A stretch of DNA of 47,835 nt from an uncultured Granulosicoccus sp. (lineage in GTDB: Bacteria; Pseudomonadota; Gammaproteobacteria; Granulosicoccales; Granulosicoccaceae), in NCBI GenBank assembly GCA_937924505.1, contig CALDSR010000053.1:1-47835 (forward strand), written 5' to 3'. Of the stretch, positions 1 through 47,835 are shown piece after piece. A program made the translations under genes and the position numbers. The stretch's first letter is position 1, and every line of letters begins with the position of its first letter. The notes beneath the pieces are model-generated. The model was given only the letters and a program-made list of their open reading frames with translations, was not told the origin of the DNA and did not search any database.

Positions 1-752
1 CGGTCGAAACGCTCTGCGTCAGCGTTAACGGCTTCGCGAAGTGCCTGCCCAAACGCCATACGTAGCTCAGTACCGATATTGAATTTACAAATCGCTGACT
101 CTCGCGCCAATTTGCTCCGCTGCGCGACCGGCACGCCCGAACCACCATGGATAACCAATGGCACCTGGGTAACCGCCTCGATGGCAGCGATGCGCTCCTC
201 GTCCAGGCCGCCTTCCTTGTCCTGTTGTAAATGAACGTTGCCTACGGATATGGCCATGCCATCGACACCCGTCTGCTCGGCAAATGCTTTAGCCTCTATC
301 GGATCAGTACCATCAGACGATTCACCGCCTGAATATCCAACAAAACCGATTTCGCCTTCACAGGAGATACCCGCACCGTGAGCCAATTCGACAACCCGTT
401 GTGTCTCCTCGATATTCTGCGCCAACGGCTTTCGCGATCCGTCATACATCAATGAAGTAAAACCACTGTCGAGCGCGATCTGACATTCTTCGAAGGTATA
501 ACCATGATCAAGGTGCGCAACCACCGGCACAGAGGCATTTTCCGCAAGGTGTCTGAACATCTTGCCAAGAACCGGCAAGGGCGTGTGCTCACGACAACTT
601 GGCCCGGCCTGCAGAATCAGCGGCAGATTCTCCGCCTCAGCCGCGGCGACATAAGCGCGCATATCTTCCCAGCCGAGTGTCACCAGACCGGCAACCGCAT
701 GCCCGTTCTTGAGTGCAGGTTGCAGAACATCGGCCAGCGTGACCAAACTCAT
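1..752 (-). CDS. iolJ: class II fructose-bisphosphate aldolase family protein, iolJ-like (C-terminus beyond window)
   Basis: The minus-strand frame is open from ATG at 752 to the window edge, about 250 residues. Visible class II aldolase motifs are AHLDHGYT, with the zinc-binding His, then YDGS, EGEIG, HGGSG and NIGTE. The family cleaves ketose phosphates with a divalent metal. In the inositol pathway IolJ splits 6-phospho-5-dehydro-2-deoxygluconate into dihydroxyacetone phosphate and malonate semialdehyde, the product of IolC being its substrate. The assignment to IolJ rather than another class II aldolase rests on its place directly downstream of iolD-iolC-iolB on the same strand. The start gives MSLVTLADVL, a usual N-terminus for the family. 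A 14-bp tandem repeat lies between iolB and this gene. The C-terminal end is not visible. Confidence 0.85.
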   Translation of the reverse strand, partial: MSLVTLADVLQPALKNGHAVAGLVTLGWEDMRAYVAAAEAENLPLILQAGPSCREHTPLPVLGKMFRHLAENASVPVVAHLDHGYTFEECQIALDSGFTSLMYDGSRKPLAQNIEETQRVVELAHGAGISCEGEIGFVGYSGGESSDGTDPIEAKAFAEQTGVDGMAISVGNVHLQQDKEGGLDEERIAAIEAVTQVPLVIHGGSGVPVAQRSKLARESAICKFNIGTELRMAFGQALREAVNADAERFD

Positions 753-764
753 CGACACATGCTC

Positions 765-848
765 ATTGATACGAACTCACTGGAACGAACTCACTGGAAC
801 AATCTGATTGATACGAATTCATTGATACAGTCTCACCGATACGAATTC
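765..848. repeat. degenerate 14-bp tandem repeat, six units, between iolB and the aldolase gene
   Basis: Units begin at 765, 779, 793, 807, 821 and 835. The consensus is close to ATTGATACGAATTC. The units at 807 and 835 share the 11-mer GATACGAATTC, and the stretch 772-799 is two perfect copies of a 14-mer. The last unit runs into the iolB stop codon. The period is not a multiple of three, so this is an intercistronic minisatellite rather than coding sequence. Confidence 0.85.
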
Positions 849-1689
849 ATTTGAATTTAGCAATCATGTCCTTGATGCCCGGGATCGTCTCGATCTGATA
901 AGCATGCGTCGGTTGAAAAAACTGCACCAGTGAACGCTGACTCAAGCCACCGAGAATGGTGAAGTAGTACATCTCATAACCCGGCAGTGCGGCACAGGGG
1001 TGATAGCCCTTGTCCAGACATATCGTTGAACCATCAACGATATGGTAAGCATCGCCAGATTCGTTATCGACACGCTGCAACATCTGCACACCGGAACCAT
1101 GCTTCGGACGAAAGCGGAAGTTGTAGGTTTCATCATGCCGAGTCTCATCGGGCAGACGATCGGTATCATGCTTGTGCGAAGGGAAACCGGACCAGCCCCC
1201 TTGACCCACAGTAAACAACTCACTGACCAACAATCGCCCTACCTTGTCATGTTGCTTCTGACCCAGGATATGTTTGATCTTGCGATGCGTTTTGGTGTCA
1301 TCGGAACCATATTGGACCAGATCCAGTTCTGCGGTCCGCACATCGAACGGTTCCAGTACCTTGTCAAATCTGGCACCCGCAACAAACACTTCCGCCGTAT
1401 CGGACACACACGACAAGGTGGCTTTTGCACCCACTGGCACATAGACGCCTTCCGGTTCTCCATCCCAGACATCGACACCGCGGTTGCCCAGTGACTTGAA
1501 CGCAACCCCTTCGACATCAACGTCAACGGTGCCCGTGGCTGGCGCAATGCAGGTTTCATAGCACGGCACCTGGTACTCGAAAGCCTCACCTTTGTTCAAC
1601 TTGACGATGTTGAAATAGTTAAGTGGTACCAGCGCATCATCCACATCGACGATGGGTTTGTTCTGATTGTCATAGGGAGCGATATGCAT
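847..1689 (-). CDS. iolB: 5-deoxy-glucuronate isomerase IolB
   Basis: This 280-residue protein is the normal length for IolB, which isomerises 5-deoxy-D-glucuronate to 5-dehydro-2-deoxy-D-gluconate in the cytoplasm. It is a double cupin. Metal-site motifs are visible: GFPSHKHD at about residues 168-175 (His172, His174), the RHDETYNF stretch at about 184-191 with Glu187, and KGYHPC at about 227-232 with His230. An AGGA ribosome site lies about 8 nt before the start. The gene starts 12 nt after iolC ends and so belongs to the iolD-iolC-iolB-aldolase operon. Its product is the substrate of IolC. The stop codon overlaps the 14-bp repeat array. Confidence 0.95.
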   Translation of the reverse strand: MHIAPYDNQNKPIVDVDDALVPLNYFNIVKLNKGEAFEYQVPCYETCIAPATGTVDVDVEGVAFKSLGNRGVDVWDGEPEGVYVPVGAKATLSCVSDTAEVFVAGARFDKVLEPFDVRTAELDLVQYGSDDTKTHRKIKHILGQKQHDKVGRLLVSELFTVGQGGWSGFPSHKHDTDRLPDETRHDETYNFRFRPKHGSGVQMLQRVDNESGDAYHIVDGSTICLDKGYHPCAALPGYEMYYFTILGGLSQRSLVQFFQPTHAYQIETIPGIKDMIAKFK

Positions 1690-1701
1690 TGCTTTGTCCT
1701 G

Positions 1702-2685
1702 TTAGGCCAATGTCGGGCCGGGGTGTGCTGCCAGAAAGTCTTCAAGCTCTGACACCGTCGGCATTGCCGGTGCACAGCCAACACGTGAGACCACGATCGA
1801 TGCAGATGCTGACCCACGCATCACGGCGTCTTTCAAGGTATAACCCGACGCAAGTGAAGCGATGAATCCACCCATAAAACTGTCACCTGCACCTGTCGGC
1901 TTCAGCGCATGAACGGGATAGATACCGGTTCGAAATTCATCATCTGGTGTAAGCGTGATAGCCCCCTCTTCACCCATCTTGTAGACGACAATGCTGGCTG
2001 ATGTTCTGGCTAGCTCTCGCGCCTTGTCCAGTCCCTTGTCATAGTCACCGGCCATAAAACCAAACTCGACATCGTTTCCAATAATGATGTCACACAGCGC
2101 ACCTGCACGTGAATAGGTTTGCGCCGCATCTTCCGCTGATGGCCAGCTATACGGGCGATAATCGAGATCAAATATCAACGGCAAACCACTGTCGCGTGCC
2201 AGATCAAAGGCATGAAAGGCTGCAGTGCGTGACGGTTCAGCGGCCAACACCGTACCGGTTGTGATCAGGGCGGCGTAATCACCATAGGCGACTCGGCTGA
2301 CATCATCGATGTTCATTTGAAAGTCAGCGGCACCATTTCGATAGATCACCGATTGATGATCTTCGACGCGACTCTCGACAACGGCCAGAGAATTTCTGAA
2401 TTCCCCGGCAACCGACTTTACGTGCTGGCGGTCAACGCCATAATGATCAAGCTGATTGATACAGTAACGGCCAATCGCATCATCAGATACGGATGTCACT
2501 AACGCCGTGCTGCCACCTTGCTTGTTGATGGCAACGCAAATGTTCGCCGACGATCCGCCCAGGCTCGTAAAATAATGGGTGGCGTCCTCAGTGCGCGTAC
2601 CCGGTGGATCAGGATAGATATCCATGCCGGCGCGCCCGATCACAACAAAGTGATTGGGGCTTAATTGTGTGGTATCAAAACCCAT
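1702..2685 (-). CDS. iolC: 5-dehydro-2-deoxygluconokinase IolC
   Basis: This is a PfkB-family sugar kinase of 327 residues that phosphorylates 5-dehydro-2-deoxygluconate. The N-terminal GRAGMDIYPDPPGT and GGSSANICVAINKQGG segments are the IolC form of the first PfkB signature. PTGAGDSFMGGF near residues 263-273 carries the catalytic Asp of the GAGD anion hole (about 268). An in-frame start exists 13 codons upstream, but the ATG at 2685 overlaps the iolD stop as TGATG, the usual coupled arrangement, and gives a typical N-terminus. It lies between iolD and iolB in a tight operon. Confidence 0.94.
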   Translation of the reverse strand: MGFDTTQLSPNHFVVIGRAGMDIYPDPPGTRTEDATHYFTSLGGSSANICVAINKQGGSTALVTSVSDDAIGRYCINQLDHYGVDRQHVKSVAGEFRNSLAVVESRVEDHQSVIYRNGAADFQMNIDDVSRVAYGDYAALITTGTVLAAEPSRTAAFHAFDLARDSGLPLIFDLDYRPYSWPSAEDAAQTYSRAGALCDIIIGNDVEFGFMAGDYDKGLDKARELARTSASIVVYKMGEEGAITLTPDDEFRTGIYPVHALKPTGAGDSFMGGFIASLASGYTLKDAVMRGSASASIVVSRVGCAPAMPTVSELEDFLAAHPGPTLA

Positions 2686-4556
2686 CAGACACCCTTGCGC
2701 TGCAGGGGCCGACTCGATTCCCAATCAGCGTGCGCCTTACGCACCTTTTCACTGTCGCTGACCTGCGGTGTTCCGCACTCCCACCATGTGTGCCCCTCGG
2801 TAGTCCAGCCTTCATAGGCATCGACTTTCATGACGATCACTGAGGTTCGGTCATTCGCTTTGGCCACCTTGAACGCCTCGCCCAGCTGGGCAGGATTACT
2901 CACTGTGACGGCATGGGCTCCCATCGATGCCGCATGCGCTTCGAAGTCCACGGCAAAAGGTTCGGGCACCGTCGGGCAATCCTTGATCAGGTTGTTGAAA
3001 CTCTCGTTGCCCGTGTTGTTTTGCAATTTGTTGATCACGGCAAAACCACCGTTGTCCAGTACCAGCACAATCAGTTTCTTTTGCGTTAAAACGCTTGAGT
3101 ACAAGTCGGAGTTCAACATCAGATACGACCCATCGCCGGTAAACACGATGGTGTCCTGATCCGGTTCTTTCTCGGACTGAGCAATGCGCGCGCCCCAACC
3201 ACCGGCTATCTCATAGCCCATGCAGGAATAACCAAATTCGACGTCGACGGTACCCGTGGCAAGCGTTCGCCAGTTGGCGGTAACTTCCGCAGGCAAACCA
3301 CCCGCCGCCGCGACAACCCGATCATTCGGATCACACAACTCATTAACCACGCCAATCGCTTGCGCATAGGAATTCGGTTTGTTGCCATGAGCAACATTAT
3401 CGGCGACATACGTGTTCCAGCGTTTGCGTTCCGCTTGCGCTGACGTAGTCCACGCTTTTGGCGACTGATATCCGGACAGACCTTCACTGAGTGATACCAG
3501 GCCAAGCTTCGCATCGCCGACTACGGTCAAGGCCTGATGTTTTGTTGCGTCATGGCGACCAACATTCAAGGAGACAAATTGCGCGTCCTTGGCAAAGGCG
3601 GTCCACGAACCGGTGGTGAAATCCTGTAGACGTGTACCGACAGCAATGATGACATCGGCCTTTGATGCAATCGCATTCGCCGAATCCGAACCCGTCACAC
3701 CAATCGGACCAATATTCAGTGGATGCGTATTGACAAGATTGGCTCTTCCGGCAATGGTCTCGACAACCGGTATTGCAAGCGTTTCCGCAAATGTGGTGAA
3801 TTCCTTAACGGCACCGGCGTACTGCACACCGCCACCGGCAATGATCATCGGACGTTTCGCAGTCTTTATGAGTGCAACTGCATCGTTGATCTCATCGGCA
3901 TCCGGCGATGAACGTCGAATACGATGTACGCGCTTGTCAAAGAACGACTCCGGGTAATCATAAGCCCAGCCCTGAACATCCTGTGGCATGCCGATAAACG
4001 CAGGGCCGCAATCCGCCGGGTCGAGCAAGATGCCCAATGCCTGCGGCAGACTTTGCATGATTTGCGCGGGATGACATAGCCGGTCCCAATAGCGGCTCAC
4101 GGACTTGAAGGCATCATTGACGCCGTCGGTCGGGTTGGAAAAATTTTCCATCTGTTGTAACACCGGGTCAGGCAATCGTGTGACGTAGGCATCGCCACAC
4201 AGCAATAACATCGGTAACCGGTTGGCGTGCGCCAGGGCGGCTGAGGTCAACAGGTTAGATGTTCCGGGGCCCGCCGAGGCGGTACAAAACATCATGCGGC
4301 GACGCAAGTGATACTTGGCATAGGCCGCGGCGGCAAAGCCCATGCTCTGTTCGTTCTGCCCGCGATACAACGGCAGCTCATCGCGGTGAATGTGCAGCGC
4401 TTCCCCCAGGCAAGTGACATTGCCATGGCCGAAGATGCCAAAGCCGCCACCAAAGATGCGTTCTTCCTGGCCATCGATCTCTATATATTGCTTCGACAGC
4501 CAACGCACAATCGCCTGAGCCATTGTCAGACGGATGGTTTTGTCACTCGTGCTCAT
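2685..4556 (-). CDS. iolD: 3D-(3,5/4)-trihydroxycyclohexane-1,2-dione hydrolase IolD
   Basis: This 623-residue thiamine-diphosphate enzyme hydrolyses the cyclic diketone made by IolE and opens the inositol ring to 5-deoxyglucuronate. The N-terminal PYR domain contains YRGQNEQSMGFAAAA with the activating Glu, followed by TASAGPGTSNLLT. The C-terminal PP domain has the cofactor motif starting GDGSYLML at about residue 474 and ending at DNGG about 28 residues later. It is the first gene of the minus-strand operon and is transcribed divergently from iolE. The 199-bp gap between them holds promoters on both strands and a LacI-type palindrome. Confidence 0.95.
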   Translation of the reverse strand: MSTSDKTIRLTMAQAIVRWLSKQYIEIDGQEERIFGGGFGIFGHGNVTCLGEALHIHRDELPLYRGQNEQSMGFAAAAYAKYHLRRRMMFCTASAGPGTSNLLTSAALAHANRLPMLLLCGDAYVTRLPDPVLQQMENFSNPTDGVNDAFKSVSRYWDRLCHPAQIMQSLPQALGILLDPADCGPAFIGMPQDVQGWAYDYPESFFDKRVHRIRRSSPDADEINDAVALIKTAKRPMIIAGGGVQYAGAVKEFTTFAETLAIPVVETIAGRANLVNTHPLNIGPIGVTGSDSANAIASKADVIIAVGTRLQDFTTGSWTAFAKDAQFVSLNVGRHDATKHQALTVVGDAKLGLVSLSEGLSGYQSPKAWTTSAQAERKRWNTYVADNVAHGNKPNSYAQAIGVVNELCDPNDRVVAAAGGLPAEVTANWRTLATGTVDVEFGYSCMGYEIAGGWGARIAQSEKEPDQDTIVFTGDGSYLMLNSDLYSSVLTQKKLIVLVLDNGGFAVINKLQNNTGNESFNNLIKDCPTVPEPFAVDFEAHAASMGAHAVTVSNPAQLGEAFKVAKANDRTSVIVMKVDAYEGWTTEGHTWWECGTPQVSDSEKVRKAHADWESSRPLQRKGV

Positions 4557-4605
4557 CGGTCATCACCGTTCGGGGCTAAGAGTCAGCAGGGCGCAGCCTT
4601 GAGTA

Positions 4606-4635
4606 TTGACGGCTCGCAAAGCACGAGGATACAAT
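4606..4635 (+). promoter_or_regulatory. candidate sigma-70 promoter for iolE
   Basis: The sequence reads TTGACG at 4606-4611, an 18-bp spacer, and TACAAT at 4630-4635. The palindromic operator begins 5 bp downstream of the -10 box, so it would cover the transcription start. That fits repression by a LacI-family protein. The iolE start codon is about 120 bp further on. Confidence 0.6.
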
Positions 4636-4654
4636 GAAATGCAACCGGTTGCAA
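4626..4654 (-). promoter_or_regulatory. candidate sigma-70 promoter for iolDCB-aldolase operon
   Basis: Read on the minus strand, TTGCAA (4654-4649), a 17-bp spacer and TATCCT (4631-4626) resemble a sigma-70 promoter. Its -35 box lies inside the palindromic operator. One bound repressor could therefore silence both divergent operons. The -10 match is moderate. Confidence 0.45.
4640..4653. promoter_or_regulatory. LacI-family operator, perfect 14-bp palindrome
   Basis: TGCAACCGGTTGCA is a perfect palindrome with a central CG and fits the LacI/GalR-family pattern TGNAANCGNTTNCA. An identical 14-mer lies at 21428-21441, upstream of the sugar ABC binding protein. The only LacI-family gene in the window (17297-18295) sits in that operon and is the likely regulator of both. 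Confidence 0.8.
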
Positions 4655-4755
4655 AGAGTCGCTCGACGACCCGAAAGTGTCGCGAGAGGTACGCTGGAGC
4701 CACGTTTCCCTCCTTTTTCCTGACTATCCTCAGGGCCTTTACTCAGGTCAAGACT

Positions 4756-5649
4756 ATGACGATCAGAATTGGCAACGCGCCATGCTCTTGGGGCGTCGAA
4801 TTTGCAGACGATCCGCGCAACCCGAGCTGGCAATCCGTGCTCAAGGATTGCCACGATGCCGGCTATACCGGCATTGAGCTGGGCCCGGTAGGCTACATGC
4901 CGGAGGACCCGGAATTGCTCGCTGAAGCACTCGCCGAGAACCAGCTTGAATTGATTGGCGGCGTGGTGTTTCGCGCCTTTCACGATCCGGCGCAATGGGA
5001 CGATGTCCTCGACGGCACACATCGAACCTGCAAGGCGCTGGTTGCCCACGGTGCCAGGCATTTTGTTCTGATCGACTCGATCTCCCCACGCCGTGCGCCC
5101 ACCGCAGGTCGCGCTCGTGAAGCCGAACAGATGGATGACGCTGAGTGGACCGCCTATCGAGACCGCATCGCAACAGTTGCGAAGATCGGCGCAGAAGAAT
5201 ATGGACTCATACCGGAAATACATCCGCACGCCGGTGGCTTTATGGATTTCGAACCGGAGATTGAACGCCTGCTTGCTGAAGTCGATGACAGCATTCTGAA
5301 GATCTGCATTGACACCGGGCATTGCACCTATGCGGGCTTTGATCCCGTGGCCTTTATGGAACGTCATATGAATCGCATCAGCTATGTGCACTTCAAGTCC
5401 ACCGATGCAAAGATCAAAGCAGCTGCCATTGCCAATCGCACCGGTTTCTATGACGCCTGTGGCCAAGGTATCTTTTGCAATCTCGCCGATGGCGAAGTCG
5501 ATTTCCCCAAAGTCCGCCAATTGTTACTCGAGACAAACTTTGAGGGTTGGTGCACGATTGAACAAGACTGCGACCCGACCCTCGACATCGATCCACTGCG
5601 AGACGCGAAGGTTAACCGCGAATACTTGCAGTCCATCGGATTCAACTGA
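4756..5649 (+). CDS. iolE: inosose dehydratase IolE
   Basis: This 297-residue TIM-barrel enzyme of the xylose-isomerase-like family removes water from scyllo-inosose to give the trihydroxycyclohexane-dione used by IolD. The N-terminus IGNAPCSWGVEF is the IolE signature. The metal-site region includes IPEIHPHAGGF, CIDTGHCTYAG and YVHFKSTD. The start is placed at 4756 because an upstream in-frame ATG at 4606 would put the promoter and operator inside the gene and add 50 non-conserved residues. It is followed 25 bp later by the Gfo/Idh/MocA gene and is divergent from iolD. Confidence 0.94.
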   Translation: MTIRIGNAPCSWGVEFADDPRNPSWQSVLKDCHDAGYTGIELGPVGYMPEDPELLAEALAENQLELIGGVVFRAFHDPAQWDDVLDGTHRTCKALVAHGARHFVLIDSISPRRAPTAGRAREAEQMDDAEWTAYRDRIATVAKIGAEEYGLIPEIHPHAGGFMDFEPEIERLLAEVDDSILKICIDTGHCTYAGFDPVAFMERHMNRISYVHFKSTDAKIKAAAIANRTGFYDACGQGIFCNLADGEVDFPKVRQLLLETNFEGWCTIEQDCDPTLDIDPLRDAKVNREYLQSIGFN

Positions 5650-5674
5650 TCAATCTAGCAATTAACGATATCTC

Positions 5675-6835
5675 ATGAGCAAAAAACTCCAGTGGGGAAT
5701 GATTGGTGGCGGTGAAGGCAGCCAGATTGGCCCCGCCCATCGCCTGGGTGCGGGTCTCGACGGCTTGTTCGAATTTACCGCCGGCGCACTTGATCATCGT
5801 CCGGAGGAAGGTCGCGCCTATGCACAGCGTTTAGGTCTTGCCGCCGACCGTGCCTACGGCAGCTGGCAGGACATGCTCGAAGGCGAACGTAATCGCGATG
5901 ACCGAATCGATCTGGTCACGGTTGCCACACCCAACTCGACACACTTTGAAATCACCAAGGCGTTTCTCGAAGCCGGTTTCAATGTCTTGTGCGAAAAGCC
6001 GATGACCATGACGGTCGATGAAGGTGAACAGATCGTGCGTCTGGTCGAATCAAGCAAACAGATTTGTGCCGTTAACTATGGATACTCCGGCTACTCTCTG
6101 GTTCGACATATGCGTTCGATGATCGCCCGCGGTGATCTCGGTGCAATCCGCGTAGTTAACGCCGAGTTTGCACACGGCCACCATGCCGATGCTGCAGATG
6201 CCGATAATCCACGCGTACGTTGGCGGTATGATCCGAAGCAGGCAGGCGTCTCGGCACAGTTTGCAGATTGCGGTATTCACGCCATGCATATGGCAAGCTT
6301 TGTCACCGGTCAGGAAGTCACAAAATTGTCTGCCGACATTGCGTCTTGTATCAGTTCACGTGAGCTCGAAGACGACGCCATGGTCAACTTCCGAATGGAT
6401 GGGGGTACGATCGGTCGTCTTTGGACCTCCTCGATTGCGATTGGACGTCAGCACGGACTAACCATTCAGGTCTTTGGTGAAAAAGGTGGGCTTCGCTGGT
6501 CTCAGGAACAACCGAATCAGTTGTACTGGATGCCCTTGAACGAACGCCTGCAGGTTATTGAACGTGGTGAAGCAGATTTGTCACCGGAAGCCGATCGCAC
6601 AACACGGGTAACCATCGGTCATGCCGAAGGGATGCCACTGGCCTTTGCCAATATCTATAAAGATTTGGCAGAAGTCATCGACGCGAAAAACAAAAACCGA
6701 CCCGTCGACCCTGCCGCTGATTTGTACCCGCGTGCCAGCGATGGTCTTCGATCGATGGCAGCCGTTGCCGCGGTGGCTGATTCAGGCAAGCAAGCGGCCG
6801 CGTGGGTAGATGCTCGGCCACCAATGTATCGGTGA
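5675..6835 (+). CDS. Gfo/Idh/MocA family dehydrogenase, probable inositol or inosose dehydrogenase
   Basis: This 386-residue protein has an N-terminal Rossmann fold with MIGGGEGSQIG near residues 9-19 and the family's CEKPMTMTVDEG segment near 107-118, whose Lys is the usual catalytic lysine. Further on, DCGIHAMHM carries the usual catalytic His. Members oxidise or reduce sugars and cyclitols with NAD(P). It follows iolE by 25 bp, and no other IolG candidate is in the window. It may therefore supply the first step, myo-inositol to scyllo-inosose, or act on a scyllo- or chiro-inositol isomer. The exact substrate cannot be read from sequence. It ends 22 bp before a convergent gene. Confidence 0.8.
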   Translation: MSKKLQWGMIGGGEGSQIGPAHRLGAGLDGLFEFTAGALDHRPEEGRAYAQRLGLAADRAYGSWQDMLEGERNRDDRIDLVTVATPNSTHFEITKAFLEAGFNVLCEKPMTMTVDEGEQIVRLVESSKQICAVNYGYSGYSLVRHMRSMIARGDLGAIRVVNAEFAHGHHADAADADNPRVRWRYDPKQAGVSAQFADCGIHAMHMASFVTGQEVTKLSADIASCISSRELEDDAMVNFRMDGGTIGRLWTSSIAIGRQHGLTIQVFGEKGGLRWSQEQPNQLYWMPLNERLQVIERGEADLSPEADRTTRVTIGHAEGMPLAFANIYKDLAEVIDAKNKNRPVDPAADLYPRASDGLRSMAAVAAVADSGKQAAAWVDARPPMYR

Positions 6836-6857
6836 CCGACGACACTTCTCGGACAAA

Positions 6858-8357
6858 TCACAAAAAGTGCTTGAGCGCCGCGGTGGTTCCATCTTTCCAG
6901 ATCATCGTTAACCAGCGCTCAAACGGTGCGGCAAAGGCTGCTTCCTCGCATAGCTCACCATAGAATTGCTTTTGTTCTATCCAGACACGCGGATTGGACC
7001 GCGCATCTTTGGCGGCAGCGACCAGCGATTCCCAATTCGGGTCGTTGGCCTCGATCAGGCTACCGTCTTCACGGGTGCCCTCGCACATGCGCGCCCAAAG
7101 TGCTTCAACCAGTGCAAGTCCTTCAACCGATGCGCCTGCGTTCAAGGTATCACGCACAATCGGCAGGACAAAACCGGCATGACGAGATGAACCATCGAAA
7201 GCCACACGCCGTGTCGTATCGACAATGGCGGGATTGCTGAAACGAGTTGCGATCAGATCTATGTATTGTTCAGCGGTCATCTCCGGCACGGCATTGACGG
7301 TTGGCGCGATCTCCTCTGACTCGACCTTATGAAAGAAGGCTGATACAAGCGGGTGTGCCATGCAACCAGCAATGGTATCGACAGACAGCAGCTCACCTGC
7401 GTTTGCTAATACTTGATGACCTGCATTGAGAATGCGCAGCTTCATCGTTTCATAGTCATGAATGCTGTCCCGGAAGCTCGCCCCGGCGAGATTCCAGTCC
7501 GGGCGTCCCGCGCAGAAATTGTCTTCCAACACCCACTGCCTGAAATTTTCATGGGTAACCGGCGCGGCATCATCAATACCGACACTTTTGGCCAAGGCTA
7601 TTTCTTGGTCCCCGGTTGCCGGAACAATACAGTCAACCATCGCATTGGGAAATGTTGTATTGGCGTCAATCCAGTCGGCAAGGTCAGGGGCACTCAGACG
7701 AGCAAGACCGACAATGGTTCGACGCAAGATATCGCCATTCCCCTGAAGATTGTCACAACTTTGACCGGTGAAAGAAACAACGCCATTGTCTTTGCGGTTT
7801 TTCAACGCGGCGACCATTGCGCCAAATGCCGTTCTCGGTGTGGCCGGGTTTTCCGCGTCATGGCGGATATCGGCGTGTGAGGTATCAAGCTCACCGGTAT
7901 CCGGATCAATGAAGTAGCCGCCTTCGGTAACGGTCAGGCTGACAATGCGTATCGCGGGATCCGACATGGTTTTGATCAAGGCCGCGTTACCTTCCTCAAC
8001 CGGCAGAAAGTCGATCATCGAGCCAATGACCTCAAGCGACTGACTGGCAGGATCGAGTTCGATTAGTGTAGTGAGGCAATCCTGAGCCAGTAATTTTTCA
8101 CGCATTGCCGCATCTGCTGAACGGACACCGGCACCGATGATGGCCCAATCATGCGCGTCCCCGGTCTGCATGAGCCGGTGCAGATACCAGGACTGATGAG
8201 CACGGTGGAAATTACCGAGGCCAATATGTACGATACCCGGTTTGAGCGTCGAACGATCGTAGCGAGGTACCACGACCCCTTCGGGCAGTGCGTCAAGCGC
8301 ATCGTTGGACAAACTGACCGGGTCTGCATTGCTCGCTTTTTTTGTCAGCTCATCCAT
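6858..8357 (-). CDS. mtlK: mannitol 2-dehydrogenase (polyol-specific long-chain dehydrogenase)
   Basis: With the ATG at 8357 the protein is 499 residues, the normal length for mannitol 2-dehydrogenases, which oxidise D-mannitol to fructose with NAD. The N-terminal cofactor domain shows IVHIGLGNFHRAHQ. The catalytic helix KLRILNAGH places Lys306, Asn311 and His314, matching the Lys-Asn-His set of the family. The start overlaps the end of smoS by 13 bp, so the two are cotranscribed and probably coupled. A further in-frame start 8 codons upstream lies inside smoS and is less likely. A second, more divergent paralogue is at 13780. Fructuronate reductase or arabinitol dehydrogenase activity is possible, but the smo context favours mannitol. 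Confidence 0.85.
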   Translation of the reverse strand: MDELTKKASNADPVSLSNDALDALPEGVVVPRYDRSTLKPGIVHIGLGNFHRAHQSWYLHRLMQTGDAHDWAIIGAGVRSADAAMREKLLAQDCLTTLIELDPASQSLEVIGSMIDFLPVEEGNAALIKTMSDPAIRIVSLTVTEGGYFIDPDTGELDTSHADIRHDAENPATPRTAFGAMVAALKNRKDNGVVSFTGQSCDNLQGNGDILRRTIVGLARLSAPDLADWIDANTTFPNAMVDCIVPATGDQEIALAKSVGIDDAAPVTHENFRQWVLEDNFCAGRPDWNLAGASFRDSIHDYETMKLRILNAGHQVLANAGELLSVDTIAGCMAHPLVSAFFHKVESEEIAPTVNAVPEMTAEQYIDLIATRFSNPAIVDTTRRVAFDGSSRHAGFVLPIVRDTLNAGASVEGLALVEALWARMCEGTREDGSLIEANDPNWESLVAAAKDARSNPRVWIEQKQFYGELCEEAAFAAPFERWLTMIWKDGTTAALKHFL

Positions 8358-9118
8358 TGGCCACCATCCACGTTGTAGCACTGCGCGACTATATAGTCAG
8401 CTTCATCGCTGGCAAGAAAAACCGCCATGCCTGTTAAATCGTCCGGTTGCGCCATTCGACCAAACGGGACGCCCTGATCGACCTCGCGCTTTTTCTCACC
8501 CGGGGCCTTGCCTTCGAGTCGCGCAAATTGTGCGTCCACGCCTTCCCAGTGCTCACCGTCAACCACCCCGGGCGCAATGGCGTTGACGTTGATACGATGT
8601 TTGATGAGATCAAGCCCGGCAGACTGCGTCAAACTGATGACTGCGGCTTTGGTCGCACAGTAAACACCCACCAGTGGCTCACCTCGCCTGCCCGCCTGAC
8701 TCGCCATATTGATGATCTTGCCGCCTTGACCTTGCGCAATCATCAACCGCGCAGCCGCCTGCATGGTAAACAGGGTTCCAGCAACGTTGATAGCAAAGGC
8801 TCTCGTGTAGTCGTCCCGGCTTATGTCAACAATAGGGTCAGCGGTAAACACAGCTGCATTGTTGATCACTATATCGAGACCACCCAAGGTATCGGCGGCT
8901 TGCGCGACGCCGGCCTCGATACTTGACTGTTCGCTGACGTTCATTTCTATCGCGGTGGCTGGCGATCCAATGTCGTCCGCGGCAGCCTTTGCGCGGTCAA
9001 TATCGATATCAGCCATCGCGACCTTCGCGCCTTCACGCACATACCGTTGCGCAAAGGCCAGACCGATACCACGCGCTGCACCTGTTATAAGTACCCGTTT
9101 ACCGCTCAGTCGCGTCAC
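8345..9118 (-). CDS. smoS: sorbitol dehydrogenase, SmoS-type SDR
   Basis: This 257-residue classical short-chain dehydrogenase has TGAARGIG at 12-19, INNAA at 85-89 and the catalytic set Ser140, Tyr153, Lys157 (YCATK). Segments such as SQAGRRGE, GVYCATKAAVISLTQSAG and VDGEHWEGVDAQF closely match the sorbitol (L-iditol 2-) dehydrogenase SmoS/PolS of alphaproteobacteria, which oxidises D-sorbitol to fructose. It is the first gene of a minus-strand pair with the mannitol dehydrogenase and is divergent from the smoE transport operon. Catabolism and uptake of hexitols are thus encoded back to back. Confidence 0.9.
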   Translation of the reverse strand: MTRLSGKRVLITGAARGIGLAFAQRYVREGAKVAMADIDIDRAKAAADDIGSPATAIEMNVSEQSSIEAGVAQAADTLGGLDIVINNAAVFTADPIVDISRDDYTRAFAINVAGTLFTMQAAARLMIAQGQGGKIINMASQAGRRGEPLVGVYCATKAAVISLTQSAGLDLIKHRINVNAIAPGVVDGEHWEGVDAQFARLEGKAPGEKKREVDQGVPFGRMAQPDDLTGMAVFLASDEADYIVAQCYNVDGGQWMS

Positions 9119-9556
9119 GTTAAACTGCCTCCTGCCCTAAAAGTTAAACATAATCATCTGCACGACCAGTCACACACGCTGTATCATTCAGGCGCGGTCT
9201 GGCTCACCATCTGCGTTAAACGGTGAACTGGTCGGTAGTGACTTTCATTAGACAAATCAATGAAGTCAGGTTAAAGATTCAACCTTACGCACACGGATTT
9301 ATCGACTACGGTAAACGATACCGTTCGCAGTTTTGAATCCGTCCGAGCGAATCCAGCAATTCGCCTTACATTTTAATCACGTCTGGATGCTCTTTTTTGA
9401 CAACTACGTGTTTATATTCCAAAAAAAGAGAAGAAAGACTTAATATTTTGATAAAAACGTATGTGAAATTGTTAGAATCGTATTTGCCCGCAAAATTGAA
9501 TTCATACAAATTAGAAGGTCGGCAAACAACTTGTCCATTAGTTTCCTGGAGGAAAT
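9119..9556. promoter_or_regulatory. divergent control region between smoS-mtlK and smoEFG operons
   Basis: This 438-bp non-coding gap separates two divergent polyol operons. It becomes AT-rich towards smoE. It holds a short inverted repeat ACGGTA-N5-TACCGT at 9308-9324, a possible regulator site. TTGATA at 9448-9453 with TAGAAT at 9473-9478 (19-bp spacer) is a weak promoter candidate for smoE. The AraC-type regulator at 12890 is the natural candidate to act here, but I could not define its direct-repeat sites. Confidence 0.45.
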
Positions 9557-10843
9557 ATGAAATTAGGTTTGAAATCGGCTCTTGCCCTTGCAGTTGGGGT
9601 CGCTACCGCGACAACAGCTTCTGCAGCGGACGAGCTAACAATCGCGATCGTGAACAACGGTCATATGATCAACATGCAGAAAGTCGCTGAAGCCTACACG
9701 GCTGAAACCGGCGTAAAACTCAATTGGGTTTCACTTGAAGAAGGTGTTCTGCGTGAGCAGGTAACATCTGATACAGCAACCGGTGGTGGCCAATACGACA
9801 TCATCAACATCGGTATGCAAGAAGCTCCTATCTGGGGTGCTGCTGGCTGGATCGAGCCACTAACATTTGGTGCTGACTACGACGTTGATGACATCCTTCC
9901 TGCGATGCGGGCTGGTCTGTCTCACGACGGAACGCTTTACGCGGCTCCTTTCTATGGTGAGTCTTCAATGGTCATGTACCGCAAGGACCTGACTGACGCT
10001 GCTGGCGTAACCATTGGCGACAACGACTCTTGGGATAATGTCAAAAAAGCAGTTGCTGCTATCCATGATCCAGACAATGGCGTTTATGGCGCATGTCTGC
10101 GTGGCAAGCCGGGCTGGGGTGACAATGGCGCATTCATCACGACTGTTGCCAACTCATTCGGTGCTGCCTGGTTAGACAAGGACGGACGTCCTCAACTCGA
10201 TTCTCCTGAGTGGAACGCAGCGGTTAATTTCTACGTTGATCTTCTCAGCACTTACGGACCTCCGGGATCAGAAGGTAACTCTTTCAACGAAATCCTGGCT
10301 CTGTATAACGAAGGCAAATGTGGTCTGTGGATCGATGCAACCATTGCGGCTTCATTCCTCGAAGTTGACGGCGTAGCTTACGCACAGTCGCCTAATGCGG
10401 GTAACCCGGTTGGCGCGAACTGGCTGTGGGCCTGGGCAATGGCAGTACCTGCAGGTTCGCCAAATGCCGCAGCGTCAATGCAGTTCATCGAGTGGGCAAC
10501 TTCTAAAGACTACGTACAAGCTGTTGGTAACCACCCAGACTTCGGTTGGGCTAAAGTTCCAACTGGCCAACGTGCCTCTACGTATGCCATTCCTGAATTC
10601 CAGGCAGTTGCAGGATTTGCAGAAGCAGAAATGGCAGCAATCGATTCAGCCGCTCCTGAAGCAACTGATCTGAAGCCTTACCAAGGCGTTCAGTTTGTCG
10701 CTATTCCTGAGTTCCCTGAAATCGGTAGCGCATTTGGTCAAGAAATGGCAGCAGCCCTTTCTGGCGCCAAGACGGTAGAAGCTGCGCTTGCAGCAGCTCA
10801 AGAAGCCGCGACTTCAATCTTGAGAGAAGCTGGCTATTTCTAA
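9557..10843 (+). CDS. smoE: sorbitol/mannitol ABC transporter substrate-binding protein SmoE
   Basis: This 428-residue family 1 solute-binding protein starts with a Sec signal peptide (about residues 1-23, cleaved after TASAA). It continues with the conserved body of hexitol-binding proteins: INIGMQEAPIWG, APFYGESSMVMYRKD, GKPGWGDNGAF and GLWIDATIAASFLE. It binds sorbitol or mannitol in the periplasm and delivers it to SmoF/SmoG. A strong GGAGG ribosome site lies 5 bp before the ATG. Codon choice is biased towards GCT/GGT-type codons compared with its neighbours, as expected for an abundant binding protein. A terminator follows, so this gene should be expressed in excess of the permeases. Confidence 0.92.
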   Translation: MKLGLKSALALAVGVATATTASAADELTIAIVNNGHMINMQKVAEAYTAETGVKLNWVSLEEGVLREQVTSDTATGGGQYDIINIGMQEAPIWGAAGWIEPLTFGADYDVDDILPAMRAGLSHDGTLYAAPFYGESSMVMYRKDLTDAAGVTIGDNDSWDNVKKAVAAIHDPDNGVYGACLRGKPGWGDNGAFITTVANSFGAAWLDKDGRPQLDSPEWNAAVNFYVDLLSTYGPPGSEGNSFNEILALYNEGKCGLWIDATIAASFLEVDGVAYAQSPNAGNPVGANWLWAWAMAVPAGSPNAAASMQFIEWATSKDYVQAVGNHPDFGWAKVPTGQRASTYAIPEFQAVAGFAEAEMAAIDSAAPEATDLKPYQGVQFVAIPEFPEIGSAFGQEMAAALSGAKTVEAALAAAQEAATSILREAGYF

Positions 10844-10882
10844 GGTCTTGTCCAGGACTTTAAATCAGCTTTAGTAAAAATT

Positions 10883-10920
10883 AAAGGCTCGGTGGAAAAC
10901 ATCCCACCGAGCCTTTTTTT
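10883..10920 (+). terminator. strong rho-independent terminator/attenuator after smoE
   Basis: A perfect 13-bp stem pairs 10883-10895 with 10904-10916 around an 8-nt loop and runs into a continuous T tract (10914-10920). It lies between smoE and smoF in one operon. It probably gives high smoE and low smoFG transcript levels by partial termination and by protecting the smoE 3' end. Confidence 0.9.
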
Positions 10921-11041
10921 ACCAAGATATAAAATTCGATCATTGATTTAAACCAGGTTTTGTACCGCCTACAGCAGGCTCGATTCTTAGGTACCTTTAA
11001 ACCAATGTGTTGCCACAAAATTTGTAAGGTTTAAAATATCC

Positions 11042-11986
11042 ATGGCCACCAAAAGAACGATTCCCCGCTTATTGCAAACACCAGCCGTCATTTTGCTGCT
11101 TCTTTGGATGTTGGTTCCATTGAGCATGACGCTATATTTCTCATTCATCCGTTATGTTCTGAACAATCTTCGCAGGCCCGAATGGACCACTCCCAGCTTC
11201 AGTAACTGGCGCGGGTTCGGAAACTACGAATACGTTTTATTTCACGCCAGAGATTTCTGGTTCGCTGTACAAAACAGCCTGTTCATTGTTGTCAGTATTC
11301 TCATCCTGACCGTCCTGTTGGGTCTGGCCCTCGCGATGCTTGTCAACCGATCGTTTCCCGGGCGCGGCATTGTCCGTGTCTTGCTCATATCACCCTTCTT
11401 TGTCATGCCAGCGGTTAACGCCGTACTTTGGATCAACATGATCCTTGACCCGGTGCTGGGCCTCAACGGACTGGCTGTCGATGGCATAAACGCTATCGTT
11501 GCAGGCCTCAGGGACTTTCCGATATTAGGGCACTTTTTCTCACTATGGCCTGAAATCAAACCGGTGTCATTTCGCGCAACGCAAACCTCAGCGTATGCGG
11601 TCATTATCATGGTGACCTGGCAATGGACACCGTTCGCCATACTGATCTTCATGACGTCATTGCAGTCGGAAGATGAAAGTCAAAAAGAGGCCGCTATTCT
11701 TGACGGTGCCAACGCCTGGTCACGATTTCGCAATCTGACGGTACCGCACCTGGCACGACCAATAGCTATCGTTGTGATGATTCAATCGATTTTTCATCTC
11801 TCGCTGTATGCCGAGATCGAAATTGTCAGTCGCGGTAACGGCAACAAGAATCTGCCTTATCTGATCGGCGAATTCACGTCCAATAACATTGGTGCCGCCA
11901 GCGCCGCTGGCATCTTCGCCGTAATTCTTGCCAACATCGTAGCGATATTCCTTCTGCGTATGGTCGGCAAGAATTTGATGGATTAG
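11042..11986 (+). CDS. smoF: sorbitol/mannitol ABC transporter permease SmoF
   Basis: This 314-residue inner-membrane permease of the MalF type has a first membrane span near residues 14-36 and several further hydrophobic spans. The cytoplasmic EAA loop reads EAAILDGANAWSRFRNLTVP (about residues 219-238) and docks on the ATPase. It pairs with SmoG, which starts 10 bp after its stop. A 198-bp gap with the terminator separates it from smoE, so it relies on read-through or its own promoter. I see no strong Shine-Dalgarno just before the ATG. Confidence 0.9.
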   Translation: MATKRTIPRLLQTPAVILLLLWMLVPLSMTLYFSFIRYVLNNLRRPEWTTPSFSNWRGFGNYEYVLFHARDFWFAVQNSLFIVVSILILTVLLGLALAMLVNRSFPGRGIVRVLLISPFFVMPAVNAVLWINMILDPVLGLNGLAVDGINAIVAGLRDFPILGHFFSLWPEIKPVSFRATQTSAYAVIIMVTWQWTPFAILIFMTSLQSEDESQKEAAILDGANAWSRFRNLTVPHLARPIAIVVMIQSIFHLSLYAEIEIVSRGNGNKNLPYLIGEFTSNNIGAASAAGIFAVILANIVAIFLLRMVGKNLMD

Positions 11987-11996
11987 GAGACTGATC

Positions 11997-12833
11997 ATGG
12001 CAACAGTAGCGCAATCTTCCCGTTTCGGAAAAGTGTTCTGGCCCCTCTTGGCTTGGGTTATTGCACTGATCTTTTTCTTCCCGATCTTCTGGATGATATT
12101 CACCAGTTTCAAAACGGACGCCGATGCTGTTAAACCTGAGTTTCTTTTCAAGTTCAAACCGACACTTGAGAATTACCTCAACATGACCGATAACTATGAC
12201 TACTGGCGCTTTGCCATCAACTCAGTCATCACATCGGTATTTGCAACCTCTCTGGCGCTCGTTGTTGGTATACCGGCAGCCTATGCCATGGCCTTCAATC
12301 CCAGCCGCCATACCAAAGACATTCTTGTCTGGATGCTATCGACAAAAATGCTCCCGGCTGCCGCAGTGCTTTATCCGATGACATTCCTGACCAAGAATTT
12401 TCTGGGCATTTTCGACACGCATTTTCTGGTCATCCTCGTTCTTTGCCTTATAAATCTACCTATCGTGATCTGGATGCTGTTCACGTACTTCAAGGAAATT
12501 CCGAAGGAGATCATCGAGGCAAGCAAAATGGATGGCGTCACGACCTGGGGCGAAATCAAGGACATCCTGATCCCGCTTGCCTGGGGCGGTGTGGCATCGA
12601 CGGCACTTCTGACGTTCATATTCTGCTGGAATGAAGCCTATTGGACGGTGCGCCTGACGACCACAGAGGCGGCAACCTTGTCGAAGCTGATCGAAGGTAA
12701 CCGTGCGCCCGAAGGCTTGTTCTTTGGCCGACTATCAGCCGTATCGACGGCCGCTGTCGGGCCGATCATTGTTCTCGGTTGGTTCTGCCAAAAGCAGTTG
12801 GTGCGCGGCTTGACGTTCGGAGCCGTCAAGTGA
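11997..12833 (+). CDS. smoG: sorbitol/mannitol ABC transporter permease SmoG
   Basis: This 278-residue MalG-type inner-membrane permease is the usual length for the family. Six hydrophobic spans are apparent, the first near residues 15-36. The EAA loop EIIEASKMDGVTTWGEIKDI is present before the last two spans. The end GLTFGAVKG-like tail (GLTFGAVK) is typical of the MalG group. It forms the transport channel with SmoF. It begins 10 bp after smoF with a GGAG ribosome site. Confidence 0.9.
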   Translation: MATVAQSSRFGKVFWPLLAWVIALIFFFPIFWMIFTSFKTDADAVKPEFLFKFKPTLENYLNMTDNYDYWRFAINSVITSVFATSLALVVGIPAAYAMAFNPSRHTKDILVWMLSTKMLPAAAVLYPMTFLTKNFLGIFDTHFLVILVLCLINLPIVIWMLFTYFKEIPKEIIEASKMDGVTTWGEIKDILIPLAWGGVASTALLTFIFCWNEAYWTVRLTTTEAATLSKLIEGNRAPEGLFFGRLSAVSTAAVGPIIVLGWFCQKQLVRGLTFGAVK

Positions 12834-12889
12834 TACTCGATGTACCTTCGACTACCACCGTTTCGACGTCCTAGTGTTCAGTTAGCTAT

Positions 12890-13783
12890 ATGTCGATTAT
12901 CGAACCCGAAATTGAAACGGTCGATCGAAGCACACGATCCATTCGTTACCTGGAACATGGGTGGCCTTCGGATTTGTGCCGCTGGCACGCGCACGAAGAA
13001 TACGAACTGCATCTAATCGTTGAAACTCGAGGCAAAGCGTTTGTCGGTGACTACATCGGTGATTTCAAGCCTGGCGACCTTTTTATGACCGGGCCGAGCC
13101 TGCCGCATAACTGGATAACCGATCAAGTATGGTCAACGCCCGTTGAAATCCGAGACATGCTGATTCAGTTCAGCCATGAAAGTGTCGAGAAACTGGCCGA
13201 AGGTTTCCCCGAATTCTCGCGCGTGCTGCAACTGCTGCAACTTGCTGAGTCCGGAATTCATTTTGAAGGATTCAACCAGACATTTGCGCGCGGACATATG
13301 GAGTCGATCCGTGACAGTAAAGGGGCCGAACGCATTCTGGCCTTCGTGCGGTTTCTGGTCAGACTCAACGAACACGCAGAAAAGAAAACCTTATCAATCA
13401 CAAAGCTCGTCCAACCTGAAGGCGGGGGCAAACATGCCCGCATTGCACAGGTCGTTGACTACATAAACAATCATTACTACGAATCGTTCTCGGTGGCTCA
13501 AGCTGCAAAAATGGCCAACATGACAGAGATAACATTTAGCCGAAATTTTCATGCGGTAACCGGACACAGCTTTATTGATTTCCTGAATCGAATTCGTATT
13601 GGCCAGGCCTGCGGAATGCTCTATGCCTCAGACGAGCAGATCACGTCTATTGCGCAAGAGTCAGGCTATAAAAATCTTGCCAACTTCAACCGACATTTCC
13701 TGAAAGTGAGAGGAATGACGCCGTCCGAGTATCGTGAAACGGCCCGAAAAGATCTCGCACCGAATCGCAAGAATTTCTCATGA
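12890..13783 (+). CDS. AraC-family transcriptional regulator of the polyol locus
   Basis: This 297-residue protein has an N-terminal cupin sensor domain (WHAHEEYELHLIVE, GDLFMTGPSLPHNW) and a C-terminal double helix-turn-helix from about residue 185. The second HTH signature reads ITSIAQESGYKNLANFNRHF, followed by GMTPSEYR. It lies within the transporter operon, and its stop overlaps the next gene's start as ATGA. By position it should sense a polyol and activate the smo genes from sites in the 9119-9556 region. The closest known parallel is the MtlR-type activator of mannitol genes. The ligand is inferred. Confidence 0.88.
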   Translation: MSIIEPEIETVDRSTRSIRYLEHGWPSDLCRWHAHEEYELHLIVETRGKAFVGDYIGDFKPGDLFMTGPSLPHNWITDQVWSTPVEIRDMLIQFSHESVEKLAEGFPEFSRVLQLLQLAESGIHFEGFNQTFARGHMESIRDSKGAERILAFVRFLVRLNEHAEKKTLSITKLVQPEGGGKHARIAQVVDYINNHYYESFSVAQAAKMANMTEITFSRNFHAVTGHSFIDFLNRIRIGQACGMLYASDEQITSIAQESGYKNLANFNRHFLKVRGMTPSEYRETARKDLAPNRKNFS

Positions 13784-15201
13784 ATACCACGGTACCCGGA
13801 CTGATAACCGCCACCACGTATGACAGATCAAGCTGTCAGGTGGGTGTTGTTCATTTAGGCTTCGGCGCGTTCCATCGTTCGCACCAGGCAGTCTATCTGG
13901 ACGACTACATGGATACCTCGGGCGATCTTCACTGGGGTATCGCGGCGGTCAATCTACGTGCGTCTGAAGCGGAACATTTCAAAGTCACTATCGACGATAT
14001 CGAACGTCACGATGGATACTTTTTAAAGTCATACTCAGCCGACGGCAATTCTGGACTACGTCGCGTACGAAGCCATGTTCGTTTCGCCGATTGGACCGTA
14101 GCACCCACCGAAACCGAAGCGTTACTGTCATTATCTTCCGTACAGTTGGTGACCATCACGGTAACCGAAAGCGGCTATTACACCGACCCTGATGGTCAAC
14201 TGAATCTTTCCGACCCGACGATCAAGGCGGAAATTTCAGGAGAAATAGCCGAAAGTGTCTACGCCTATTTACGCGCCGCGATTACCAAACGCGTTGCAGC
14301 AAGCAATGAAAAGCTGACGATTGCCTGTTGTGACAACATTAGACAAAACGGCAAAATGCTGCGCCATAACCTGCTTGCCTATCTCAATGCCTGCAATGAG
14401 TCAGACTTGGCAGGCTGGGTTGAAAATAACGTCACCTTTCCCTGCTCCATGGTTGATCGAATAACACCACGTAGCCCGGCTGAACTGTCCAGCGAGATTT
14501 CAGCGATGGTTGGAAAAACCGTCACCTCCCCTGTCATGGCAGAGGATTTTTCCCAATGGGTTCTGGAATCAAAGGCCGCAACCAGCATGCCCGAGCTTGC
14601 CAAGGTTGGCGTAACGGTCACGGCAGACGTTGACGCCTACGAAGAAACCAAGATCCGCGTACTCAACGGCGGACATACCTCGCTTGCCTACTTGGCCGCA
14701 CTGGAAGGTGTTGAGACATTTGACGCCGCCATGCGAGTTCCTCATCTGTTGGAACATTTCCAGAGTTTTGAAACAAAAGAAGTGCTGCCAGCGATAACGC
14801 TAAGCCTTCCGTTCTCAAAAGATGAATACTTGCAAAAGATCATTCTACGCTTTGGCAATACTGCCATTGGTGACACCGTAGCCCGCATCTGCGCTGATGG
14901 TATGGTGAAGTTCCCGATATTCATTCGCCCGACGCTTGAAGGGTGTTTGCAACAAGGAATCATTCCTGTTTATGCAATCCGCAGTATTGCCAGTTGGCAC
15001 GTCTTCGCAAGCCACGTGGATGCAGGCAATATTGGGTTTGACTATCACGAGCCCAGTTGGAACGACCTGAAAGCAATGCTGGGAACAGACGCTTTCATCA
15101 CAAGTCGTCAGCTTTGGGGCGAATTGCCCGCGACTTACCCCGAATTCGCCGATACGTTACGGCATGAAATTAAAGAGATGGAGTCAAAATGGCCAATCTG
15201 A
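13780..15201 (+). CDS. second mannitol dehydrogenase-family oxidoreductase (mannitol or arabinitol dehydrogenase)
   Basis: This 473-residue polyol-specific long-chain dehydrogenase has a cofactor domain motif VVHLGFGAFHRSHQ and a catalytic helix KIRVLNGGH placing Lys291, Asn296 and His299. It is clearly divergent from the 6858-8357 paralogue in length and in loop sequences. A different substrate such as D-arabinitol, or a different cofactor preference, is therefore plausible. Its start overlaps the AraC stop by 4 bp, and its end overlaps the ATPase gene by 13 bp, which places it firmly in the transport operon. Confidence 0.82.
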   Translation: MNTTVPGLITATTYDRSSCQVGVVHLGFGAFHRSHQAVYLDDYMDTSGDLHWGIAAVNLRASEAEHFKVTIDDIERHDGYFLKSYSADGNSGLRRVRSHVRFADWTVAPTETEALLSLSSVQLVTITVTESGYYTDPDGQLNLSDPTIKAEISGEIAESVYAYLRAAITKRVAASNEKLTIACCDNIRQNGKMLRHNLLAYLNACNESDLAGWVENNVTFPCSMVDRITPRSPAELSSEISAMVGKTVTSPVMAEDFSQWVLESKAATSMPELAKVGVTVTADVDAYEETKIRVLNGGHTSLAYLAALEGVETFDAAMRVPHLLEHFQSFETKEVLPAITLSLPFSKDEYLQKIILRFGNTAIGDTVARICADGMVKFPIFIRPTLEGCLQQGIIPVYAIRSIASWHVFASHVDAGNIGFDYHEPSWNDLKAMLGTDAFITSRQLWGELPATYPEFADTLRHEIKEMESKWPI

Positions 15202-16226
15202 CGCTACGCAATGTACGCAAGAAGTATGGTGATGTCGAGGTCATGCACGGCGTCGACCTGGATATTGTAGACGGCGAATTTGTAGTGTTTGTCGGACCGT
15301 CTGGTTGCGGCAAATCGACATTGCTACGCATGATCGCGGGGTTGGAAGAGATTTCTGATGGAACGATTGCCATCGGCGATGTTGAAGTAAACGAAGTTCC
15401 CGCCTCCAAACGCGGCGTCGCGATGGTGTTCCAAAGCTACGCGCTTTACCCGCATATGACGGTTTACAAAAACATGGCCTTCGGCCTGAAGCAAGCCAAA
15501 ACTGATCCCGCCGAAATTGATCGACGTGTGCGAGATGCCGCCAGCATTCTCCAGATTACAGACTATCTCGACCGTAGCCCACGGAACCTCTCAGGCGGTC
15601 AGCGTCAGCGAGTTGCTATCGGTCGCGCCATTGTCCGAGACCCGGAAGTCTTCCTCTTCGACGAGCCCTTATCGAATCTTGATGCAGCCTTGCGCGTTCA
15701 GACACGTCTGGAAATCGCACGTCTGCATGAGCGGCTTGCCACAACCATGATTTATGTAACACACGACCAGGTCGAGGCGATGACGCTTGCCGACAAAATC
15801 GTGGTGTTACGTGACGGCCGCATAGAGCAAGTCGGCTCACCGATCGATCTTTACGAACGCCCACAAAACGCCTTTGTCGCGCAGTTTATCGGTAGCCCGA
15901 AGATGAATTTTTTCTCGGCATCGGATCTGACGCCCGAAACCAGCACACTGCTGGGCAGAGAAGTCACCGCCAGCATGCAGGTCGGGTTTCGTCCTGAACA
16001 TCTGACCCTGTCCAATGGCAGTAACACGGTTGTTGAAGGCACACTGGAGCTTGTTGAGAATCTGGGCGAGTATGCCCTGGTGCATTTACTCACAGCATCC
16101 AAGGTTGAATTTATCGCCAAAACCGAAAAGCCGCCTGAAGTACCCAAAGGCTCAACAGTCAGTTTTGCGATCAAACCTGAGTTGGCACATTTCTTCGACC
16201 TTCGCTCTGGTTCACGAATCGAATAA
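15189..16226 (+). CDS. smoK: sorbitol/mannitol ABC transporter ATPase SmoK (MalK/UgpC type)
   Basis: This 345-residue ATPase drives the SmoEFG importer. Walker A is GPSGCGKST (about 37-45), the Q-loop is VFQSYALYPHM, the signature is LSGGQRQR, Walker B is VFLFDEPLSNLD and the H-loop is VTHDQ. The C-terminal TOBE regulatory domain (about 235-345) includes GFRPEHL. The start overlaps the preceding dehydrogenase by 13 bp with a GGAG ribosome site. It is the last gene of the plus-strand operon. The 91 bp to the convergent gene contain only short inverted repeats and no clear T-tract terminator. Confidence 0.92.
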   Translation: MANLTLRNVRKKYGDVEVMHGVDLDIVDGEFVVFVGPSGCGKSTLLRMIAGLEEISDGTIAIGDVEVNEVPASKRGVAMVFQSYALYPHMTVYKNMAFGLKQAKTDPAEIDRRVRDAASILQITDYLDRSPRNLSGGQRQRVAIGRAIVRDPEVFLFDEPLSNLDAALRVQTRLEIARLHERLATTMIYVTHDQVEAMTLADKIVVLRDGRIEQVGSPIDLYERPQNAFVAQFIGSPKMNFFSASDLTPETSTLLGREVTASMQVGFRPEHLTLSNGSNTVVEGTLELVENLGEYALVHLLTASKVEFIAKTEKPPEVPKGSTVSFAIKPELAHFFDLRSGSRIE

Positions 16227-16317
16227 GCGTTGACAGGCGCGGTGAAACGCCAGGGCTCGCCGTGCCAAAACTATAAAACAACACTGACGATAACCATGCA
16301 TTGCATGTATTGAGCTG

Positions 16318-17211
16318 TCACTTGACAGCAATCGGCACTCGCCCATCATCCATTCGATTGACCAGCGTTTCTGGCACGCCAAACGCTAATCCTGCGATCG
16401 CACCCAGTGCCATGGATCGACCACAGTTATCGCCGCCACAACGGATGTTATCCCGAACAACGGACTCGAAATCTTGCGCGTGATTGAGCAGATACCAGAT
16501 GACGGGAAAGGAGTGTTCCACATAACAAGCAAGGCCAAAACGCTTGGCAGTTTCCAGCGGATTGTATTGCTCAATCGCCAAGGCTTCTTTCATTAACTGC
16601 CCTACTTCTCCGTCCATGGCATCGGCTGACAGGCGCAAAGCTTCAGCTAACGTTTTCCCATCCGTGAGGTGTTGTAAACACTGCTGAACCGCCACCGCAC
16701 CTTCGAGCACATCCGCGTTAGTAGATATAACTTGAGCGGCCGTTTTGACGGTGTCGGCTGAATATCCAAACGCGAACAAGCCGGCTACAACACATATGGC
16801 AGGCATTTGATTGTCATCCATGCCACTTGGCTCGGCAATGTCCTCGCCTTCGCTGATCATGCGAGCGACGAGAATCTTGGTCGGCCGATCCGCATAACCG
16901 GAATAGTGGCCACAGGGTCCAAAGGCTTCGAAAAAACGTTGTCGGTGCAGTGCTGTCGAATACTCGCCGTCCGCAGCCAACTGTCCAACTATTCGCGCCG
17001 ACTCTCCGTAGTGCGATAATTGACCGCTACGCCGGGTCGCGTGCGCAAAGTACCCTCTTTTATCTTTGAAGACCGCGGCCTCAGGTTGGCGAAACAATAT
17101 ATCTCCGCAAGCCGCGACTGCTTTTATCTGATCTTGATCATACATCCAGTGCAAGCCCATCGTGGCTGCGTCTGCCACCAGCGTGCCGGCAAGTGCGTCG
17201 TACCCAGTCAT
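16318..17211 (-). CDS. ADP-ribosylglycohydrolase-like protein, J1-crystallin/SelJ type
   Basis: This 297-residue protein has the two ends of the ARH/DraG fold. The N-terminus GTLVADAATMGLHWMYD and the C-terminus RCGGDNCGRSMALGAIAG are closest in style to jellyfish J1-crystallins and fish selenoprotein J. DraG enzymes normally show a GGDTD-like motif that holds the metal. Here the second acidic residue is replaced, giving GGDNC (about 259-263), so hydrolysis of ADP-ribose is doubtful. It is the last gene of the ABC importer operon, 85 bp after the LacI regulator. A metabolic role linked to that importer is inference only. Confidence 0.75.
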   Translation of the reverse strand: MTGYDALAGTLVADAATMGLHWMYDQDQIKAVAACGDILFRQPEAAVFKDKRGYFAHATRRSGQLSHYGESARIVGQLAADGEYSTALHRQRFFEAFGPCGHYSGYADRPTKILVARMISEGEDIAEPSGMDDNQMPAICVVAGLFAFGYSADTVKTAAQVISTNADVLEGAVAVQQCLQHLTDGKTLAEALRLSADAMDGEVGQLMKEALAIEQYNPLETAKRFGLACYVEHSFPVIWYLLNHAQDFESVVRDNIRCGGDNCGRSMALGAIAGLAFGVPETLVNRMDDGRVPIAVK

Positions 17212-17296
17212 GGTGTCTCTCTCCCGTGTGTGACAGTGAATTCAGACAACGTGCTCTATCTGTCAGTGAATCGCTCATTAAACTTGTCTACCTGAC

Positions 17297-18295
17297 TTAC
17301 AACCTCGCCCGCAACGTCTTACGCTCCACGACCGAGCACGGGAACAAACGCGCCTCCGGATAACGATCCGGGTCATCCAGCATCGCAGCCACCAGTTCTA
17401 TTGAAGAACTGATAATTTGCTGGACTGGCTGTCGAATGGTTGTCAGCGCAATATTTTCCCAGCCCGCCATCTGCATATCATTTAGCCCGATTATGCCGAC
17501 ATCATCTGGCACCGACAGGCCTACTGCTTGTACCGCACTCAGCGCACCGATCGACAACACATCGTCTCCACAAAAATACGCCTCGGCAGGCGTCGACTCC
17601 AGTAAACGCGACATCTCGTTGCGGCCAGCGTCAAATGAATAAGCAGTGGCAAACGACACCGTAGCGCTGACCCCATCGTGCGATTTCAGCTCAGTCATAA
17701 ATCCCTTGTACCGATCCTGGGTGGACGTCGCCGACTCAGGCCCCCCGAGAAAGGCAATTTGACGATAGCCGCGAGCGACCAGTTCACGAACCGCGATCCG
17801 CCCGCATTCAACATTATCGATACCAACCACATGAACTGCAGGCGTGCTTGTATGCCGGCCAAACGAATGTACGACTGGCATATTGGCTTCACGAAAGGCT
17901 TCCGCGAATTCAGGCGTCAAGGTCGAAGATGCCACGATGACACCATCCACAGAATACTGACGCAACATTCTTACCGATTGCTCCGGATCCGTTTCATCAG
18001 ATAAATTGACCAGCAGCGGGCGTAATCCGCGGTCCTGCAAACCGCGTGTAAAGAGATCAAATACTTCCAGAAAAATCGGGTTATGGAAGTTATTCGACAC
18101 CAACCCTATCAATCGTGTGCGACCAGTGGTCAGACTCGATGCCAGCGCATTCGGAGCGTAGCCAAGTTTTTTCGCTGCGCGCTCAACTCGCTCACGCATC
18201 TTGTCCGACACCGACGCACCGTCGGTGAAGGTTCTGGATACTGCCGACGGTGATACACCCGCGGCATCGGCAACGTCCTTTAGCGTAATTGGCAT
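17297..18295 (-). CDS. LacI-family transcriptional regulator
   Basis: This 332-residue repressor has an N-terminal helix-turn-helix (TLKDVADAAGVSPSAVSRTF), the hinge region KKLGYAPNALASSL and a periplasmic-binding-type sensor domain (GLVSNNFHNPIF, GIDNVECG, GLNDMQMAGWENIALTTI). It follows the importer ATPase by 20 bp, so it is encoded inside the operon that it probably controls. The perfect LacI-type palindrome upstream of that operon recurs between iolD and iolE. It is therefore the best candidate for the inositol-responsive repressor of both, unlike the RpiR-type IolR of many alphaproteobacteria. The inducer is inferred. Confidence 0.9.
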   Translation of the reverse strand: MPITLKDVADAAGVSPSAVSRTFTDGASVSDKMRERVERAAKKLGYAPNALASSLTTGRTRLIGLVSNNFHNPIFLEVFDLFTRGLQDRGLRPLLVNLSDETDPEQSVRMLRQYSVDGVIVASSTLTPEFAEAFREANMPVVHSFGRHTSTPAVHVVGIDNVECGRIAVRELVARGYRQIAFLGGPESATSTQDRYKGFMTELKSHDGVSATVSFATAYSFDAGRNEMSRLLESTPAEAYFCGDDVLSIGALSAVQAVGLSVPDDVGIIGLNDMQMAGWENIALTTIRQPVQQIISSSIELVAAMLDDPDRYPEARLFPCSVVERKTLRARL

Positions 18296-18315
18296 TGGAA
18301 AATCACAGACAGCAC

Positions 18316-19101
18316 TTAGACAGTGCCGCCAAGCGACTGCTCAAGCTTGACCATTTCCTTGCCGCCGGCCATGAGATCCTGTAATTCTTCAACCGATACC
18401 TCACCCCGCACAGCCGTACCCAGCGTCTTGCCACGATTAAGCACCGTAAAACGGTTTCCGACGGCCATGGCGTGTCGGACATTATGCGTAATGAAGATGA
18501 CGCCAATACCATTCTTGCGCACCTTGTCGATCGTCGACAAGACATTGGCTGTTTGTCTCACACCCAGCGCGGATGTCGGTTCATCGAGAATTAACACCCG
18601 CGCACCGAAGTACACAGCGCGCGCAATGGCGACTGTCTGGCGTTCGCCACCGGATAAAGTCCCGACAGCCTGATCGGCTTCACGCAAATTGATTCCCATG
18701 CGAGCCATCTCTTCCATCGTGACGGCATTGGCTTTCTCGGTGTCGTAAAGCTTGAAAGGACCGAAACGCTTTTGCGGTTCACGGCCCATCCAGAAGTTGC
18801 GCGACACCGACATCAAGGGAATCATCGCAAGATCCTGGTAGACCGTCGCGATGCCAGCTTCGATAGCCGCTCTCGCGTTGGAAAATTGCACGGCCTTGCC
18901 GTCGACTCGTATCTCGCCACCGCTCGGCTGATGGACACCTGAGAGCGTTTTGATAAACGTGGACTTACCTGCACCGTTGTCACCTAAAAGACAATGACAT
19001 TCGCCCGGATTAAGTGACAAGGACACGCCTGCCAAAGCGATAACCGAGCCGAACTGCTTCTTGATGTCGACCATCTCGATTATTGGTGTATCCATGATCA
19101 T
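18316..19101 (-). CDS. sugar ABC transporter ATPase, single nucleotide-binding domain (FrcA-like)
   Basis: This 261-residue ATPase has one nucleotide-binding domain, unlike the fused RbsA/IatA type of about 500 residues. Its length and layout match FrcA. Walker A is GDNGAGKST (about 39-47), the signature is LSGGERQ, Walker B is VLILDEPTSAL, and ITHN carries the switch His. The ATG at 19101 overlaps the permease stop as ATGA. It energises the RbsC-type permease. The shared operator with the iol genes points to myo-inositol or a related cyclitol as cargo. Confidence 0.9.
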   Translation of the reverse strand: MIMDTPIIEMVDIKKQFGSVIALAGVSLSLNPGECHCLLGDNGAGKSTFIKTLSGVHQPSGGEIRVDGKAVQFSNARAAIEAGIATVYQDLAMIPLMSVSRNFWMGREPQKRFGPFKLYDTEKANAVTMEEMARMGINLREADQAVGTLSGGERQTVAIARAVYFGARVLILDEPTSALGVRQTANVLSTIDKVRKNGIGVIFITHNVRHAMAVGNRFTVLNRGKTLGTAVRGEVSVEELQDLMAGGKEMVKLEQSLGGTV

Positions 19102-20219
19102 CGCTCTCCGGTAATCATGCGGCGAATATACGTGTTGAGTATGACCGCGAGTAACAGGATACCGCCCAGAAATACCCGAAACAGAGAACTCTCTACATTG
19201 GCAAAGAACAATCCCTGTTGTACCACGCCAAAGATCAATGCGCCCAGCGCCGCCCCGATCACAGAGCCATAGCCACCGGTCAACAAGGCACCACCGATAA
19301 CCACGGAAATGATGGCCTCAAACTCCTTCAGGAGCCCGCGATCTGCCGCCGCTGAACCAAATTCCATGACCTGGCATGTCGCAAAGACGGTCGCACAAAA
19401 CGCGGTAAACATGAACATCAGTATTTTCACTCGTGCAACTGGCACACCCACGTAGCGAGCCGCCTGTGCGTCACCCCCAGATGCATAGATCCAGTTACCG
19501 AAGCGCGTGCGCGTCAATAACAAATGGCCAAAAATGATCAACAAAATAGCCCAGATAACCAGTGCGGGAATACCATCGACTATTGGCTGGCCAGCACGGG
19601 ATCCACCTTTGAATACGCTGATCCAACCGTTCTCGCCCAGCCAGGAAAAGAAGCCCTTGAGTACCTTGCCGCCAAACAGTGGCGCTAACCAATCCCCTTC
19701 AGCAGCATCCTTGACACCACCGATAATGGTTTTGTTGGTGGTCGTAATTGACAGAAAAATCGTCATGCCACGCAAGATGTACAAGAACGCCAAGGTCACG
19801 ATAAACGATGGCAAGCCGGTTTTAACAACGATGTAACCATTGAGCCAGCCAATGGAAATGCACACGGCGAACGATGTCAGGATGGCGATCCACATCGGAA
19901 ACTCCCAGGTCACCGACATCATCGCAATGACAATACCGGCAAAGCCGATCATTGAGCCGACCGACAAATCGAATTCGCCGGCGATCATCAGCAAGCAGGC
20001 ACCGACTGCAATGATCGCAAACTGGGCCGAGACAATCGTCCAGTTCAAGGTACCTTCGGACGAGAACATGCCGGAGTCTCTTGCCACCAGCAAGAAAAAG
20101 ACAAAGACCAGAATGGTTCCGCAGATCGAACCGAGTTCCGGCCGGATCATTGCGCGGGTAAAGGCCGATTGTTGTTTTACGCGTTCATCGGATTCAGCAG
20201 TTTGATTGGATTCACTCAT
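19098..20219 (-). CDS. sugar ABC transporter permease (RbsC/FrcC family)
   Basis: This 373-residue inner-membrane permease has a hydrophilic N-terminus of about 30 residues followed by many hydrophobic spans. The family motif AGEFDLSVGSMIG is visible at about 81-93, VKTGLPSFIVTLAFLYILRG follows, and GGALLTGGYGSVIGAALGAL lies near the C-terminus. A longer hydrophilic insert (about 170-215) separates the two halves. It lies between the binding protein gene, 165 bp upstream across two hairpins, and the ATPase gene, which it overlaps by 4 bp. Confidence 0.9.
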   Translation of the reverse strand: MSESNQTAESDERVKQQSAFTRAMIRPELGSICGTILVFVFFLLVARDSGMFSSEGTLNWTIVSAQFAIIAVGACLLMIAGEFDLSVGSMIGFAGIVIAMMSVTWEFPMWIAILTSFAVCISIGWLNGYIVVKTGLPSFIVTLAFLYILRGMTIFLSITTTNKTIIGGVKDAAEGDWLAPLFGGKVLKGFFSWLGENGWISVFKGGSRAGQPIVDGIPALVIWAILLIIFGHLLLTRTRFGNWIYASGGDAQAARYVGVPVARVKILMFMFTAFCATVFATCQVMEFGSAAADRGLLKEFEAIISVVIGGALLTGGYGSVIGAALGALIFGVVQQGLFFANVESSLFRVFLGGILLLAVILNTYIRRMITGER

Positions 20220-20261
20220 AGAAGGGTCGCCATAGCGTTAAAACGGGGGGCTTGAACGAAA

Positions 20262-20344
20262 TACGGCATCTGACAAGAAACTCGTCAGATGCCGTACAGA
20301 CAAACACTTGAATTTGCGCTGAACCCTTGCCACTCAAGGGTTCA
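20262..20344 (-). other. two hairpins between binding-protein and permease genes
   Basis: A perfect 13-bp stem pairs 20262-20274 with 20284-20296 (9-nt loop). A second 10-bp stem pairs 20320-20329 with 20335-20344. Neither is followed by a long T tract on the minus strand, so they are more likely mRNA 3'-end stabilisers or partial attenuators than full terminators. Their position after the binding-protein gene mirrors the terminator after smoE. Confidence 0.7.
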
Positions 20345-20384
20345 GAGAAACACATTCAACAATAAATGCGCTCAGGCGATCGCT

Positions 20385-21338
20385 CTAGCGATACTCGCCT
20401 GCAAACTCTTCAACCTTGCCCAGTGCATCAGCAGTAACAAAACCTGGGCCTGAGTTGATGTTGTTGCCGGGCAGTACACCAAAGCGATGGTAGTTCGCGA
20501 GCACAATTACCGGCAGATACGCCTGCAGGAACGGCTGTTGGTCGATACCCCAGACGATGGTGCCGTCTTTGATACCTTTAACAATCTCGGTGCCGAGATC
20601 AAACGTACCGAAGTAGATATCGCCCGCTTTACCCATTTCTTTCAGCGCATCGATTGTTGGATCAGCCGAAGTTGGTCCAAGCGTCAATACCGCATCAGTA
20701 TCCGGGTTGGCGGTCAGATAAGCTTTGACCTTGTTTTTGATCTCAGACGGATCCTGACCCGAATCGATCATCGAAGAACCCAGCTCGACACCAAGACCGT
20801 CCGCGAAACCAGAGCAACGCTCAGCAACTACCGGGTTTGAGATAACGTGATTGACACACAGGAAAGATCCCACACCGTCACGCTTTGCACGCATGCCAGC
20901 TGCAAGACCTGCATCATATTCAGGTTGTCCAACGTACATCAGGGCACCAACATCAGCGGCTTGCTCAGGTGTACCTGAATTGATGATGATGACAGGGATA
21001 CCCTTGTCAACCGCATTCCGGATAGGACCACTCAGTACGTCCGGGTCAGCCAAGGTTGTGATGATGCCATCAGGGTTTGATGCGGCAGCCTGCTCGATGA
21101 TCCGAGCCATGTCTGCGATATCCCCTGTTGGCGGATTGCGGTATTCAACGTTTGCGCCAACCTGCTCGCCCGCGAGTGCAATACCGTTCTTGATTGTGTT
21201 CCACCAGGAATCGCTATCGGGTGCGTGGCTGACGAGAATGAAATTCTCACCTTCTGCATGGGCCACACCGATAGAACCTGCCATTGGTAGAGCAGCAATG
21301 GCTGAAGCCACCGCTAACTTCTTCCAGGTAGATTTCAT
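20385..21338 (-). CDS. sugar ABC transporter substrate-binding protein (ribose/inositol-type)
   Basis: The protein is 317 residues from the ATG at 21338, which has a GGAGAGA ribosome site. A longer in-frame start at 21419 is rejected because it would bury the signal peptide. The signal peptide spans about residues 1-29, ending near VAHA-E. The mature protein has the type I periplasmic binding fold of family 2 sugar-binding proteins: LVSHAPDSDSWWNTIKNG, PDGIITTLADPDVL, KGIPVIIINSG and a late GTFDLG. The ligand is not visible in the sequence. Control by the operator shared with iolD/iolE makes inositol the best guess. Confidence 0.9.
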   Translation of the reverse strand: MKSTWKKLAVASAIAALPMAGSIGVAHAEGENFILVSHAPDSDSWWNTIKNGIALAGEQVGANVEYRNPPTGDIADMARIIEQAAASNPDGIITTLADPDVLSGPIRNAVDKGIPVIIINSGTPEQAADVGALMYVGQPEYDAGLAAGMRAKRDGVGSFLCVNHVISNPVVAERCSGFADGLGVELGSSMIDSGQDPSEIKNKVKAYLTANPDTDAVLTLGPTSADPTIDALKEMGKAGDIYFGTFDLGTEIVKGIKDGTIVWGIDQQPFLQAYLPVIVLANYHRFGVLPGNNINSGPGFVTADALGKVEEFAGEYR

Positions 21339-21427
21339 ATCGTCTCTCTCCTCGTTTATTTGATTTTGTCCGACAAATTTCGGAATTGAAATTATGCGAG
21401 CGCCGGTGCCTGCATGCAAGCATTTTT

Positions 21428-21453
21428 TGCAACCGGTTGCATATTTTATTCTA
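21428..21453 (-). promoter_or_regulatory. second copy of the LacI-type operator with adjacent -10 box
   Basis: TGCAACCGGTTGCA at 21428-21441 is identical to the operator at 4640-4653. On the minus strand TAGAAT (21453-21448) lies 6 bp upstream of it, much as TACAAT lies 4 bp upstream of the iolE copy. The operator would cover the transcription start of the importer operon. No convincing -35 box is seen. Confidence 0.8.
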
Positions 21454-21611
21454 CCCTCTATCTAAGTCATTGATTTTTAAAGATCGAATCCGCGCAACAC
21501 TGTACAAAAGAGCGTTTATCCTGGCCGCTCTCCCGGCGCACGTTACATACGGGTGCCCACGATATAGTTTTTCCTAGGCCCGACAAGTCTTGCGTGATGC
21601 AATGCCTGAAC

Positions 21612-22304
21612 CTAAAGTCGTCTGACCTTGTCGGACTTCAACAGTGCGGCAATATCATCGGGAATAGTCAAGCCTTGACGGACTTGTTCATCCAGCGCCT
21701 CTTCAAGTTTTCGAATATCCCCCAGTGAAGCGATGACATCATCAATTTGTGCATAAGGTACGACGACGATGCCTGAATCATCGGTCACGATCACGTCACC
21801 TGTGTTGATACTGACGCCACCAACAACCACTTCGCAACCAATTTCACCCGGGCCTTTTCCAAACGGAGAATTTGGGGATAAACCCGTACAAAAAACCGGC
21901 AGACCTACGTCGTTGATGCCTTCCACGTCACGCATCAAGCCATCGGTCAAAAATCCGCTTGCGCCACTATTGCGCAACATACCCATCACGCGATCCCCCG
22001 CCGCAGCACAATGCCGATAGCGATTCGTTGCCGCTACAACCAGATCACCGGGTTTCAGTTCACCCAGGGCTGCGAACACGGTTAACACATCAGCGGGCCC
22101 ACATAAACAAGTTAATGCCACGGCGCAAGTCTGGGTAGGCAAAACGCCCGGGCTTAACGCTTTTATATCCGGATCAAGTCCACCGCGCCCATTCATTGCA
22201 TCAGCAAGGAAACCTGTCGGCATACCGCGCAAGGCGTCCAGTTGAGCGGCAGTCGGTCGTGCACGTTCGGCATGAATGGTTAGCAGTGGCGCTTCTTCAA
22301 TCAT
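21612..22304 (-). CDS. RraA-like aldolase/decarboxylase family protein
   Basis: This 230-residue protein belongs to the RraA / 4-hydroxy-4-methyl-2-oxoglutarate aldolase family, which cleaves or decarboxylates alpha-keto acids with a divalent metal. The core motif GFLTDGLMRDVEGI carries Arg125 and Asp126, matching the catalytic Arg and metal-binding Asp of the enzymes. GELKPGDLVV and GEIGCEVVVGGVSINTGD are also typical. These residues argue for an enzyme rather than the RNase E regulator RraA. The start overlaps the HD-domain gene stop as ATGA, so the two are probably coupled and consecutive in a pathway. Its stop lies about 160 bp upstream of the importer promoter. Confidence 0.82.
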   Translation of the reverse strand: MIEEAPLLTIHAERARPTAAQLDALRGMPTGFLADAMNGRGGLDPDIKALSPGVLPTQTCAVALTCLCGPADVLTVFAALGELKPGDLVVAATNRYRHCAAAGDRVMGMLRNSGASGFLTDGLMRDVEGINDVGLPVFCTGLSPNSPFGKGPGEIGCEVVVGGVSINTGDVIVTDDSGIVVVPYAQIDDVIASLGDIRKLEEALDEQVRQGLTIPDDIAALLKSDKVRRL

Positions 22305-22918
22305 ACGTGTAGCGACTCAATACCACCGACATAACCCTCTCGAATAACTTCAGGATCATAGGCTTTACGTGCAAAGACGCGACGCACGACAGGCTCGAAA
22401 TGCTCAAGTGATTCACTATCATAGTCGGGATCAAAAGAGGATTGATCCCAACGTTCGCAAAACTCACTACAGGTGTGGAAGCAGGGATGATCACGAAATT
22501 GATCACGTGCATTCTTGTCCCAACCATAATGATGCGCGTAATAGATCATCTGGAAGATACCGTGGTGCTCAACCACCCAGGACACTTCCCAGCGCACAAA
22601 TGGTCGAATGACCTCAGCTGAAAGGCGATCATGATTCTGTGGCGCCAGACCATCGCCGATGTCATGCAATAAAGCACCTACGACCCAATCGATATCTGCG
22701 CCCTCTCGCTCAGCTCGTGTCGCAGATTGCAAGGCATGCGCAAGACGTGTGATGTGGTAGCCCTCGAGAGTCGCGTCCCCATGGCGTCTTAATTCAGCCA
22801 GTACACGATCCGCGGTCAAGGCCAGATAAGGTTCTTCGAGCGATTGTAAAAGTTTGTAATCTGCCTCAGTGCCATCCTTCATCGCCGTGAACGAGACGGT
22901 CTCTGTCGCATGCTTCAT
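22301..22918 (-). CDS. HD-domain protein, candidate mixed-valent diiron oxygenase (PhnZ/MIOX-like)
   Basis: This 205-residue HD-domain protein is usually annotated as a predicted phosphohydrolase. Its residue layout follows the oxygenase branch of the HD superfamily. HALQSATRA carries His61, and ALLHDIGD carries His85-Asp86 exactly 24 residues later, a spacing like PhnZ. His96 in QNHDRLSAE, His118/His119 in VVEHHG and Asp158 in ERWDQ complete a possible six-ligand diiron site. The HALQ and LLHDIG segments also resemble human inositol oxygenase (HAFQTAE, LLHDLGK). It overlaps the RraA-like gene by 4 bp. Oxidative C-C or C-P cleavage followed by aldol or decarboxylation chemistry is an inference; a phosphohydrolase remains possible. 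Confidence 0.7.
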   Translation of the reverse strand: MKHATETVSFTAMKDGTEADYKLLQSLEEPYLALTADRVLAELRRHGDATLEGYHITRLAHALQSATRAEREGADIDWVVGALLHDIGDGLAPQNHDRLSAEVIRPFVRWEVSWVVEHHGIFQMIYYAHHYGWDKNARDQFRDHPCFHTCSEFCERWDQSSFDPDYDSESLEHFEPVVRRVFARKAYDPEVIREGYVGGIESLHV

Positions 22919-23129
22919 ATCAGGGTCATTCAGACGGTTTCAGAAGCAGACTATAGCGAAACAATCGATACAACTGAAACTCCAACCACTCAGACACCGT
23001 GAAAACACCCCAAATGAGCTGCTGAACGCGTTCGATGGCGACGCTGGGAGACGATTCTATTGCTATTATTACCCGCAGCATCATGCCCCAGGCAACGATC
23101 ATCAAAGCAGCACAAAAAGGCGACACTCG

Positions 23130-25538
23130 ATGAGCATCGATACACCCAGCGGTCAGTATTACCTTGGCAAGAACTCGGAAGACGATAGCCCGCTCTTCTA
23201 CAAGTCAGCCAATCTTACGACGCATGGCGTCATCGTCGGCATGACCGGCTCAGGCAAGACAGGCCTTGGGGTTGTTCTTCTCGAAGAAGCTTTATTGGCG
23301 GGCACGCCAACCTTGATCATTGATCCGAAAGGTGACATGGGTAATTTACTGTTGAGTTTTCCAAATCTCCTGCCCACCGACTTCATGCCATGGATCAGCG
23401 AATCCGAAGCGAAAGGTGATGCGGCACAAGTCGCCTATGAGAAAGCGACGCAATGGAAAGAAGGTTTACAACGCTCCGGCATAGAGCCTTCACGCATTCA
23501 GAAGCTGCACGACACAGCTGACTTCACAATCTACACACCGGGTTCGCATTCGGGTGTTCCGCTGAACATTATCGGGTCGCTCAAAGCACCTGCCGCCGGC
23601 ACCGATAGCGAAACCATGCAGGATGAAATCGAAGGTTTTGCCTCTTCGATTCTGGCACTCGTTGGTATCGAATCAGACCCACTGAGTAGTCGTGAACATA
23701 TCCTGCTATCCAACATCATTCACTGGCATTGGTCACAAGGCAAGGATCTGGATCTCGGCACCTTGATCGGCATGGTGCAACAACCACCGATGCGAAAACT
23801 AGGCGTCATCGATCTTGACTCTTTCTTTCCACCGGGCGATCGGGTCAAATTGGCCATGAAGCTCAATGGGCTGGCGGCCTCACCCTCGTTTACCAGTTGG
23901 ACAGAAGGTCCCGAGCTGGATATTCAACGCCTTCTTTATAGTGATTCCGGTAAACCACAAGCCGCCATTGTGTCGCTGGCCCATTTGAGTGAAGAAGAAC
24001 GACAGTTCGTCGTCACACTGCTACTGTCAAAAATGGTCACCTGGATGCGCGCGCAGCCCGGCACGTCTGATCTTCGTGCGTTGGTGTATATGGATGAAGT
24101 TTTTGGTTACGTGCCACCGATCGGTTCACCACCGTCAAAAAAACCGATCTTGACCATCCTCAAACAAGCACGTGCCTTCGGTGTTGGCCTGGTGATGTCA
24201 ACGCAAAACCCGGTCGACATCGACTACAAGGCTATTTCAAATGCCGGGACGTGGATGATCGGTCGCTTGCAAACCGAACAGGACAAGGATCGATTGCTGG
24301 ACGGGATGGGTGCATCGGATGGATCCGTTGATGTCGCCGCGATCGGTAAAACTATCTCGGGACTCGACAAGCGTCAGTTTGTCTTGCATTCAACCAAGGC
24401 AAATGTGCCGGTAACATTTTCGACTCGCTGGGCGATGTCCTATTTACCGGGCCCGTTGACACGTGACCAGATCAGTCAGTTAACCACGGACAGCATACGA
24501 GCAGCAGCTACCGCCGGCGCTGGCGTGCCGTCGATAAAAGCCGGTTCCGCTGCGACCACTGCCGACGAACCAGTCCGACTCGCGGACAATGAAAGCGCCG
24601 TGGTTCCACAAATCGCCGATAACGTGGCCGTTCGCTACCTTGACCGGGCTGTGCCGTATGCCGATGCAATCGGCGCAAGCGCCGATGGAAAACGCTTGCA
24701 GGCAGGACTTGCGGTACGTGTGGAAATGCTCTTCGACGATACCAAATCGAAATTGCGCCACGAGACCGAATGGGAAGCAATCATCACACCCCTCGATGGT
24801 CCGGTTGATGCTGATGACGCTATTGTGGTCGATTACGATGACCGTGATTTACAAAGAGCTGAACCTGACGGCGCTATCTATGTACTTCCCGATGCGAAGA
24901 TAAAAAACAAAACCTATTTCAAGTCGGCGCAAACAGCCATCAAAGATCATCTTTATCGCAATCAGGAAGTCGAACTGTTGCTTAATCCGGAGTTGAAGGT
25001 CTACTCACGGATTGGCGAAACACGCGAAGACTTCGAAACACGTTGCCAGCAAGTCGCTGATGACATGGCAGACAAGGACGCCGACAAGCTGCGTAAAGTA
25101 CTGACAAAAAAAATCGAACGAGTCAACACGTCCATTCAAAAAGCGGAAGACAAGTTACGCGAACTGGAGTTTGATGCGGCCAGCCGCAAGAGGGATCAGC
25201 GCAGCAGTCAGGTACTCGATATTGCCGGTGGCATCCTGGGCAGCTTGCTGGGTGGACGGCGCAGCACGCGATCAATGGTAACGGGCGGCATCCGTCGCAG
25301 CCAAAGCAAGGGCCGCATGGCAGCGAAGGCCGAAGAGCGGCTGAAAACCGCTGAGAATCGCTATGCCGAACTGATGGAAGATCGAGGTGAACTCGAGGAC
25401 TCCCTGAGTGAGGACCTCTTCGAAATTCAAAGCGAGTGGGCCGAAAAAGCGCTTGAGATCGAATCAATGACCATCGGGCTCGAAAAGACCGATATCAATA
25501 TTGATGATGTCGCGCTCATCTGGATCCCTGTCGACTAA
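23130..25538 (+). CDS. HerA/VirB4-like ATPase with C-terminal coiled coil
   Basis: The protein is 802 residues from the ATG at 23130, preceded by AAGG. An upstream in-frame ATG at 22869 would overlap the HD gene and is rejected. Walker A is GMTGSGKT at residues 37-44, and Walker B is LVYMDEVFG at about residue 325. STQNPVDIDYKAISNAGTW is the sensor region typical of HerA-type DNA-pumping ATPases. A middle domain follows. The C-terminus (about 620-790) is a charged coiled coil broken by a Gly-rich stretch (IAGGILGSLLGGRRS) next to a basic patch. No nuclease partner (NurA, Sir2) adjoins it. Its function is unknown; the structure suggests a hexameric motor with a membrane- or DNA-contacting tail. 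Confidence 0.8.
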   Translation: MSIDTPSGQYYLGKNSEDDSPLFYKSANLTTHGVIVGMTGSGKTGLGVVLLEEALLAGTPTLIIDPKGDMGNLLLSFPNLLPTDFMPWISESEAKGDAAQVAYEKATQWKEGLQRSGIEPSRIQKLHDTADFTIYTPGSHSGVPLNIIGSLKAPAAGTDSETMQDEIEGFASSILALVGIESDPLSSREHILLSNIIHWHWSQGKDLDLGTLIGMVQQPPMRKLGVIDLDSFFPPGDRVKLAMKLNGLAASPSFTSWTEGPELDIQRLLYSDSGKPQAAIVSLAHLSEEERQFVVTLLLSKMVTWMRAQPGTSDLRALVYMDEVFGYVPPIGSPPSKKPILTILKQARAFGVGLVMSTQNPVDIDYKAISNAGTWMIGRLQTEQDKDRLLDGMGASDGSVDVAAIGKTISGLDKRQFVLHSTKANVPVTFSTRWAMSYLPGPLTRDQISQLTTDSIRAAATAGAGVPSIKAGSAATTADEPVRLADNESAVVPQIADNVAVRYLDRAVPYADAIGASADGKRLQAGLAVRVEMLFDDTKSKLRHETEWEAIITPLDGPVDADDAIVVDYDDRDLQRAEPDGAIYVLPDAKIKNKTYFKSAQTAIKDHLYRNQEVELLLNPELKVYSRIGETREDFETRCQQVADDMADKDADKLRKVLTKKIERVNTSIQKAEDKLRELEFDAASRKRDQRSSQVLDIAGGILGSLLGGRRSTRSMVTGGIRRSQSKGRMAAKAEERLKTAENRYAELMEDRGELEDSLSEDLFEIQSEWAEKALEIESMTIGLEKTDINIDDVALIWIPVD

Positions 25539-25799
25539 ACCTCGACTCATCCACAGAACAGTTGCCTTGGTAATTTTACGGCTCACCGGGATTTCCTTCG
25601 CGCGTAAGATTACACGCTGGCAGTCTGGCAAGATTCCGCTGGATGTTCATCTATAGTGTGCGGCTGTACCGAACAGAAGCACGAACTATCCCTATCATCC
25701 CTCAAGTGGATACGCTCGATGATATTTGACAGTCGGCCGGTAACATCAACCGGTCCCACTCCTTATTTTACCTACCAAGGATTCATGGAAGTGCCCCTT

Positions 25800-27386
25800 A
25801 TGCTGATACCCACTCGTGTTAACACCCTTGCGGCACTCTTTGCTTGCCTGTTCATTGCATCCTGCGGTGGAGGCTCTTCGGGCGACGACCTTGCGCAAGC
25901 GCCCATAACCCCGGCATCTGACCAACCGGGCAGTCAAGTACCCGCTACACCCGAATTACCCGTCTCCCCACCACCAACAACGGTTCCCGGCGATCCGGTC
26001 GCACCAACGCCGACACCTACCACGCCGTTTGACCCCGTCGAACCCATCGACGAACCACCCGAAGTGGAGACACCCGAACCTGCACCTGCGCCCACACCAG
26101 ATCCGGCACCGACACCTCCGCCCGCACCCGCACCTTCACCTGAACCAAACGACAATCTGGAAGCCCCGGTCGCGACTGGTGCTGACACCACGGGTGCTGA
26201 AGATGACAGCCCAACCCGTACAGAATCCTTATCACTGCTAGGTCCCTTCATCGAAGACAGAAGTCGAGGCGCAGGACCTCCATCAATACCTGAAGGCTTG
26301 ACCCTGCTGCTTAGCGGTGAAAACTGGATCGAGTTTTCGTGGGCACCTTCGACTGATGATCAATCCGTCGAAGCCTACGAGATCTATCGTGATGGCGTAT
26401 TCCAATATGCGGTTCGTGGCGATACCGGCAACGAGTTCGATTATCGAAGCTGGCTAAGCACGTCATACATTGATTGCAATTACACACGCTACACCCACTG
26501 TCAAGACAATCAGCCTGTGGTGGGCAGTAGTCATGAGTACACGATTGTAGCTGTGGATAATGAAGGCATGAGGTCTGCGCCCTCAGCACCCGTTGTCATG
26601 CAGTTTCAGTCGCCACAAGGCAGCACCGTCGATCTTGCCAATTTCGTACAAGTACTTGATGAGTCATTCGACGGCGACAGTCTGGACAGATCGATTTGGA
26701 AAACCTCGCTTCCCTGGGGTGAAGACACAATCATCAATGGCGAACGTCAATACTTCGTTAATACATTTGGTGACAACACAACCGGATACGACCCGTTCTC
26801 GTTCACCGGTGACAGCTTGAAAATAACCGGTGTACCAACCCCGGCAGGCTCACTGGACGCTGCCAATGGTCAACCCTTTCTGTCTGGCGTCATTACCACT
26901 GCTGATCATTTCGAAATGACATACGGCTATGTTGAAATGCGCGCCAAACTGGCCGGTGGCGAAGGTCTTTTGTCGACGTTTTACCTGTTCAATCAGGATT
27001 TCGAAAAGAACCAGCCTGAAATCGATATCCTTGAGTATATTGGCTCTGAACCGGACACGGCTTACCAGACCTACCACTACTACGACAGCAATCGTGCTCG
27101 CTACTTCAGCGGTGAAAAGCACTCTACGCCAACCATGAACACACAAACCGGTATCGACCTGAGTGCCGGTTTCCACACCTATGGCGTGCTGTGGGAAGAA
27201 GGATTGGTCGTTTGGTATATCGACGGCCGAGAAGTCAAACGGATGGCTGGTGTACGCGTATCCGATGAACCCATGAATATCATTGCGCACCTGGTTATCG
27301 GCAGCATATGGATTGGCGAACCTGCGGCCAGCGCCATTCCGGCGGTAATGGAGATTGATTACATCAAAGCCTGGCAAGAACGCTAG
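25800..27386 (+). CDS. GH16-family glycoside hydrolase lipoprotein with Pro-rich linker and Fn3-like domain
   Basis: From the ATG at 25800 the protein is 528 residues. A lipoprotein signal peptide ends in FIASC, with Cys22 as the lipidated residue. A Pro/Thr/Glu-rich linker (about 45-120) leads to a fibronectin-type-III-like domain (about 160-265; GENWIEFSWAPSTDD, YEIYRDGV) and a GH16 beta-jelly-roll (about 285-528). The catalytic motif PEIDILEYIG places the nucleophile Glu407, Asp409 and acid/base Glu412. GH16 enzymes cut beta-1,3/1,4-glucans, agar, carrageenan or similar; the specific glycan is not evident. An upstream ATG at 25785 is possible but would put an acidic residue at the start of the signal peptide. 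The protein is probably anchored in the outer membrane. Confidence 0.88.
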   Translation: MLIPTRVNTLAALFACLFIASCGGGSSGDDLAQAPITPASDQPGSQVPATPELPVSPPPTTVPGDPVAPTPTPTTPFDPVEPIDEPPEVETPEPAPAPTPDPAPTPPPAPAPSPEPNDNLEAPVATGADTTGAEDDSPTRTESLSLLGPFIEDRSRGAGPPSIPEGLTLLLSGENWIEFSWAPSTDDQSVEAYEIYRDGVFQYAVRGDTGNEFDYRSWLSTSYIDCNYTRYTHCQDNQPVVGSSHEYTIVAVDNEGMRSAPSAPVVMQFQSPQGSTVDLANFVQVLDESFDGDSLDRSIWKTSLPWGEDTIINGERQYFVNTFGDNTTGYDPFSFTGDSLKITGVPTPAGSLDAANGQPFLSGVITTADHFEMTYGYVEMRAKLAGGEGLLSTFYLFNQDFEKNQPEIDILEYIGSEPDTAYQTYHYYDSNRARYFSGEKHSTPTMNTQTGIDLSAGFHTYGVLWEEGLVVWYIDGREVKRMAGVRVSDEPMNIIAHLVIGSIWIGEPAASAIPAVMEIDYIKAWQER

Positions 27387-27419
27387 GTTTTAACTGGCGT
27401 CGGGTTTTACGCGATGGGG

Positions 27420-28205
27420 TTACACATGACGTGTATCCCCTCGAACCTCACCCGCCACCGGACGATCGCGAATCTGCAGTGCTCGTTCGAACTCTTGTTC
27501 AAGATACAAGGCCGGCTCGATACTGGGCAACCTGTTTGACAAGCGTTTCAGAGAGTTGTCGCGCAACACAGCGTTGAGAAGATAATACGGTGTCTTATTC
27601 CCGTCTTTCGTTTCGCTGAATCCCTCACTGACAAACAATTGCTCAATCGAGGACGAATCGATGGTTGGCGCGGGATACCATGGCAGTGGCGCATGTCGAA
27701 CCTTCAGCCATTTTTCGTCAGCGCTTATGGTTGTCGAATTGATTACCCCGGCAATACTTCGATAAAGCAAGCCAAGCCCAATCGCCAAAAAGGCGCCCCG
27801 TACCACGTCGAAACCAGCCGCGTTGAGGTGTCGGAACACAATCACATTCCAGAAACAAGCCACACCCAGCAATAATACCGACGATGCGCCACGCCAGGCC
27901 CAGGTCACCGCAAAGTGTTGATCATCCCCGGAAGCGCTGAAGCCCTGTGGCATCGCAGCCACTGCTCGCGAACCAGCCTCGCGCGGTGACTCAGCATCAA
28001 TGTTCTCTGCAGCCTCTTGCTGGCCATCAGTTGTTGGTACAACATCATGACCGGCGTTAATGATGTCATCGGAACCGCCGGTACTTCGCGGCTTGGTCAG
28101 ATCGAACATTACGCCACAATGCGAACAATGCACGACGGCCAGACGACGGTCGAAGCCCTCAACCTCGAGTGCCGAACCGCATGACTGACAACTGAGTTGA
28201 TTCAT
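27420..28205 (-). CDS. zinc-ribbon membrane protein of unknown function
   Basis: I do not recognise this 261-residue protein. Its N-terminus has a zinc ribbon with Cys6, Cys9, Cys27 and Cys30 (CQSCG, CSHCG). A polar, low-complexity stretch follows (about 35-95). Two hydrophobic spans lie near 105-125 and 133-152, and a soluble C-terminal domain of about 110 residues completes it. It is on the same strand as hen1-pnkp, starting 131 bp after pnkp ends, and could be a distal operon member. It is convergent with the GH16 gene, 33 bp away. Confidence 0.7.
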   Translation of the reverse strand: MNQLSCQSCGSALEVEGFDRRLAVVHCSHCGVMFDLTKPRSTGGSDDIINAGHDVVPTTDGQQEAAENIDAESPREAGSRAVAAMPQGFSASGDDQHFAVTWAWRGASSVLLLGVACFWNVIVFRHLNAAGFDVVRGAFLAIGLGLLYRSIAGVINSTTISADEKWLKVRHAPLPWYPAPTIDSSSIEQLFVSEGFSETKDGNKTPYYLLNAVLRDNSLKRLSNRLPSIEPALYLEQEFERALQIRDRPVAGEVRGDTRHV

Positions 28206-28335
28206 CTATTCAGAACTCGGAGAATGGCTGATAACTGCCGTACAAACAGTTTATCAAGCAATGTACAGAGCGTGTGACCCAGTTCCACAAGGTCATTTTG
28301 TCGGGACTTCCTGCGCCGAATCCACACTCGTATCA

Positions 28336-30888
28336 CTACAATCGCGGATCAACAGGTTCACTTTCCAATGCGAGCACGCCCAAGGCGCAAGCGTGAATGT
28401 CAGCCAGGGGCCGTTTCTCAACGAATCGGTGCAAGCCCTCAAGCCCAAGCACATACTCGCGTTCTGCCATCGAGAATTTCTTTCCCAGTCCTCGTTCACG
28501 TAGACGTTCGATGTTCTCGTGCAGATCGTAATCAGGTCCATAGATAATTCTCAGGTATTCCTTTCCACGAACTTTCATGGCGGGCTGGATCAAACCCTTG
28601 CTTCCACGAACAGTAAACGCCATGGGTTTTAACACCATACCTTCACCACCTGTATTGGTATGGTCAATCCAACCATGGATCAAAGACTCACAGTCAGCCG
28701 TGTTATTCGGATCAATTTCGCGCCAGTTTGTCGTAGCAAGCACAGTGTCTTCCGCTGCCAATTTCTCCAGATGTTGCATGTGCCAGTAATGCGGCTTGTC
28801 GGCAAAAACCTGACCTTCCGCGGCCAGAATGTGAAACGGTGCCACACGGTAATCTTCAACACTATTGACGGGCCAGCAATAACCCGCAACGACCTTCTCC
28901 AGGCCTTCGGCGTTCAACTTCTGACGTTGGGCTTTTTCTCTCAGAGGTAATAGTTCATCGGGTGTTGCGCTCGTACTCAGGGCGTTCAGCAGCATGTTCG
29001 CGGAATTCGCGGCAGCAACTGCGGTAGAGAGATACTGTTCATTGATCATGCCCAATGCTTTGGCGGACCAAGGCATTAACTCTGCATCAAGTAAAACCCA
29101 ATCCGTATCCAACTCTTTCCACAATCCCGACGTCTCAAGGGCTACGGAAATTCTGTTTATTATCTGCGCTTCGAGGGCGTCGTCGTCGAAATAGGCTTTC
29201 CCCGTACGGGTGTAGACCACTCCCGCTTTTCCGTCATCGGTACCAAATCGTCTTTTGGCGATCTCAGCACTTCGCGTGATAACCAACAAAGATCGCGACC
29301 CCATGTGCTTCTCTTGCGCGACAAGCTTCTTTATACCGCGACTTCTATAGTGTTCCAGTGCTTGTTCGGGGTGCTCCAGAAAACCGCCCGATGGCGCTGT
29401 CGGGCAAGCGGCCATGGTCGGGGGTAGATAGATCAACCATCGAGGATCTATCCCGAAGCGACTCATCGACTCCAAAGCCGCCAATGCATTATGTTCAGGA
29501 ATGGTCACTGCGCGCCCCAAACGGCATTCAATTCGCTGTTTGTGGATAAAGTCGTCGAAATACAACAGCGAATCATGGTCCTGTTGCGCACTGAATCCTC
29601 GTGCAGACGCCATAGGTTTCGACGGGGGCACATATTCCTGACGGGCCTGCACCTCTACAAGCTCTTTCTCAGGCCAGCGAAGCGCTGTCAACTTGCCGCC
29701 AAATACGCAACCCGTGTCCAGACATAGCGTGTTGTTTAACCATTGCGCATCGAGCACAGGCGTATGTCCAAATATCACTGAAGCCTTACCGCGGTAGTCA
29801 CGCGCCCATTCCAACCTTACCGGCAATCCGAACTCGTCAACAGCGCCAGTAGTTTCTCCGTACATGGCGAAATTACGAACCTCGCCGGAACCTCTGCCGT
29901 GCATCGATTCCTTTAATCCTGCATGAGCCACCAGCAACTTCCCATCATCCAGCCATTGATGGGAGCGTGTATCGTAGATAAAATTACTGACCAGCCGCCT
30001 GAACTCGTCGCTACACTTTTCAAGTTCCGCCGCCGTACCATCAAGCCCATGAGCCATATTGACTTTTTTGCCGCGCAAATATTGCAAAAGCCTGTAATCG
30101 TGATTGCCAACGACCGCGCGCGCCGAACCACTTGCACACATTCCCATCACGAGGCGCAAACAATCTCTATTGCGTGGCCCCCGATCCGTTAGATCGCCAA
30201 CAAAAAACGCTTGTCGTGCTTCTGGGTGACGGGCATTGATCAGACGCTCTGAATCCTCGTAATCTGTATCAAATACATAGCCCAGGCTACGTAAAAGTTC
30301 CGCTAGTTCGTCATAACAGCCATGTACATCACCGATGATGTCAAAGGGTCCATGCTCATGGCGCTGATCGGTCCACAACGGTTCGCGAGAAATAGAAACT
30401 GATTCGATTTCCTCAAGCGAACGCAATATGTGGACCTGGCGGAAACCTTCCTTTTGGAGCCCTTTGAGATTCTTGCGTAAATTTTGTGAATGACGTTGGG
30501 CAACATTTGGCTTGACGTCGCGATCCGTTCGCTTGGCGTTTCTGTCTTCACAAATCGACGCATCCAAATCCAGGACGATGGCAACGGGCAAGGCATGATA
30601 ACGACGAGCCAATTTTACAAGCTGCGCTCGATCATCACGCTTAACCGACGTTGCATCAATAACGGTCAACATTCGACGCTTGAGCCTTACCGATGCTATA
30701 TATTGGAGTAAGTCGAAAGTATCCTCATTGGCTTCCAGCGTAGTCGGATCATCGGTGACGCGTGCGCGGCACTCATCAGACGATACGATCTCAGTAGGTT
30801 TGAAGTGTCGGGATGCGAAACTCGATTTTCCCGACCCCGACGCACCAATCAGACAAACCAGAGAAAAATCAGGTACGCTGACATTCAC
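28336..30888 (-). CDS. pnkp: polynucleotide kinase-phosphatase-ligase Pnkp (RNA repair)
   Basis: This 850-residue three-domain enzyme is the usual length for bacterial Pnkp. The N-terminal kinase has Walker A GASGSGKS at 15-22. The metallophosphatase has DVHG at 187-190, GDLTDRG at 231-237 and GNHD at 261-264. The C-terminal adenylyltransferase has EKHMGSR with the nucleotidyl Lys at 527. Pnkp heals the 2',3'-cyclic phosphate and 5'-OH ends left by ribotoxins such as anticodon nucleases and, with Hen1, seals the RNA. The start is a GTG at 30888; an in-frame stop lies just upstream, so no ATG alternative exists nearby. It is 19 bp downstream of hen1 across a tandem duplication. Confidence 0.95.
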   Translation of the reverse strand: MNVSVPDFSLVCLIGASGSGKSSFASRHFKPTEIVSSDECRARVTDDPTTLEANEDTFDLLQYIASVRLKRRMLTVIDATSVKRDDRAQLVKLARRYHALPVAIVLDLDASICEDRNAKRTDRDVKPNVAQRHSQNLRKNLKGLQKEGFRQVHILRSLEEIESVSISREPLWTDQRHEHGPFDIIGDVHGCYDELAELLRSLGYVFDTDYEDSERLINARHPEARQAFFVGDLTDRGPRNRDCLRLVMGMCASGSARAVVGNHDYRLLQYLRGKKVNMAHGLDGTAAELEKCSDEFRRLVSNFIYDTRSHQWLDDGKLLVAHAGLKESMHGRGSGEVRNFAMYGETTGAVDEFGLPVRLEWARDYRGKASVIFGHTPVLDAQWLNNTLCLDTGCVFGGKLTALRWPEKELVEVQARQEYVPPSKPMASARGFSAQQDHDSLLYFDDFIHKQRIECRLGRAVTIPEHNALAALESMSRFGIDPRWLIYLPPTMAACPTAPSGGFLEHPEQALEHYRSRGIKKLVAQEKHMGSRSLLVITRSAEIAKRRFGTDDGKAGVVYTRTGKAYFDDDALEAQIINRISVALETSGLWKELDTDWVLLDAELMPWSAKALGMINEQYLSTAVAAANSANMLLNALSTSATPDELLPLREKAQRQKLNAEGLEKVVAGYCWPVNSVEDYRVAPFHILAAEGQVFADKPHYWHMQHLEKLAAEDTVLATTNWREIDPNNTADCESLIHGWIDHTNTGGEGMVLKPMAFTVRGSKGLIQPAMKVRGKEYLRIIYGPDYDLHENIERLRERGLGKKFSMAEREYVLGLEGLHRFVEKRPLADIHACALGVLALESEPVDPRL

Positions 30889-30930
30889 GCTTTTTCAACT
30901 CTCATGGTCACGCTGTTTTAACTCTCATGG
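30885..30930. repeat. 23-bp tandem duplication at the hen1-pnkp junction
   Basis: Copy 1 is 30885-30907 and copy 2 is 30908-30930. They are directly adjacent and identical at 21 of 23 positions. Copy 2 encodes the last codons and the stop of hen1. Copy 1 forms the spacer, including a second TGA equivalent and the GTG start of pnkp. A duplication of the hen1 3' end has thus created the present intercistronic spacer. Confidence 0.9.
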
Positions 30931-32353
30931 TGTCGATCGTAAAACTTGCCAATTGAGAAGGTGCGCCATGCTGCTCATCGACCGGGCCCAAGGGTTCGGT
31001 TTCCACTTGATAACCATATTCCGTTGATATTTTTTCACACCACGCCTTGAACTCATCTCGGCTCCATTCGAAGCGATGATCATCATGCCTGAACTCACCA
31101 GCGGACAAGTTTTGAAACAGGGCGTTGTAGTCGGCATTGGGAGTCGTGACGACAATCAAACGGGGGCGAGCATCACCAAACAATGAACGCTCGAGCGAAC
31201 TCAGTCTGTTTGTGTCTATATGCTCAATCACTTCAATCAGGGTTGCAGCATCGAAACCGCGTAGGCGTCGATCAGCATAGGTCAGACTTCCCAGTTGAAA
31301 CTGCAAACGCTCATTTAAGGCCTCCCCTCCATCTTCCAGATAGAATAGCTCGCGGGCTCGACGTAGGGATCGCAGTGAGGGATCAACACCCACTATATTC
31401 GTGAACTGTAGTTTCTTTTGTAAACGACCGATTAACTTTCCTTCACCACACCCCAGATCCAACACACGCGACACGGAATGTTCCTGTAAGAGATGAGCAA
31501 CTCGATCCAGGCGTTGATCATGTAAACGCCCCCGGGGTTCGTCTGGCGCAAAAGATTCAGAGCCGACCGGCCTCGCGCCACCGTCTGGAATTTCCCCCGG
31601 TGTCCAATCGGAACACTGCTCGCCACCTAACTCCGACAATCGATCCAACAACACATCGGCAAGTTCCCGACGATTTTTTAACGCACGTCGAGTGATCACT
31701 TCGCGCATCGGATGCTGAGCCAACCAGCAGGTTCCCTTTTTGAATAGATTATCAACTTCGTCCTGATCAACCCACCAATGCTTGGCGTTATCCAGTACCG
31801 GTATCAAAACATAAAGTTGGTTTAATAAATCCGCCAATCGAACAGAGGCTGAAATATTTATGGAATACAAATTACTGACAGAATCATCGCTGAGCGATGT
31901 CACGGTGCAGGTGTAGCCGAGTGGCTCAAAGAGCGACAAGACGAATTCCTTGTCGCCCTGGCACGCGACTGGACCCAGCGTAACCTCAAACGGTAATTTC
32001 TGATCAGCCAGATTCTGCCGATCCTTGGATTTCCCGGCCATGGATTGAGCAAAACACTTGTTGATCGCGACCGACAAAATGGAATTAGCCACAAACGGAC
32101 GGGTATTTACATACTGGTCCAATAATCCCGTTGTTTGTTTATGCTTTCCACGCACCAGCGCTATCGGGTCTACATCCACATACAAAACAGCGGTGCAAGC
32201 AAGATCGGAATTTTCCGAGTAGAAGACAGTAGCGACACCCGCAGACACCCCACGCGTGAAAACACGCGTGGGGTTCTTGTGCAATAAATACCCAAGATCA
32301 CTCGCTATATAGGAGTCGGATATAGCGGCCTTTAATGTGATTTCCAATTGCAT
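30908..32353 (-). CDS. hen1: 3'-terminal RNA ribose 2'-O-methyltransferase Hen1
   Basis: This 481-residue bacterial Hen1 methylates the 2'-OH at the damaged 3' end of a cleaved tRNA, so that after Pnkp sealing the RNA resists re-cutting by the same toxin. The N-terminal region (about 1-240) is the bacterial Hen1 accessory domain that activates the Pnkp ligase. The methyltransferase has the S-adenosylmethionine motif DLGCGEG at 299-305. The metal-site motifs are EVIEHID at 374-380 and RHDDHRFEW at 422-430, and TTPNADYN is at 403-410. It precedes pnkp as the first gene of the cassette. No toxin gene is visible beside it. Confidence 0.95.
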   Translation of the reverse strand: MQLEITLKAAISDSYIASDLGYLLHKNPTRVFTRGVSAGVATVFYSENSDLACTAVLYVDVDPIALVRGKHKQTTGLLDQYVNTRPFVANSILSVAINKCFAQSMAGKSKDRQNLADQKLPFEVTLGPVACQGDKEFVLSLFEPLGYTCTVTSLSDDSVSNLYSINISASVRLADLLNQLYVLIPVLDNAKHWWVDQDEVDNLFKKGTCWLAQHPMREVITRRALKNRRELADVLLDRLSELGGEQCSDWTPGEIPDGGARPVGSESFAPDEPRGRLHDQRLDRVAHLLQEHSVSRVLDLGCGEGKLIGRLQKKLQFTNIVGVDPSLRSLRRARELFYLEDGGEALNERLQFQLGSLTYADRRLRGFDAATLIEVIEHIDTNRLSSLERSLFGDARPRLIVVTTPNADYNALFQNLSAGEFRHDDHRFEWSRDEFKAWCEKISTEYGYQVETEPLGPVDEQHGAPSQLASFTIDTMRVKTA

Positions 32354-32460
32354 GGCTGGTAAATCTGATCACCCCCTGAAATATGGGATCTACTATATTC
32401 GCCTATTACATCGTGTAAATGTCGATAACGCAAGGCTTCGTGGTCGGAAACACGAACGCC

Positions 32461-33162
32461 TCAAACCGAGCGTGTGATGCCCCCGTCCACACGAATATTC
32501 TGGCCCGTGATATACGCACCGCCGTCTGACGCCAGAAACGCGACCACGCTGGCAATTTCACCGAGCGACTTGCCATAACGCCCCATGGGAACCATAGCTC
32601 TGAACTCTTCCTTTTCCGGCAAGCTATCAATAAAACCCGGAAGAACGTTATTCATCCGAATGTTTGTTGCAGCGTACTCATCAGCAAACAGCTTGGTAAA
32701 GCTTGCCAACCCGGCTCGCATGACCCCTGAAGTCGGGAAAACCGGGTTCGGTTCAAACGCTGCAAATGTTGATATATTGATAATCGCACCACCACCCTGC
32801 TGTTGCATGATTGGCGTGACGAGCCGGGTCGAACGGACCGCGTTCAGAAAATAAACTTCCATGCCCTCGTGCCAGTCTTCGTCACTCAGTTCCAGAACCG
32901 GCGCTCTAGGACCGTGACCCGCCGAGTTGACCAACGCGTCTATACGCCCCCATTCGTTCATCGCAGCATCAACCAGCTTTTGCAAATCAATTGCTGATTT
33001 ATTGGTGCCGGTTACGCCAACACCACCAAGCTCCTTGGCCAAGGCTTCACCCTTGCCGGAAGATGACAAGATTCCGACCTTGAAGCCATCAGCCGCCAGC
33101 GCTCTCGCACTGTCAGCACCCATTCCGCTACCGCCGGCAACAATTAACGCAACTTTAGTCAT
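32461..33162 (-). CDS. SDR-fold protein lacking the canonical YxxxK active site
   Basis: From the ATG at 33162 (GAGGA ribosome site 8 bp upstream) the protein is 233 residues. A longer in-frame start at 33318 is unlikely. The Rossmann fold is clear: VAGGSGMGADSA, LVNSAGHGP and the C-terminal YITGQNIRVDGG. The active-site Ser is present (IINIS, Ser131), but the expected Tyr-x-x-x-Lys reads Ser145-x-x-x-Arg149 within TSGVMRAGLASF. The canonical dehydrogenase mechanism is therefore lost or altered. It sits between hen1 and a non-coding gap and has no obvious operon partner. Confidence 0.82.
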   Translation of the reverse strand: MTKVALIVAGGSGMGADSARALAADGFKVGILSSSGKGEALAKELGGVGVTGTNKSAIDLQKLVDAAMNEWGRIDALVNSAGHGPRAPVLELSDEDWHEGMEVYFLNAVRSTRLVTPIMQQQGGGAIINISTFAAFEPNPVFPTSGVMRAGLASFTKLFADEYAATNIRMNNVLPGFIDSLPEKEEFRAMVPMGRYGKSLGEIASVVAFLASDGGAYITGQNIRVDGGITRSV

Positions 33163-33530
33163 CCTGTTTATCCTCTTTTTTGTTGACAAGGTACACATGT
33201 GTTCAAGTCTTGCCCGCCACGCTTCGGAGTGGATCTGATTACGTACCAAGCAAGACGGCGTAAGTACTTCTTTATAAAAACCTGCTGAAAAACCTGCGAA
33301 AATCCTGTTTATCGACATCCGACATCGAGTTTCTGGGCATTAATTGACGATCCTGCGGTTTACTTTACGTATCAGTAAACAAGCTGAAAGCCTTTGTTTT
33401 CAACGCTCTCGGCCGGTTTCTCCCATTAATTGATGGGCTATCAAGAACTAGACTTGATAGTGTGAGTCTCTAGTAACGTATGACACGTTTTGTGCACATA
33501 CAGCCATTTACTACCAAGAGGAAGATTCAC
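33163..33530. other. 368-bp intergenic region with inverted repeats
   Basis: No gene longer than the neighbouring small ORF is supported here. The region holds CATTAATTGA twice (33338-33347 and 33424-33433), a 5-bp inverted repeat at 33422-33437, and the 8-bp-arm inverted repeat at 33438-33460. It probably carries the promoters for the SDR gene (minus) and the small membrane ORF (plus). Confidence 0.5.
33438..33460. promoter_or_regulatory. inverted repeat resembling the one upstream of the lysR gene
   Basis: CTATCAAG and CTTGATAG are perfect 8-bp arms separated by 7 bp. The 23-bp element matches 38739-38761 at 18 positions, with the same total length and the same outer half-sites. This suggests a common DNA-binding protein, most simply the LysR regulator at 37825. 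Confidence 0.5.
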
Positions 33531-33629
33531 ATGCATAACGATCATTTATCTGCGAGTGTCTTAGGAATCTGTTTTGGTTTTACATGTGTCGTAGTTGGTT
33601 TCTCACTCATCGGCTTTGCTGCGATGTAA
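33531..33629 (+). CDS. small hydrophobic peptide, 32 residues
   Basis: A strong AAGAGGAAG ribosome site precedes an ATG at 33531. The ORF encodes MHNDHLSASVLG followed by one hydrophobic span rich in Val, Phe, Gly and Cys, ending FAAM, then TAA. A hairpin follows within 10 bp, giving a complete small transcription unit. The family is unknown; a single-span inner-membrane miniprotein is likely. Chance occurrence is possible, but the good ribosome site and terminator-like hairpin argue for a real gene. Confidence 0.55.
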   Translation: MHNDHLSASVLGICFGFTCVVVGFSLIGFAAM

Positions 33630-33636
33630 ACAGACA

Positions 33637-33660
33637 AGGCCAGCCGCATTCGGCTGGCCT
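33637..33660 (+). terminator. GC-rich hairpin after the small membrane ORF
   Basis: A perfect 10-bp stem AGGCCAGCCG pairs with CGGCTGGCCT around a CATT loop. No long T tract follows on the plus strand. It may terminate the small ORF transcript, or serve both strands. Confidence 0.6.
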
Positions 33661-33734
33661 CAACCTGTCGTTTCGGGTAGCGAAAACATGCCCGCATACC
33701 ATTAATCCGATAATGGTCAAGTCTGCCCTACCGA

Positions 33735-33908
33735 TCATTCTTTGACCTTGGCCAGCAATGCATCTGATGCGTCGGCCAGTAGGCTCCAGTCATAACCAGC
33801 AAGTGCAATCACATCAGCCGCGTAGTTGTTACACAGACTTACCCAAAGCCCGATCTGTGTGTCACCTTGCGCGATAGCGCGGGTAAACTCATTCTGTTCA
33901 AGTTGCAT
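33735..33908 (-). pseudogene. relic of an HpcH/HpaI aldolase: N- and C-termini fused, core deleted
   Basis: This 57-codon ORF starts with an ATG that overlaps the hyuB stop as TGATG. Residues 1-41 (NEFTRAIAQGDTQIGLW through IALAGYDW) match the start of HpcH/HpaI class II aldolases, which have FKxAIxxGxxQIGLW and GFDW. Residues 42-57 (SLLADASDALLAKVKE) match the last helix of the same family. The roughly 200 residues between them, with all catalytic and metal-binding positions, are missing, and the frame is kept. A deletion between similar Gly-x-Asp segments would explain it. It is either a non-functional relic or a new mini-protein that is still translated by coupling. Confidence 0.75.
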
Positions 33909-35620
33909 CAACTGATAACCTCACCATTGCGGACGGATTCTTCGACAGCGGCAATGTCGTTTGCAGACAATCCGTAATCACGGGCGGCTGTTTCCGCCGA
34001 TATATAACCACGCGCAAGATCACGTTTGACAAGGGCTGGATCGCGATTCTCAGGTTTGCCATAGCCGGCACCGCCTGGAAACGCCATCATGACTTTGCGA
34101 CCGTGAGGAACAAACTGCTTGCCTTTGACACGCATCGCCGTACCGTCATCCTGTGCAATAGTGGTTACCGCGCCTGGTCCACCACCACGACGCCCTCTTG
34201 CCGGGTGTTCGCCACGATCGAACATGGCTTGAATATCAAACTCATGTCCTTCCTGTGCGCCAACCTCCATGAACTGCCCAAGACCACCGCGAGTTGCACC
34301 CGCCCCACCGGAATCAGGTCTTAGCTCCTTGCGCCAGATGATGACGGGGCCCGCATGTTCTGTCGCCTCGATTGGCATGGTCATCACACCCGAAGGAAAT
34401 GCTGTCGCATTCATTCCATCATGCTCAGGGCGTGCACCCGAACCACCGGAGTTGAATGTCAGCACTTCAGAACGGCGCGCATGCGCTGGCGCTGCTGCAT
34501 CGGTACGCGGACGTAAGGACACTTGAAAATTGCATAAGCAACCAGCCCCCTCAGCCGGGACCAGACCGGGAACAATCTTGTCGAACGCTGCATAAACCGT
34601 ATCCGGAACAAAGTGACCTACAATATGACGCAAGGCTACCGGCGCTGGATGCAAGGCATTGACGATCGTGTTTTCCGGCGCAACAATTTCAAACGGTGCC
34701 AGTGAAGCGGCATTGTTCGGAATCTCTGGCGCGATGGCTACTTTCAGGGCATAGCAGGCATAAGCCTTCGCATACACAAGCGGACAATTGATACCCTTTT
34801 TGTCGAGCCCCGATGAACCGGTAAAATCAGACACGATACGATCACCGTGAATGCTGATTTTGACTTTCAAGGTAATCGGTACATCAAAACCGTCAACGGT
34901 CATCTCACCACTGGCTTCTTTTTTGGGTAAAGCTGCAATACAGGCCAAAGTCGCTGTACGCGAGTTATCCAGGATGAAACTGGCAATGCCGTCAAGATCC
35001 TTTAACCCGAATTCTTCCATCATATCGACCAGGCGGCGATGACCAATTTCGTTACACGTCGCCAGCGCATAGACATCACCGACGAGCTGGTCCGGCTCCC
35101 GCACATTTCCACGTATGATTTTGATCAAGGTCTCATCGACCGTGCCTCGCTCGGCAAACTTCATGATCGGAATATAAAGCCCTTCTTCATAAATGCTGTG
35201 GGCGTCCGCACCAAAACCTCGACCGCCTATATCAACGATGTGTGCCGTACAAGCGAAAAACCCGACAAGCTCTTTTTTATGGAATGATGGGGTCACCATG
35301 GTTATGTCGTGCAAGTGACCGGTTCCTTCCCAGGGATCATTGGTGATGTAAATATCCCCGTCAAAAATATTGTCACGACCAATACGCCGAATAAAATGGC
35401 CCACCGCGTCCGCCATTGCATTTACATGTCCCGGTGTACCGGTTACTGCCTGAGCCAGCATGTTGCCATGCGTGTCATACACACCGGCTGACAAGTCGCC
35501 AGCTTCTCTCACAGACGTTGAGAACGCTGTTCTGACCAAGGCCTGCGCTTGCTCTTCCACCACGGAGATCAAACGATTCCACATGACCTGAAAGACAACC
35601 GTTGATTTTTCGCTAGCCAT
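33908..35620 (-). CDS. hyuB: hydantoinase B/oxoprolinase family protein HyuB
   Basis: From the ATG at 35620 the protein is 570 residues; AAGGA lies 8 bp upstream. An ATG at 35629 that overlaps the hyuA stop as ATGA is the alternative. Family motifs include SVREAGDLSAGVYD, GTPGHVNAM, NDPWEGTGHLHD and a C-terminal GGxGARPEHDG-like segment (GGSGARPEHDG), then GGAGYGKP at the end. HyuB pairs with HyuA in ATP-dependent hydrolysis of cyclic amides such as hydantoins or 5-oxoproline, or in carboxylation of ketones (acetone carboxylase relatives). The actual substrate is unknown. It is followed by the coupled aldolase relic. Confidence 0.88.
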   Translation of the reverse strand: MASEKSTVVFQVMWNRLISVVEEQAQALVRTAFSTSVREAGDLSAGVYDTHGNMLAQAVTGTPGHVNAMADAVGHFIRRIGRDNIFDGDIYITNDPWEGTGHLHDITMVTPSFHKKELVGFFACTAHIVDIGGRGFGADAHSIYEEGLYIPIMKFAERGTVDETLIKIIRGNVREPDQLVGDVYALATCNEIGHRRLVDMMEEFGLKDLDGIASFILDNSRTATLACIAALPKKEASGEMTVDGFDVPITLKVKISIHGDRIVSDFTGSSGLDKKGINCPLVYAKAYACYALKVAIAPEIPNNAASLAPFEIVAPENTIVNALHPAPVALRHIVGHFVPDTVYAAFDKIVPGLVPAEGAGCLCNFQVSLRPRTDAAAPAHARRSEVLTFNSGGSGARPEHDGMNATAFPSGVMTMPIEATEHAGPVIIWRKELRPDSGGAGATRGGLGQFMEVGAQEGHEFDIQAMFDRGEHPARGRRGGGPGAVTTIAQDDGTAMRVKGKQFVPHGRKVMMAFPGGAGYGKPENRDPALVKRDLARGYISAETAARDYGLSANDIAAVEESVRNGEVIS

Positions 35621-35625
35621 CGTGT

Positions 35626-37704
35626 TCATCCTTTCGCCAAAACATCGATACAACCGTCAGGTTGCCTTACTGCATCACGACTCGCAGGGACAATGATGGT
35701 GGTTTCGGTCTCCACCACGACAGCAGGCCCGGATACGCTCTGCCCCGACTGCATAAGCTCCCTGTCAATGATGGGAGCGTCCAGATAACGGGCCGATACC
35801 GGATCAAATACCTGACGCACCCCCATCGATACCGCGGGTGTTTTGTCAGCAAACGTGGCAACCCGATCGACAGCTTCCGGCGGTGTCGTTGCATTGACCG
35901 ACCAAACGGTTATTTCGATGTCCATCCCGGTAACGACTCGTCCAAAAAGTTTCGTGTAATCCTCCTCGAATCGCGCGAGAAAGGTATCAGCACTGGGATT
36001 CATGGCTTGCGACTCGGTCAACTCAATGGGAATTTCCCATCCCTGCCCAGAGTAACGCATATACACTTTGAATTCCGCATAAATGTCGCTTTTTTCATCA
36101 CAGCTGCGTACAAAGGCGGTGGCTTCCTGTTTCAATTCGCTGAGCAAGTCCTTTATGCGGACACCATCAAAATCACTGAGCTTCATGTAAACGGAGCGAT
36201 TGGCTTCGAAACTGAAAGGCGCTCGCAAGAACCCGATTGCCGATCCGACACCGGCTCCCGGCGGAACTATCAATCGATCAATACCGAGCTTCTCGCATAG
36301 TCGGCCTGAATGTAAGGGTGCAGCGCCACCGAAGGCAATCATGGTGTATTGCGACAGATCCTCGCCATTTTCGACTGCATGTACACGCGCTGCATTGGCC
36401 ATGTTTTCATCGACAACCTCGGCAATGCCGAAAGCAGCCTCGACAGGATCCATATCCAGAGTGTCCCCAACCTGCGCCTGCAAAGCGGATCTGGATTTGT
36501 CCGGGTACAGCGTAATGGAACCACCTGCAAATTTATCCGCATCCAGTTTGCCCAGGACCAGATCGGCATCGGTTACCGCAGGACGTTCACCGCCGCGGCC
36601 GTAACACGACGGTCCAGGTTCGGAACCGGCGCTTTCCGGACCTACCCGAATTTGACGCATCGAATCCACATGCGCAAGCGATCCACCACCGGCACCAATC
36701 TCCACCATGTCGATCACCGGTATGGAAATAGGCATGCCAGAGCCTTTTTTAAAACGATAGGTTCGCGCTACTTCAAATACCCGAGACGTCTTGGGTGTTT
36801 GATTTTTGATCAGGCAGATCTTTGCCGTGGTGCCGCCCATGTCAAAAGACAATACTTTGTTCAAGCCATAGCGCGCAGCGATATTGGCCGCAAATACGGC
36901 CCCACCGGCCGGCCCGGATTCCACCAGGCGAACCGGGAAGTCTGCTGCGTTCTCGACCGAGATGATGCCGCCGCCCGAATGCATCAGAAAGATACGACAG
37001 TTGACGCCTTCGTCGGTGAGGCGGGCCTCGAGGCGGCCAAGATAGGATGCCATCAGTGGCTTGATGTAGGCATTCGCTACCACGGTATTGAAACGCTCAT
37101 ACTCACGCATCTGCGGTGACACTTCTGATGAAATCGAAATGGCCACATCGGGCAGTTTCTCGTGTAGAACGTCACGCACCAATTGCTCGTGTGCAGAATT
37201 CAGATACGAGTGAATCAGGCCAACCGCAACAGACTCGAATCCAGCCGTTGCAATTTGCGCAACGACGGCCTCGACATCTGAACGCTTAAGAGGTATCAGC
37301 ACATCACCATTGGCATCGACCCGCTCATCGACGGTGAACCTCATCTGTCGTGGCAACAAGGGTTCAGGCAGGTTCAGATTCAAGTCATATTGTTCAAAAC
37401 GGCTTTCAGTGCGCATCTCGATGACATCACGAAATCCGTTTGTCGTAATCAGCGCTGTCTTTGCGCCACGTCGCTCAATCAAGGCATTGGTCGCGAGGGT
37501 CGTCCCATGAATAATCTGACCGATTTCCCGAGGCTTGATATCAGCTTTTTTACAGACTTGATGCAAACCATCAATGATGGCGATTTCCGGTGCCGCATAG
37601 GTGGTCAAAACCTTGGTTGAAAACGTCTCACCAGGCTTCTCGAGCACGACATCAGTAAAGGTGCCACCAATATCGACACCCAACCGGTAAAGACTATTCT
37701 TCAT
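35626..37704 (-). CDS. hyuA: hydantoinase A/oxoprolinase family protein HyuA
   Basis: This 692-residue ATP-binding partner of HyuB belongs to the ASKHA fold. The N-terminal phosphate motif is GVDIGGTFTDVVL (about 9-21), followed by IIHGTTLATNALIERRG. The second ATP motif is SFDMGGTTAKICLI, and MVEIGAGGGSLAHVD and GPESAGSEPGPSCYGRGG are family signatures. The length fits the HyuA/acetone-carboxylase beta class. It is the first gene of the operon, and its stop overlaps or abuts hyuB. A LysR regulator lies just upstream on the same strand. An inverted repeat at 37718-37744 lies in the leader. Confidence 0.9.
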   Translation of the reverse strand: MKNSLYRLGVDIGGTFTDVVLEKPGETFSTKVLTTYAAPEIAIIDGLHQVCKKADIKPREIGQIIHGTTLATNALIERRGAKTALITTNGFRDVIEMRTESRFEQYDLNLNLPEPLLPRQMRFTVDERVDANGDVLIPLKRSDVEAVVAQIATAGFESVAVGLIHSYLNSAHEQLVRDVLHEKLPDVAISISSEVSPQMREYERFNTVVANAYIKPLMASYLGRLEARLTDEGVNCRIFLMHSGGGIISVENAADFPVRLVESGPAGGAVFAANIAARYGLNKVLSFDMGGTTAKICLIKNQTPKTSRVFEVARTYRFKKGSGMPISIPVIDMVEIGAGGGSLAHVDSMRQIRVGPESAGSEPGPSCYGRGGERPAVTDADLVLGKLDADKFAGGSITLYPDKSRSALQAQVGDTLDMDPVEAAFGIAEVVDENMANAARVHAVENGEDLSQYTMIAFGGAAPLHSGRLCEKLGIDRLIVPPGAGVGSAIGFLRAPFSFEANRSVYMKLSDFDGVRIKDLLSELKQEATAFVRSCDEKSDIYAEFKVYMRYSGQGWEIPIELTESQAMNPSADTFLARFEEDYTKLFGRVVTGMDIEITVWSVNATTPPEAVDRVATFADKTPAVSMGVRQVFDPVSARYLDAPIIDRELMQSGQSVSGPAVVVETETTIIVPASRDAVRQPDGCIDVLAKG

Positions 37705-37717
37705 TCTTATCCTGTAT

Positions 37718-37744
37718 CGCTGTCATAGGCGCTTTTCGACAGCG
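37718..37744. promoter_or_regulatory. inverted repeat upstream of hyuA
   Basis: CGCTGTC at 37718-37724 and GACAGCG at 37738-37744 are perfect 7-bp arms with a 13-bp spacer. It lies 14 bp before the hyuA start and could be a regulator site or a leader hairpin. Confidence 0.4.
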
Positions 37745-37824
37745 CACCTACCTGCCGCCGAACCATCACCCAAAAGGGGGCAAGAAATCAAATAGTTTAT
37801 CGTGCTATGGGTGATAGATATTTC

Positions 37825-38730
37825 TTATTGTCGATTCCGTTTTGCAATCTCTGTGGCCAGTCTTGCTGCGCTGACGACGTAGTTAGGCACTTTTGACTCA
37901 TCGTAACGGGCAAAAAAATCGAGCGGCGATGGCGTCCAGCCACAATCGACTGGCACGAGTTCACCGCTAGAGATTTGCTCTGTGATCAACTGGTCAGGCA
38001 ACAAGGCGACGCCCATTCCATCAATCGCCATCGGAACGCAGCTGTTCAGACTGCTTGAATGAATGATCTGGTTCTCGGGCAGGGAATTCTCGCGGCAAAA
38101 CGCATGCAACTCGCGACCGGCCGAGGTATGTCGAGCATGGGTAAGAATCGGATAAGTGAAAACGAGATCGGGTGTGGGTTGTGTTCCAAGTGTTGCAGCG
38201 ATGGCCTGATTGACCACCCACTGATAGTGATAGCCGCCAAGCGACAAATCAGCCTGAATGTTAGATGCTGATTGACCTGTGTGCAGCGCGAGGTCCAACT
38301 CATCCGCTACCAGCAAACGCTCGATCTCGGTCGACAGATCTATCTGTAACTCGACACTGATGGACGGATACTCCTGTCTGAACGCCCGCAGAAATTCATG
38401 CAGCCAGGTACAAGCAATGAGTTCGGTAACGCCAAGTTTGAGTCGATCTTCGATCAGATCCTTACGTGCAGCCACCTCGAGAAAGCCTTCTGTTGCACGC
38501 AATACCAGACGGGCTTGCGCCAGCAGCTCGATACCTTTTTCCGTTAGCCGAATCGAGCCAGAGTCACGGTGCATCAACACCTGATCCAACGCCCCCTCAA
38601 GCGTGGAAATTCGATTGGAGACATTGGGTTGCGTTGTATTCAGCGCAACCGCAGCACGACGAAATGAACCAGTATCGACAACACTGACAAAGGCTTCCAA
38701 TTGCTTCAATGTCAACTGGCTTTTTATCAT
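37825..38730 (-). CDS. LysR-family transcriptional regulator
   Basis: From the ATG at 38730 the protein is 301 residues, the normal length for the family. The N-terminal winged helix-turn-helix reads TLKQLEAFVSVVDTGSFRRAA, then ALNTTQPNVSNRISTLE. The C-terminal effector domain follows with two lobes. A longer start at 38766 is open but would encode the inverted repeat at 38739-38761. It lies 120 bp upstream of hyuA on the same strand and is the likely regulator of the hyu operon. The operator-like repeat just before its own start suggests autoregulation. The effector is unknown. Confidence 0.87.
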   Translation of the reverse strand: MIKSQLTLKQLEAFVSVVDTGSFRRAAVALNTTQPNVSNRISTLEGALDQVLMHRDSGSIRLTEKGIELLAQARLVLRATEGFLEVAARKDLIEDRLKLGVTELIACTWLHEFLRAFRQEYPSISVELQIDLSTEIERLLVADELDLALHTGQSASNIQADLSLGGYHYQWVVNQAIAATLGTQPTPDLVFTYPILTHARHTSAGRELHAFCRENSLPENQIIHSSSLNSCVPMAIDGMGVALLPDQLITEQISSGELVPVDCGWTPSPLDFFARYDESKVPNYVVSAARLATEIAKRNRQ

Positions 38731-38738
38731 TAGCCCAA

Positions 38739-38761
38739 CTATCAAGAAATACGTCTGATAG
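38739..38761. promoter_or_regulatory. inverted repeat just upstream of the lysR start
   Basis: CTATCA and TGATAG with an 11-bp spacer are outer arms of a 23-bp element. It shares 18 of 23 positions with 33438-33460. It ends 8 bp before the proposed lysR start codon, a position suited to negative autoregulation. It is not a canonical T-N11-A LysR box, so the assignment is tentative. Confidence 0.5.
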
Positions 38762-38847
38762 TACACCTACCGATGAGATTGAGACAATCCACGTTAATGA
38801 TGCGACAGGTGAGAATTAATCACACCTGTCACCGCTTCTTCAACGAG

Positions 38848-40419
38848 CTATGGATTGTCTGCAGGGAAAGTCGCGACAGAGATCTCGTCTGACATTACCG
38901 ATTGACCGCTCTCGTTCATGCCAACCACCCTGTAGACAAAATCCGACCCACTGGAAAGGTTTTCAATATAAAAGCTGCTGCCATCTGTCTGACCGATGAG
39001 CACACCTTCCTGATAAATATCAAACTGATAATTACCGTCGCCCAGCGAATCGGTATTCCAGAAGAGCTCGATCGCACTTTGAGAATAAACCTCGCCAGTC
39101 AAAGGCAATCCGGCGGTGCTTGAGCTGCCGCCCGCACCGCGGGTAGTCACGCTGATCGACGCTTCCGCCAGAACGTTTTCGGCACTATCGATTGCCGTAA
39201 CGGTGTATCGATACTCAGTGCCCGGCTGCAGGCGATCGTCGAAGAAGCTCGAACCATCGCCTACCGTCAGCAGCGAACCATCGCGTCGCACCTCATATGA
39301 ACTACCTGCAGCAGTCCGCGTCCAGAATAGCTCCAACGCCGTACCCGAATATACCTCGGCGGAAAGCTCACCTGATAAGAAAGCCGTCGCGTCTGCGCTT
39401 CCGTCTGCACTTCCGTCGCCAGATTCAACCTGAACCGTTGCCGACCGACCCCATGACTGCCACGTTCCGGTACCGGTTGCCACGACGAAGTATTGACCCG
39501 GACCCGGTGCATCCCAGGAATTGGAAGCCACTGGAACCGTTTCGATCCACTCACCATTACCACGATGAATATTAATGGATACCGCATCCACGTCGTTCCA
39601 CGTCAAGGTGTCGCCAACCACGCTGACTATCGGCGCTTCTACCTGTGCGACAGGCGTTGTTGCCGGTTCCGGTGTGGGCGCAGGTGTTGGAGCAGGAGCG
39701 GGTTCAGGTGTCGGCTCTGGAGCTGGAGCTGGCGCTGGAATGGGCTCAGGTGTCGGAACCGGAACTGGAACGGGCTCAGGTATCGTTGCCGAGGAGCCGC
39801 CTTCGGACATCGGCGACTGAGGCAAGCGATCAAAGCGCGACTCTGAAAAATCAACATCCTGGTACGCGTACAAGGCGATTCGATCGATCGCATGACTGTT
39901 TGAGCGACCGGATATCTGCAAGGTATGTTCACCTGCTGGAAAAAATTGACGAATAGGCCTGCCGACAAAGTCAACGGTGAACGATCCCCAGAACCAACGG
40001 CCGGTCTGGTTCATGAATACCTTGGTCCACCCATTGAGCGCTTGTTCGCCGGAGACATTTTGCCCAGTCTGGAATCGAACCCAACTGTCATTATGTTCAC
40101 TGGCAGAATCACCCAAACCAATCCGAGATCGCCAGATCAATTGATAGTTACCTGCTTCCTCTATGCGAAAACGATAAGTGAGTGTTCCTCGCCCTGCTGT
40201 GCTGACATTAAAAGAATCGCTCCCGGTCCAGATATGGTAGCCACTACCCGAAAATCCGCCAAATGAGGTTTGTGTTCGCCAGTCTCCGGTTGCAGTGATT
40301 GACTCGGCTTCCATCATCACAATGCCGTTTTGCGCAACAAAGGTTGCGGCTTGCACCGGAGCTACCGACATCGCGAAAACAGACAATGCGCACGAAATCA
40401 ACGCCTTAAACTTTACCAT
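38848..40419 (-). CDS. secreted protein with CBM-like N-terminal domain, Pro-rich linker and repeated Fn3-like domains
   Basis: This 523-residue protein has a Sec signal peptide (about 1-24, ending APVQA). Its N-terminal beta-sandwich (about 25-195; GIVMMEAESITATGDW, YRFRIEEAGNYQLIWRSR, HTLQISGRSNSHAIDRI) resembles carbohydrate-binding modules. A Pro/Glu/Ala/Thr linker (about 210-255) follows, then a short beta domain and two related Fn3-like repeats (EVYSGTALELFW and EVYSQSAIELFW, each followed by a GSSFF/GSSFY turn). No catalytic domain is seen. The linker style matches that of the GH16 lipoprotein at 25800. A role in binding polysaccharide outside the cell is inferred. Confidence 0.8.
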   Translation of the reverse strand: MVKFKALISCALSVFAMSVAPVQAATFVAQNGIVMMEAESITATGDWRTQTSFGGFSGSGYHIWTGSDSFNVSTAGRGTLTYRFRIEEAGNYQLIWRSRIGLGDSASEHNDSWVRFQTGQNVSGEQALNGWTKVFMNQTGRWFWGSFTVDFVGRPIRQFFPAGEHTLQISGRSNSHAIDRIALYAYQDVDFSESRFDRLPQSPMSEGGSSATIPEPVPVPVPTPEPIPAPAPAPEPTPEPAPAPTPAPTPEPATTPVAQVEAPIVSVVGDTLTWNDVDAVSINIHRGNGEWIETVPVASNSWDAPGPGQYFVVATGTGTWQSWGRSATVQVESGDGSADGSADATAFLSGELSAEVYSGTALELFWTRTAAGSSYEVRRDGSLLTVGDGSSFFDDRLQPGTEYRYTVTAIDSAENVLAEASISVTTRGAGGSSSTAGLPLTGEVYSQSAIELFWNTDSLGDGNYQFDIYQEGVLIGQTDGSSFYIENLSSGSDFVYRVVGMNESGQSVMSDEISVATFPADNP

Positions 40420-40628
40420 TAAGATTGAACTCGAAGAGTTGAGCTGGATGAACCAGCAGGTTGAAAGGTGGACTTCACAAGAAGCGCCAGAATACTAACG
40501 CCAAGTACGTATCAGCTCTATTCAATCTTGATTAACGTTTGCTTAGATTTATATTCCTATACTCTTGGTCAACTATCGACGTATTGTTTGTCAAATTCTG
40601 ACGCTTTGTATAAACTATCGTCATTCAC

Positions 40629-40661
40629 ACGATAAGCCGATGCTGGATTCGGCATTATCGT
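40629..40661. promoter_or_regulatory. long inverted repeat upstream of tetR
   Basis: ACGATAAGCCGA pairs with TCGGC-A-TTATCGT, giving 12 paired positions with one bulge and an 8-nt centre. It ends 33 bp before the TetR start. This suits an autoregulatory operator for the TetR protein, or a 5' leader hairpin. Confidence 0.5.
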
Positions 40662-40694
40662 TATCAATAACACCGCCGATCAAACCTCCCAACG

Positions 40695-41498
40695 ATGGCT
40701 TACCCCACGGCTGAAACCCGAACACTGACACGCAAGGAACGCGTGGTCGCGGAACGGCATAACCTGTTCCTGAGCATTGCTCGCCAGATGATGCACGAGG
40801 AGGGCTTTCACCAACTCAGTATGGATCGGGTCGCCGATAATGCCGAGTATTCAAAAGGCACGATCTATCAGCATTTCCCCAATAAGGAGGAAATGCTGAT
40901 TCAGCTTTGCAACCGATCAATGAATTCGCTCCGGGCTCTTGGCCAACGGGCAGTCGATTATCCGGGGAATCACCGCGAACGCTGCCTGGCCTTCCAGTTT
41001 GCACACGATATCTGGCAAAGGCTCGAACCCGAAGATGTTTGCATGATGCACAACTTGCACACCGATGGCTTGATGGACAAGGTCAGTGCAAAAAGTCGAG
41101 AAATTCACGACCAATTGGAACAGACCATCATAGATCAGGTTGCCAGCATTGTTCAGGATGCCAAAGATGCGCGAGATCTTCCCAACAGTTCTCTCAACGC
41201 GGCGGAATATGTCTTTGGACTATGGTCACTTTGCCATGGTGGACAGCTACTGCGCACCTACAATCTGCCTTTGGACAGTTTTGGTATTCGCGATCCGGGC
41301 AGGACAATTACAGTCATTGCGCAAGCCGCACTCAACGGTTTCGGCTGGCAACCACTGATGAACGAAGCACAGACTGACGAGCTACTGACAAAACTCAGAA
41401 CGGATTATTTTCGTGCCGAGGTGGAAAAGATAAAAACGTTTGAATTAAATGAACTATCTGCCAACGCAGAAAGAGAAGAAGCAACAGCTAAGCAGTAA
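40695..41498 (+). CDS. TetR-family transcriptional regulator
   Basis: This 267-residue protein is somewhat longer than most TetR repressors. The N-terminal helix-turn-helix spans about residues 22-67 (ARQMMHEEGFHQLSMDRVAD, YSKGTIYQHFPNKEEMLIQL). The C-terminal ligand domain is all-helical and ends in a charged tail. It lies 51 bp upstream of the RND transporter on the same strand and probably represses the transporter cluster in response to a lipid or toxic hydrophobe. A long inverted repeat lies just before its start. No clear ribosome site precedes the ATG. Confidence 0.9.
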   Translation: MAYPTAETRTLTRKERVVAERHNLFLSIARQMMHEEGFHQLSMDRVADNAEYSKGTIYQHFPNKEEMLIQLCNRSMNSLRALGQRAVDYPGNHRERCLAFQFAHDIWQRLEPEDVCMMHNLHTDGLMDKVSAKSREIHDQLEQTIIDQVASIVQDAKDARDLPNSSLNAAEYVFGLWSLCHGGQLLRTYNLPLDSFGIRDPGRTITVIAQAALNGFGWQPLMNEAQTDELLTKLRTDYFRAEVEKIKTFELNELSANAEREEATAKQ

Positions 41499-41549
41499 CA
41501 AGTCTCTACTTCAATACAACAATCAAAATAACGATGACTGGACGTAAGT

Positions 41550-43943
41550 ATGATTGAAAGATACGCAGCATGGGTAGTCAGAAATAAATGGTTGGTATTG
41601 ATAACCTCTTTTCTCTTTACCGTAGCATTGGCATCAGGAGGAAGATTCCTCAGTTTTACCAATGACTATCGAGTGTTTTTCAGCAAGGAAAATCCACAAC
41701 TCATTGCTTTTGAAGAAACGCAGGATGCCTACACTAAATCGGACAACGTCCTGATCATGATAGAACCCAAGGATGGTGATGTCTTTACGCCTGCAACGCT
41801 TGCAGCCATTATGGATCTGACGGAGAGAGCCTGGCAGGTACCAAACTCGATCCGGGTAGATTCTCTGACCAACTACCAGCACATGATCGCCGAGGAAGAT
41901 GATCTGATGGTGAGCGATCTGGTCGAGGATCTGGATGCTGTGACCAGCGACGATCTAGAGCGCTTCCGCACCGCCGCTTTGGATCAACCAACACTGGTGA
42001 AAAAACTATTGTCTCCTGACTCTCGGGCCACGGGTGTCAATATCACGATGGAGATGCCTGAGGAACTCAATGAAGCCGAGCTTGCTGAATTAACGCCCGA
42101 AGAACGCGCCGCCCATAATCCAATGAAAGAGCTTGAGGAGACGGTAGCTTTCACGCGTTCGATGATCACCGACATTCAGGCAGATTATCCAGATATCACA
42201 TTCACAACCTCTGGGCTTGTCATGATGAATCAGGCGTTCAGCGAAGCCAGCATCAAGGACATGTCGACCATCATCCCACTGGCTTTTGGCGTCATCATTG
42301 TCGGCATACTGATATTGATAGCCAGTCCGATAGCGATGCTCGGGACGGTGTTGGTCGTGATGATGTCGATCATGGCAGCAATGGGGACAGCAGGATTGTT
42401 GGGTATCAAACTGACCCCACCATCCGCTTCGGCTCCAACTCTGATACTCACGTTGGCAGTTGCCGATTGCGTACATTTTCTGGTCACCTTCTATCACAAC
42501 CTACGGCGTGGCATGGAAAAGCAAGCGGCTGTAATTGAAAGCCTGAGAATCAATTTCACGCCGATTTTTCTGACGTCCGTGACCACGGCGATCGGCTTCC
42601 TGAGCATGAATTTCAGCGACGCACCACCATTCCGCGATCTGGGCAACATCACCGCCATTGGCGTCATCTTCGCTTTCTTTCTTGCGGTGACATTCCTGCC
42701 CGCGTTTGCCGCCATCATGCCTGCCAGAGCAAAGGTACGTGACGCGAAGAAGAGCACCGTCATGGATGGCTTTGCCAATTTTGTGATCAAGCAAAGACGC
42801 CCACTGTTCTGGTCAATGGGCGTGATGATGCTCGGTCTCGCCTTGTTGACACCGAAAAATGATCTGAACGATATATTCGTTCACTATTTCGATCGATCAG
42901 TCCCCTTTCGCGTTGCAACTGATGAAGTCACCGAAAAGCTCTCAGGCCTTTATCTGATCGATTTTTCACTCGATTCGAAGGAAGAAGGTGGTGTCAGCAA
43001 ACCTGAATTTCTGCGCGAAGTGGAGAAATTTGAAAACTACCTGACAGCGCTGCCGGAAGTGCAGCATGTCGCCGCGATCACGGAAACCATGCGCCGATTG
43101 AACCGAAGTATGCATGGCGATGACGACAACTTCTACGTACTGCCAGAGAGTCGAGAACTTTCAGCGCAATATCTTTTGCTGTACGAAATGTCCTTGCCCT
43201 ATGGTCTTGATTTAAACAATCAGATCAACTTTGACAAGTCCACCACTCGCTTGACCGCCACGTTGGAGACCGTCTCGACCAAGGACATGCTACGAATAGA
43301 ACGCGAAGCCTTTGAGTGGATGGAAGCCAATACACCTTCCATTGCATCATTGGCCACGGGTCCGACAGTCATGTTCTCGCATATTGGTATGCGTAACATT
43401 ATCAGCATGCTATCGGGCACTGCTATCGCATTGGTGTTGATTTCACTCATTCTCGTCGTCGCGCTTCGCTCGATTAAATTCGGCGTGTTGAGCTTGATCC
43501 CAAATCTTGCACCTGCGTTGATGGCCTTTGGCGCCTGGGGCATTCTGGTGGGGGAAGTCGGCCTCGCGGTTTCCGTCGTCGTCGCAATGACTCTCGGTAT
43601 TGTCGTGGATGACACCATTCACTTTCTGAGCAAATACCTCAGAGCGCGCAAGGAGCGAGGCATGAATGCCGAAGATGCCATTCGATATGCATTCAATACC
43701 GTTGGCGTAGCACTGACTGTAACAACGGTTGTTCTCGTCGCAGGCTTTCTCGTCATTGCGCAGTCAAACTTCAAGGTCAACGCCGAGATGGGACTCCTTA
43801 CTGCCATTACGATTGCGATCGCCTTGATCGTGGACTTTCTGTTTCTACCAGCCTTGTTGCTGCTGGTAGACAAAGACAAAAAAACTGAACAATCACCGCC
43901 TGCAGCTTTCGCGTCAACAAATGCGACACCACAAAGTGCCTGA
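41550..43943 (+). CDS. RND-superfamily transporter, MMPL/HAE3 type
   Basis: This 797-residue inner-membrane protein is shorter than drug-efflux RND pumps and matches the HAE3/MMPL branch linked to lipid, hopanoid or hydrophobe transport. It has the duplicated layout: one span (about 13-31), a periplasmic domain (about 35-225), five spans (about 230-395), then one span near 420, a second periplasmic domain and five more spans to about 780. Proton-relay-like acidic residues appear as LAVADCVHFL and GIVVDDTIHFL in the matching spans of each half. It is followed by a LolA-like protein and a predicted beta-barrel. Confidence 0.88.
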   Translation: MIERYAAWVVRNKWLVLITSFLFTVALASGGRFLSFTNDYRVFFSKENPQLIAFEETQDAYTKSDNVLIMIEPKDGDVFTPATLAAIMDLTERAWQVPNSIRVDSLTNYQHMIAEEDDLMVSDLVEDLDAVTSDDLERFRTAALDQPTLVKKLLSPDSRATGVNITMEMPEELNEAELAELTPEERAAHNPMKELEETVAFTRSMITDIQADYPDITFTTSGLVMMNQAFSEASIKDMSTIIPLAFGVIIVGILILIASPIAMLGTVLVVMMSIMAAMGTAGLLGIKLTPPSASAPTLILTLAVADCVHFLVTFYHNLRRGMEKQAAVIESLRINFTPIFLTSVTTAIGFLSMNFSDAPPFRDLGNITAIGVIFAFFLAVTFLPAFAAIMPARAKVRDAKKSTVMDGFANFVIKQRRPLFWSMGVMMLGLALLTPKNDLNDIFVHYFDRSVPFRVATDEVTEKLSGLYLIDFSLDSKEEGGVSKPEFLREVEKFENYLTALPEVQHVAAITETMRRLNRSMHGDDDNFYVLPESRELSAQYLLLYEMSLPYGLDLNNQINFDKSTTRLTATLETVSTKDMLRIEREAFEWMEANTPSIASLATGPTVMFSHIGMRNIISMLSGTAIALVLISLILVVALRSIKFGVLSLIPNLAPALMAFGAWGILVGEVGLAVSVVVAMTLGIVVDDTIHFLSKYLRARKERGMNAEDAIRYAFNTVGVALTVTTVVLVAGFLVIAQSNFKVNAEMGLLTAITIAIALIVDFLFLPALLLLVDKDKKTEQSPPAAFASTNATPQSA

Positions 43944-44040
43944 GCCATCGCATGGGCGATACACGGGCACTACAAGAATCAAAACTAATCAAAGAAGCCG
44001 CTACTCACAAATTCGATCAACCAACATTCAAGAGAAAATC

Positions 44041-44847
44041 ATGAAAGCCACACTGCGTTCACTTTCATCAACATTGTTTTTGCCGATTGTTCTTCTGGCC
44101 TTGTCAGCAACCGTTGCCAACGCCCAAACCCCGGAAGAGCGCGGTCTGGAAATCGCTACCGCCATTCAAGAACAGGATAACGGTTTTATCGACTCGGAAG
44201 CGACGATGACCATGACACTGGTCAATCGCTCCGGCAAGAAGAGCACACGCCGCATGCGCTCTCGAATCCTCGAAGTACCCGGCGATGGTGACAAGAGCAT
44301 GTCGATATTTGACGAACCCGCCGATGTCAAGGGAACTGCCAGCCTGACATACTCCCATGCTGTCAAACCAGACGAGCAATGGTTGTTTCTGCCCGCATTG
44401 AAACGCGTCAAGCGCATTTCATCCAAGAACAAATCAGGCCCTTTCATGGGTAGTGAATTCGCGTTTGAAGATATCAGCTCACAAGAAGTCGACAAATACA
44501 CGTACAAATACCTTGGCGACGATGAATTCGACGGTCGTCCGGTCTACAAGGTCGAAGCCTATCCAGCGTACAAACATTCGGGATACACACGCCTGATCAA
44601 TTGGGTTGACCAGGAAAGAATGGTCTCGGTCAAAGTCGAATATTTTGATCGTAAAAACTCACCACTAAAGACACTCGTCTCAAGTGATTACGAGCAATAT
44701 CTTGGCAAGTTCTGGCGTCCCGGGGTCATGCAGATGGACAATGAGCAAACAGGCAAAAGCACGACACTGGAATTCTCAAACTACAAATTCAAGACCGGCC
44801 TGACCGAGAAAGATTTTTCCAGCAACGCCTTGAAGCGAGTTCGTTAA
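44041..44847 (+). CDS. outer-membrane lipoprotein-sorting-like (LolA-fold) periplasmic protein
   Basis: From the ATG at 44041 the protein is 268 residues with a Sec signal peptide (about 1-29, ending ANAQ). An earlier in-frame start at 43921 overlaps the RND gene and is rejected. The mature protein fits the LolA-like half-barrel family found beside MMPL-type RND pumps: MTMTLVNRSGKKSTRRMRSR, LPALKRVKRISSKNKSGPFMGSEFAFED and GYTRLINWVDQERM. It probably carries a lipid across the periplasm between the RND pump and the outer membrane. It starts 97 bp after the RND gene and 5 bp before the next gene. Confidence 0.83.
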   Translation: MKATLRSLSSTLFLPIVLLALSATVANAQTPEERGLEIATAIQEQDNGFIDSEATMTMTLVNRSGKKSTRRMRSRILEVPGDGDKSMSIFDEPADVKGTASLTYSHAVKPDEQWLFLPALKRVKRISSKNKSGPFMGSEFAFEDISSQEVDKYTYKYLGDDEFDGRPVYKVEAYPAYKHSGYTRLINWVDQERMVSVKVEYFDRKNSPLKTLVSSDYEQYLGKFWRPGVMQMDNEQTGKSTTLEFSNYKFKTGLTEKDFSSNALKRVR

Positions 44848-44852
44848 TCACA

Positions 44853-46055
44853 ATGATTCGCGTCCGTTTCTCAGCATGCCTGACATTGTCCATTGCGATG
44901 GGCACCTTGGCTAGCCCCGTGTACGCGGAATCTGAATGGGAAACCCGTGGCAATGTTGCCTTGCAGCTACAGGCGTTTACCAGCGATTCCGATCATTCGG
45001 CTAATCATCGCGGTAACATTTCAGTGTCCAGCGAGGTAGAGTTTTATCGAAATGTAGGAGAATCAGGCAGCGTCACGATTACGCCATTCGCCCGCATAGA
45101 TGGACAAGATGATGAACGCACACATTTCGATTTTCGCGAACTCATCTATACACACGTGGGCGATAGCTGGGAAGCCCGCGTTGGTCTGGGCAAGGTTTTC
45201 TGGGGTGTTGCCGAGTCGGTGAATTTCGTCGATGTCATCAATCAGTTCGACTCGGTTGAAAACGATGACGCATCGGCGAAGCTTGGCCAACCGATGATCA
45301 ACCTCCTGCTACCACGAGACTGGGGGGATATCGATCTCTATATATTGCCGGGCTTTCGTGAACGCACTTTTGCTGGTGTTGATGGAAGGCCCAGAACACC
45401 GGTGGTAATCAACGACGATCTCGTTGAGTATGAATCGAGCAATGAGGAAAGGCATGTCGACGTTGCAGCCCGAGTCTCAACCACACTGGGGATCTGGGAC
45501 GTCGGGTTCAGCGCTTTTAGCGGAACGGCTCGGGATCCTGATATACGATTCAATGCAGAACAAGGCGAATTGTTTCCTTTTTACTACCAGACAACACAGT
45601 TGGGTCTGGATATTCAGGCAACGCTCGAAAGTTGGTTGTTGAAAGCCGAGGTGGTCAATCGACAGGCGGATGCGATCGAAGATCACTTCGCACTGGTTAC
45701 CGGTTTCGAGTACAGCTTTTATGACATCAGAGAATCAGGTGCTGATGTAGGCATTGTCAGTGAATGGCTTTACGATGATCGCGATGACGAAATAGGTCAG
45801 CCTTTTCAGAATGATCTGTTACTCGGGCTGCGTCTCGCATTAAATGACGAACAGTCGCTTGAAGGTTTACTCGGCGTGTTCGCCGATCTTGATGGCGGCG
45901 GTCAAATCATTTCACTCGAAGGCAGTCGTCGCTTCGGTGACAGTATCAAGGCGAGTCTGCTGATGAGGTTATGGGAAAATACCAATGACGATCCAACGTT
46001 GTCCTTGTTTTCAAACGAGGACAATATTCAGCTTGATATTGCATTCTTCTTTTGA
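44853..46055 (+). CDS. predicted outer-membrane beta-barrel protein of the RND cluster
   Basis: I do not recognise a precise family for this 400-residue protein. It has a signal peptide (about 1-25, ending VYAE), many alternating hydrophobic/polar strands rich in aromatic residues, and a C-terminal DIAFFF with a terminal Phe, the usual signal for barrel assembly. The segment VGLGKVFWGVAESVNFVDVINQ resembles barrels annotated beside RND/LolA-like genes. It starts 5 bp after the LolA-like gene. It would be the outer-membrane component of the system, by inference. Confidence 0.75.
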   Translation: MIRVRFSACLTLSIAMGTLASPVYAESEWETRGNVALQLQAFTSDSDHSANHRGNISVSSEVEFYRNVGESGSVTITPFARIDGQDDERTHFDFRELIYTHVGDSWEARVGLGKVFWGVAESVNFVDVINQFDSVENDDASAKLGQPMINLLLPRDWGDIDLYILPGFRERTFAGVDGRPRTPVVINDDLVEYESSNEERHVDVAARVSTTLGIWDVGFSAFSGTARDPDIRFNAEQGELFPFYYQTTQLGLDIQATLESWLLKAEVVNRQADAIEDHFALVTGFEYSFYDIRESGADVGIVSEWLYDDRDDEIGQPFQNDLLLGLRLALNDEQSLEGLLGVFADLDGGGQIISLEGSRRFGDSIKASLLMRLWENTNDDPTLSLFSNEDNIQLDIAFFF

Positions 46056-46174
46056 ACATGATCGGGCACCCTGGTCCCACAGCTTGACTGCCAACTTGTA
46101 TGCTGGCTATCGAACCGAGGTTGCTCGTCAGGCAGGAACAGTGCTATCCCAATAAAGTGACAGAGGAACTGTAG

Positions 46175-47835
46175 ATGCAACGATCAACCAGCGAGGAAAA
46201 GCCGGCAACACTCGCTTACGAAACACATCAGGTACTGAATCAACCACCGGAATTTTCCTGCAATTTGTATCTATCAGACAAGGCACTGAATACAGCCGTA
46301 AACCGATTCGGTGGAGACTGGGGTCAAGAAGCACTGCGTAACTATGGTCAAACGGCGCTTGAGACAATGATGTCCGATGGCATTCGAGCCAACATCAATA
46401 AACCACAGTTCAGATCTCATGATCGATTCGGCCAACGGATCAACCAGGTCGAATACGATCCTGCTTATCATCAGCTAATGACACAGGCGATAGAGGCTGG
46501 ATTGCCATCGTTGCCTTGGCGTGATCCTCGCAGTGGCGCACATACAGTACGTGCGGCCCTGGTTTACCTGCACAATCAGGGTGAATGTGGCACCACCTGC
46601 CCAACTACCATGACCTTCGCCGCAGTCCCGGCCCTGCGCCACCAGCCTGACATTGCAGAACGCTGGATACCACGGGTCACTGCGCCACATTACGATGGCC
46701 GCAACATTCCCTGGTATGACAAGCCCGGGCTGACTATGGGTATGGCGATGACGGAAAAACAAGGAGGCTCTGATGTTCGGGCCAACCAGTCAATCGCGAA
46801 ACCCGTCGGCAAAACTGGCGGTGGACAACTCTATCGACTGACCGGGCACAAGTGGTTCTGTTCGGCGCCGATGAGTGATGGGTTTCTGGTACTGGCGCAA
46901 ACCGATGTGGGTCTTGGATGCTTCCTGATGCCACGCTGGACCGAAAGCGGTGTCCTCAATCATTTCCAGGTTCAACGCCTGAAAGACAAATTGGGTAACT
47001 GGTCAAACGCATCGAGTGAAATTGAATTTCGCGACGCTGAAGCCTGGCTGATTGGTGAAGAAGGTCGAGGGGTCAATACAATTATCGAAATGGTTTCAAT
47101 GACACGCTACGACTGTATGTTGGGTTCAGCTTCATTGATGCGTCAAGCAGTTGCCCAGGCCTTGCATCACTGTGCCCATCGTGATGCCTTCGGCATGCGC
47201 CTGAATCAACACACTTTGATGCAGAATGTACTTGCAGACATGGTCGTGGAATCGGAAGCGGCCATGTGGCAAACCTTTCGTCTATCCGCTGCACTCGACA
47301 AGCCGGAGGATGAATCCGAGCAATTACTGACTCGACTTTCGACACCTGTTGGCAAATTCTGGATTTGCAAGCGAACTCCGCATCTGGTTTATGAATGCAT
47401 GGAATGCCTCGGAGGCAGTGGATATGTTGAAGAATCCACTCTGCCTCGTCTGTACCGCGAATCTCCGCTCAATTCGATCTGGGAAGGCTGCGGCAATATA
47501 CAGAGTCTGGATATATTGCGCGCCCTGGACAAGTCACCAGAAGCTTCTGATGTATTGTTCAACGAAATTGACCTATCGCGTGGGGCCGACAAACAACTGG
47601 ATCAGTTTATTGATGCATTGAAATCGGACATACACTCACGTAACTTCACCCAGGGCGCTGCACGAAGTCTGACCTCGCGTATGGCGAGAGCCATGCAAGC
47701 ATCACTGATGGTCCGAAATGCCAGTGATGCGGCAGCCAACTACTTTCTGGCAACGCGCATTCGTCAAGAACACGGGGTTTATGGTACTCACGATGCACCG
47801 GAGCTCTCCAGTCGTATTATTGATGACGGTCTCGT
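46175..47835 (+). CDS. AidB-like acyl-CoA dehydrogenase (C-terminus beyond window)
   Basis: The frame is open from ATG 46175 (AGAGGAA ribosome site) to the window edge, 553 codons. It matches the AidB subfamily of flavin acyl-CoA dehydrogenases: NQGECGTTCPTTMTFAAVPAL, MAMTEKQGGSDVRAN, HKWFCSAPMSDGFLVLAQ, ECMECLGGSGYVEES and YRESPLNSIWEGCGN. E. coli AidB belongs to the alkylation response and binds DNA; many homologues are plain acyl-CoA or isovaleryl-CoA dehydrogenases. It already exceeds the usual 540 residues, so little is missing. It follows the barrel gene by 119 bp on the same strand; cotranscription is uncertain. Confidence 0.87.
   Translation, partial: MQRSTSEEKPATLAYETHQVLNQPPEFSCNLYLSDKALNTAVNRFGGDWGQEALRNYGQTALETMMSDGIRANINKPQFRSHDRFGQRINQVEYDPAYHQLMTQAIEAGLPSLPWRDPRSGAHTVRAALVYLHNQGECGTTCPTTMTFAAVPALRHQPDIAERWIPRVTAPHYDGRNIPWYDKPGLTMGMAMTEKQGGSDVRANQSIAKPVGKTGGGQLYRLTGHKWFCSAPMSDGFLVLAQTDVGLGCFLMPRWTESGVLNHFQVQRLKDKLGNWSNASSEIEFRDAEAWLIGEEGRGVNTIIEMVSMTRYDCMLGSASLMRQAVAQALHHCAHRDAFGMRLNQHTLMQNVLADMVVESEAAMWQTFRLSAALDKPEDESEQLLTRLSTPVGKFWICKRTPHLVYECMECLGGSGYVEESTLPRLYRESPLNSIWEGCGNIQSLDILRALDKSPEASDVLFNEIDLSRGADKQLDQFIDALKSDIHSRNFTQGAARSLTSRMARAMQASLMVRNASDAAANYFLATRIRQEHGVYGTHDAPELSSRIIDDGL

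Follow-up and report, generated by a model that had tools for sequence, protein, structure and literature searches.

A predicted LacI-family operator pairs inositol catabolic genes with an importer that differs between lineages

Our comparisons suggest that one 14-bp perfect palindrome, TGCAACCGGTTGCA, is very probably the operator of a LacI-family protein encoded at 17297-18295, through which inositol uptake and breakdown would be controlled jointly. The palindrome occurs twice in the stretch of DNA analysed here (47,835 nt from an uncultured Granulosicoccus sp., hereafter the window), and this pairing of sites is kept across many bacteria, with an importer behind one site that varies between lineages. 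A LacI-type inositol regulon had been proposed in a first-pass annotation of this DNA, and is supported by the sequence, placement and conservation of the site and by its co-occurrence with the LacI protein.

Scanning of the whole window recovered both identical copies exactly where that annotation had placed them (Table 1), and no third copy at up to three mismatches. Three perfect 14-bp palindromes are present in the window, among which only TGCAACCGGTTGCA is repeated. It is of even length and has a CG centre, and even palindromes with a central CG are described as a feature of LacI-family operators (PMC4052901). Between site 1 and the start of iolD (4556) lie 83 bases, and 102 lie between it and the likely iolE start, an ATG at 4756 that we prefer to a TTG at 4606; for site 2, the distance to the ATG of the binding-protein gene (21338) is 89 bases.

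Table 1. Positions of the genes and predicted regulatory elements in the window.
Feature	Position	Strand	Basis or remark
Class II aldolase (IolJ-like)	3..758	-	Cut by window edge; TIGR01859 206 bits, below cut-off 343
iolB-like isomerase	847..1689	-	TIGR04378 144 bits, below cut-off 205; PF04962 KduI/IolB
iolC, 5-dehydro-2-deoxygluconokinase	1702..2724	-	TIGR04382 324 bits, cut-off 300
iolD, trihydroxycyclohexanedione acylhydrolase	2685..4556	-	TIGR04377 811 bits, cut-off 715
Predicted sigma-70 promoter toward iolE, TTGACG-18-TACAAT	4606..4635	+	Ends 4 bases before operator 1
Operator 1 (predicted), TGCAACCGGTTGCA	4640..4653		Between divergent iolD and iolE; exact match, position same in relatives
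iolE-like dehydratase	4756..5649	+	TIGR04379 169 bits, below cut-off 290
Gfo/Idh/MocA oxidoreductase	5675..6835	+	PF01408, PF22725; IolG profile 66 of 355 bits
Block with sorbitol/mannitol genes and ADP-ribosylglycohydrolase gene	6836..17296		Splits the locus in the window
LacI-family regulator	17297..18295	-	PF00356 56 bits, PF13377 101 bits; co-occurs with site
Single-domain CUT2-type ATPase, 261 aa	18316..19101	-	PF00005 once
CUT2-type permease	19098..20219	-	PF02653
Sugar-binding protein, 4RU1/MocB-like	20385..21338	-	Profile, sequence and fold comparison
Candidate importer promoter, TTGCAT-17-CATAAT	21391..21419	-	Starts 8 bases downstream of operator 2
Operator 2 (predicted), TGCAACCGGTTGCA	21428..21441		Before importer operon; exact match

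The placement of the site was followed in the window itself and in the 80 best loci with an orthologue of its LacI protein (81 sequences). All 141 exact copies in this set lie at inositol catabolic or uptake genes. In a tally that considered only matches to the query proteins, the nearest searched gene is inositol-catabolic for 72 copies and an importer gene or lacI for 69, and none of the 141 falls inside a searched gene. Exactly two copies are present in 66 of the 78 genomes behind the 80 best loci. The site was also found in 43 of 149 genomes of a family that contains Ruegeria (two copies in 27, one in 9, three to five in 7), and in 39 of 48 genomes of a Granulosicoccus family (two in 23, one in 14, three in 2); many of the site-positive genomes in these two samples are broken assemblies. 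Where catabolic and importer genes are on separate contigs, as in G057, G139 and G049, the sites are still at inositol genes. Some copies do not fit: a third one in G060, between a desaturase gene and a GntR/FCD gene, and one inside a SPOR-domain gene in G145, in which no LacI orthologue was found. Chance recurrence of the palindrome, which has nothing in its favour except the shortness of the sequence, almost certainly does not account for the two copies in the window, given that it is already contradicted by the conservation of the site. Under a first-order model of the window, the expected number of exact copies is 0.0004 in the window and about 0.04 in 5 Mb, and the reversed pattern is present in just one genome in each sample (1/78, 1/149 and 1/48).

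The candidate regulator carries the N-terminal HTH (PF00356) and the periplasmic-binding-like effector domain of the LacI family. It is the only one of 35 scanned window proteins with a LacI-family HTH, the remaining regulators found being of the AraC, LysR and TetR types. Its gene begins 20 bases past the ATPase gene and therefore belongs to the importer operon, in agreement with the earlier reading of lacI as the sole gene of its family in the window and a member of that operon. The orthologue and the site occur together: among the 149 genomes of the Ruegeria-containing family, 42 have both, 3 have LacI only (so that the exact site is absent in 3 of 45 LacI-positive genomes), 1 has the site only and 103 have neither (Fisher 3e-32, and 3e-6 for the 48 Granulosicoccus-family genomes, kinship being ignored in both). 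Across the 81 sequences, LacI is better conserved in its DNA-binding part (mean majority share 0.92) than elsewhere (0.85).

On the catabolic side, iolD and iolC score above the cut-offs of their profiles, and an aldolase gene follows iolB in L054 too. The first-pass annotation had called the importer distant from these genes. This needs revision, since the locus is normally contiguous: the gap between lacI and the Gfo/Idh gene is 10,468 bp in the window versus a median of 55 bp in 74 sequences, and what separates the two parts here is the 10.5-kb block that the annotation had rightly recognized as a sorbitol/mannitol locus.

The two sites differ in their relation to promoters. A -10 box had been reported 4-6 bp upstream of both. 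At site 1 this stands, with TACAAT ending 4 bases before the operator and kept in relatives: 65 of 72 catabolic sites are preceded by a loose -10 pattern, with the identical hexamer ATACAA in 42. At site 2 it does not. The -10-like boxes upstream of this site in the window (TAGAAT, by eye, and TAAAAT, which ends 1 base ahead of the operator) are not conserved, and no -10 box at a fixed position was found upstream of the site among 19 selected Granulosicoccaceae sites; what is conserved is a candidate promoter downstream of the operator. Its layout (operator, 8 bp, TTG-type -35, 17-bp spacer, CATANT) recurs in 16 of 48 Granulosicoccus-family genomes, is missing at 5 of the 19 selected importer sites, and was found in none of the 149 genomes of the Ruegeria family (the operator being present in 43 of these). 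We do not claim tandem operators: the -35 box is similar to a half-site, yet the best downstream 14-mer has 3 to 8 mismatches at the 19 sites.

The switch that we infer, with respect to LacI binding, the sign of control, the effector, the transported substrate and the transcript starts alike, would work as follows. A LacI dimer would bind one copy of the palindrome in the promoter region of the divergent iolD and iolE genes, and the other before the importer-lacI operon. When inositol is absent, LacI would hold down both sites, lacI included, given that lacI belongs to the importer operon and would be self-repressed. Accumulation of inositol or of an early catabolite would release LacI, and uptake and breakdown would be induced jointly. 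The operator of site 1 would cover the likely iolE transcript start, a classic blocking position. That of site 2 is probably located immediately upstream of the -35 box (about -57 to -44), and repression would therefore work by occluding the upstream region. Such a position is unusual for a simple repressor.

The importer is of CUT2 type and, as noted previously, has a single-domain ATPase (261 aa, with one PF00005 stretch); "FrcA-like" is only the earlier annotation's name for it. The closest match of the binding protein, by sequence and by fold, is 4RU1, described as a myo-inositol transporter. The structure model used drew on 40 aligned binding proteins (pLDDT 83); a model from the lone sequence was set aside (pLDDT 41). 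Importer types were counted by tblastn, with proteins of the window, L002, L021 and L054 as queries, and three types were found behind the conserved site-2 promoter in Granulosicoccaceae. We tentatively suggest, at somewhat less than even confidence, that a fixed cassette of operator, 8 bp, -35 box, 17 bp and -10 box stayed in this family while the importer genes behind it were swapped among three separate lineages of one transporter superfamily, and that the same LacI acts there from upstream of the promoter, whereas at the catabolic site its operator lies shortly after the -10 box. In the tree, the window and L033 cluster with L039 (SH-aLRT 98). We do not claim that the window's importer was transferred from alphaproteobacteria, because the data do not reject (p-AU 0.36) a tree in which the alphaproteobacterial type A importers are all constrained to one group.

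Even if LacI owns both sites, its effector and the cargo could be a related compound (a rhizopine, scyllo- or chiro-inositol, or a pathway intermediate) rather than myo-inositol itself. Against the rhizopine binding-protein profile NF052284, the window's binding protein scores 277 bits and the intermediate-type protein of L021 scores 362, and the Gfo/Idh enzyme has a low IolG score. However, both of these rhizopine scores fall short of the cut-off (420 bits), the binding protein matches the myo-inositol transporter 4RU1 best in sequence and in fold, and iolD and iolC exceed their cut-offs, so that we give a related compound about one chance in four. That the sites are recognized by a different LacI-family protein encoded elsewhere in the genome is improbable. 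LacI-family operators do look alike, the PtxS operator differing from this one at two positions, and first-look counts gave further LacI-like candidates in the genomes, but in the 149-genome sample this orthologue is found in 42 of 43 site-positive genomes, and the site is absent in 103 of the 104 genomes without it (at most 14 candidates were scored per genome).

The position of the operator upstream of the -35 box raises another alternative, in which LacI represses the catabolic promoters yet activates, or acts otherwise, at the importer promoter. We consider this unlikely, slightly more so than a related compound as effector and cargo. LacI-family proteins are mostly repressors, the importer transcript starts are predictions, and the layout is missing from the other family and from some of the selected Granulosicoccaceae sites. 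In its favour are the 16 genomes with the operator before the -35 box, versus just downstream of the -10 box at catabolic sites, and the LacI-type protein IpsA, described as an activator of ino1 (PMC3899939).

With joint control by this LacI protein as the preferred reading, one exact operator, usually present twice per genome, predicts a complete uptake-plus-breakdown pathway, and importers of unknown cargo behind the site could therefore be annotated as transporting inositol or a close relative of it. The locus also offers a system for testing how an importer changes without loss of control, and whether one LacI protein acts in two ways at two operators.

LacI-type inositol regulators are an already known kind, and inositol is tabulated with seven LacI groups by Ravcheev et al., 2014 (PMC4052901). 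No published description of the TGCAACCGGTTGCA operator was found in the literature searched, with most subscription journals outside its scope. The IolR groups share with our system a LacI-family protein, an even palindrome with a central CG and a local sugar regulon; the passages of that study considered here contain neither the inositol motif nor an importer exchange (PMC4052901). PtxS of Pseudomonas, a repressor of the LacI family, has TGAAACCGGTTTCA near the -10 box as its binding site. It resembles our system in family, in a 14-bp operator with the same AACCGGTT core and in proximity to the promoter start, but differs in its effector (2-ketogluconate), its targets (kgu/gad) and two operator positions (PMC5902321). 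IpsA of Corynebacterium is likewise LacI-type and is released from DNA by myo-inositol, but its described role is to activate genes of inositol-lipid synthesis, versus catabolism and uptake here (PMC3899939). In the IolR regulon of Caulobacter, too, a single motif links non-contiguous iol genes with an ABC inositol importer, but that motif is GGAA-N6-TTCC, with 0 exact matches in the window (PMC2597717).

The palindrome TGCAACCGGTTGCA is exact both between iolD and iolE (site 1) and before the importer operon (site 2), as the first-pass annotation had it, and the whole window held no further match with three or fewer mismatches. Under a first-order model of the window, about 0.0004 exact copies would be expected per window and about 0.04 per 5 Mb. 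Another perfect 14-bp palindrome, TCATTTCGAAATGA, is the third in the window. The importer operon also carries the window's sole LacI-family gene, again in keeping with the earlier claim: among 35 window proteins scanned, only its product has a LacI-family HTH, and the gene begins 20 bases past that for the ATPase. The ADP-ribosylglycohydrolase-family gene, 85 bases beyond lacI in the same orientation, may be co-transcribed with it, and had no match at 45% identity or more among the best 80 LacI loci.

On the catabolic side, iolD and iolC exceeded curated profile cut-offs; iolB and iolE fell under theirs, yet match the right families. The window proteins scanned included no clear inositol 2-dehydrogenase, the Gfo/Idh/MocA product scoring 66 bits with the IolG profile against a cut-off of 355. 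The dehydrogenase may be this enzyme or may be encoded outside the window.

Features of the window, from left to right
Feature	Coordinates	Strand	Remarks
IolJ-like aldolase gene		minus	leftmost; cut by window edge
iolB, iolC, iolD		minus	between aldolase gene and site 1; profile matches
Operator, site 1	4640-4653		iolD/iolE gap
iolE		plus	right of site 1
Gfo/Idh/MocA oxidoreductase gene	5675-6835	plus	right of site 1
Sorbitol/mannitol locus	6858-16226		two polyol dehydrogenases of one family, SDR, AraC regulator, importer
ADP-ribosylglycohydrolase-family gene	16318-17211	minus	right of sorbitol/mannitol locus
lacI	17297-18295	minus
ATPase, permease, sugar-binding protein genes		minus	in this order
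Operator, site 2	21428-21441		upstream of sugar-binding protein gene
Third palindrome	26906-26919
Pnkp-type (PNKP ligase, phosphatase, kinase) and Hen1-type RNA-repair genes	28336-32353	minus	side by side

Relatives were taken as the best 80 loci among the LacI-protein matches listed in a search of genome contigs (LacI 75-81% identical). Their titles name alphaproteobacteria (Roseobacter, Ruegeria, Shimia, Hoeflea and others) and Granulosicoccaceae, and one branch of the LacI tree (SH-aLRT 94) parts the window and 20 loci that we labelled Granulosicoccaceae, two of them titled Chromatiales only, from the other 60, which would place the window in that family. These loci and the window hold 141 exact operator copies, none inside a queried gene. 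With neighbours defined as tblastn matches to chosen query proteins only, the nearest gene was catabolic for 72 copies and an importer gene or lacI for 69. Sixty-five of the 81 sequences have one catabolic and one importer copy, seven a catabolic copy only, four an importer copy only and five none. L052 (both sites), L067, L077, L013 and L059 carry an operator with one or two mismatches where one would be expected, and several other loci lacking a copy end at contig ends. We picked 20 more site-bearing contigs (from the six site-bearing but LacI-negative genomes of the G002 family below, from G145, and with unlinked copies); the site was at iol catabolic genes in 10, at a sugar importer in eight, next to a Gfo/Idh gene in one ambiguous case (L135) and within a SPOR-domain gene in one (L126, from G145).

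The genome-wide scan for iol-type targets proposed in the first-pass annotation was run on relatives' genomes and largely bears the proposal out. Among 78 genomes reached via the best 80 loci (batches of 14, 46 and 18), 66 have exactly two copies, nine have one, and one each has none, three and five. In the five-copy genome, G022, lacI is present as two paralogues (77 and 66 percent) and there are two iol clusters (L097, L098, L012); the third copy in G060 (L099:6023), between fatty-acid desaturase and GntR/FCD regulator genes, does not fit the pattern. Two copies were also commonest, though less regularly so, in the families of G012 (Ruegeria by locus title; 43 of 149 genomes site-positive, with two copies in 27, one in nine, three in five, four in one and five in one) and G002 (Granulosicoccus by locus title; 39 of 48, with two in 23, one in 14 and three in two). 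Taking a match at E 1e-80 or better as LacI-positive, 45 of the 149 genomes have LacI: both LacI and site occur in 42, LacI only in three, site only in one and neither in 103 (Fisher 3e-32, uncorrected for kinship). In the 48, the site occurs in all 33 LacI-positive genomes, alone in six, and neither in nine (Fisher 3e-6, likewise uncorrected).

The lacI-to-Gfo/Idh gap has a median of 55 bp and does not exceed 600 bp in 62 of 74 sequences, the largest being that of the window, 10,468 bp. The window's inositol locus is interrupted by a sorbitol/mannitol locus, an arrangement absent from the best 80 loci, where the only matches to its genes at 45% identity or more were smoK-like ATPases (L015, L052, L061). 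The "distant importer" is thus part of one locus, split: the sorbitol/mannitol genes do lie between, as first described, but the distance reflects a break in a locus usually contiguous in relatives. In three genomes (G057, G049, G139) the two sites are on separate contigs, yet the iol promoter has one and an importer has the other; lacI is on a third contig in G139.

A -10 box 4-6 bp upstream of both operators had been proposed, and relatives keep it at site 1 only. There the operator starts four bases past the TACAAT of a predicted promoter, TTGACG-18-TACAAT, and a loose -10 pattern occupies the same place at 65 of 72 catabolic sites (hexamer ATACAA at 42). The box proposed for site 2 is not conserved; a candidate promoter, TTGCAT-17-CATAAT, instead starts eight bases downstream of the operator, which is predicted to lie at about -57 to -44, taking the -10 element as -12 to -7. 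Among 19 chosen Granulosicoccaceae importer sites, 13 have CATAAT at exactly the window spacing, one has CATACT and five have neither. This operator-8-promoter layout was found in 16 of the 48 Granulosicoccus-family genomes (39 with operator) and in none of the 149 Ruegeria-family genomes (43 with operator).

What stands behind the layout varies. The window's importer is of type A, and the 16 layout copies precede a type C importer in 13 cases (L149 typed from its TIM-barrel gene alone), type A in two and an intermediate type in one. All three types are CUT2-like and, judged by sequence, are distantly related through that common kind: identity to the window's proteins is about 27-29% for type C permeases and 35-38% for type C ATPases, and for the intermediate L021 importer about 42% (binding protein), 49% (permease) and 73% (ATPase). 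Two type C binding proteins examined are closest to 4YO7. In most type C operons seen, the first gene behind the operator encodes a TIM-barrel (AP_endonuc_2) protein, as at L002:769-1587. In the roseobacter group, most type A importers and lacI diverge from a single intervening operator (53 exact cases). Since the same layout precedes all three types, and roseobacter-group type A importers lack it, the control cassette tracks the host family, not the importer. An importer tree that keeps the alphaproteobacterial type A importers together is not rejected (p-AU 0.36), and the exchange may have gone in either direction.

Ravcheev et al. (2014; PMC4052901) assign seven LacI groups to the inositol pathway, PtxS (PMC5902321) provides a precedent for the operator core, and IpsA (PMC3899939) one for inositol as effector of a LacI-type protein. 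LacI-type inositol regulation is thus already known; the less usual part is the possible exchange of importers behind a fixed control cassette.
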